NCBI GenBank assembly: GCA_017962105.1
Contig: JAGCVY010000068.1
Coordinates: 1 to 37,393, forward strand
Direction of reading: 5' to 3'
Source of the DNA: Lachnospiraceae bacterium
GTDB taxonomy: Bacteria > Bacillota > Clostridia > Lachnospirales > Lachnospiraceae
DNA length: 37,393 nt
Part shown: in pieces, positions 1-37,393 of the stretch
Position numbering within the stretch: the stretch's first letter is position 1
Layout of the letters: each line of letters opens with the position of its first letter
Translations under genes and position numbers: made by a program
The notes under the pieces: model-generated
What the model was told of the DNA's origin: nothing
What the model saw: the letters and a program-made list of their open reading frames with translations, nothing else
The model's database searches: none

Positions 1-94
1 AACTCCCGGCTGCTCCCGCCACGGCACAGAACAGACCGAAAAGGCACACAAGAAGCGCCATCAGGACCAACACCTTCAACAACCTTTCCTTCAT
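1..94 (-). CDS. Exported protein, N-terminal fragment (cut by window edge)
   Basis: Only the first 31 codons are inside the window. The peptide starts MKERLLKVLVLMALL, a charged start followed by a long hydrophobic core and small residues near AVAGAAG, which is a typical signal peptide. The ATG at 94 is preceded by a GGAGAGAGG ribosome site. A candidate promoter lies upstream at 181-209. The mature protein is not visible, so no function can be given. It runs in the same direction as the ABC exporter but is separated from it by 132 bases with its own possible promoter, so it is probably a separate unit. Confidence 0.6.
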   Translation of the reverse strand, partial: MKERLLKVLVLMALLVCLFGLFCAVAGAAGS

Positions 95-180
95 AATTCC
101 CGCACCTCTCTCCTATTGTCATCACCACTATATAAAGTGCTGATGTAACATTTTCCCGCCTTGGATCATACAACATCTTG

Positions 181-209
181 ATTATATCAAAGCGTGTGCG
201 GAAATGCAA
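181..209 (-). promoter_or_regulatory. Possible promoter of the exported-protein gene
   Basis: On the minus strand TTGCAT (204-209) and a perfect TATAAT (181-186) are 17 bases apart, upstream of the gene starting at 94. The -10 box is consensus and the -35 box is poor (3 of 6). This is inference from the boxes only. Confidence 0.4.
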
Positions 210-226
210 TAACTTAAGGAAAACAA

Positions 227-1309
227 TTAAAATTCCGTCACATCCATCCGGCACATTCGCCTTCCCTTGAACCGAATCATCGGCAGGAGCACCGTCAGGT
301 TGGAGATGATCAGTCCGATGATCCCCATTTCCGAGAGATACGGCAGGAACTGGCCGCGGGGGATGTACAAAAGCTCATTCATTAGGAATGTGAACAGCTC
401 GATAACAGCGATGCCGCCGATGACGGCAATCAGGTCCATCACAATGAGCTCGGAGGCTATTTTCCGACGAATCCGCCCCTTTGAGATTCCGAGCGCACGA
501 TAGATACCGAACTCGTACTCGCGGCGGATGTACTGGCCCGTCACCACGGAGTTGAGGGTGACCGCGAGGATGACGGAGAGGATGATCATGCCTGCGTAGA
601 AAATCAGCTTGGCCGGCTCCATCTCCCGGTACACCATCTGGGCGTTCGGCTCGATGATCTGAACTTTGCGGTCGCCCCGCAGGTTCTTCAGATAGTCGAA
701 CAGTTCCTGCCCCGACATCGATTCGCTTAGGATGTTTGCGCGGTATAAAATGCCGTCCGTCGGCTCCTCCTCGTACAGGTAGAACACGACGTAACTGCCG
801 TCATCGATCAGCCCGTTCAGGGTGAACCGCTTGTCCTTCGAAACATCGCCGAGCTTCATTCCCGCGTTGTCCGCGAGGCTTTTGCTCATCACCATGTCCA
901 TGTCTTTAAGGCCGCTGCAGTCAAACCGGATCCCGAGATGATCGAAGGCGCGCTGCATATCCGCCGCCGAGTTGAACACGAAATTACCGACATTGGTGTC
1001 AAATCCGATGGTCGTCTTCACCGACAGCCCGCTGAATCCACGACCGCTTCTGCCTAACACCGTCAGTTTGTCGTCGTTGCAGAGGTCCTCGTAGAAGCTT
1101 CGGTAATCGACATAATCGGTATCGGTCGTGATCGCCCCGACGACCACGATCTTGTCGCCGTACTCCTCCGCCTTCTCATAGAACCACCACAAGCTGCTCA
1201 AGTAATTGCCGGCAAGCATGATGCAGACCGTGAGGAACATCATCAGGATGATGATCGCCGACCGGCCCTTGTTGCCGCGGATATAATATAATGCGGAAAA
1301 TGGCTTCAT
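227..1309 (-). CDS. ABC transporter permease, FtsX/MacB type (second permease)
   Basis: This 360-residue membrane protein has one N-terminal transmembrane segment (about residues 18-42), a large extracytoplasmic region, and three C-terminal segments (about 235-345) containing the FtsX-like motif EFGIYRALGISKGRI. That layout is the MacB/FtsX permease fold, in which the ATPase drives mechanical movement of the external domain to export lipids, peptides or drugs. The ATG at 1309 follows an AAAGGAG site. It sits 33 bases after the ATPase gene and is the last gene of a permease-ATPase-permease operon. The two permeases differ in length and sequence, suggesting a heterodimer. The substrate cannot be told. 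No clear terminator hairpin was seen just after its stop. Confidence 0.85.
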   Translation of the reverse strand: MKPFSALYYIRGNKGRSAIIILMMFLTVCIMLAGNYLSSLWWFYEKAEEYGDKIVVVGAITTDTDYVDYRSFYEDLCNDDKLTVLGRSGRGFSGLSVKTTIGFDTNVGNFVFNSAADMQRAFDHLGIRFDCSGLKDMDMVMSKSLADNAGMKLGDVSKDKRFTLNGLIDDGSYVVFYLYEEEPTDGILYRANILSESMSGQELFDYLKNLRGDRKVQIIEPNAQMVYREMEPAKLIFYAGMIILSVILAVTLNSVVTGQYIRREYEFGIYRALGISKGRIRRKIASELIVMDLIAVIGGIAVIELFTFLMNELLYIPRGQFLPYLSEMGIIGLIISNLTVLLPMIRFKGRRMCRMDVTEF

Positions 1310-1342
1310 TGCCCCGCTCCTTTCCCTGCTCTTCTGCCCCCG

Positions 1343-2014
1343 TTACGCGCGGTCTTTTGTGACATTGCTCACCGTGCCGTCCCACATCTCCACCATCATA
1401 TCCACATCGGTGAGGATGGACCGGTCGTGGGTGACCACCAGGACAAGGCGGTCCTTCGAATACTCCTTGAGGATCCGCATGACATTGAACGCGTTTTCAT
1501 GGTCGAGGGACGCCGTCGGCTCGTCGGCAAATACGACCTTCGGATCGTTGATCATCGCCAGCGCGATGGCCACTCTCTGGCATTGGCCGCCCGAGAGCTT
1601 CGCCGGGCGCTTGCCGAACTCGCGCTCCTTAAGGCCCAGGGTCCGAAGCGCTTCCTTCGCCTTCTCCTCCGCGTTACTGCCGGCCGGAGCCGCAACGATG
1701 ACGTTGTCGAGGGCGCTCATATACGGGACCAGATAGTGCTTCTGGAACACGAATCCGAACTCCGTGCGGCGTAGTTTCTCCCGCGCGCGGTCCGGAATCT
1801 CCGTGATATCGGTACCGTTGTAGACAACACTGCCCTCCGTGGGCTTCTTGAGCGTGGAGATGCAGTACATCAACGTGCTCTTGCCGCTGCCGGAAGGCCC
1901 GATGATTCCCACAAGCCCTGTGTCCGGAAGCGTGAGGTCGAACCCCGCGAGAGCGTACATTTTCTCGTCCGTATCCATATCGTAAATCTTGCTGATATTC
2001 TTGATTTCAAACAT
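1343..2014 (-). CDS. ABC transporter ATP-binding protein, LolD/MacB type
   Basis: This 223-residue ATPase is complete. Walker A is GPSGSGKST (39-47), the Q-loop Gln is at 91, the signature is LSGGQ (140-144), Walker B is VVFADE (160-165) and the switch His is H196 in VVTHD. Length and motifs fit the LolD/FtsE/MacB group that pairs with FtsX-type permeases. The ATG at 2014 follows GAGGAGG, and the start codon itself overlaps one copy of the GGAAAATG octamer. It lies between two permease genes with gaps of 13 and 33 bases, so the three are almost certainly cotranscribed and form one exporter in the cytoplasmic membrane. Confidence 0.95.
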   Translation of the reverse strand: MFEIKNISKIYDMDTDEKMYALAGFDLTLPDTGLVGIIGPSGSGKSTLMYCISTLKKPTEGSVVYNGTDITEIPDRAREKLRRTEFGFVFQKHYLVPYMSALDNVIVAAPAGSNAEEKAKEALRTLGLKEREFGKRPAKLSGGQCQRVAIALAMINDPKVVFADEPTASLDHENAFNVMRILKEYSKDRLVLVVTHDRSILTDVDMMVEMWDGTVSNVTKDRA

Positions 2015-2027
2015 TTTCCGTTCCTCC

Positions 2028-3194
2028 TCAATCCTCGATCAGATCGATGGTCTTGATCTTGTATACCGACACGATCACGGGAATCTGCAGCACGCCGATG
2101 ATCATGACAAACGCCCCGAGAATCCGCAACAGCTGATCCTTCATAAACACTTTCGCGACAAGTCCCTTCGGCTCAATGACGATTCCCTCAAGCACTTTTA
2201 TACATCCCACGGAAAATGCCGCCCCCAGCAGGATTCCTGCAGTAAACATCAACATCATTTCCCGCATGATCATTCCGTAAATCTCACTCCGCGAGTAGCC
2301 GATGGATACGTAGAGGCAGTACTCGTTCACGCGGTTTCGCATAAACGAAACATAGGCGACGATCATGGAGATGCTTAAGAATATCATGGTCACCAGCATG
2401 ATGACCGCCACGGTCGCTTCGACGGAGTCGGCGACATCGTGCTCGTACAGGTCGCGGTTCGTCACGATATCATCGATGACATCCCCGTCCGCCTCGGATG
2501 GGGTCACACCGTACTTCGCTGCCAGCTTCGTGAAATCGCAGCTGTTTTCGTTACACAGCACCGTGATGAACCAACCGCTGTTGTAATATCCCCGGGGCGT
2601 TCCCACACAAGCCATTTCGTCCGAACGGATCGCTCCGACGATTTTAAACACTTCCCCGTAGGAATCCTTTTGAAACCAGTCGCCGACCTTCATTCCGCCG
2701 TTTCGCAGGATGCGCTCATCGATCAGGACCTCACCGTCATCCGCGGGCAGGCGTCCCTCCGTAAGCTTCGCGCCAACGTGCGCAAGCACCTCGGGAACCT
2801 GTTCCGGAGGAACCAGCGGAAAATTAAACCCGACTCCGCCGACCACTCCGACGTACCCCGCCATCAGCGTCTGGATGAAATATACCTTCTCCACATCCGG
2901 GTCGCTTTCCAGTCTCTTACAAAACTCATCCCTGGCCTGCGATCCGGCATTTTCATAGGACTCCTGATCCGGATAATCCGCCCGGTTCACGCCGAGACTT
3001 CCGTATGTCACGTTCGCGAGGGCGATGTGTTTCGGCAGCTCGAGAGTGATCGGTTTGACGCTTTCGACGGTTGCGCTCATGATGTAGGCGATCACATACA
3101 TCGCCATGAACGTCAGCGCCAGCGCCAGGATCAGCACAAAGCAGGTCCGCTTGTTGTTCTTTATGTATTTGGTTGCGGACAGACGATTTTTCAT
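2028..3194 (-). CDS. ABC transporter permease, FtsX/MacB type (first permease)
   Basis: This 388-residue protein has an N-terminal transmembrane segment (about 18-42), an extracytoplasmic domain of about 210 residues, then three C-terminal segments (about 255-380). The motif EYCLYVSIGYSRSEIYG matches the conserved cytoplasmic loop of FtsX-family permeases. The external domain contains the MacB-like element EGRLPADDGEVLIDE. The ATG at 3194 follows AAGGAGAG. It is the first large gene of the exporter operon. Such three-gene sets in Firmicutes often export antimicrobial peptides or lipids and are often regulated by a neighbouring repressor or two-component system; here an array of palindromes lies 200-390 bases upstream. 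Confidence 0.87.
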   Translation of the reverse strand: MKNRLSATKYIKNNKRTCFVLILALALTFMAMYVIAYIMSATVESVKPITLELPKHIALANVTYGSLGVNRADYPDQESYENAGSQARDEFCKRLESDPDVEKVYFIQTLMAGYVGVVGGVGFNFPLVPPEQVPEVLAHVGAKLTEGRLPADDGEVLIDERILRNGGMKVGDWFQKDSYGEVFKIVGAIRSDEMACVGTPRGYYNSGWFITVLCNENSCDFTKLAAKYGVTPSEADGDVIDDIVTNRDLYEHDVADSVEATVAVIMLVTMIFLSISMIVAYVSFMRNRVNEYCLYVSIGYSRSEIYGMIMREMMLMFTAGILLGAAFSVGCIKVLEGIVIEPKGLVAKVFMKDQLLRILGAFVMIIGVLQIPVIVSVYKIKTIDLIED

Positions 3195-3232
3195 TAATCT
3201 CTCCTTATTGTATGCTGTTCTACTCCTGTAGA

Positions 3233-3328
3233 CTATCGTTTGTTTTCTTTACAGAATGTTAGTGTTTTCTCATTGGAGATGCGCTTTGGAGATTTGCTGC
3301 GCATCGATACTTCGGGCCGCTTCGCCAT
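3233..3328 (-). pseudogene. 31-codon ORF, possibly the remnant of a TetR-type regulator
   Basis: A short reading frame starts MAKRPEVSMRSK and ends after 31 codons, 38 bases before the exporter operon. Its ATG at 3328 has a good GGAAGG ribosome site, and the frame is also open upstream to another ATG at 3382. The first dozen residues resemble the usual opening of clostridial TetR/AcrR regulators (MAKKPEVT...), but no helix-turn-helix follows. A palindromic site array lies just upstream, as expected for a lost or shortened local repressor. The homology is inferred from a very short stretch; it may instead be a small leader peptide or not a gene at all. Confidence 0.25.
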
Positions 3329-3406
3329 GACAGCCTTCCGGCTCAACGATTGCACGGCTCTCCCCTCGTACGGACTCATCATAACGTACTGCGCAGGCAA
3401 AGAAAA

Positions 3407-3485
3407 GTGACCGCAGTCACGATTTTCCGAAGAAAACCCATGACTGCGGTCACGGGTTGTATGTTTAGGCTATGACTGCAGTCAT
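3407..3485. repeat. Three palindromes TGACYGCRGTCA spaced 32-33 bp
   Basis: GTGACCGCAGTCAC (3407-3420), ATGACTGCGGTCAC (3440-3453) and ATGACTGCAGTCAT (3472-3485) are near-perfect or perfect dyads. Their starts are 33 and 32 bases apart, about three helical turns, so they face the same side of the DNA. This arrangement is typical of an operator array for a dimeric repressor. They lie upstream of the ABC exporter operon (minus strand). Confidence 0.6.
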
Positions 3486-3492
3486 TTTGGGA

Positions 3493-3588
3493 AAGTTTGG
3501 ACTGTAACAGCTAGCCGGCCTTACAAGTTTGGGCTGTAACAGCGAGCCAGACTTGCAAGTTTTGACTGTAAAGGCGGGCAGTCTGATG
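3493..3588. repeat. Tandem repeat, 32-bp unit, about three copies
   Basis: Units begin AAGTTTGGACTGTAACAG at 3493, 3525 and 3557, exactly 32 bases apart. The first two copies are close, the third is degenerate after its first 15 bases. Each contains CTGTAA(C/A), at a constant position. The period equals that of the adjacent palindrome array, so the two may be related parts of one regulatory region. The 3195-3790 interval holds no convincing protein gene apart from the short ORF at 3233-3328. Confidence 0.55.
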
Positions 3589-3604
3589 TCGATATCCCAT
3601 CACA

Positions 3605-3691
3605 TACCGCCTGATAGCCGTCTTTTTTCCACAGGCGGTACGGCCTACCAAGGAAATACCGCCCGGAAGGAAAAACTTCTCTCCAGGCGGT
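3605..3691. repeat. Two ACCGCC...GGCGGT inverted repeats
   Basis: TACCGCCTG (3605-3613) pairs with CAGGCGGTA (3632-3640), and TACCGCCCGGA (3657-3667) pairs with TCCAGGCGGT (3682-3691) with one mismatch. A third hairpin with the same ACCGCCCGG arm is the terminator at 3740-3775. The three could be duplicated terminators or a small dispersed inverted repeat. Confidence 0.45.
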
Positions 3692-3728
3692 GCCAAGCGA
3701 ATAATTTCTTCAAAAAATCCAATTAATC

Positions 3729-3775
3729 AAACAAAACGGCACCGCCCGGCAGCAACAGACGGCTACCGGGCGGTG
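3729..3775 (-). terminator. Terminator after the sigma factor / membrane protein pair
   Basis: On the minus strand CACCGCCCGG (3766-3775) pairs with CCGGGCGGTG (3740-3749), with three further pairs inside, followed by CCGTTTTGTTTG. It lies 20 bases beyond the stop of the gene ending at 3795. The U-tract is interrupted. Confidence 0.7.
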
Positions 3776-3794
3776 TATCACCAAAATATTGACC

Positions 3795-4817
3795 TCAATT
3801 TCCTCTTGTTTCCCTCTCATAAGCCGCGAAGATCCGGTTTCGGCCTTCCTCGGAAACATCCTCCTGCGCCGCTCTGGCCAAACGCTCCAGCTCCGCATCG
3901 CTGTAGGGCTCACCGCCGGCGACTTCCCGTCCGTCTGCGGTTACGCGAACCTGCATTGCCTGTCTGCGAAGCACAAATGCGAACACAAGGATTGCGGCTG
4001 CAAGACCTGCGGCGAGTGCAATGACCGCGCCACGAGACATGACCTTATAAGCTCCCCGGTTGTTCGTATAGGCAGTGAAGGTGAGCAAAGAATCATTCGG
4101 TTTGTAATCGTAATAATTCTTGTTGATCACTTGCGAACTGTCTGAAAAAAAACTGTCGATCAAATAATAATCATCTACTACAAGTTCTGATTCTAATTCA
4201 CGCAGTTCCTCCGCCGACATGCTGGAGTCAATCCGGATGCAATCGCCGTAACGCTCAAACAAGTCCGAGATAACCTTCTTCTGTACTCTTGTTGGTGCTG
4301 TCCGGTCGATGCACACTGTCGCGTAATTTTCCCGTACATTGATACCGGTTCCGATGACGATACTCTCCTCGCCCTTCCGTTCAAACGCATAATACCAGAT
4401 TGTATCAATTTCAAAGACCACCGCTTCCAGTTCACGCCATGTATATTTCGCATCGATAATCTGAAGTTTGACATCCTTAGGCCATTCCGCCAGGATTGAT
4501 TCACGATCTGCATCCTTTGTAAGGACAAGTATAGCTTCTTTCGTGTCCAGCCAGTTATCCAGCTCGTGTCCGGCGTACCCGCTCTCGGGATCCGCTGCCA
4601 AACCCTGCCAGATCATTCTCACCTTCTCCGTGGAAGTCGGCTGATACCCTTCATCCGGTTCCCATCCCTCCGGTGTCGGGGTCGGTGTAGCCGTCGGCAT
4701 CGGCGTTGCGGTCGGTACCGGGCCGCGTGCCTGCGATGTGCCACAGGTGATCCACAGCATCGCGAATAACGCGAACACGCCGAACAAAACAAAGCGATAT
4801 TTGTACAAGGCTTTCAT
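3795..4817 (-). CDS. Membrane protein coupled to the ECF sigma factor, possible anti-sigma
   Basis: This 340-residue protein has an N-terminal signal anchor (about 7-27), a Pro/Thr linker of PTATPMPTATPTPTP type (about 34-50), an extracytoplasmic domain of about 210 residues, a C-terminal transmembrane segment (about 262-286) and a cytoplasmic tail of about 50 charged residues. No family was recognised. Its ATG overlaps the sigma stop codon (ATGA), so the two proteins are made together. That pairing normally means an anti-sigma factor or a signal receptor for the sigma factor. The acidic, helical tail (PYSDAELERLARAAQEDVS) is the only substantial cytoplasmic part that could touch the sigma factor. 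It lacks the usual N-terminal zinc anti-sigma motif HxxxCxxC, so the role is inference from context. Confidence 0.75.
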   Translation of the reverse strand: MKALYKYRFVLFGVFALFAMLWITCGTSQARGPVPTATPMPTATPTPTPEGWEPDEGYQPTSTEKVRMIWQGLAADPESGYAGHELDNWLDTKEAILVLTKDADRESILAEWPKDVKLQIIDAKYTWRELEAVVFEIDTIWYYAFERKGEESIVIGTGINVRENYATVCIDRTAPTRVQKKVISDLFERYGDCIRIDSSMSAEELRELESELVVDDYYLIDSFFSDSSQVINKNYYDYKPNDSLLTFTAYTNNRGAYKVMSRGAVIALAAGLAAAILVFAFVLRRQAMQVRVTADGREVAGGEPYSDAELERLARAAQEDVSEEGRNRIFAAYERETRGN

Positions 4818-5356
4818 AAGCTGCCTCCTCTCATCATTTTCCGCAACCGGTCAAGCGCCTTCCGATACTTTCGATATACCGCCGGCAACGACATGTCCAT
4901 GATCTTCGCGATCTCCTCAAAGGTCAGATCACCGTTGACATGCAGCGTCACAATATCCCGTTCCTCCGGTTTGAGATGCTCGATTGCCTCTGCGATCATC
5001 ATCTCATTTTCCCACGCGAAGTTGTCCGGGCGGTCATTTTCATCGGTCCCCTGCACGTCCTCCTGCAGCTCCTCGTGGGACCGTTTCCGCGTCATCATCA
5101 GCGCCTCGTTTCGCACAGTCTGCAGCAGGTACGCGCGGCCGTTTTCAATATCATCCGTGCGCTCTCTCCGAAGCAGTTTCATAAACGCTTCCTGCACCGC
5201 ATCCTCCGCATCCGCACGGTTGTGCAGGATCCGGCACGCTACGGTGTACATCGGGCGGCTCATCTCTGCATACAACGCGGCAAATGCCTCCCGACTCTGT
5301 TTCATCTCATGTAACCATTGAGTGAGCTGATTCTTATCTGCCGGCATCGATTTCAC
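4814..5356 (-). CDS. RNA polymerase sigma factor, ECF (sigma-70 family)
   Basis: This 180-residue protein has the two domains of an ECF sigma factor. Region 2 is about residues 25-90, with ILHNRADAEDAVQEAFMKL matching the core-binding and -10 helices. Region 4 is about 125-178, with LTFEEIAKIMDMSLPAVYRKYRKALDRLR forming the -35 recognition helix-turn-helix. The ATG at 5356 follows GAGGAGG; a second ATG lies three codons on. It overlaps the downstream membrane protein by four bases, so its activity is probably controlled by that partner in response to an envelope signal. No autoregulatory promoter could be recognised confidently. Confidence 0.93.
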   Translation of the reverse strand: MKSMPADKNQLTQWLHEMKQSREAFAALYAEMSRPMYTVACRILHNRADAEDAVQEAFMKLLRRERTDDIENGRAYLLQTVRNEALMMTRKRSHEELQEDVQGTDENDRPDNFAWENEMMIAEAIEHLKPEERDIVTLHVNGDLTFEEIAKIMDMSLPAVYRKYRKALDRLRKMMRGGSL

Positions 5357-5438
5357 CTCCTCACTGACTATGATGCGCGAAAATGATGATTTTTTCGGTC
5401 ATTTCACATTTTCCGGAATATTCTTCGGAAAATCTACG

Positions 5439-5477
5439 AAAAATGCGGCAGGCCCGACTAGGTTCCTGCCGCATTTT
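5439..5477 (-). terminator. Terminator after the phosphoesterase gene
   Basis: AAAATGCGGCAGG (5440-5452) and CCTGCCGCATTTT (5465-5477) form a perfect 13-bp stem with a 12-base loop. On the minus strand the right arm ends in ATTTTT, so it should end transcription of the gene stopping at 5532. The symmetric A and T ends would also work on the plus strand. Confidence 0.8.
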
Positions 5478-5531
5478 CACAGGTTGCTTCCCATGTTTGC
5501 TTTGCGCCGAACTTCGCCCGGCACATTGCGA

Positions 5532-7001
5532 TCACTCCAGTATCGTGATCCGTCCGTCCACCTTTGCGTCCAGACCGTTGTTCGTCGCAAAATACTCCTC
5601 GATAATGTTGTTCACTGAGGTCGCCACGACACGAGGCTTCATGTTGGTCTTCACTTCCTCCAGCGGAACACCGAAGAACTCGTCGAAGTTGTTAAAGTGA
5701 TAGTCCTGGATGCCGAGTTTGATCCGAACGTCGTCCGTGATCTCCTCGCCCTTGAAGGTGAAGGACTCGATGGTGTGCGTCGACTTTCTATAGGTCACCC
5801 GCAGCGCCGAAGAAATCTGGTAGAACTCCGTCTCGCCCACCCAGGCCTCGTCGCGGAACAGGTGAAGGAAAATCCTGCGCAGCTGCGCACCGGTAACCTC
5901 GACAAGATACAGAGGCCCGTCGAACGGTGTATTTTCCACCATATCCTGATACTCGATCACAGGACCCAGCTCCTTCTTTCTGATACTTCCCGAACCGAAA
6001 AGCATGACATCGTAGCTCGCCTCCCACGCCATAATGTCGGCATAGAGGTTGCCCATCTCCGTCTCCTGTTCGCGAGACGGATGGGTGAGTTTGCGGGCCC
6101 AGCGCGTCACGACGCGCTTGTATTTGCTGTCGGTCTGGGTACGATAGCTGTCAATCAGCTCCTCCATGATCTCATCCTTCGGAGCGGTGTCCTCGTTGAT
6201 GGCCACGCAGCGCCATTTCCAGTCCTCGATCACCTTCTTCTCGGTATCGTACTGGATGTCGAAGCGGCCGATGACTCCCGTGCCTGTGCCTGCCTGCACG
6301 ATCGGGATGCCGTTCACAATCTCGGCCTCGTCCATGAAGGTGTGGGAATGTCCGCCGATGATCATGTTGACGCCCCAGTCGGGATCCAGCATCTCTGCCA
6401 GCTTCCGGTCGTTCTCGATGCCGATGTGCGTGAGCAGAACCGTCATATCCGTGCGCACGGTGCGGTAGTTGTCGCAGATGATACCGACCTCCTTGGCCGC
6501 CGATTCAAGGTCGATAAAGGTTCCGATGATCTTCTCATTTTTCGTCGACGCCAGCACCTCCTCCGTGAGGATACCGATGAACATGATGCGCATGCCGCCG
6601 ACTTCCACGTTGATGTAGGGAGTGAACACGCGGGCGTTGTTCATGGTGATGAAGAGGTTCGCGTTGACGATTGGGAACTTCGCGCATTTTTCAAGGAAGA
6701 GAAGATGCGCAAAGCCATAGTCCACCTCGTGGTTGCCGATGGTTGCCACGTCGGGGTTGAGATTGTTCATAAGGTCGATCGTCGACAGGCCCTGGTACTC
6801 GGAGTCGATGACCGAGCCACGGAACATGTCGCCCGCAATGGCGTAGATAACGTTGTCGCGCTCCTCGCGCACCTTGCCGACATACCCGGCCAGCCGCGAA
6901 AGGCCGCCCGTCTCCTTCCCGTCAACCTCCTTCGGCAGGAAATCTCCGTGCAGGTCATTTGAATGCAAAAGCGTCAGTTTCTTGATGCTGTTCTCTTCCA
7001 T
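5532..7001 (-). CDS. 5'-nucleotidase / UDP-sugar hydrolase family metallophosphoesterase
   Basis: This 489-residue enzyme has an N-terminal calcineurin-type metallophosphoesterase domain (about 8-250) with metal-binding motifs HSNDLHGD (13-20), GDMF (57-60), GNHE (89-92), THIG (191-194) and GGHSHT (216-221). A C-terminal 5'-nucleotidase domain (about 300-489) contains the substrate-binding element NTPFDGPLYLVEVTGAQLRRI. The family hydrolyses nucleoside monophosphates, UDP-sugars or cyclic nucleotides. Most relatives are secreted or wall-anchored; this one starts directly MEENSIKKLTLLHSND with no signal peptide or anchor, so it should act in the cytoplasm. The ATG at 7001 follows AAGGAGG, which supports the start. 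It is a single-gene unit with a strong terminator behind it. Confidence 0.92.
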   Translation of the reverse strand: MEENSIKKLTLLHSNDLHGDFLPKEVDGKETGGLSRLAGYVGKVREERDNVIYAIAGDMFRGSVIDSEYQGLSTIDLMNNLNPDVATIGNHEVDYGFAHLLFLEKCAKFPIVNANLFITMNNARVFTPYINVEVGGMRIMFIGILTEEVLASTKNEKIIGTFIDLESAAKEVGIICDNYRTVRTDMTVLLTHIGIENDRKLAEMLDPDWGVNMIIGGHSHTFMDEAEIVNGIPIVQAGTGTGVIGRFDIQYDTEKKVIEDWKWRCVAINEDTAPKDEIMEELIDSYRTQTDSKYKRVVTRWARKLTHPSREQETEMGNLYADIMAWEASYDVMLFGSGSIRKKELGPVIEYQDMVENTPFDGPLYLVEVTGAQLRRIFLHLFRDEAWVGETEFYQISSALRVTYRKSTHTIESFTFKGEEITDDVRIKLGIQDYHFNNFDEFFGVPLEEVKTNMKPRVVATSVNNIIEEYFATNNGLDAKVDGRITILE

Positions 7002-7086
7002 ACATATCCTCCTTACAAGGCCGTGTAATTATATTTATCATACCATATCCGAGGTGGTAAGAAAACTGTTTTCTTCCATAGAAACA

Positions 7087-7117
7087 GCTCCCGGCCGCAG
7101 GAGTTGCAGCCGGGAGC
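7087..7117 (-). terminator. Hairpin after the signal-anchored protein gene
   Basis: GCTCCCGGC (7087-7095) and GCCGGGAGC (7109-7117) form a 9-bp GC-rich stem. On the minus strand it is followed by TGTTTCT, a weak U-tract. It lies 70 bases beyond the stop at 7187. Confidence 0.55.
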
Positions 7118-7186
7118 CTATCTCATACAATCTTCACTTTGCTTCTGCCGTCAGTCGGACATTTTCCGTACGAAGGGAATCGCCTC

Positions 7187-7915
7187 TCAGTCCTCGTACA
7201 CGCCGTTCCAGTAATTCTCGCCCATCAGAGCCCCGGTCCGCGCATTCACGCGGATCGTGGTGAATTCGTTGATCGTGAACTCATAGTACACATTCCCTTC
7301 CGTGTCGGTCTTCAACAGGTAGGTGCCGTAGATTGCCTCTTTCTTCCGAAGCCGGAAAATCTGTTCCTCATGCTCCTTCGCAAGGTTGTACACCTTCTCA
7401 AAGAACTCCGACGCCGGCTTGAGACCGTCCGTGCTGACATAGCTCTGATCCGGTATCAGACTCAGCAGGCCGTACTTGTGGCTGCACCAGGCGACATTGC
7501 CGTTTTCTTCACGGCCGGTGTTGAGCGAGTACTCCTGCTCGATGACGCCATCCTTCATGCGGTAGCCGTAAAGCCGGAAATGTTCGTTGTAAAACTCATA
7601 GTTAAACCCGGAGACATACACATCGACATCCAGACCAGCGTCTGCTTTCTCCATCTCCGCAAGTGCGATTTTCCGATCCTCTTCCTTCCTGGTCTGAAGG
7701 GCATACATCGATTTTGCATAGTAGGTATGGTTTCCGACCTTCACCAGCTCGACTTCGGAAAATGCGGTCTCCGGCGTGGTATATGCCGGAGCGCTGCTCT
7801 CATACCCGCTCTCCGTTCCCACATTCTCCTTGATAAAATCGTATCCGCCGCCAAGAGCCGACAGCAATCCATATGCAAATGTTCCGAGTGCGGCGACTAA
7901 TATTTTCCAAATCAT
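7187..7915 (-). CDS. Uncharacterised signal-anchored protein, PepSY-like C-terminus
   Basis: This 242-residue protein was not assigned to a named family. It begins with a short hydrophobic segment (about 2-22, ILVAALGTFAYGLLSALGG) that should act as a membrane anchor, followed by an extracytoplasmic domain rich in Tyr and acidic residues. The end (about 205-242), with TYLLKTDTEGNVYYEFTINE followed by IRVNARTGALMG, resembles the strand-strand ending of PepSY-type domains, where a Val-Asn-Ala-x-Thr-Gly turn is typical. The gene starts 75 bases after the stop of the YczE/YitT-family gene and may be cotranscribed with it. Its role is unknown. Confidence 0.75.
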   Translation of the reverse strand: MIWKILVAALGTFAYGLLSALGGGYDFIKENVGTESGYESSAPAYTTPETAFSEVELVKVGNHTYYAKSMYALQTRKEEDRKIALAEMEKADAGLDVDVYVSGFNYEFYNEHFRLYGYRMKDGVIEQEYSLNTGREENGNVAWCSHKYGLLSLIPDQSYVSTDGLKPASEFFEKVYNLAKEHEEQIFRLRKKEAIYGTYLLKTDTEGNVYYEFTINEFTTIRVNARTGALMGENYWNGVYED

Positions 7916-7990
7916 ACGTTCTCCCTCCCTTTCCGCTTTGTGAAACCCGCACCGGGGATTTCGACATAGATACGGAGGAAGAGAGGGTTT

Positions 7991-8632
7991 TTATGAACAA
8001 TTCTGCGATTTTCCCAACCGATCCCCGATCCGGCGCACCAAAGTGATCGCAGGCCCGAGGAACAACGCCATCAGGACGATCCCGATGATCGGCACCCCGC
8101 CGAAGAGAACGCCGGCACCTATTGCCGCCGCATCCCACAGGATACGCACTGCCATCGGCGGGACCTTCGGCCATTTTCTGGTAACCTTCTCTGTGAGAAT
8201 GATCGGAATCCCGTCATAGGGAGCAACTCCCATATCCGCGTTGATGTATATGGCCGCACTGATGATGAAGCAGAACAATGCGACGACGAAAATCCCCCAT
8301 CGGGAAGCGGTCGCGGTGAACGCCCGTGCCGGAATGCATTTGCCCCAAAGCCAGTCGAAAAAGTCGGCATAGTATCCGACAAGTACCATATTGAAGAGCG
8401 TTCCGAACCCGATCAGGGAGCGTTTGAAAACAAGCACGACTGCAAGCATGACCACGTTCACGATCAACTGCCATGTCCCGAAGCTCAGGCCCACACGCGC
8501 CGCACCCGAACGGTTCATGAACGTCGCGGGATCCGTCCCCAGATCACACAGGATCAGGAAGGAGAGGAAAAATCCCATCCCGAGCACCGCAAGAAAACAA
8601 ATCAAAACTTTTTTCTTATCAAACCGAAACAT
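7991..8632 (-). CDS. YczE/YitT-family integral membrane protein
   Basis: This 213-residue protein has five or six predicted membrane segments. It opens MFRFDKKKVLICFLAVLGMG and contains the conserved elements CDLGTDPATFM and ADMGVAPYDGIPIIL, two related Gly-x-(D/A)-P half-repeats that characterise the YczE/YyaS/YitT membrane family. The function of that family is not well defined; transport is usually assumed. The ATG at 8632 is chosen because AAAGGAAGAG lies at the right distance; the frame is open ten codons further upstream but without a ribosome site. A perfect GGAAAATG inverted pair lies 74-97 bases upstream. Confidence 0.85.
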   Translation of the reverse strand: MFRFDKKKVLICFLAVLGMGFFLSFLILCDLGTDPATFMNRSGAARVGLSFGTWQLIVNVVMLAVVLVFKRSLIGFGTLFNMVLVGYYADFFDWLWGKCIPARAFTATASRWGIFVVALFCFIISAAIYINADMGVAPYDGIPIILTEKVTRKWPKVPPMAVRILWDAAAIGAGVLFGGVPIIGIVLMALFLGPAITLVRRIGDRLGKSQNCS

Positions 8633-8705
8633 CCGTCTCTTCCTTTCCCAACAGCGGAGCATAACAGACTCCTATTGCGCACTTGAACAATGTACTCTTA
8701 TCAAG

Positions 8706-8729
8706 CGGAAAATGCAACTGCATTTTCCG
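8706..8729. repeat. Perfect inverted pair of the GGAAAATG octamer
   Basis: CGGAAAATGCA (8706-8716) and TGCATTTTCCG (8719-8729) form an 11-bp perfect dyad separated by two bases. Both arms contain the octamer that is over-represented in the window. It lies in the gap between the YczE/YitT-family gene and the terminator of the surface-protein gene. Confidence 0.7.
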
Positions 8730-8767
8730 TATTGGAAACGAAACCACAAAAGAGAATTCTTTCCGAC

Positions 8768-8801
8768 AGAAAAGAGGGTACATCAGAATCCTGATGTACC
8801 C
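8768..8801 (-). terminator. Terminator of the surface-protein gene
   Basis: GGGTACATCAG (8776-8786) and CTGATGTACCC (8791-8801) form an 11-bp stem with a 4-base loop. On the minus strand it is followed by TCTTTTCTG. It lies 37 bases after the stop of the surface-protein gene. Confidence 0.8.
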
Positions 8802-8837
8802 CCTAAACTCTCAATTATTCAGACAATGGCTGAAGGA

Positions 8838-11800
8838 TTACTCCTCTTCCTCACGTCTTCTTCTGACGATCATCATAACGAAGATGGTCAGTGTAGCGAA
8901 TGCGAGAAGCAGAATCCAAACAACGTTCTGAGCAGTATCAGCTGTCTTCGGAGTAATTTCGGTATTGTCGTCCTTCTTAATCTCTTCCTTCTTAGGAGTT
9001 TCGGGCTCGACTTTCTTCTCCGGCTCTACCTCTTTCTCAGGCTCTACAACCTTCTCAGGCTCGACTTCCTTCTCAGGTTCAACAACCTTCTCAGGCTCAG
9101 CAGGCTGTTTCTCAGGCTCCTTCTCAGGCTCCTTCTCAGGCTCCTTCTCGGGCTCTTTCTCAGGCTCCTTCTCGGGCTCTTTCTCAGGCTCCTTCTCGGG
9201 CTCTTTCTCAGGCTCCTTCTCAGGCTCCTTCTCGGGCTCCTTCTCGGGCTCCTTCTCAGGTTCCTTCTCAGGCTCTTCAGCTGCGATCTCAAATGCTGCA
9301 GCTACAGAGTGATCCTTGAATACAACCTTTACCTCATGCTCGCCTGCAGGCAGAGTCTTCAGATAATCATCATGAAGGGTAAGCTCCAGGCAGCCTTCTA
9401 CTGCATCGTAATTGTCCGCAGAAATCTTTTCTCCGTCAATCTCAACCCACTTAAGAAGGCTAAGGGTTTTCTCGTCCTTCAGATCACGTTTGAATTTCCA
9501 AGCCTTGTTGGCAGTGATAACTGTTACTTCGTACTTGGAATCGCTTACGAGAATTGTAAACTCATAAGGCTTAGCCTCTACGCCATCTTCCGAATACGTA
9601 ATCGTAAGTGTCTGAGCGCCGGTCTTCAGGTCGTCATATCCGGAAACCATCTCTTCCGTTACCGGAATGGTCTTGACAATCTCACTCTTCATGGTGCAGA
9701 TGATCTCAGCTCCGGTGAGATCCAGCTCATCGCAAATGACGTAGTCTTTCTTAAGATTATCCGCAAGTTTGATCTCGAGATTGACGATTTCGTCAACCAG
9801 CTTGTCCTCAAAATAATGCTTGGACTCATGGCTCTCATCATTCTTGCAGAGATAGTAGTACTCACCTTCTTCGGTGTACGAAGCCACATGAACGTAATGC
9901 TTCTCTGTAGTATCCCAATCGTGATTCTTCTGAGGAATGCTACTCGTTCTCGATTCAAGGACCTTACCGCAATCATCAGCAGTACACTTGATGACAAACG
10001 TCTCGGAACCTGCTTCCTCGCACTTCGGTTCTACACGCTTGGAAAGATCTTCCTCTTCCTCACCCGGAACATGTTCAGCCTTAAGAGGAATGAATGCAAA
10101 TAACGCTCCGTCCATAGCACCATAAGTAATGTCCTTAGCGTCAACAGCAACGTCACCGTATTTTGCGTTAACAACAAAATCAGCAAGTACAAAATTGCCG
10201 TCATCGAAGTTATCGGAATCTCCATAGGCAATCAATATCAGCGAGTACGTCTTGTCACCATCGACTGTGAAATTCAGAATATCAAAATCACCCTTATACG
10301 AAGCAATGACAAAATCTTCAAACGCGATATCAGCCGGAAGCAGGAATGCCGTATAGCCAAAATCCTCACCCGTCTTTACGGAAAGGAAACCCTCAATATC
10401 ACCAAGCATCGGGTTTTTAATGGCAACTGCTGCAGGAGTCTTATCCTCACTCTGTACAGGAGAGTTCTTTGCAGCAATTACAGCGTTACCCTTAAGGCTC
10501 TCAAACTTTGTTCCGCAAAGCAGCGTCGCGATATCAACATCCGCCTCACATGTTTTCTCGATCGCCGTGATCTCAAAAATCTGAGTTGCGGTATTTTCGT
10601 CAACAGTATAGTTCTTGCTTGCGCTTACAGCCTTAGCGGTGTACTTGCCGGCGTCTCTTGCCACCTGTACCCCGACAAGGGAGATGGAAAGAACACAAGA
10701 AGTACCTTCTACAAGATCATCCTCATCAGCTGCCGCCTCCGGAAGATGAGCCTTGCCGTCGAACGGGAAGGATACCTCATCGTCCCAAACAACCTTTACT
10801 TTCTTCGGAGTGATAGCAAACTGCTTTGTTGTCGTGCCGTCCTCACTGTCAGCCAGCACGTAATCCTTTGTGTTGCTGATCGTAGCCGTTGCGGTGTAAA
10901 GACCGGCATCTTTTGCCTCGCTCTTAACCGTAACAGATACGGTGCAGTCGTTATTGACAACGAAACCGGAAGGAATCGTAGCGGTAGGCACATGTGCCTT
11001 GCCGTCAAACTCAAAGCTCAAATTGCTCCAGTCAAGGGAGATTTCTTTCGGGTTAACGGTCACCGTAACGGTCTTGGTCTTTGCCGCGTAATTGCCGTCC
11101 TCGCTAGCTGCAACGTTTACGGTAATCGTAGCAATTCCGGCGCCGACGATTGTAACATTTCCATCGTTGTCTACCGTCACGACATCCGTAGCATCACTTA
11201 CAAAGCTAACCTCTCCGGACGCGTTAGAGTAATCAATTGAGAAATTCGCATTGCCGTACGTTCTTTCATACGAATCTTCAAGGGTGATAAATCCTTCGCC
11301 TTTATTTACAGTAATTTTGAACGAAGTTGAAATTTTTACGCCTTCTTTTGTTGTGTATTCTACGTTAACCGTTTTCGTTCCGGCTGTCTTAGTGATATCG
11401 TCGACATTGGTGGTAATCATGTCTTTCGTCACATCAACATCTTCCGTCTTGACAGCTTCGCCGCCTTCAATATGAGAATACTCAATCGTAAGCTTAAGGT
11501 CTTTCAGAGTGAACTCATCGTTCAATTCATAGGTATCCTTATAACCGTCTGCAATTTTCCCGGTAATGATGAACCATCCGGAATAAATCGTTTTATTTTC
11601 ATGAATCTGTTGACTGAAATCAAATGTATCTTTAAGCTCAATGGTTGTATACCAATCATCAAAAATGTGGTTATCATGGTATTGGCACTTCGGAATACCT
11701 TCCGGTCTGGAAATTACCGTTCCGTCCTTAACCGTAATCGAGTACTCCTTAAAGCCGTGGCGGCCCTTCCTATCGTGGGGATCACCATATTCTCTGGCAA

Positions 11801-13772
11801 CAAACGTGACCGTGTAATAAACGTCTTTCTTGCTCCACTTGGCTATAAGTGTGATGTCCGATTTGATTACAGTATCAAAAGTGAACTTCGTTCCGTCTTC
11901 GTACTGCCACTCCACAAAATCATACTGCGAATCCGTCGGCTTATACTCAGCAACCTTGAAATTCGAACCTACGGTAACTGTCTTGGTCTGAGGTGTACCG
12001 CCGTGACCATTCAGGTTGAAGGTCACCGTCGGATACGTCGCCGTCTTGGCCGTCAGGGTAATCGGACCCGTAACAGGGGCGTCGAAATCATAAAGATCGT
12101 TACCGAGATACCAGCCTACAAAGTACTCGTCATTTTTCTTAGCCTTAATGCCATCGGGCTCTTTAGCCTTCAGGTCCTTCTCTACACTCTGGGAAGAAAC
12201 CGTCTTGTTAATGAGGTCATTTCCGTCAAATGTTACAGTGTATTCCTCGACCCACTTCGAGTAAATGTTTGTCTCTTTTGTAATAGTAGTGTGCTTGAAA
12301 TCGAACTCATTCACGCAGGCAGCTTCCTTATACCAGCCAAGGAACTTGTGCGTCGTTCCGGGCTCCAGAGACTCAGTGCAGGAAGGTTTCGGAATATCCT
12401 TATCGGCAATCTTCGTTCCGATCGTAACATCGAAGCTTCTGATAATGCCCTCATTGGTATAACCGTGAACCGCGTTTCCGTCTTTATCAAGAGCGAGGAA
12501 CGTTACGGTAGCCTTGCTCGTCGCCCAGCTTGCATAAAGAACAGTGTCCGAAGTAATCTTCGTGTTTTTGAAGTCAAACGCCTTTCCGTCTTTATCCAGC
12601 CAGCCCTGGAAAGTGTAGCTATCGTCCGTCGGAGCGGGTGTCGGCTCTGTTGCATATTTTCCGTACTCAACGCTCTGTGCCGGAACCGGCTGCTTGCCGT
12701 GACCGTTCATCTCGAAGGTAACATTAAACTTCACGGCCTCGCGCTTTACATACAGATCCAGAGGTGTCGTTACCGCTTGAGTTGTATCAAAATCAGTATA
12801 AGAATACTGATTGCCGATGCCCCAAGCCCAGATCGAAGTACGGGTCTGCCACGTCGTAACCATGCCTTCCTGATCGTAACTATCCGGAATGACATCCTTG
12901 ACCAATGTGCCATAGCGTACGTCCGAGATGGTTTCGGACTTCTCACCATCGTGAAGCGTAACTCTTACGGTGTAGACAACTTCTACTTCATTCGTCGTCG
13001 CTTCGCAAATGGTATTACCGTCTTTGTCTTTGAGGATAACGTTACATTTGAATTTCGCACCCTCGCGGGCTACGACTCGTCCACTATCCGGTTTTCCATC
13101 TGTCTGTATATTTATAGTGTACGTGATATCATTCCATCTTCCGTTCTTGTAAGATACGGAAGCATCCACTGTATTATCAGTGGTGAGCGGAGAGTCAATG
13201 TATTCCGTCGCTCCTTTTCTCAGCTCCTGCAAGTTGAACTCGAAATACATGTCTTTTTCATATTTCACATTTTCAACGCCTACAACTAAGCTGAATTTAG
13301 GATCGAATCCGCTCTCGCCATTCGAGTTATAAAACGGATAATTAACCGGCTGCGTCTTAATAGTGATCGAAGGAGTTTTTACTTCTTCATAAACGACATA
13401 AAGTGCAGTGTCGATGTTTATCTTGGTATTGTTATTTAACTCGGTGTATGTATAGTTGTAAGAGTAATTATACTTCTGACGTGTATACACCTTCGAAACC
13501 TTATCAGTCTTTCCTTCCTCTTTCTTCAGAGGAATTTCAATCTGACTCAAGGTCGTGCCCTTGGATACCTGAATCGCCTCACCTACTTTAACGGCGTTCT
13601 GGGTATTATCGTACTGTGGTCTTTCATAGAAAGAGATCGTAACCTTTTGCGGATCCGGCGCAGCTTCTGCCGTCTTCGCGCTCTTCATCCCAACGAGTCC
13701 TGCAATCATAACAACGCAGAGAAGCATTGCCATGATGCGTACGAATCGTGAGAACTTGCTAAAACTTTTCAT
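8838..13772 (-). CDS. Large cell-wall-anchored surface protein with InlB-type, MBG and Ig-like repeats
   Basis: This 1644-residue protein starts at the ATG at 13772, which follows GGAGGG and opens a signal peptide (about 1-38, ending KTAEA|AP). About 350-740 holds some five InlB/Listeria-Bacteroides repeats with FNLNGHGGTP- and FQGWLDKDG-type motifs. Ig-like modules follow, then two MBG-type modules with FDGKAH (about 925 and 1005), further Ig-like and X2-like modules, a repeat stalk of about 14 EPEK units (about 1499-1555) and EPEKxVEPEK units. The end has TPKTAD, a membrane segment (about 1617-1637) and RRRREEEE, a sortase signal with Thr for Leu and Ala for Gly relative to LPxTG. It should be linked to peptidoglycan and may bind host glycans, proteins or fibre. 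Base use is more AT-rich than in neighbours, and the GGAAAATG octamer is absent from the whole gene. Confidence 0.9.
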   Translation of the reverse strand: MKSFSKFSRFVRIMAMLLCVVMIAGLVGMKSAKTAEAAPDPQKVTISFYERPQYDNTQNAVKVGEAIQVSKGTTLSQIEIPLKKEEGKTDKVSKVYTRQKYNYSYNYTYTELNNNTKINIDTALYVVYEEVKTPSITIKTQPVNYPFYNSNGESGFDPKFSLVVGVENVKYEKDMYFEFNLQELRKGATEYIDSPLTTDNTVDASVSYKNGRWNDITYTINIQTDGKPDSGRVVAREGAKFKCNVILKDKDGNTICEATTNEVEVVYTVRVTLHDGEKSETISDVRYGTLVKDVIPDSYDQEGMVTTWQTRTSIWAWGIGNQYSYTDFDTTQAVTTPLDLYVKREAVKFNVTFEMNGHGKQPVPAQSVEYGKYATEPTPAPTDDSYTFQGWLDKDGKAFDFKNTKITSDTVLYASWATSKATVTFLALDKDGNAVHGYTNEGIIRSFDVTIGTKIADKDIPKPSCTESLEPGTTHKFLGWYKEAACVNEFDFKHTTITKETNIYSKWVEEYTVTFDGNDLINKTVSSQSVEKDLKAKEPDGIKAKKNDEYFVGWYLGNDLYDFDAPVTGPITLTAKTATYPTVTFNLNGHGGTPQTKTVTVGSNFKVAEYKPTDSQYDFVEWQYEDGTKFTFDTVIKSDITLIAKWSKKDVYYTVTFVAREYGDPHDRKGRHGFKEYSITVKDGTVISRPEGIPKCQYHDNHIFDDWYTTIELKDTFDFSQQIHENKTIYSGWFIITGKIADGYKDTYELNDEFTLKDLKLTIEYSHIEGGEAVKTEDVDVTKDMITTNVDDITKTAGTKTVNVEYTTKEGVKISTSFKITVNKGEGFITLEDSYERTYGNANFSIDYSNASGEVSFVSDATDVVTVDNDGNVTIVGAGIATITVNVAASEDGNYAAKTKTVTVTVNPKEISLDWSNLSFEFDGKAHVPTATIPSGFVVNNDCTVSVTVKSEAKDAGLYTATATISNTKDYVLADSEDGTTTKQFAITPKKVKVVWDDEVSFPFDGKAHLPEAAADEDDLVEGTSCVLSISLVGVQVARDAGKYTAKAVSASKNYTVDENTATQIFEITAIEKTCEADVDIATLLCGTKFESLKGNAVIAAKNSPVQSEDKTPAAVAIKNPMLGDIEGFLSVKTGEDFGYTAFLLPADIAFEDFVIASYKGDFDILNFTVDGDKTYSLILIAYGDSDNFDDGNFVLADFVVNAKYGDVAVDAKDITYGAMDGALFAFIPLKAEHVPGEEEEDLSKRVEPKCEEAGSETFVIKCTADDCGKVLESRTSSIPQKNHDWDTTEKHYVHVASYTEEGEYYYLCKNDESHESKHYFEDKLVDEIVNLEIKLADNLKKDYVICDELDLTGAEIICTMKSEIVKTIPVTEEMVSGYDDLKTGAQTLTITYSEDGVEAKPYEFTILVSDSKYEVTVITANKAWKFKRDLKDEKTLSLLKWVEIDGEKISADNYDAVEGCLELTLHDDYLKTLPAGEHEVKVVFKDHSVAAAFEIAAEEPEKEPEKEPEKEPEKEPEKEPEKEPEKEPEKEPEKEPEKEPEKEPEKEPEKEPEKQPAEPEKVVEPEKEVEPEKVVEPEKEVEPEKKVEPETPKKEEIKKDDNTEITPKTADTAQNVVWILLLAFATLTIFVMMIVRRRREEEE
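9108..9275 (-). repeat. 12-bp tandem repeats encoding (EPEK)n
   Basis: About 14 copies of a 12-base unit (plus-strand form TTCTCAGGCTCC, with CTCGGG and GGCTCT variants) encode the charged Pro-rich stalk. The mixture of two codon variants in runs suggests expansion by unequal recombination or slippage, so copy number may vary between strains. The reverse strand reads as Ser/Phe/Gly repeats and is not a gene. Confidence 0.9.
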
Positions 13773-13846
13773 ACATCCCTCCATAATTCTCGTGGTGCAA
13801 CTTCCTCGGAATTGCCCACGGTGCGTTATTAACATCAAACACCGCC

Positions 13847-13910
13847 ATTATAAAAGAGGAAAGAAAGGATTCATAGTGCAGTTTGAGTAAAAAAAACGCA
13901 GTTTGAGTAA
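13847..13910 (-). promoter_or_regulatory. Surface-gene promoter with LytTR-type direct repeats
   Basis: Two identical 13-bp copies of GCAGTTTGAGTAA (plus strand, 13878-13890 and 13898-13910) are exactly 20 bases apart. On the coding (minus) strand a perfect TATAAT lies at 13847-13852, 25 bases past the nearer repeat, while the -35 position reads TATGAA, far from consensus. A pair of direct repeats with a CAGTT core next to a weak -35 is the layout of LytTR-family sites (AgrA, VirR, ComE). A LytTR regulator is encoded just upstream at 15429-16148. Confidence 0.6.
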
Positions 13911-13996
13911 TTTTGCGGGTTTTTCCCTCCTTTTTCCTCTGTTTCGAGGTTCAATATACAAAAAGCCAGCGTATATTCATCGGAAAATGCATAATA

Positions 13997-14028
13997 AACG
14001 CGGGGCTCCTCTCTCGGTGCCCCGCGTT
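13997..14028 (-). terminator. Hairpin after the histidine kinase gene
   Basis: AACGCGGGGC (13997-14006) and GCCCCGCGTT (14019-14028) form a perfect 10-bp stem; on the minus strand TTATTATG follows. It lies between the kinase stop and the surface-gene promoter, so the surface gene is probably a separate transcript. The rest of 13773-14084 holds the promoter region described above and no convincing gene. Confidence 0.65.
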
Positions 14029-14084
14029 CTATCTCTGTAGTTCTACGGAAGTAGAGTTTTAGTATTTTCATGCTTTGAGCGGTA

Positions 14085-15425
14085 TTAATCTGTTTGGGGT
14101 TTGATGTACATCATGACCGATACGCAGAACATTCCCGCACCGCTCTCAAAATTCACAACGCCGTCGTACCGGCTGACGATTTCCCGCACGGATTGCGTTC
14201 CGATCCCTTTGCCGTCGTGTTTGGTGGAAAGGTACTCGCCCTTCCGGTTCTGGTCAGGGAAAAGAGTGCAGGTGTTGTCCACGGTAAATGCAACCACACC
14301 GTTGCTTTGGAACCCGCCGCGGATGATCACGGCCGGCTGTTCGCAGTCCTGACGGATGCATGCCTCAACCGCATTTTCCAACAGGTTTCCGAGAAGCACC
14401 GCCAGATCGCTCTGCTCGATGTTGATATCTTTGGGCAGGGCAAACTCCGCTTTGAACTCCACGCCGTGCTCCGCCGCCATCTGCGCAAAATACGTGATGA
14501 CCGCGTTGGCCGTCATATTCTCGCAATAGGCGATGGGCTCTTCCAGACGGTGAACCTTGCGAAACTCATCAATGTACTCCCTCAAGGCGTTCTCGTCCTT
14601 ATTTTCCGCAAACGACTCCAAAACGGCGATGTGATGCCGGAGGTCATGACGGATCTTGCGGGCGTCGGAAATACGCTTGCTCAGGTCGTCGTACTCCATG
14701 ACCTGCACGGCCAACGCCTGGTTGACGGCACGGGTCTGCATCAGGACATTGTGTTCGATGATCATTCGAAGAACCATGTGGTAGATCAAAAAGGACGCGG
14801 CGTCGATGGCGAGAAGGTACAGAACGTTCGACAGTTTGGAGGCATTTTCCAAAGAGCTTCCCGTCTTATACAGGTTCTGCATCCAAAAGAGGTAAAACGC
14901 CGCGGGGATCAGCCAACAGTATCTCCACGCTGCACTCTCCCCTTCCTTGCCCATCACGGCGGTGACGTCTCTCTTGATCGCAATCGCAAACGGGACAAAT
15001 ACCACCAGGATCGCGAAGACGATGGTGACGGACGCGGTCCAGCAGTACTTGCGGTACGCCATCACCGGGTCCCAACGGATTTCGAGGTGCTTCCCGACGA
15101 AGGAAGTCAGTCCGCCGACGGTGTAAAGGACAAAGAAGACGAACAGCATCTTCCCGATGTGGTCCTTAATGGCAAGCAGCAGGAGCGCCACCAGAAAGAG
15201 CGATTGCAGGAGTTCAACGATCGCGCCGATCTGCACATTCTTCATGAAATTGGTGGTCGCGGCGTACGAGATACCGACCCAACTGACTTCCATCAGGGAA
15301 AACAAAAGGATCGTGATCTTCTGGGAAAACCGCGCCCTGTCGCGAAGGATCAGGTAGCCGAAGAAGATGATCGGCGCACTCCGCAGGAACGCGTACATGA
15401 CAAATTCAAGATGTGTGTATTCCAT
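14085..15425 (-). CDS. Sensor histidine kinase, GHKL type (AgrC-like)
   Basis: This 446-residue protein has about six N-terminal membrane segments (residues 8-225), a short coiled linker, a dimerisation helix with RHDLRHH (phospho-His at about 260) and a GHKL ATPase domain with the N-box LLGNLLENAVEAC (344-356) and G-box DGKGIG (404-409). A polytopic sensor plus an ATPase of this short form is the pattern of AgrC/VirS/ComD kinases, which often sense peptides. It starts four bases after the response regulator stop and shares its transcript. No small pheromone-precursor or AgrB-like gene was found beside it, so the signal is unknown. Confidence 0.92.
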   Translation of the reverse strand: MEYTHLEFVMYAFLRSAPIIFFGYLILRDRARFSQKITILLFSLMEVSWVGISYAATTNFMKNVQIGAIVELLQSLFLVALLLLAIKDHIGKMLFVFFVLYTVGGLTSFVGKHLEIRWDPVMAYRKYCWTASVTIVFAILVVFVPFAIAIKRDVTAVMGKEGESAAWRYCWLIPAAFYLFWMQNLYKTGSSLENASKLSNVLYLLAIDAASFLIYHMVLRMIIEHNVLMQTRAVNQALAVQVMEYDDLSKRISDARKIRHDLRHHIAVLESFAENKDENALREYIDEFRKVHRLEEPIAYCENMTANAVITYFAQMAAEHGVEFKAEFALPKDINIEQSDLAVLLGNLLENAVEACIRQDCEQPAVIIRGGFQSNGVVAFTVDNTCTLFPDQNRKGEYLSTKHDGKGIGTQSVREIVSRYDGVVNFESGAGMFCVSVMMYIKPQTD

Positions 15426-15428
15426 CTC

Positions 15429-16148
15429 CTACCCCCTCGCCCGCAGGTTCCGGAAGAGGTATTCCGCATGGAGCTGTTTCAGTTCCGCGCGTCGGCCGCG
15501 GCTGTTCGGAACAAACGCACCGTTTTTGAGGCGGACCGCATCCTCCTCAATGCTGACGATTGCTTCAAGGTTTACGATAATCCCCTTGGTGCAGACCGCA
15601 AACTCGCCGCGGGAGCACAGGAGCTTCTCCGTCTCCGCCTGCGAGGTCCACACGCCGTGTTCGGACCCGTCCGCGAGGTGGATCACTACCTTGTGGTTAC
15701 AGTATTCCGTGTAGAGGATGTCATGGAGACGGAACTTGCTGTCATCGGGGAACACGAGATATCTCTCGCGCTCATACTTCGTGAGATCGATATTGTGAAG
15801 CATGTTCCGGACCGCTGCCGTGTTGTACGGTTTCAAGAGATAATAATCCGCCTTGACCTCGTAGCTCTCCGCTGCGTGCTCATTGCTCGAGGTGATGAAG
15901 GCGATCCTGACCACCGGGTCCTTCTGACGGATCTCCCGCGCGGTCTCGATCCCCGTGAGCTTGTCCATATAAATGTCAAGGAAAATAAGATCATACTGTC
16001 CCGGGGAAAATACGGCGAGCAGTTTTTCTCCGCTCTCGTACACCTCCGGAGCCTCCTGATCGTAACCCATCTCCTTCAGACAATTCATCAATTCACGCGA
16101 CAGGTGATCGGAATCTTCCCGGCTGTCGTCGGCAATCGCAATGCGCAT
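15429..16148 (-). CDS. LytTR-family response regulator (AgrA/VirR-like)
   Basis: This 239-residue protein has an N-terminal receiver domain (about 1-120) with acidic pair D7/D8, phospho-acceptor D58 in LIFLDIYMD and conserved K106 in LLKPY. The C-terminal LytTR DNA-binding domain (about 135-237) contains ILYTEYCNHKVVIHLADG and the typical ending with KGIIVNLEAIVSIEEDAVRL. It works with the downstream GHKL kinase. LytTR proteins bind pairs of direct repeats; such a pair is found before the surface-protein gene about 1.5 kb downstream. The ATG at 16148 lies only 27 bases after a terminator-like hairpin, so its expression may depend on readthrough. Confidence 0.93.
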   Translation of the reverse strand: MRIAIADDSREDSDHLSRELMNCLKEMGYDQEAPEVYESGEKLLAVFSPGQYDLIFLDIYMDKLTGIETAREIRQKDPVVRIAFITSSNEHAAESYEVKADYYLLKPYNTAAVRNMLHNIDLTKYERERYLVFPDDSKFRLHDILYTEYCNHKVVIHLADGSEHGVWTSQAETEKLLCSRGEFAVCTKGIIVNLEAIVSIEEDAVRLKNGAFVPNSRGRRAELKQLHAEYLFRNLRARG

Positions 16149-16174
16149 TTCTCTGTACCTCTGTGTTTCCTCTT

Positions 16175-16203
16175 AAAAAGGCTTCCCGCGATTACGGAAA
16201 GCC
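16175..16203 (-). terminator. Terminator or attenuator just before the response regulator gene
   Basis: On the minus strand GGCTTTCC (16196-16203) pairs with GGGAAGCC (16180-16187), followed by TTTTT (16175-16179). It ends only 27 bases before the response regulator ATG, leaving little space for a promoter after it. It is either the end of the nitrogen operon or a leader attenuator of the two-component operon. Confidence 0.6.
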
Positions 16204-16240
16204 CGAAATTTCACAACAATGTAAGGATATCACACTCATC

Positions 16241-16276
16241 CCGCACAAACAATACTTTTGGGCATTGTTTTTTGCG
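16241..16276. other. Long hairpin in the gap between the ANTAR gene and the response regulator
   Basis: On the minus strand CCGCAAAAAACAAT pairs with ATTGTTTGTGCGG around a 10-base loop, with one mismatch and one bulge. It could be a transcription end signal for the nitrogen operon or part of the leader of the response regulator. No promoter could be placed confidently in 16149-16333. Confidence 0.4.
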
Positions 16277-16327
16277 GTTTTCCCTTGCAATTTTGCAAGT
16301 GAGACCGTCTCCCGGATTCGGAAATGC

Positions 16328-16343
16328 CTCCTCTTAAGAGGAG
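16328..16343. repeat. 16-bp palindrome over the ANTAR stop codon
   Basis: CTCCTCTTAAGAGGAG is a perfect palindrome that contains the stop codon of the ANTAR gene. It may help mRNA end formation; no other role is evident. Confidence 0.5.
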
Positions 16344-16921
16344 TATGTCCGGATGATCTCCTCCGCAACCTGCCGTCTCGGCACGCAGCGGTCCATCGCC
16401 TGTTTCTCCACATAGCGGTGCGCCTCCGGCTCGGACATGTTCAGTTCGCTTATGAGGAGCCATTTTGCGCGGTTGACCACGCGGATCTCGTTCATCTTCT
16501 CCTCGAAGGACAGCTCCTTCTTCTCCGTCACGCGAAGCCGCTCCCTCGACGCCGCCATCCATGCGAGCGCAACGCCGGCGGTTCCGCGGGAAAGCGGTTT
16601 CGCCAAAGTGTACACGCCGTTTCGTATGGTGCGGTCGAGCATCTCAGGGTACTCCTCTCCTTTTACAAGGAGAAGCGGTATGGTGTTTTTCTCATCGGCA
16701 ATGTCCATGGCAAGCCGCAACCCGTTTCCGTCCGTAAGCGGGGAATTGATGATGACAAAGTCAAAGCTGCGTTCGGTGAGAAGTCGTTTCGCCGAGCTGA
16801 TGCTCGAAGCAGTGTTGACCGGAGCGTATCGGTTTTCCGGAAGGAGCGAGCGCATGGTATCGCAGAATCCGGCCGAAGACGACACGAGTAGAACGCTGTA
16901 AATACGCACTTCCAGGCTCAT
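16334..16921 (-). CDS. ANTAR-domain antiterminator with a degenerate receiver domain
   Basis: This 195-residue protein has an N-terminal receiver-like domain (about 5-120) and a C-terminal three-helix ANTAR RNA-binding domain (about 130-190) with VNRAKWLLISELNMSEPEAH and RYVEKQAMDRCVPRRQVAEE. ANTAR proteins bind short RNA hairpins with hexaloops carrying A1 and G4 and so prevent transcription termination (EutV, AmiR, NasR). In the receiver the phospho-acceptor position reads Asn (about N59 in VIINSPLTDG) and the acidic pair reads SS, so it should not be phosphorylated. It is the last gene of the glutamate synthase / glnA operon, and terminator-like hairpins precede both divergent nitrogen operons. 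Control of those leaders by this protein is inference. The ATG at 16921 follows AAAGGAGG. Confidence 0.9.
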   Translation of the reverse strand: MSLEVRIYSVLLVSSSAGFCDTMRSLLPENRYAPVNTASSISSAKRLLTERSFDFVIINSPLTDGNGLRLAMDIADEKNTIPLLLVKGEEYPEMLDRTIRNGVYTLAKPLSRGTAGVALAWMAASRERLRVTEKKELSFEEKMNEIRVVNRAKWLLISELNMSEPEAHRYVEKQAMDRCVPRRQVAEEIIRTYSS

Positions 16922-17035
16922 ACTGCACTCCTCCTTTCCGATTTCTTATACTTCTTCGCAAGGGCGGCTGTTCCGCCTTATTTCGCGGCGAAATTCCACC
17001 TTTCTCACAGCGAAAAATGCCGTTTTCGTGAGCCG

Positions 17036-18250
17036 TCACTCGATACTGTCGCAGTAGATCCGCACCACGGACTCCGGCAGGTGCGCCTTCACAAACGCAC
17101 TGGCTTCCGCGATGGCCCTCGCGTCCGCGATGCATCCCGGAAGTTTCCGGAAGCCTGCTAGCTCCTCTTCCTCCGCGCGGAAGAAGTTGATGTTCGCCGC
17201 CTCGGGAAGCTTTGTATTCGAAGTGATCCCCTCGAGTGCCGCATAGATCAGCAAGGCAAATGCAAGATACGGGTTCGAGGACGGGTCCGCCGAACGCAGC
17301 TCCGCACGGCGGCTTCCGCCGGTCACAGCCGGAACACGCACCAGCTGGGAGCGGTTCTCCTTGGACCAGGAAATATATCCCGGCGCCTTGCGCTGCCCGA
17401 GTCTCCGGTAGGAATCCTCGGTGGGGTTCAGAAACGCCGTCAGCTCCTCAACGCGGGTCAGGATACCGGCGATCATGCCGTCGAAAGCAGCGTCATTTTC
17501 CGGCGTCACGGACATATTGATGTGGAAACCGTTGCCCGGCATCTCCGGGATCGGCTTCGGCGAAAAATCAGCGTAAAGGCCGTTGCGTGCAGCAATCGTG
17601 CGCACAACCGTCTGGAAGGTCATGGACTGGTCTGCCGCCGTCAGGGCGTCGCTGTATCGGAAATCGATCTCGTTCTGTCCCGGTCCCTCTTCATGGTGCG
17701 AGCTCTCGGGGCGGACTCCCATCTGCTCCAGGGTAAGACAGATCTCACGGCGGATGTTCTCGCCGCGATCCTCCGGGGCAATGTCCATGTACCCCGCATG
17801 GTCGTAGGGACGGTTCGTGGGCTGCCCGTTCTCATCGAGCTCGAAGAGGTAGAACTCCTGCTCCGCGCCGAAGGAGAACTCGTATCCCGCTGCCTTCGCA
17901 TCGGCAACCGCCTTCTTTAAGATGCTTCTCGTGTCGCACTCAAAGGGCGTTCCGTCCGGATAGGTGATGCTGCAGAACATTCGGACGACGCGCCCGTGCT
18001 CCGGACGCCACGGAAGCGGAGTCAGCGTCTCCGGCTCCGGGTGAAGGATCAGGTCCGACCTTGATTCATCACCGAATCCCGCGATTGCCGACGCATCAAA
18101 AGCAACCCCGTACCGAAACGCACGGGGCAGTTCCTCCGCCAGCACGGAGATATTCTTCTGTCTTCCGAACACATCGCAAAATGCGAGTCGTACGAACTTT
18201 ACATCCTCCTCCGCCACATACTGCAGCACTTCATTTTCCGAACACTTCAT
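17036..18250 (-). CDS. glnA: Glutamine synthetase, GSI type (short form)
   Basis: This 404-residue enzyme should join ammonium to glutamate using ATP. It has a short N-terminal beta-grasp domain (about 1-95) and the catalytic domain, with FGAEQEFYLFELDENG (first metal-binding Glu), EEGPGQNEIDF, GNGFHINMSV (ammonium and glutamate site) and the KENRSQLVRVPAV loop in place of the commoner NRSAAIRIP. It is shorter than usual GSI (about 440-470 residues) and lacks a recognisable adenylylation Tyr region. It follows the GXGXG glutamate synthase subunit by 57 bases and precedes the ANTAR gene. A second synthetase (GSIII) lies on the other strand at 24133. It may be a glutamine-feeding partner of the adjacent synthase; divergence of the NRS loop leaves room for another amine substrate. 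Confidence 0.9.
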   Translation of the reverse strand: MKCSENEVLQYVAEEDVKFVRLAFCDVFGRQKNISVLAEELPRAFRYGVAFDASAIAGFGDESRSDLILHPEPETLTPLPWRPEHGRVVRMFCSITYPDGTPFECDTRSILKKAVADAKAAGYEFSFGAEQEFYLFELDENGQPTNRPYDHAGYMDIAPEDRGENIRREICLTLEQMGVRPESSHHEEGPGQNEIDFRYSDALTAADQSMTFQTVVRTIAARNGLYADFSPKPIPEMPGNGFHINMSVTPENDAAFDGMIAGILTRVEELTAFLNPTEDSYRRLGQRKAPGYISWSKENRSQLVRVPAVTGGSRRAELRSADPSSNPYLAFALLIYAALEGITSNTKLPEAANINFFRAEEEELAGFRKLPGCIADARAIAEASAFVKAHLPESVVRIYCDSIE

Positions 18251-18277
18251 AACACCCTCCCGGCTGATCCTGCAATA

Positions 18278-18298
18278 GCCGGCCCATGCAGGGCCGGC
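18278..18298 (-). other. Intercistronic hairpin before glnA
   Basis: GCCGGCCC (18278-18285) and GGGCCGGC (18291-18298) form an 8-bp GC-only stem with a 5-base loop, without a U-tract. It lies between the GXGXG subunit gene and glnA and may stabilise or process the polycistronic mRNA. Confidence 0.45.
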
Positions 18299-18307
18299 GT
18301 ATCACAT

Positions 18308-19048
18308 TCAATTCGCTACATACAGCTGTTTGTACGGGTTTCGGCTGTCCGGCGTCACCACCGTGTAGGAGGCGTTCATCACCTCGTCGACATCACACCC
18401 GAACAAACTGCAGTACTCCTCTACATAACCGCGGATCTCCGCAAGATCCGCCTCCTCCGCCGGGCGGGCCGTAACCTGCCACGGGAAGGCGATATCCTTC
18501 GCGTCTGTGCGAAGGAACATTTTCCCTCCGTGCATCCCCGTGCACGGAAAATTCCCTACGATGCGCCGCGAGCCCTGTGCTCCCGCCGCCTTCTCATCCG
18601 AAAGACCCAGCACGACGATCACGCCGCCCGCCTGATACTCCCCGAGGAAGCTTCCGCAGGAACCGCCGATGACCATCACCGGGATTTTCTCCTTGTATGC
18701 CTTCATGTGAATGCCCGCGCGGTATCCGGCGTTGCCGCGGACGAAGATCTTCCCGCCGCGCATTGCGTATCCGGCCGCGTCGCCGATGTTGCCGTGAACA
18801 ACGATCCGGCCGGCGTTCATGGTGTCACCCACCGCGTCCTGTGCGTTCCCGCACACCGTGATGTCCGCACCGTTCAAGTATGCTCCGAGAGCGTTGCCGG
18901 GGGTTCCCTCAATGGTGATCTCCCGATTCGCCATTCCGGCTGCGATGAACCGCTGCCCCAGGCACCCCGTGAGCGTGCACTCTCCGTCCTGCTCGCGCAG
19001 TTTATCATTGACTTCCCGGAAATCCAGACTGCTCACATCGACTTTCAT
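18308..19048 (-). CDS. Glutamate synthase GXGXG-domain subunit (split GltB, C-terminal part)
   Basis: This 246-residue protein is the stand-alone right-handed beta-helix domain that forms the C-terminal part of the large glutamate synthase subunit. Repeated Gly-rich turns such as GNALGAYLNGADITVCGNAQ, RIVVHGNIGDAAGYAM and GKIFVRGNAGYRAGIHM are diagnostic. It has a structural role, holding the amidotransferase and FMN parts together. Its ATG overlaps the FAD oxidoreductase stop (TAATG). With the subunits at 22234-23334 and 20727-22232 it makes one GltB equivalent from three genes, the arrangement known from archaea and some anaerobic bacteria. Confidence 0.9.
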   Translation of the reverse strand: MKVDVSSLDFREVNDKLREQDGECTLTGCLGQRFIAAGMANREITIEGTPGNALGAYLNGADITVCGNAQDAVGDTMNAGRIVVHGNIGDAAGYAMRGGKIFVRGNAGYRAGIHMKAYKEKIPVMVIGGSCGSFLGEYQAGGVIVVLGLSDEKAAGAQGSRRIVGNFPCTGMHGGKMFLRTDAKDIAFPWQVTARPAEEADLAEIRGYVEEYCSLFGCDVDEVMNASYTVVTPDSRNPYKQLYVAN

Positions 19049-20280
19049 TATACCGCACCTCCGAACTTTTTTCTACGTTCTTCTGCGGAAAATACAACGC
19101 TTCCCGCATTTTCCATCACCGCCTCGAAATCAAGCTCCGAAAGCGGCGTCTTCTCCCGGACAAGGGCCGTGTAGATGCCTGCCCTCTCGGTCTCTCCGAT
19201 CAGCATGTATCCCAGAAGCCGGTCATCCTTCACAAAGAACCGTTTAAGGATTTCGCCCTTCCGGATTTCCTTCTTCTCGCCGTCATAGGTTCCGGCCGAC
19301 ATGATATGGAGTCCGAAGAACCCGATGGAGTTCATGGGGATTCCCTTGTCGAAAACCGCCTCGCCGCCGGCCATGTTGATGCCTGCGGTTCTTCCCTGCA
19401 TATAGGCGTTCGGGAGAATGGCAAGCACTCTGTTGGCACCGAGGGACGAATCGTACCCTTCTGCGCAGTCCCCTGCGGCGTAGATTCCGCCAACGGATGT
19501 GGCCATGTGCTCATCTACTACGATACCGCGGTTTACAGTTCCGCCGATGGCCTTCAGAAGGCCGATGTTCGCGCGGACACCCACCGCCAGCACAAGGACG
19601 TCGAATTCCACCTCGGCGCCGCTCTTCATGACAGCTTTGTTTCCTTCAAACTTCGCAACGCTGTCCGCGAGAAGGAAACTGATGCCGTTGGCCTCCAGAT
19701 GCTTCTGGACAATCCCTGCGCACTCCGCATCCAGAATGGACGAAAGCACCCGGTCCGCGAGGTCGCACACGGTGATGCTTCCGACACGGCCGTGAATTCC
19801 CTCCGCACATTTCAGGCCGATCAGGCCCGCGCCTACGATAAACACACGGGATTCCGGCGTGATCGCCTTCTCCAGTGAGAGGGCGTCGTCAAGGGTCATA
19901 AACCCGAATTTCTTCTCTACCGACTCAAGGCCTTCCATGGGCGGAACAAACGGGGACGAACCCGCTGCCACACAGATATCATCATACGGCAAATGCCTTC
20001 CGTCCGAAAGGACTGCTTCCTTCGCCTCCGGCTTGATCTCCTCCACGGAGACACCGTAGATCACCTCGCAGCCGTTCTTCTCATAGAAGTCCGCATCGCG
20101 GTACAGCATGCGCTCCAAGTCGGTCTTTCCCTCGAGATAATACGAGATCAGCGGGCGGCTGTAAACCGGATGGTTCTCTCTGGACACCACCGTGATGGCA
20201 TCCTCACTGCTCATGCTGCGGATACCTTCGATCGCACCCACCGCGGCTGTCCCGTTTCCGATAATGATATGTCGTCGCAT
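19048..20280 (-). CDS. FAD-dependent NAD(P)H oxidoreductase (NirB N-domain / rubredoxin-reductase type)
   Basis: This protein of about 410 residues is a two-dinucleotide-fold flavoprotein. It has an N-terminal FAD site (IIIGNGTAAVGAIEGIR), a central NAD(P)H site (VFIVGAGLIGLKCAEG), the second FAD motif GIYAAGDCAEG and a C-terminal dimerisation-like domain. It resembles NADH-rubredoxin reductase and the N-terminal part of nitrite reductase NirB. The ATG at 20280 is preferred; a GTG two codons earlier at 20286 also reads in frame and would overlap the ferredoxin stop. Placed between ferredoxin-like and GltB subunits, it probably feeds NAD(P)H electrons into glutamate synthesis in place of a normal GltD, which is not present here. 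Confidence 0.88.
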   Translation of the reverse strand: MRRHIIIGNGTAAVGAIEGIRSMSSEDAITVVSRENHPVYSRPLISYYLEGKTDLERMLYRDADFYEKNGCEVIYGVSVEEIKPEAKEAVLSDGRHLPYDDICVAAGSSPFVPPMEGLESVEKKFGFMTLDDALSLEKAITPESRVFIVGAGLIGLKCAEGIHGRVGSITVCDLADRVLSSILDAECAGIVQKHLEANGISFLLADSVAKFEGNKAVMKSGAEVEFDVLVLAVGVRANIGLLKAIGGTVNRGIVVDEHMATSVGGIYAAGDCAEGYDSSLGANRVLAILPNAYMQGRTAGINMAGGEAVFDKGIPMNSIGFFGLHIMSAGTYDGEKKEIRKGEILKRFFVKDDRLLGYMLIGETERAGIYTALVREKTPLSELDFEAVMENAGSVVFSAEERRKKFGGAV

Positions 20281-20282
20281 GG

Positions 20283-20717
20283 TCACTCTCCTCTCTCCTC
20301 GTACACGATCGCGCGGTTCGGGCAGCCCTTGACACAGGCCGGTTCGCCGCAGGTGTTTGAAAGGCAGAGCTCACATTTCTGCATGATCCCGTCCGCTGCC
20401 GGGGCAAGAGCGCCGTACGGGCAGACAAGGACGCAGGTAAGGCAGCCGACACATTTGCTGCGGTTGATCCGGACAACGCCGTCCTCCTTGCGGATGGCTC
20501 CGGCGATACAGCTCTTCACGCACATCGGGTCCTCGCAGTGTCTGCAGGATACCGCGAAGGTGATGCGGTCATCGCCCTCCACATGGATGCGCGGGTAAAT
20601 ATTTTTCCCCTTGAGTGCCGAGGACATGCTGGTGATCCCGGAGTTGGCCCAGGCGCAGTTATACTCGCACAGGTGACAGCCGAGACACCATTGTTCATTG
20701 ACATAAACTCGTTTCAT
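20283..20717 (-). CDS. 4Fe-4S electron-transfer protein with four clusters (HycB/CooF-like)
   Basis: This 144-residue ferredoxin-like protein has four Cys groups: CLGCHLCEYNC (from residue 11), CRHCEDPMCVKSC, CVGCLTCVLVCP and CELCLSNTCGEPACVKGCP. This pattern is that of HycB/CooF/DmsB-type subunits that carry electrons between a flavoprotein and a partner enzyme. It starts ten bases after the FMN subunit stop with an AAGGAGG site, and its stop is next to the FAD oxidoreductase start, so all are coproduced. It most likely links the FAD protein to the glutamate synthase core. Confidence 0.9.
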   Translation of the reverse strand: MKRVYVNEQWCLGCHLCEYNCAWANSGITSMSSALKGKNIYPRIHVEGDDRITFAVSCRHCEDPMCVKSCIAGAIRKEDGVVRINRSKCVGCLTCVLVCPYGALAPAADGIMQKCELCLSNTCGEPACVKGCPNRAIVYEERGE

Positions 20718-20726
20718 GTTGCCTCC

Positions 20727-22232
20727 TTATTCGCCTGCGTGGGAGATCCCGAGGATCTCCAGTTCTTTCGCCGTCAGTCCGACGCCGCGAAGCATCAGAC
20801 GGTTGCCGCGGAGTGCCTCGATGGAGTTGATACCCATACCTCCGAGGATCTCCATGATCTCATGACGCCAAGCGTTCATCAGGTTGATTAGACGCTCGCT
20901 TCCGACATCGGGATTCAGACGCTTCACAAGATCCGGACGCTGCGTCGCGATACCCCAGTTGCACTTGCCGCTCTGGCAGGTACGGCACAGGTGGCATCCG
21001 AGCGCGAGCAGAGCGGCTGTAGCAACATAGCAAGCGTCTGCGCCGAGCGCGATCGCTTTGACGACATCTGCCGCGCTTCGGATAGAACCACCGACTACAA
21101 GGGAGACATTGCCTCTTATTCCCTCGTCGCGAAGCCGCTGGTCAACAGCTGCCAACGCGAGCTCGATCGGGATACCGACATTGTCGCGGATGCGGGTCGG
21201 CGCCGCACCGGTACCGCCGCGGAAGCCGTCGATCGCGATGATATCCGCACCGCTTCTCGCAATTCCGCTGGCGATTGCCGCGATATTATGAACAGCCGCC
21301 ACCTTGACGATGACAGGCTTTTTGTAATCCGTTGCTTCCTTCAGGGAGAACACCAGCTGCCGCAGATCCTCGATGGAATAAATATCGTGGTGCGGTGCCG
21401 GGGAGATGGCATCGGATCCTTCGGGGATCATTCTGGTCCTCGACACATCGCCGACGATCTTCGCTCCCGGAAGATGTCCGCCGATGCCGGGCTTTGCGCC
21501 CTGTCCCATCTTGATCTCGATGGCAGCGCCGGCCTCCAGATACGCCTCATGCACGCCGAAACGACCGCTTGCCACCTGTACGATGGTATGCGGTCCGTAC
21601 ACATAGAAGTCCTCGTGCAGACCGCCCTCACCGGTGTTATACAGAATTCCCAGCTCCGTCGCCGCGCGTGCCAAGGACGCGTGAGCGTTGTAGCTGATGG
21701 AACCGTAGCTCATGGCGGAGAACATCACCGGCATCGCCAGCTCAATCTGGGGCTCCAGCTTACAGGTAAGCTTTCCGTCGGCGCCGCGCTCCATGCGCTG
21801 CGGTTTCTTTCCGAGAAACACCTTCGTCTCCATCGGCTCGCGGAGCGGGTCGATCGGAGGGTTGGTAACCTGGGACGCGTTGATCAGGATCTTGTCCCAG
21901 TACACCGGCAGCGGTTTCGGGTTGCCCATGGAGGACAGCAGAACGCCGCCGCTGTTGGCCTGCTTGTAAATTTCCTTGATGGTATCATCCTGCCAGTTCG
22001 CATTTTCACGAAGACGGCAGTCGCTCTTCACGATTTTCAGCGCTCTCGTCGGGCAGAGCGAGACGCAGCGCTGGCAGTTCACACATTTGGTTTCATCGCT
22101 GATCATCACCTTGTGCTCTTCGTCGTAGCTGTGTACTTCGTTGGAGCACTGTCGCTCGCAGACGCGGCAGGCGATGCAGCGGTTCTCGTTTCGAACCACT
22201 TCATATTCCGGATAAATGAAATCGATTCCCAT
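20727..22232 (-). CDS. gltB: Glutamate synthase, FMN/Fe-S catalytic subunit (split GltB, central part)
   Basis: This 501-residue subunit has an N-terminal two-cluster ferredoxin domain (C19, C22, C25, C29 and C50, C53, C56, C60) fused to the FMN-binding alpha/beta barrel that makes glutamate from 2-oxoglutarate and ammonia. Diagnostic elements are NTGEGGLHEDFY, the GQGAKPGIGGHLPG loop, IDGFRGGTGAAP and the cluster-binding CHLCRTCQSGKCNWG near residue 412. The extra N-terminal clusters are the mark of the archaeal-type enzyme, which can take electrons from reduced ferredoxin. It starts two bases after the amidotransferase subunit stop (TGATATG). Glutamine-derived ammonia would come from that subunit. 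Confidence 0.95.
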   Translation of the reverse strand: MGIDFIYPEYEVVRNENRCIACRVCERQCSNEVHSYDEEHKVMISDETKCVNCQRCVSLCPTRALKIVKSDCRLRENANWQDDTIKEIYKQANSGGVLLSSMGNPKPLPVYWDKILINASQVTNPPIDPLREPMETKVFLGKKPQRMERGADGKLTCKLEPQIELAMPVMFSAMSYGSISYNAHASLARAATELGILYNTGEGGLHEDFYVYGPHTIVQVASGRFGVHEAYLEAGAAIEIKMGQGAKPGIGGHLPGAKIVGDVSRTRMIPEGSDAISPAPHHDIYSIEDLRQLVFSLKEATDYKKPVIVKVAAVHNIAAIASGIARSGADIIAIDGFRGGTGAAPTRIRDNVGIPIELALAAVDQRLRDEGIRGNVSLVVGGSIRSAADVVKAIALGADACYVATAALLALGCHLCRTCQSGKCNWGIATQRPDLVKRLNPDVGSERLINLMNAWRHEIMEILGGMGINSIEALRGNRLMLRGVGLTAKELEILGISHAGE

Positions 22233-22233
22233 A

Positions 22234-23334
22234 TCAATACGCCCCTTCCTTGACCGTTACGATCACCGGTTCACCGCCGGCCGGCGCCCAGATATTCTCG
22301 ACGTTCGGCTCCATAACGCGGATCGCCGCTTCCTCACTGGCTATGAACACCTTGTCGTCCTTCTCACCGACGACCATGGACCGAAGCTTCAATCGGTCGT
22401 TTAACGCCATCAGCCCGCCGTCAAAGCCGAGCACGATGGAGAACGGTCCGGTGACCAGAAGGCTCGGGTACACCGTGCGCAGGAACTGCAGTTTCTGCTT
22501 CTCATAGGCGTCCGTCTTGCCCTCGATGGTGCTCCAGAACGGCGCCGCAATGACATTGGCGGCCTCTGTGAGCGTCAGACCCTGTACACGCAGGAGGTAG
22601 TCCAGGATATAGGTGATAACCTCGGTATCGGTCTGGAGGTTGCATTTGTAACCGAACATCTCAATGAACCGGCGGTTGGCGTCGTACGAGGAGATCTCGC
22701 CGTTGTGCACCACCGAGTAATCAAGCAGCGTGAACGGATGAGCACCGCCCCACCAGCCCGGGGTGTTGGTCGGATAACGGCCGTGGGCAGTCCAGCAGTA
22801 GCCCTCATACTCGTCCAGCCGGTAAAACCTTCCGACATCCTCGGGGAAACCGACGGCCTTGAAGGTTCCCATGTTCTTGCCGCTGGAAAATACATACGCA
22901 CCCGTCATCTCGGTGTTGATCTTCATGACTGTGCGCGCCACGAATTCCTTCTCATCGAGCTGCAGATCGCGAAGCACCGACGGAAGCGGTGTAACAAAAT
23001 AACGCCAGATGATCGGCTCATCCGTGATCTCGGGGATCTTCCTCGTCGGGATCAGTTCCCCCTTGACCACCTCGAAGCTCTCCTTAAGGAATGCCTCGCA
23101 GGCCTTTCTCGTGTCGCGGCAGTCGAAGAACAGATGGAGCGCATAGTAGTCCTTGTACTCCGGGTAAATCCCGTAGCCCGCGAAACCGCCGCCCAGTCCG
23201 TTGGAGCGATCGTGCATCGGCTTCATCGACTCCATGATGGACTCGCCGGTCATCTTCTTTCCTTCCCTTGAAATCACGGCGGCTATCGCACATCCGGACG
23301 GAATCCGGACCTCGCCTTCACGCAATCCTGCCAT
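22234..23334 (-). CDS. Glutamate synthase glutaminase subunit (class II amidotransferase, split GltB N-terminal part)
   Basis: This 366-residue protein is the class II glutamine amidotransferase part of glutamate synthase. The start at 23334 is chosen because GGAGG lies seven bases upstream; a longer frame overlaps the leader terminator and has no ribosome site. The likely catalytic Cys is C15 in IPSGCAIAAV, so a 14-residue propeptide must be removed to expose it. Further elements are HDRSNGLGGGFAGYGIYP, the WTAHGRYPTNTPGWWGG loop and HNGEISSYDANRRFIE. It is the first gene of the operon that continues with the FMN subunit, ferredoxin, FAD protein, GXGXG subunit, glnA and the ANTAR gene. A leader hairpin precedes it. 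Confidence 0.92.
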   Translation of the reverse strand: MAGLREGEVRIPSGCAIAAVISREGKKMTGESIMESMKPMHDRSNGLGGGFAGYGIYPEYKDYYALHLFFDCRDTRKACEAFLKESFEVVKGELIPTRKIPEITDEPIIWRYFVTPLPSVLRDLQLDEKEFVARTVMKINTEMTGAYVFSSGKNMGTFKAVGFPEDVGRFYRLDEYEGYCWTAHGRYPTNTPGWWGGAHPFTLLDYSVVHNGEISSYDANRRFIEMFGYKCNLQTDTEVITYILDYLLRVQGLTLTEAANVIAAPFWSTIEGKTDAYEKQKLQFLRTVYPSLLVTGPFSIVLGFDGGLMALNDRLKLRSMVVGEKDDKVFIASEEAAIRVMEPNVENIWAPAGGEPVIVTVKEGAY

Positions 23335-23364
23335 GTTTGGTTCCTCCCTTGTAGTAGTCAACAG

Positions 23365-23422
23365 AAAAAAGCAAAGGCGCCATTTCCGCACCGTCCTTGG
23401 TACGAAAATGAACGCCTTTGCT
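23365..23422 (-). promoter_or_regulatory. gltB leader terminator with an ANTAR-type hexaloop
   Basis: On the minus strand AGCAAAGGCG (23413-23422) pairs perfectly with CGCCTTTGCT (23370-23379), followed by TTTTTT (23365-23370). Inside are six more pairs (TCATTT/AAATGG) and an apical stem CGTACC/GGTGCG closing the six-base loop AAGGAC (23393-23398). A at loop position 1 and G at position 4 are the bases ANTAR proteins need. It lies between the promoter and the first gene, so it should attenuate the operon. Only one such hexaloop is seen, whereas the known ANTAR target has two. Confidence 0.65.
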
Positions 23423-23433
23423 CATTTGTCCGC

Positions 23434-23462
23434 ATTTTAATGCCGTAAAAAGCATTTGTCAA
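23434..23462 (-). promoter_or_regulatory. Promoter of the glutamate synthase operon
   Basis: On the minus strand a perfect TTGACA (23457-23462) and TAAAAT (23434-23439) are separated by 17 bases. Transcription should start near 23427, giving a leader of about 90 bases with the terminator hairpin in it. Confidence 0.8.
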
Positions 23463-23521
23463 GCGGTTTTTTTATTTTCCGAGAATTCCTTTTTTTCTGT
23501 CGGTTCCGTAGGGGACGTCAA

Positions 23522-23767
23522 TCAGTACGGACCGCTTTTGCTGTCGGAAGAACTCTTCGACTCCTCCGGGAGCGTGGACTGTCTGCGCACCGCGAGGGTC
23601 ACCTTGACTTCCATGGTCTCACCCTTCCTATATACGGTGAGGTTGATGACATCGCCCTCCGAACCTGCGCTGACCAGGCGGAGCTTGTTGTCCTCTGCCA
23701 GCAATATTCTCATAATACCCTCTTCCCGGGAGCCGGCGGCACTTGGAAATCCGCCGTTCTCCGTTTG
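23522..23767 (-). pseudogene. PDZ-domain remnant (HtrA-type C-terminal fragment)
   Basis: An open frame on the minus strand begins right after an in-frame TGA (23768-23770) and ends at 23522. Its translation runs NGGFPSAAGSREEGIMRILL, then SAGSEGDVINLTVYRKGETM and EVKVTLAVRRQ. This resembles the second half of a PDZ domain of HtrA/DegP proteases or similar proteins, which ends in a strand of the form GDVVxLTVYRxGxxxEVxVTL. No protease domain and no good start lie upstream; the only ATG (23713) would start in the middle of the domain. It seems a leftover fragment between the two divergent nitrogen operons, though a 63-residue protein from 23713 cannot be excluded. Confidence 0.5.
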
Positions 23768-23858
23768 TCATTTTCCCTTGCATGGAGCATCATCTCACGC
23801 AAACACTGCCACAGTTTTCCTTTTATGGCAACACTTACCTGCGCGAACCCGTCACGCC

Positions 23859-23917
23859 AAAAAAATCAAAAAAAACGAAAAAAGGGTATTGACAACCGAA
23901 AAATCCGGGTGTATAAA
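23859..23917 (+). promoter_or_regulatory. Promoter of glnN with phased A-tracts
   Basis: TTGACA (23889-23894) and TATAAA (23912-23917) are 17 bases apart. Three A-tracts upstream (7, 8 and 6 A at 23859, 23868 and 23878) are spaced about 9-10 bases, as in an UP element or a bent upstream region. This should be a strong promoter with a start near 23924. Confidence 0.85.
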
Positions 23918-23926
23918 TGGGCTCAT

Positions 23927-24106
23927 GAAAGGCAACGGCGTCTTTGAGTGATCACTCAGAGGCGCTTTCTCTTTTGTTACCGGTTTTGTTACCGGATTAC
24001 AAAACCGGGGCTTTCAGACAAAACAGATTACAACAACACATGGTTTCGCAGGGAGAAAGGCAATGGCGTCTTTCATGTCTATGGCATGAGAGGCGCCTTC
24101 TCTTTT
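23927..24106 (+). promoter_or_regulatory. glnN leader with duplicated terminator-like hairpins
   Basis: Two copies of one element occur: GAAAGGCAACGGCGTCTTT...AGAGGCGCTTTCTCTTTT (23927-23975) and GAAAGGCAATGGCGTCTTT...AGAGGCGCCTTCTCTTTT (24055-24106). Each folds with GGCGTCTTT against AGAGGCGC plus four further pairs; the apex sequences differ but stay self-complementary (GAGT/ACTC and CATG/CATG), so they are conserved as structures. Between them CCGGTTTTGT (23980-23989) pairs with ACAAAACCGG (23999-24008), and TTTTGTTACCGG is directly repeated. The U-rich tails TTCTCTTTT suggest attenuators. Confidence 0.7.
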
Positions 24107-24132
24107 CTCCGAAACCGAAAGGAGACAAATTT

Positions 24133-26238
24133 ATGAAGACAACGACAACGGTTCCCGACTATTTCGGATGTGATGTGTTCGATGACCGGATCATGAAGGC
24201 AACACTATCCGCAAAGGTTTACTCCTCCCTCCGCCGCACCATCGACGAGGGCGCAGAGCTCGACGCAAGCGTTGCCAATGCCGTTGCGGAAGCGATGAAG
24301 GAATGGGCAGTTGGCAAGGGAGCAACACATTTTACGCATTGGTTCCAGCCGCTCACCGGCATCACCGCCGAGAAGCACGACAGTTTCATCTCCCCGTCTC
24401 CGGACGGCGGCGTGATCATGGAGTTTTCCGGCAAGGAGCTCATCAAGGGTGAGCCCGATGCCTCCTCGTTCCCGAGCGGCGGCCTTCGCGCTACCTTCGA
24501 GGCGAGAGGATATACCGCATGGGATCCTACAAGCTACGCATTTATCAAAGGAAACACCCTTTGCATTCCCACCGCGTTCTGCTCCTACGGCGGACACGCA
24601 CTCGACAAGAAGACACCGCTTCTTCGCTCCATGGAAGCGCTGAGCAAGCAGGCACTGCGTATCCTTCGTCTGTTCGGCAACACCACCGCGAAGCGGGTCA
24701 TCTCCTCCGTCGGACCTGAGCAGGAATACTTCCTTATCTCTAAGGAAATGTACGACAAGCGCCCTGACCTCCGTTTCACGGGCCGCACGCTCTTCGGTTC
24801 CAAGCCTCCGAAGGGACAGGAACTGGACGACCATTACTTCGGCGTTATCAAGCCCGGCGTACAGGCTTACATGAATGATTTGAACGAGGAGCTCTGGAAA
24901 CTCGGTATCCTCGCAAAGACCGAGCACAACGAGGTTGCTCCCGCACAGCATGAGCTGGCTCCGATCTACTCCACCACCAACATCGCGACCGACCACAACC
25001 AGTTGACGATGGAGATCATGCAGAAGGTTGCTGCGAAGCATGGCCTTGTCTGCCTGCTTCATGAGAAGCCCTTCGCAGGTGTCAACGGTTCCGGCAAGCA
25101 CAACAACTGGTCCATCGCAACGGACAGTGGCCAGAACCTTCTCTCTCCGGGAGATACTCCTTATGAAAATGCGCAGTTCCTGTTGTTCCTGTGCGCGGTC
25201 ATCAAGGCCGTCGACGATTATCAGGATCTGCTCCGTCTCTCCGTAGCGACCGCCGGCAACGACCATCGTCTCGGAGCAAATGAGGCTCCGCCTGCAGTCA
25301 TCTCGATGTTCCTTGGAGACGAGCTCAACGCCGTTTTGGAAGCCATCGATACGGATACCCCTTATCAGGGAACCGCTAAGACCGTCATGAAGCTCGGCGT
25401 TGATGTCCTTCCGAAGTTCAACCGCGATACCACCGACAGAAACCGTACTTCGCCGTTCGCTTTCACGGGCAACAAGTTCGAGTTCCGTATGCTCGGTTCC
25501 TCCAACAGCATCGCCTGCGCGAACATCATGCTCAACAGTGCTGTTGCAGAGTCCCTGAAGATTTACGCCGACCGTCTGGAGGGCGCTGAGAACTTCGAGG
25601 ATGCCCTTCATGCAATGATCAAGAAGACCATCAAGGATCACAAGCGGATCATCTTCAACGGCAACGGTTACGATGACGCCTGGATCAAGGAAGCGACCGA
25701 GGTTCGCGGACTTTCCAACTACCGCACCACGGCGGACTGCATGCCTCATCTTCTGGACAAGAAGAATGCGGATATGCTCATCGCTCATGGCGTATTCACC
25801 ATGGACGAACTTCGCTCCCGCGTGGACATCATGCTTGAGAACTACTGCAAGAGCGTTGCCATTGAGGCCAACACGATGATCGATATGGCCAAGACACAGA
25901 TTGCTCCGGCAGTTGACAAATACGCTTCGGATCTCGCAAGAGATGTCGCTGCGAGAAAGGCTGTGGATTCCTCCATCGCCTGCCGCCGTGACAGCAAGCT
26001 GATCAGCCGTCTCTCCGAGCTTACGGACATCATCGACGAGCGCACGGAAACCCTGAGCAAGACCATGGTTTCCCTCCGCGAGACCGAGGGCATCATCCCC
26101 GAGTCCGAGTTCATCCGCGACAAGGTTCTGCCGGCAATGAACGAGCTCCGCATCGCCTGCGACGAGGCCGAGACGCTGACCGCGAGAAGCTACTGGCCGT
26201 ATCCGACCTACGGCGACATCCTTTTCAGCGTCCGCTGA
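24133..26238 (+). CDS. glnN: Glutamine synthetase type III
   Basis: This 701-residue enzyme is a GSIII, the large dodecameric form found in Bacteroidetes, cyanobacteria and many Clostridia. Markers are the N-terminal FGCDVFDDR, then [32 protein letters not shown] (metal Glu), [15 protein letters not shown], the ATP/substrate segment [24 protein letters not shown] and [18 protein letters not shown]-terminal helical region (about 590-690) is typical of the family. The ATG at 24133 follows AAAGGAGAC; the frame is open upstream but that part is the structured leader. Base use is strongly optimised, suggesting high expression. It makes glutamine from ammonium imported by the next gene and is probably the main assimilatory synthetase. 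Confidence 0.96.
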
Positions 26239-26266
26239 TCGGGGATTGTCATCCATAACTGAAACA

Positions 26267-26400
26267 ATCGCCCGCCGGTCTTTCGGGGTCACACAGCTCC
26301 GATGGAGGGCTGTACGGCTGCAGGAGGGCCGGCGGCGATAAAAAGCTATCGTATTGGGATTTCAAAAATGCCTCCGCGCAGGCAACGGCCGATGGAGCCG
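26267..26400 (+). promoter_or_regulatory. Structured amt leader with two hairpins sharing the loop CGATGGA
   Basis: ATCGCCCGCCGGTC (26267-26280) pairs with GGCCGGCGGCGAT (26327-26339) with one bulged C. Inside it ACAGCTC/GGGCTGT (26293-26299 and 26307-26313) closes the seven-base loop CGATGGA. A second hairpin CGGC/GCCG (26386-26389 and 26397-26400) closes the same loop CGATGGA. No U-tract follows the large hairpin. The 202-base gap between glnN and amt holds no gene. Confidence 0.5.
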
Positions 26401-26440
26401 CACAACCCGCACGGGGAGTTTAATAAAGGAGGTGCTTGCT

Positions 26441-28195
26441 ATGTCAATCACCGAAGTTACCCAAATTGTCACAAAAGAAGCTTTTGGTATCTGGTTCCTG
26501 ATCGGAGCCGCACTCGTCTTCTTCATGCAGGCCGGATTCGCCATGGTAGAGACCGGTTTCACCCGTGCGAAAAATGCCGGCAACATCATCATGAAGAACC
26601 TGATGGACTTCTGTATCGGTACCGTAGTGTTCGTTCTGCTCGGCTTCTCTCTCATGATGGCTGAGGATTACGTAGCCGGATTCATCGGCGTCCCGAATCT
26701 TAAGATCTTCACGGATTTCGGCGGATTCCTGCAGGACGGGATGGCTCCTTCCTTCGTATTCAACCTTGTGTTCTGTGCAACCGCAGCCACCATCGTGTCG
26801 GGCTCCATGGCAGAGCGCACCAAGTTTATCTCCTACTGTATCTACTCCGGCGTTATTTCGCTGTTTGTATATCCGATTGAAGCCGGCTGGGTTTGGAACT
26901 CTCAGGGCTGGCTGGCGAAGCTTGGGTTCCACGATTTCGCAGGTTCTGCTGCGATCCACTCCGTCGGCGGTATCACCGCTTTGATCGGTGCAATCCTCGT
27001 CGGTCCCCGTCTTGGCAAGTACGTCAAGGACAAGAACGGCAAAGTTACGAAAGTTAACGCTATCCCCGGCCATGCGATCACGTTGGGCGCTCTCGGCTGC
27101 TTCATCCTGTGGTTCGGCTGGTACGGTTTCAACGGCGCCGCTGCATGGGACGGCAACTCGCTTGCTTCCATCTTCGTCACCACGACGATCGCTCCGGCGG
27201 TTGCAACCTGCACGACCCTTCTGTACACCTGGATCAAGAACGGCAAGCCCGATGTTTCGATGTGCTTGAACGCCTGCCTGGCCGGCCTTGTGGGTATCAC
27301 CGCAGGCTGTGATGCACTCGATGCTCTCGGCGCAACCGTCGTCGGTATCGTTTCCGGTATCCTGGTAGTCGTTGCTGTAGAAGTACTTGATCTGAAGTGC
27401 CATGTCGACGATCCCGTCGGTGCTGTCGGTGTTCATTTTGCGAACGGCGTCTGGGGCACCCTCGCTGTAGGTCTGTTGGCAAACCCGAAGGCTCCGGCCG
27501 GATTAGACGGTTTGTTCTACACTGGTAGTATCAAGTTGTTTGGAATTCAGGCGCTTGGTATCGGTGCCATCCTTGCATGGACCGCACTGTGCATGGCCAT
27601 CACCTTCCTGATCATCAAAAAGACCATCGGTCTCCGCGTTTCGGCGGAGGAAGAGATCCGCGGTCTGGACAGCACCGAGCACGGCCTTCCGAGTGCTTAC
27701 GCCGATTTCGCTCCTGCTGTTACCGATCTGAGCTACAGCTTCCCTGAGGCAGCAGAGGCTGTTGCGGTATCCGGTGACACCCCGGTTGCCGAGGCTGTTC
27801 CGGTCAAGAAAGTTGCCGCTGTTGTGGACGACGGTACGCCGAAGTTCACCAAGATCGAGATTGTCTGCCGCGAGTCCCGCTTTGAGACCTTGAAGACCGC
27901 GATGATGGATATCGGTATCACCGGTATGACCGTCTCCCACGTTCTGGGATGCGGCGTGCAGAAAGGCAAGCCGGAGTTCTACCGTGGCGTTCCCGTGGAA
28001 GCTACCCTGCTTCCGAAGATCCAGGTCGACATCGTCGTCGTTGCCGTACCTGTCCGCAAGGTCATCGAGACCGCAAAGAAAGTTCTTTACACCGGCCATA
28101 TCGGCGATGGCAAGATTTTCGTTTACGATGTGGAAAATGTTATTAAGGTCCGCACGGGCGAGGAAGGCTACGATGCTCTGCAGGATGTAGAGTAA
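26441..28195 (+). CDS. amt: Ammonium transporter fused to a PII signalling protein
   Basis: This 584-residue protein has an Amt channel (about 1-400, eleven membrane segments) with conserved stretches such as AGFAMVETGFTRAKNAGNII, FVFNLVFCATAATIVSGSMA, AIHSVGGITALIGA and VHFANGVWGTLAVGLL. A linker rich in Ala and Val (about 415-475) leads to a PII/GlnK domain (about 475-584) with the T-loop GKPEFYRGVPVEATLLPK and GHIGDGKIFVYDVENVIKVRTGE. PII proteins normally bind Amt as separate subunits and block it when nitrogen is plentiful; here the sensor is tethered. The Tyr in the T-loop (EFYRG) is kept. The ATG at 26441 follows a perfect AAAGGAGG. It lies between glnN and asnB. Confidence 0.95.
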   Translation: MSITEVTQIVTKEAFGIWFLIGAALVFFMQAGFAMVETGFTRAKNAGNIIMKNLMDFCIGTVVFVLLGFSLMMAEDYVAGFIGVPNLKIFTDFGGFLQDGMAPSFVFNLVFCATAATIVSGSMAERTKFISYCIYSGVISLFVYPIEAGWVWNSQGWLAKLGFHDFAGSAAIHSVGGITALIGAILVGPRLGKYVKDKNGKVTKVNAIPGHAITLGALGCFILWFGWYGFNGAAAWDGNSLASIFVTTTIAPAVATCTTLLYTWIKNGKPDVSMCLNACLAGLVGITAGCDALDALGATVVGIVSGILVVVAVEVLDLKCHVDDPVGAVGVHFANGVWGTLAVGLLANPKAPAGLDGLFYTGSIKLFGIQALGIGAILAWTALCMAITFLIIKKTIGLRVSAEEEIRGLDSTEHGLPSAYADFAPAVTDLSYSFPEAAEAVAVSGDTPVAEAVPVKKVAAVVDDGTPKFTKIEIVCRESRFETLKTAMMDIGITGMTVSHVLGCGVQKGKPEFYRGVPVEATLLPKIQVDIVVVAVPVRKVIETAKKVLYTGHIGDGKIFVYDVENVIKVRTGEEGYDALQDVE

Positions 28196-28233
28196 GGCCG
28201 AAATTAACTGCGATTTCCCAAAAATCCAACCTC

Positions 28234-28268
28234 ATCGGCGTCACAGCGGTAATCGGTGTGACGCCGAT
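28234..28268 (+). other. Perfect 12-bp hairpin between amt and asnB
   Basis: ATCGGCGTCACA (28234-28245) pairs with TGTGACGCCGAT (28257-28268) around an 11-base loop. No U-tract follows, so it is a weak terminator at best; it may be an mRNA stabiliser or processing site. It shares the GGCGTC core with the glnN leader hairpins. Confidence 0.55.
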
Positions 28269-28309
28269 ACAAATTATTAAAAAACGAATTGAAACGGAGA
28301 AAAGAAACC

Positions 28310-31607
<3,298 letters not shown>

Positions 31608-31663
31608 GTTTTCCGGCATCGCCGGATCTGCGAAATGAATCATGTGCTTTGAGGATAATATCG

Positions 31664-33094
31664 ATGGATACCATGTGGAATGATCAGAAACTTCATGAGG
31701 AATGCGGCGTCTTCGGCGTCTTTGCAAAGGACCCGGAGCCGGTGGCCGAGATGGCGTACTACGGGCTTTACGCCCTGCAGCACCGCGGTCAGGAGGGCTG
31801 CGGTATCGTCGTTAATGACGACGGTGTCTTCGTCTCGCACAAGGATACCGGTCTCGTCAGCGATGTTTTCCCGAAAGAGATCCTCTCCTCCTTCCCGGAC
31901 GCCACCATGGCGGTTGCCCACACGCGCTATGCCACAACCGGCGGTTCCGGCCGGAGCAACGTGCAGCCCATTGAGGTCAACCACCAGAAGGGGCGGATGG
32001 CCATCGCCCACAACGGAAACATCAGCAACGCCGCGGAACTGCGGTCCGCTCTCGAACTGACGGGAGCGATCTTCCATACCACCAGCGACACCGAGATCAT
32101 CGCCTATCTCGTGACCAAGGAGCGGCTGTTAAGCCCCTCCATCGAGGACGCGGTGAGCCGGGCGGTTGCTTCTCTTCAGGGAGCATTTTCCCTCATTGTC
32201 ATGTCCGCCCAGAAGCTCATCTGCATCCGGGATCCGCACGGATTCCGGCCGCTGTGCTACGGACAGACCCCTGACGGCACCTACGTGGTTGCCTCCGAGA
32301 CCTGTGCTTTGCATGCCGTCGGCGCGACGCCGATCCGGGATGTGGAGCCCGGGGAAATGCTCGTCTTCAGCCGTGACGGCGTGATCTCCCGCAGGGAGCA
32401 TTGCCAGACGACGCCGGTGCGGCACTGTATCTTTGAGTACATCTATTTTGCGAGACCGGACTCCGTGATCGACGGAGTTTCCGTGCACGCTGCGCGCGTC
32501 CGCGCAGGAGAGATTCTGGCGGACGCGCATCCTGCCCAAGCCGACATTGTCATCGGCGTTCCGGATTCGGGTCTGGACGCCGCCATCGGCTACGCCAGAG
32601 CCTCCGGAATCCCCTACGGGATCGGCCTCATCAAAAACAAATACATCGGACGCACCTTCATCAAGCCCTCCGGCCGGATGGACGCCGTGAAGATCAAGCT
32701 TGCCGCCGTGGAGGAGACCGTTCGGGACAAGCGGATCGTGCTGATCGACGACTCCATCGTACGCGGCACCACCTGCGCCCATATCGTGCGGATGCTCCGG
32801 GAAGCCGGGGCAAAGGAAATCCACATGCGGGTCACGGCACCGCCCTTCCTGCATCCCTGCTACTACGGCACCGACGTGGACTCCGAGGACAACCTGATCG
32901 CATGCCGGCATACCGTGGAGGAGATCGCGGAGATGATCGGCGTGGACACCCTCGGCTATCTGCCGGTGGACGAGCTTCCGGGGCTGTGTGGAAGCACGAA
33001 TATCTGCAGCGCCTGCTTCGACGGTTCCTACCCTACTCCGGTCCCGTCGGACACCAGAAAGGACCGGTTCGAGCAAAAGCTCTCGGAGCGATGA
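31664..33094 (+). CDS. purF: Amidophosphoribosyltransferase (first step of purine synthesis)
   Basis: This 476-residue enzyme transfers glutamine ammonia to PRPP to make phosphoribosylamine. The ATG at 31664 is preferred, with GAGG ten bases upstream; a TTG at 31649 and an ATG at 31673 are alternatives. The nucleophile is C14 in HEECGVFGVF, so a 13-residue propeptide is removed, as in the Bacillus-type enzyme. Other motifs are YALQHRGQEGCGI, AHNGNISNAAELR, the PRPP loop VLIDDSIVRGTT (near 359), and the Cys residues of the Fe-S cluster seen in RHCIFEY, LIACRHT and NICSACFDG. No other pur genes lie in the window, so its position follows glutamine use rather than the purine pathway. Confidence 0.96.
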   Translation: MDTMWNDQKLHEECGVFGVFAKDPEPVAEMAYYGLYALQHRGQEGCGIVVNDDGVFVSHKDTGLVSDVFPKEILSSFPDATMAVAHTRYATTGGSGRSNVQPIEVNHQKGRMAIAHNGNISNAAELRSALELTGAIFHTTSDTEIIAYLVTKERLLSPSIEDAVSRAVASLQGAFSLIVMSAQKLICIRDPHGFRPLCYGQTPDGTYVVASETCALHAVGATPIRDVEPGEMLVFSRDGVISRREHCQTTPVRHCIFEYIYFARPDSVIDGVSVHAARVRAGEILADAHPAQADIVIGVPDSGLDAAIGYARASGIPYGIGLIKNKYIGRTFIKPSGRMDAVKIKLAAVEETVRDKRIVLIDDSIVRGTTCAHIVRMLREAGAKEIHMRVTAPPFLHPCYYGTDVDSEDNLIACRHTVEEIAEMIGVDTLGYLPVDELPGLCGSTNICSACFDGSYPTPVPSDTRKDRFEQKLSER

Positions 33095-33179
33095 CATCCC
33101 GTGGAAAACCCAAGCGGGACCGCGGAGCCATTTTCCGTGAAAAAACTTTGAAAAAATACGGAATCACCGTGTTCGGCAG

Positions 33180-33216
33180 TTTACAAGAAAGTCGGAAATG
33201 ATTATAATCATTTCCG
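33180..33216 (+). promoter_or_regulatory. carA promoter with a 24-bp palindromic operator over the -10 box
   Basis: TTTACA (33180-33185) and a perfect TATAAT (33203-33208) are 17 bases apart. A perfect palindrome with half-site CGGAAATGATTA spans 33193-33216 and is centred on the -10 box. A protein bound there would block RNA polymerase. The sequence is not a good match to the arginine (ArgR) box or the purine repressor site as I know them. Confidence 0.75.
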
Positions 33217-33277
33217 GCTGTAACATAAAAAAAATCATACTGCGGCCGTGAACGCCGCACTGCGAAAGGTCGAAACC

Positions 33278-34387
33278 ATGATACGCGAATTTGACCGGAA
33301 AATCATTACGGAAGACGGTACGGAGTACCTGGGCTACGGCTTCGGTGCCGACGGCGATGCGGTTTTGGAGCTTGTCTTCAACACCTCGATGGTCGGCTAC
33401 CAGGAGATCCTCTCCGACCCGTCCTACACCGACCAGGCGGTGGTCATGACATACCCCCTGATCGGCAACTACGGAATGGCTGCGGACGACTATGAGACCG
33501 GCACGCCCACCATCGGTGCGCTGATCGTCCGGGAGTACAACGACGAGCCCTCCAACTTCCGAAGCGAGGAGACCTTGGGAAGCGTTATGAAGCGCTTCGG
33601 GATTCCTGGAGTAAGCGGGGTGGACACGAGAAAACTCAACCGCTCCATCCGCGACTTAGGCTCCCGCAAAGTATTGATCACCACCCCGCAGACGACGCTT
33701 GCGGAAGGCCTTGCGATCATCCGTGACGCCGCTCTTCCGAACGACGCCGTGTCCCGCGTCTCCTGCCGAGAGATCACAACATATACCCCTTCGGAAAATG
33801 TCGGAGCGCTCCGCCGCGTCGTTCTCATCGACTGCGGAATGAAGCGGAACATTCTCCGCTCGCTCCTTGCCCGCGGCTGTGAGGTGACGGTGGTCCCGTG
33901 GAACACGGACGCCGCTGCTATCCTTGCCATAAAGCCGGACGGAGTGATGCTTAGTAACGGCCCCGGCGACCCCACCGATGTCCCGGAGACCATTGCGGCC
34001 GTGAAGGCGCTCATCGGAAAGCTTCCGATCTTCGGCATCTGCCTCGGGCATCAGATCCTCTCTCTTGCCTACGGCGCAAAGACATACAAACTGAAATTCG
34101 GCCACCGCGGAGGCAACCATCCCGTGATGGATCTCGCCACCGGCCGCATCGAGATCACCTCCCAGAACCACTCCTATGCGGTTTCGGAGGAAAGCCTTGC
34201 GGACACGCCGTTAGCGGTCACGCACAAAAACATCCTCGACAACACCATCGAGGGCGTCAGCTGCGAGAAGGACGCTGCGTTCAGCGTGCAGTACCACCCG
34301 GAGAGCTCGCCGGGACCGCAGGACAGCGCATACCTGTTCGACCGATTCATCCGTTTCATGGAGGCCAGCCATGCCGAAGAGAACTGA
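33278..34387 (+). CDS. carA: Carbamoyl-phosphate synthase small (glutaminase) subunit
   Basis: This 369-residue subunit releases ammonia from glutamine for the large subunit. The start at 33278 ([14 protein letters not shown]) has AAAGG upstream; a GTG at 33248 in frame is less likely. The N-terminal domain (about 1-150) contains [17 protein letters not shown] and [18 protein letters not shown]. The class I amidotransferase domain has [10 protein letters not shown], the elbow FGICLGHQI (Cys near 254), GHRGGNHPV and YHPESSPGP. It has its own promoter and a palindromic operator, and overlaps carB by 17 bases, which couples their translation. Confidence 0.97.
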
Positions 34388-37300
34388 CATCAAAAAAGTA
34401 CTGATCATCGGCTCCGGTCCGATCGTCATCGGGCAGGCCGCCGAGTTTGACTATGCGGGAACGCAGGCGTGCCTTGCCCTCAAGGAGGAGGGTTACGAGG
34501 TCATCCTCTGCAACTCTAACCCCGCAACCATCATGACCGACACGGCCATCGCCGACAAGGTCTACATGGAACCCCTGACTCTCGAGTTTATCGCCAAGAT
34601 CATCCGCTACGAGCGCCCCGACGCACTGCTTCCGGGCATCGGCGGACAGACCGGTCTTAACCTTGCGATGCAGCTGCAGAAGAAGGGCGTCCTCGCGGAA
34701 TGCCGCGTGGAACTGTTAGGAACCGACTCCTCTTCCATCGAGCGCGCGGAGGACCGTGAGCTCTTCAAGGAACTGTGCGAGGAACTCGGCGAGCCCGTGC
34801 TTCCCTCCGACATCGCCACCAACGAGGAGGACGGTATCCGCATCGCCGCGGAGATCGGCTACCCTGTGGTGCTTCGTCCGGCATTTACCCTCGGCGGAAC
34901 CGGCGGCGGTTTCGCGGACAACGAGGAGGAATTCATTCCGATGCTCCGGAACGCCCTCTCCCTCTCTCCGGTACGCCAGGTGCTGATTGAAAAGAGCATC
35001 AAGGGATTCAAGGAGATTGAGTACGAGGTTATCCGCGATAAGAATGACACCGCCATCACCGTCTGTAACATGGAAAACCTCGACCCCGTCGGTATCCACA
35101 CCGGCGACTCCATCGTCGTTTGCCCGTCCCAGACGCTGACCAACAAGGAATATCACATGCTTCGCGACAGCGCCCTGAAGATCATCCGCGCCCTCAAGAT
35201 TGAAGGCGGATGCAACGTTCAGTTCGCGCTCGATCCGAAGTCCTTCCAATACTACCTGATCGAGGTCAACCCCCGCGTGTCCCGGTCTTCCGCCCTGGCG
35301 TCCAAGGCCAGCGGTTACCCGATCGCCCGCGTCTCCGCGAAGATCGGCATCGGCATGACCCTCGACGAGATTGCCCTCGCAAACACCCCGGCATCCTTCG
35401 AGCCTGCACTCGACTACGTGGTCACGAAGATGCCCCGGTTCCCCTTCGACAAATTCGCCGACGCGGACAACTCCCTCTCCACCCAGATGAAGGCTACCGG
35501 CGAGGCCATGAGCATCGGCCGCACCTTCGAGGAGAGCCTCTTAAAGGGCATCCGTTCGCTGGAGATCGGCATGTACCACATTCATATGGCGAAGTTCGAC
35601 ACATTTTCCGACGACGAACTTCTCGCCTACATCCGCATCGGCACGGACGACCGCATCTACGCCATCGCGGAGCTTCTGCGCCGTGACGTAAGCATCGACA
35701 CCATCGCCGACGCCACCGCCATCGACCGGTTCTTCCTTCGGAAAATCCGCAACATCGTCGCAATGGAGCGTGAACTCGCCGCTTCCGTGGGCGATACCCG
35801 CGTGCTCTACGAGGCGAAGCGGATGGGATTTGCCGACCGTGCGATCGGAAACTTTTGGAATCTCACGGAGCGCGAGGTTGCCGACATCCGGAAGCGCGAG
35901 GGCATTCAGCCGGTGTACAAGATGATCGACACCTGCGCCTCGGAGTTTGACAGTTACGTGCCGTACTTCTACTCGACCTATGAGACGGAAAATGAGTCCG
36001 TCATCTCCGACCGGCGGAAGATCGTCGTGCTGGGCTCCGGCCCGATCCGTATCGGCCAGGGCGTCGAGTTCGACTACTCCACCGTGCACGCCGTGAAGAC
36101 CATCCGTGCAGCCGGCTACGAGGCCATTATCATCAACAACAATCCGGAGACGGTGTCCACCGATTACACCTGCTCCGACAAGCTGTATTTTGAGCCCCTC
36201 TGCACCGAGGACGTGATGAACATCATCCACCTTGAGAATCCGGAGGGCGTCATTGCAACCCTCGGCGGACAGACCGCCATCAACCTCGCGGACTCCCTTG
36301 CAGAGCGTGGCGTGAAGATCATCGGTACGGACTGCGCGGCCATCGACCGTGCGGAGGACCGCGACCAGTTTGAGCACCTGCTGCTCTCTCTGGGAATCCC
36401 GCAGCCGAAGGGTCAGGCCGTGACCAGCATCGAGGAAGGCGTTGCCGCTGCCGCTGCCATCGGCTATCCCGTTTTAGTCCGCCCGAGTTTCGTCTTAGGC
36501 GGCCGTGCGATGCAGATCGTCTCCAAGGAATCAGCGCTTCGCGAGTACCTGCACACCGCCGTGGAGATCGCGCCGGATAAGCCCGTTCTCGTGGACCGCT
36601 ACATCCGCGGTAAGGAGGTGGAGGTCGACGCCGTCTGCGACGGTAAGAAAGTGTTTGTTCCGGGCATTATGGAGCTTGTAGAGCGCACCGGCGTGCACTC
36701 CGGCGACTCCATGAGCGTATACCCGCCCTACACCCTCTCCGAGGGCGTGAAGAAGACGATCCTTCACTACACCGAGATGCTTGGTCTGGGCATCGTGATC
36801 GTCGGCCTGTTCAACCTCAAGTTCATTGTCGACCAGAATGAAAAAGTATACATTATCGAGGTTAACACGCGCTCTTCGAGAACGGTTCCGTTCCTCTCGA
36901 AAGCCACCGGATACAGTCTTGCGGACATCGGTACCAGAGCCATCCTGGGGCACTCCCTCGAGGAGCAGGGAATCAACTTCCTGTACCCGCCGGAGAAGAA
37001 GCGGTTCTACGTGAAGGTTCCGTCATTCTCCTTCTCGAAGCTCCGCGGAATGGACGCTTACCTCTCGCCCGAAATGAAGTCCACCGGCGAAGCGATCGGT
37101 TACGACGAGAAACTCCACCGCGCGGCGTACAAGGCGATGATCGCCTCCGGACTCACACTGAAAAACTACGGCACCGTCTTAGTCAGCGTCGCCGACGAGG
37201 ACAAGGACGAGGTTGTGCCACTCATCCGCCGTTTCTACGAGATGGGATTCAATATCGAGGCCACCTCCCTGACCGGCGAGGTGCTTCGCGAAAACGGTAT

Positions 37301-37393
37301 CCGCACGAGGATCCGCCATAAGCCCAGCGAGCTCAGCGACGAAGTTCTGCAGTCCATCCGCGCAGGCTACGTGAGCTACATCATCAACACCCG
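34371..37393 (+). CDS. carB: Carbamoyl-phosphate synthase large subunit (cut by window end)
   Basis: The first 1007 codons of about 1070 are present and the frame is open to the window end. It starts [20 protein letters not shown] and has two homologous ATP-grasp halves: the first with [17 protein letters not shown] and INPRVSRSS-like [16 protein letters not shown], the second starting near codon 545 with [20 protein letters not shown] and containing [18 protein letters not shown] and [18 protein letters not shown]. The C-terminal allosteric (MGS-like) domain begins near the end and is incomplete. Together with CarA it makes carbamoyl phosphate for pyrimidines and arginine. The ATG lies within the carA end. 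Confidence 0.97.

Follow-up and report, generated by a model that had tools for sequence, protein, structure and literature searches.

Why does one octamer, GGAAAATG (CATTTTCC on the other strand), recur so often in the window, by which we mean the whole 37,393-nt stretch of DNA analysed here, and what might keep it there? An exact count gives 9 copies of GGAAAATG and 18 of CATTTTCC, and the 27 positions that the earlier note had listed by eye are exact in every case. Eighteen of the 27 (8 and 10 by strand) are preceded by C and thus lengthen to the 9-mer CGGAAAATG, again as had been claimed. An order-2 Markov model of the window, both strands summed, expects 1.87 copies of the 8-mer and 0.8 of the 9-mer, and each has the top z among window words of its length, so that the impression of strong over-representation was sound. 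The word is non-palindromic, differing from its own reverse complement. The copies are as follows.

149..156, minus strand: word GGAAAATG, intergenic or edge
1295..1302, plus strand: word preceded by C (CGGAAAATG), antisense in gene 227-1309
2012..2019, minus strand: word preceded by C, overlapping the ATG of gene 1343-2014
2211..2218, plus strand: word preceded by C, antisense in gene 2028-3194
4835..4842, minus strand: word preceded by C, sense, phase 1
5005..5012, minus strand: word GGAAAATG, sense, phase 2
5407..5414, minus strand: word preceded by C, intergenic or edge
7160..7167, minus strand: word preceded by C, intergenic or edge
7757..7764, plus strand: word preceded by C, antisense
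8706..8729, both strands: inverted pair, GGAAAATG at 8707-8714 (plus) and CATTTTCC at 8721-8728 (minus), both preceded by C
13982..13989, plus strand: word preceded by C, intergenic or edge
14372..14379, minus strand: word GGAAAATG, sense in gene 14085-15425
14843..14850, minus strand: word GGAAAATG, sense in gene 14085-15425
17494..17501, minus strand: word preceded by C, sense in gene 17036-18250
18232..18239, minus strand: word preceded by C, sense in gene 17036-18250
18518..18525, minus strand: word GGAAAATG, sense, phase 1
19107..19114, minus strand: word GGAAAATG, sense, phase 2
23769..23776, minus strand: word GGAAAATG, intergenic or edge
28132..28139, plus strand: word GGAAAATG, sense in gene 26441-28195
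29613..29620, minus strand: word preceded by C, antisense
30866..30873, plus strand: word preceded by C, sense in gene 30003-31607
32184..32191, minus strand: word GGAAAATG, antisense
33129..33136, minus strand: word preceded by C, intergenic or edge
33793..33800, plus strand: word preceded by C, sense in gene 33248-34387
35602..35609, minus strand: word preceded by C, antisense in gene 34371-37391
35987..35994, plus strand: word preceded by C, sense in gene 34371-37391

Copies lie in genes and in gaps, as the earlier note had said, and both classes exceed a codon-aware null computed from the window only: the called genes hold 18 against 2.7 (sd 1.2, maximum 6 in 30 shuffles) and the gaps between them 8 against 0.6. 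Such a null had been named beforehand as the refuting test, and the excess stays when it is run on a 572-kb sample of the same genome, where genes, called with a simple caller (the ComEC gene in locus L199 came out broken), contain 248 copies against 36±5 in a synonymous null model preserving the bases at codon junctions, a 6.9-fold excess, and intergenic DNA contains 75 against 8.7, or 8.6-fold. Density is higher in non-coding (0.89/kb) than in coding DNA (0.51/kb). Copies occur in each of the six reading phases, three sense and three antisense, with sense phase 2 accounting for 100 of the 134 sense copies. The over-representation is a DNA-word effect and not a codon effect; a codon or protein origin of the word was rejected on two synonymous nulls, and the earlier suggestion that the DNA word rather than the protein is kept is borne out. 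Normal frequency in the rest of the genome, the other outcome named as refuting, was not found either: the 2,587,466 bases hold 789 copies on each strand, 1578 in total, against 34 (19 and 15) of the reversed word, and 1060 copies of the 9-mer (537 and 523) against 5 and 3 for its reversal.

The excess within genes is graded, observed over expected being 11.0, 2.4 and 1.06 for zero, one and two mismatches, and two scrambled controls (reversed and permuted words) have no such excess. Tolerance at the positions of the word follows a protein-like pattern, with free positions inside the word, and no strong flanking motif is present past about -4 to +8. Copies are spaced in a near-Poisson manner (CV 0.96 and 0.94) at a mean of 1.57 kb. 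Among the 43 of 61 named loci that exceed 9 kb, 12 have at least 7 copies and the others at most 5. Four long word-free stretches were checked as candidate mobile islands. The one in L139 was rejected, being a ribosomal-protein/SecY/RpoA operon (a PHROG scan there gave matches for 3 of 10 proteins, one ABC-type protein having many), as were those in L140, L079 and L113 of the relative G010, whose selected proteins are ordinary enzymes, AddB, one signalling protein and one GmrSD-like protein. PF03432 relaxase, taken as a mobile-element marker, was found in none of 10 genomes.

The window's two-to-one orientation stands as a count (18:9), but it is not significant (binomial p 0.12), and in genes over 572 kb the split is 134 sense to 114 antisense; the bias is local to the window and not general. 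Replication direction in these unclosed genomes was taken from contig GC skew. Along 431 kb of constant skew sign in G010, 132 copies are oriented like the leading strand and 123 the opposite way. Pooling the window's genome and G010 over contigs of at least 8 kb with absolute skew >0.03 (330 of 345 and 303 of 315 copies, respectively) gives 348:285, or 55% on the leading strand (nominal p 0.014), lower than the 74% that base composition alone predicts on the longer G010 contig. These two genomes also have an excess of inverted pairs within 60 bp, 27 against 11.2 expected (p 4e-5), whereas direct pairs number 3 against the same 11.2. The pairs have no visible tie to gene ends, convergent gaps holding 4 copies in 5.2 kb and tandem gaps 57 in 53.9 kb. 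The pair at 8706..8729, the sole one folded, forms a 10-bp hairpin without a U-tract (RNA fold of 8695-8745 on the minus strand, -15.5 kcal/mol, z -3.6).

The word is retained between relatives. Against G010, at 77% identity, 13 of 30 orthologous sites are kept where 0.17 would be expected (p 0.0007; HSPs of <97% identity and >300 bp). Over 12 named loci the figure is 7 of 14 against 0.13, although this comparison is not independent, since L001 apparently comes from the genome of G010, as judged from its equal counts. Against pooled G006, G017 and the B-clade genomes G001, G004, G008 and G016, 0 of 14 sites are kept with about 1 expected (0.07), which is uninformative alone. Placed on a tree built from the ComEC of 20 among the 22 genus genomes (G020 and G021, having no ComEC match, were left out, and G015 and G016 entered as fragments), the density per Mb, computed with rounded genome sizes, is 28-33 in G006 and G017, 45 in G015, 114 in G011, 96-162 in six B-clade genomes and 181-409 in ten A-clade genomes. 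Within the B clade CGGAAAATG and CGGCAAATG coexist at ratios of 0.7-1.8, and both octamers are in excess within genes of G001, G007 and G016. Enrichment in the genes of G006 and G017 is no higher than 1.6-fold, and these two have different, weaker enriched words. Of two further genomes, G061 has 1062 copies of GGCAATGA, one reading phase dominating, and a 101-kb sample of G062 has AAAATGAA at 33 against 6.6 in genes and 9 against 2.3 between them; we regard these other words only as leads. No dominant related word was found in G052 or in 12 genomes sampled at ~20 kb, except GGCAAATG in G001.

ComEC is encoded in 20 of the 22 genus genomes, in the window's own genome as a 772-aa protein with Competence and metallo-beta-lactamase domains, and the same genome has type IV pilus genes in the order pilB-pilT-pilC-two pilins-pilD-pilM. 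Pilins of this genome lie at L197 13208-13720, 13861-14298 and 17895-18554, and at L198 2677-3219 and from 3231. An orphan PilT-family protein is found in 19 of 22 genomes and not in the three word-poorest, G015 (80% complete) among them; this match amounts to one or two events on the tree and may reflect shared ancestry. A third T2SSE ATPase considered as ComGA was dropped, being a PilT-family protein. The word-poor G006 and G017 also carry ComEC and PilB/PilT, so that possession of this machinery is not by itself a predictor of the word. In G061 and G062, whose assembly completeness is not stated, no PilB/PilT was found; they have ComEC frames and TadA-like ATPases only (best family TIGR03819, below cut-off). 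Pfam ComP_DUS identified no cognate receptor among 10 pilins, scoring below cut-off in two and giving no match in eight. A model of one minor pilin resembles FimU, with a best E of 5.7e-3 and no match at 0.001 or better.

We consider the chances somewhat better than even that CGGAAAATG serves this uncultured ruminant Bacillota genus labelled Lachnospiraceae as a self-DNA uptake signal, acting in the manner of the DUS of Neisseriaceae and the USS of Pasteurellaceae. What the data show is the word, where it lies, how it has changed among the genomes of the genus, and that genes for ComEC and a type IV pilus are present; we infer uptake, preference for the word, a receptor for it, and uptake drive as the cause of its accumulation. 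In such a scenario word-bearing DNA would be preferred by a receptor on the cell surface, which is probably one of the minor subunits of the type IV pilus; the pilus would retract by means of PilT and the orphan second PilT; ComEC would pass one strand inward, and recombination would install the incoming strand. Because word-bearing DNA would enter more often, chance near-matches would be fixed as full words, and copies would accumulate on either strand at any site where the encoded protein can accommodate them. A DNA-uptake word was among the candidate roles in the earlier note and is now the one we prefer; the Chi-like and segregation or polarity roles in the same list find no support in the near-even orientation, and a methylation or binding site is conceivable but alone would not explain the over-representation.

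Other explanations have to be weighed against uptake of self DNA. An orientation-independent intracellular DNA-protein site, in nucleoid organisation, condensin loading or repair and under selection on the chromosome, would fit the protein-like tolerance, the near-Poisson spacing and the conserved positions, as well as the failure to find PilB/PilT in G061 and G062, which have other words. We think it unlikely, considering that it requires selection at >1000 scattered sites and that uptake sequences are known to have just such traits as the gradient, the mixed words of the B clade and the inverted pairs. The dominance of sense phase 2, and of one phase for the G061 word, might be taken to indicate codon-context or mutational bias without function, but six phases are used, the excess persists between genes and over the junction-preserving null, reversed and permuted words have no enrichment, and the word is retained at orthologous sites, leaving this explanation with little probability.

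A DNA methylase or a defence system might recognise the word, which would then be protected and so tolerated at high numbers; this would agree with its specificity and with its change by clade. Yet it is non-palindromic with free internal positions, its enrichment is graded by mismatches, and recognition sites of this kind are usually depleted rather than raised; we regard this as very unlikely. Least probable of all in our estimate is a Chi-like site read by AddAB, even though a single 8-9-mer stands out and AddB with an AddA-like helicase-nuclease is encoded at L079 5590-12878. The near-even orientation in G010, the pooled value below the prediction from composition and the favoured inverted pairs speak against it, as would the poor enrichment in G006 and G017 genes if these genomes encode AddAB too. 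The short over-represented octamer and the presence of AddAB are likenesses to Chi, but strong co-orientation with replication is absent here. KOPS/SRS are strongly polar towards the terminus; they share with our word a chromosome-wide octamer, but ours is without strong polarity. HIP1 of cyanobacteria is a palindromic, highly iterated octamer, and the word here is likewise highly iterated but non-palindromic. Chi, KOPS and HIP1 as such were rejected on polarity or symmetry.

The closer likeness is to known uptake sequences, for which most features seen here are described (PMC1939737; dialects, PMC3630211). As in the DUS of Neisseriaceae, a short word is repeated (thousands of copies for DUS) and inverted pairs occur; DUS also has related words or dialects that follow phylogeny, with one genome containing two words (PMC3630211), and the words of the B clade, G061 and G062 may be a counterpart. 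Our word is unrelated to DUS in sequence, has fewer copies in a Bacillota host with no ComP identified, and its uptake is a proposed one. Inverted pairs of uptake sequences frequently act as transcription terminators, whereas no sign of such a role was seen here. As with the USS of Pasteurellaceae, the spacing is similar (~1 kb for USS, PMC7811141), and copies occur in and between genes, without orientation bias and with mismatched forms over-represented (PMC1939737); the words are unrelated, and ours has no comparable strong flanking motif. For Pasteurellaceae themselves the receptor is no more than a prediction (PMC12616744, where PpdA was co-folded with DNA).

An uptake signal in this bacterial group would be surprising. 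Searches of open-access papers gave no report of uptake or competence for this clade, nor of this word, nor of an uptake sequence in Lachnospiraceae, Firmicutes or the rumen. Veillonella is a member of Bacillota. It is naturally competent, and the authors of a study on it judged DUS an unlikely cause of its DNA-source bias (PMC5397411); abstracts name Pasteurellaceae and Neisseriaceae as the uptake-sequence groups (PMC7811141, PMC1939737). We hold it possible, at somewhat less than an even chance, that this is a third, independent origin of uptake signals, in monoderm rumen Bacillota, with build-up and dialect change readable as a gradient within one living genus and an orphan PilT found in word-rich but not in word-poor genomes. 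If true, transformation would be a regular process in rumen Bacillota, where species would mark their own DNA, and the start and change of such a signal would be open to study in one genus, over a range of 28 to 409 copies per Mb.

All 27 octamer copies that the earlier note had placed in the window were found there and, as it had also counted, 18 of the 27 read CGGAAAATG, the nonamer formed with a preceding C; an order-2 Markov model expects 1.87 octamers. In the draft genome (2,587,466 bases, 105 contigs), the window makes up contig C25. A 5'-nucleotidase-like protein places it closest, at 90-95% identity, to named records of uncultured MAGs, mainly ruminant, labelled Lachnospiraceae or Lachnoclostridium. 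The abundance is not peculiar to the window: the whole genome holds 1578 octamers vs 34 of the reversed word (the same letters backwards), and 1060 nonamers vs 8. Copies are spaced 1.57 kb apart on average, close to a Poisson pattern (CV 0.96), and the flanks carry weak information outside about -4 to +8, so the word is not a piece of a longer repeat. A second over-represented word of the window, AGCCTGAGAA (11 copies, 9034-9265), is explained by the codons of a protein of 1666 aa that carries an (EPEK)n linker (8838-13838, minus strand).

The octamer is a DNA word. Among 456 genes called in 572 kb sampled from the genome there are 248 copies, vs 26.6±4.5 after synonymous-codon shuffling within genes (maximum 36 in 50 shuffles) and 36.0±5.1 (maximum 46 in 30 runs) under a strict null, in which synonymous swaps preserve the bases flanking each codon; the excess thus withstands a codon-aware null, and the suggestion that the DNA word rather than the protein is kept is borne out. 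Intergenic copies number 75 vs 8.7 expected, at higher density than genic ones (0.89 and 0.51 per kb). Sense (134) and antisense (114) copies occupy all six phases, sense phase 2 alone holding 100. The ribosomal-protein/SecY/RpoA operon (L139, 868-16907) contains two stretches, 7.0 and 8.3 kb long, that lack the word, plausibly owing to high constraint on these genes.

Mismatched forms follow a gradient.

Observed/expected ratios at 0, 1 and 2 mismatches
Own genome, genes, strict null: 10.96, 2.42, 1.06
Relative G010, genes, strict null: 9.7, 2.6, 1.17
Word-poor congeners G006+G017, genes, strict null: 1.8, 1.2, 1.1
Reversed-word control: 0 (0 vs 2.5 expected), 0.92, 0.98
Permuted-word control: 0.5 (1 vs 2.2 expected), 1.09, 0.86

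Positions 5-8 (AAAT) hardly vary apart from a mild tolerance of C at 5-7; A is also accepted at position 2 and C at position 4, position 1 is weak, and positions 3 and 9 take any base. This would reflect the tolerance of a putative word recogniser.

Across 22 genomes of the genus, nonamer copies range from 63 to 1060, and their density rises in order along the ComEC tree (20/22 genomes, without G020 and G021, whose clade placement comes from the orphan PilT protein alone).

Nonamers per Mb by tree group
G006/G017: 28-33
G015: 45
G011: 114
B clade (two mixed words): 96-162
A clade (word-rich): 181-409

The CGGAAAATG:CGGCAAATG ratio is 0.7-1.8 in the B clade, 1.1 in G007 and 2.7-8.7 in the remaining A clade. 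Both octamers are in excess in genes of G001, G007 and G016 (2.6- to 8.3-fold, strict null), and neither exceeds 1.6-fold in genes of G006 and G017; intergenic GGAAAATG in G017 numbers 10 vs 3.0 expected. In alignments at 77% identity, G010 keeps 13/30 of our genome's nonamers (p 0.0007; local words matched for GC give an expectation of 0.17), and reciprocally 13/28 G010 nonamers are kept (0.13 expected); a pool of G006, G017, G001, G004, G008 and G016 keeps 0/14, with about one expected. In 15 genomes from other genera of the family the word outnumbers its reversed form 1.9- to 4.4-fold, similar to G006 (2.7).

Two further genomes favour other words, GGCAATGA in G061 (1062 copies vs 36 reversed genome-wide) and AAAATGAA in G062 (101-kb sample only). 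Because GGCAATGA lies mainly in one antisense phase (24/37 in-gene copies) and has a single intergenic copy in 8.4 kb (0.3 expected), we take both as leads rather than established dialects; GGCAATGA may represent either a separate uptake word or a pronounced preference in codon context. Some congeners carry almost exclusively intergenic repeated words, among them CAATGGATG, TTCATAGGA, GTGGTACTA and GGAACTAAA, which are probably repeats, either dispersed or in arrays. In G006 (L087-L091), AAGCAAA is over-represented (69 vs 23 in genes), as are GCAAAAGC-like words.

L009, L194-L196, L215-L217: GGCAATGA loci in G061
L087-L091 (G006), L092-L096 (G017), L159 (G004), L158 (G001): intergenic repeated words

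The genus encodes ComEC and type IV pilus genes. ComEC was matched in 20/22 genus genomes, in our own with Competence and metallo-beta-lactamase domains; in G015 (C63) and G016 (C57) the match is divided between two frames, which could be decay or assembly error. Our genome has pilB, pilT, pilC, a tandem pilin pair, pilD and pilM, more prepilin-type proteins on C92, and one further ATPase.

L067, 6113-7171, minus strand: orphan PilT-family ATPase, 437 bits to TIGR01420, away from the pilus operon

The orphan occurs in 19/22 genus genomes: its identity is 94-100% across 11 genomes of the A clade, 74-75% across 7 of the B clade and 60% in G011. It was not found in the three word-poorest, G006, G015 (80% complete) and G017, whose closest hit, at 50%, is the PilT of the pilus operon. 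This co-occurrence is confounded by phylogeny. Pilin heads vary between clades. G011 carries PilB at two loci (C126, C175) within a single bin, which may mean a mixed assembly or two pilus systems. A minor pilin, with N_methyl its sole Pfam match, gave a model (mean pLDDT 79) with no PDB match at 0.001 or better, the best being FimU chains (E 5.7e-3, TM 0.46/0.59). FimT and PpdA are grouped with FimU, and the modelled pilin is a candidate receptor. FimT and PpdA are treated as DNA-binding minor pilins in PMC12616744.

A segregation or polarity signal, proposed earlier, finds little footing: on two G010 contigs of constant GC-skew sign (431 kb), 132 copies run with the leading strand and 123 against. 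By contig skew the split is 186:144 in our genome and 162:141 in G010 (pooled 55%, p 0.014), and on G010 C1 53% (89/167) was seen vs 74% predicted from base composition alone. Over both genomes, pairs less than 60 bp apart are inverted in 27 cases and direct in 3, each vs 11.2 expected.

8706-8729: the window's one close inverted pair, a stable hairpin without U-tract

Since this hairpin lacks a U-tract and convergent gene gaps show no word enrichment (with just 4 copies in 5.2 kb, the numbers are low), a terminator role is unsupported here, unlike the terminator link of known signals in PMC1852404. Another, intracellular site seems rather unlikely to us, and smaller rivals share the remaining probability.

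Known uptake sequences are non-palindromic, with about 10% inverted repeats, non-coding excess, unbiased orientation and over-represented mismatched forms (PMC1939737), and eight dialects track phylogeny, one genome holding two simultaneously (PMC3630211). Type IV pilins of C. difficile bind DNA, competence not being reported there (PMC9556784), and a DUS was judged unlikely in Veillonella parvula (PMC5397411). The word resembles uptake sequences in abundance, excess over null, orientation, pairs and mismatch gradient, and from this distribution we somewhat favour the reading that it functions as a DNA uptake signal.
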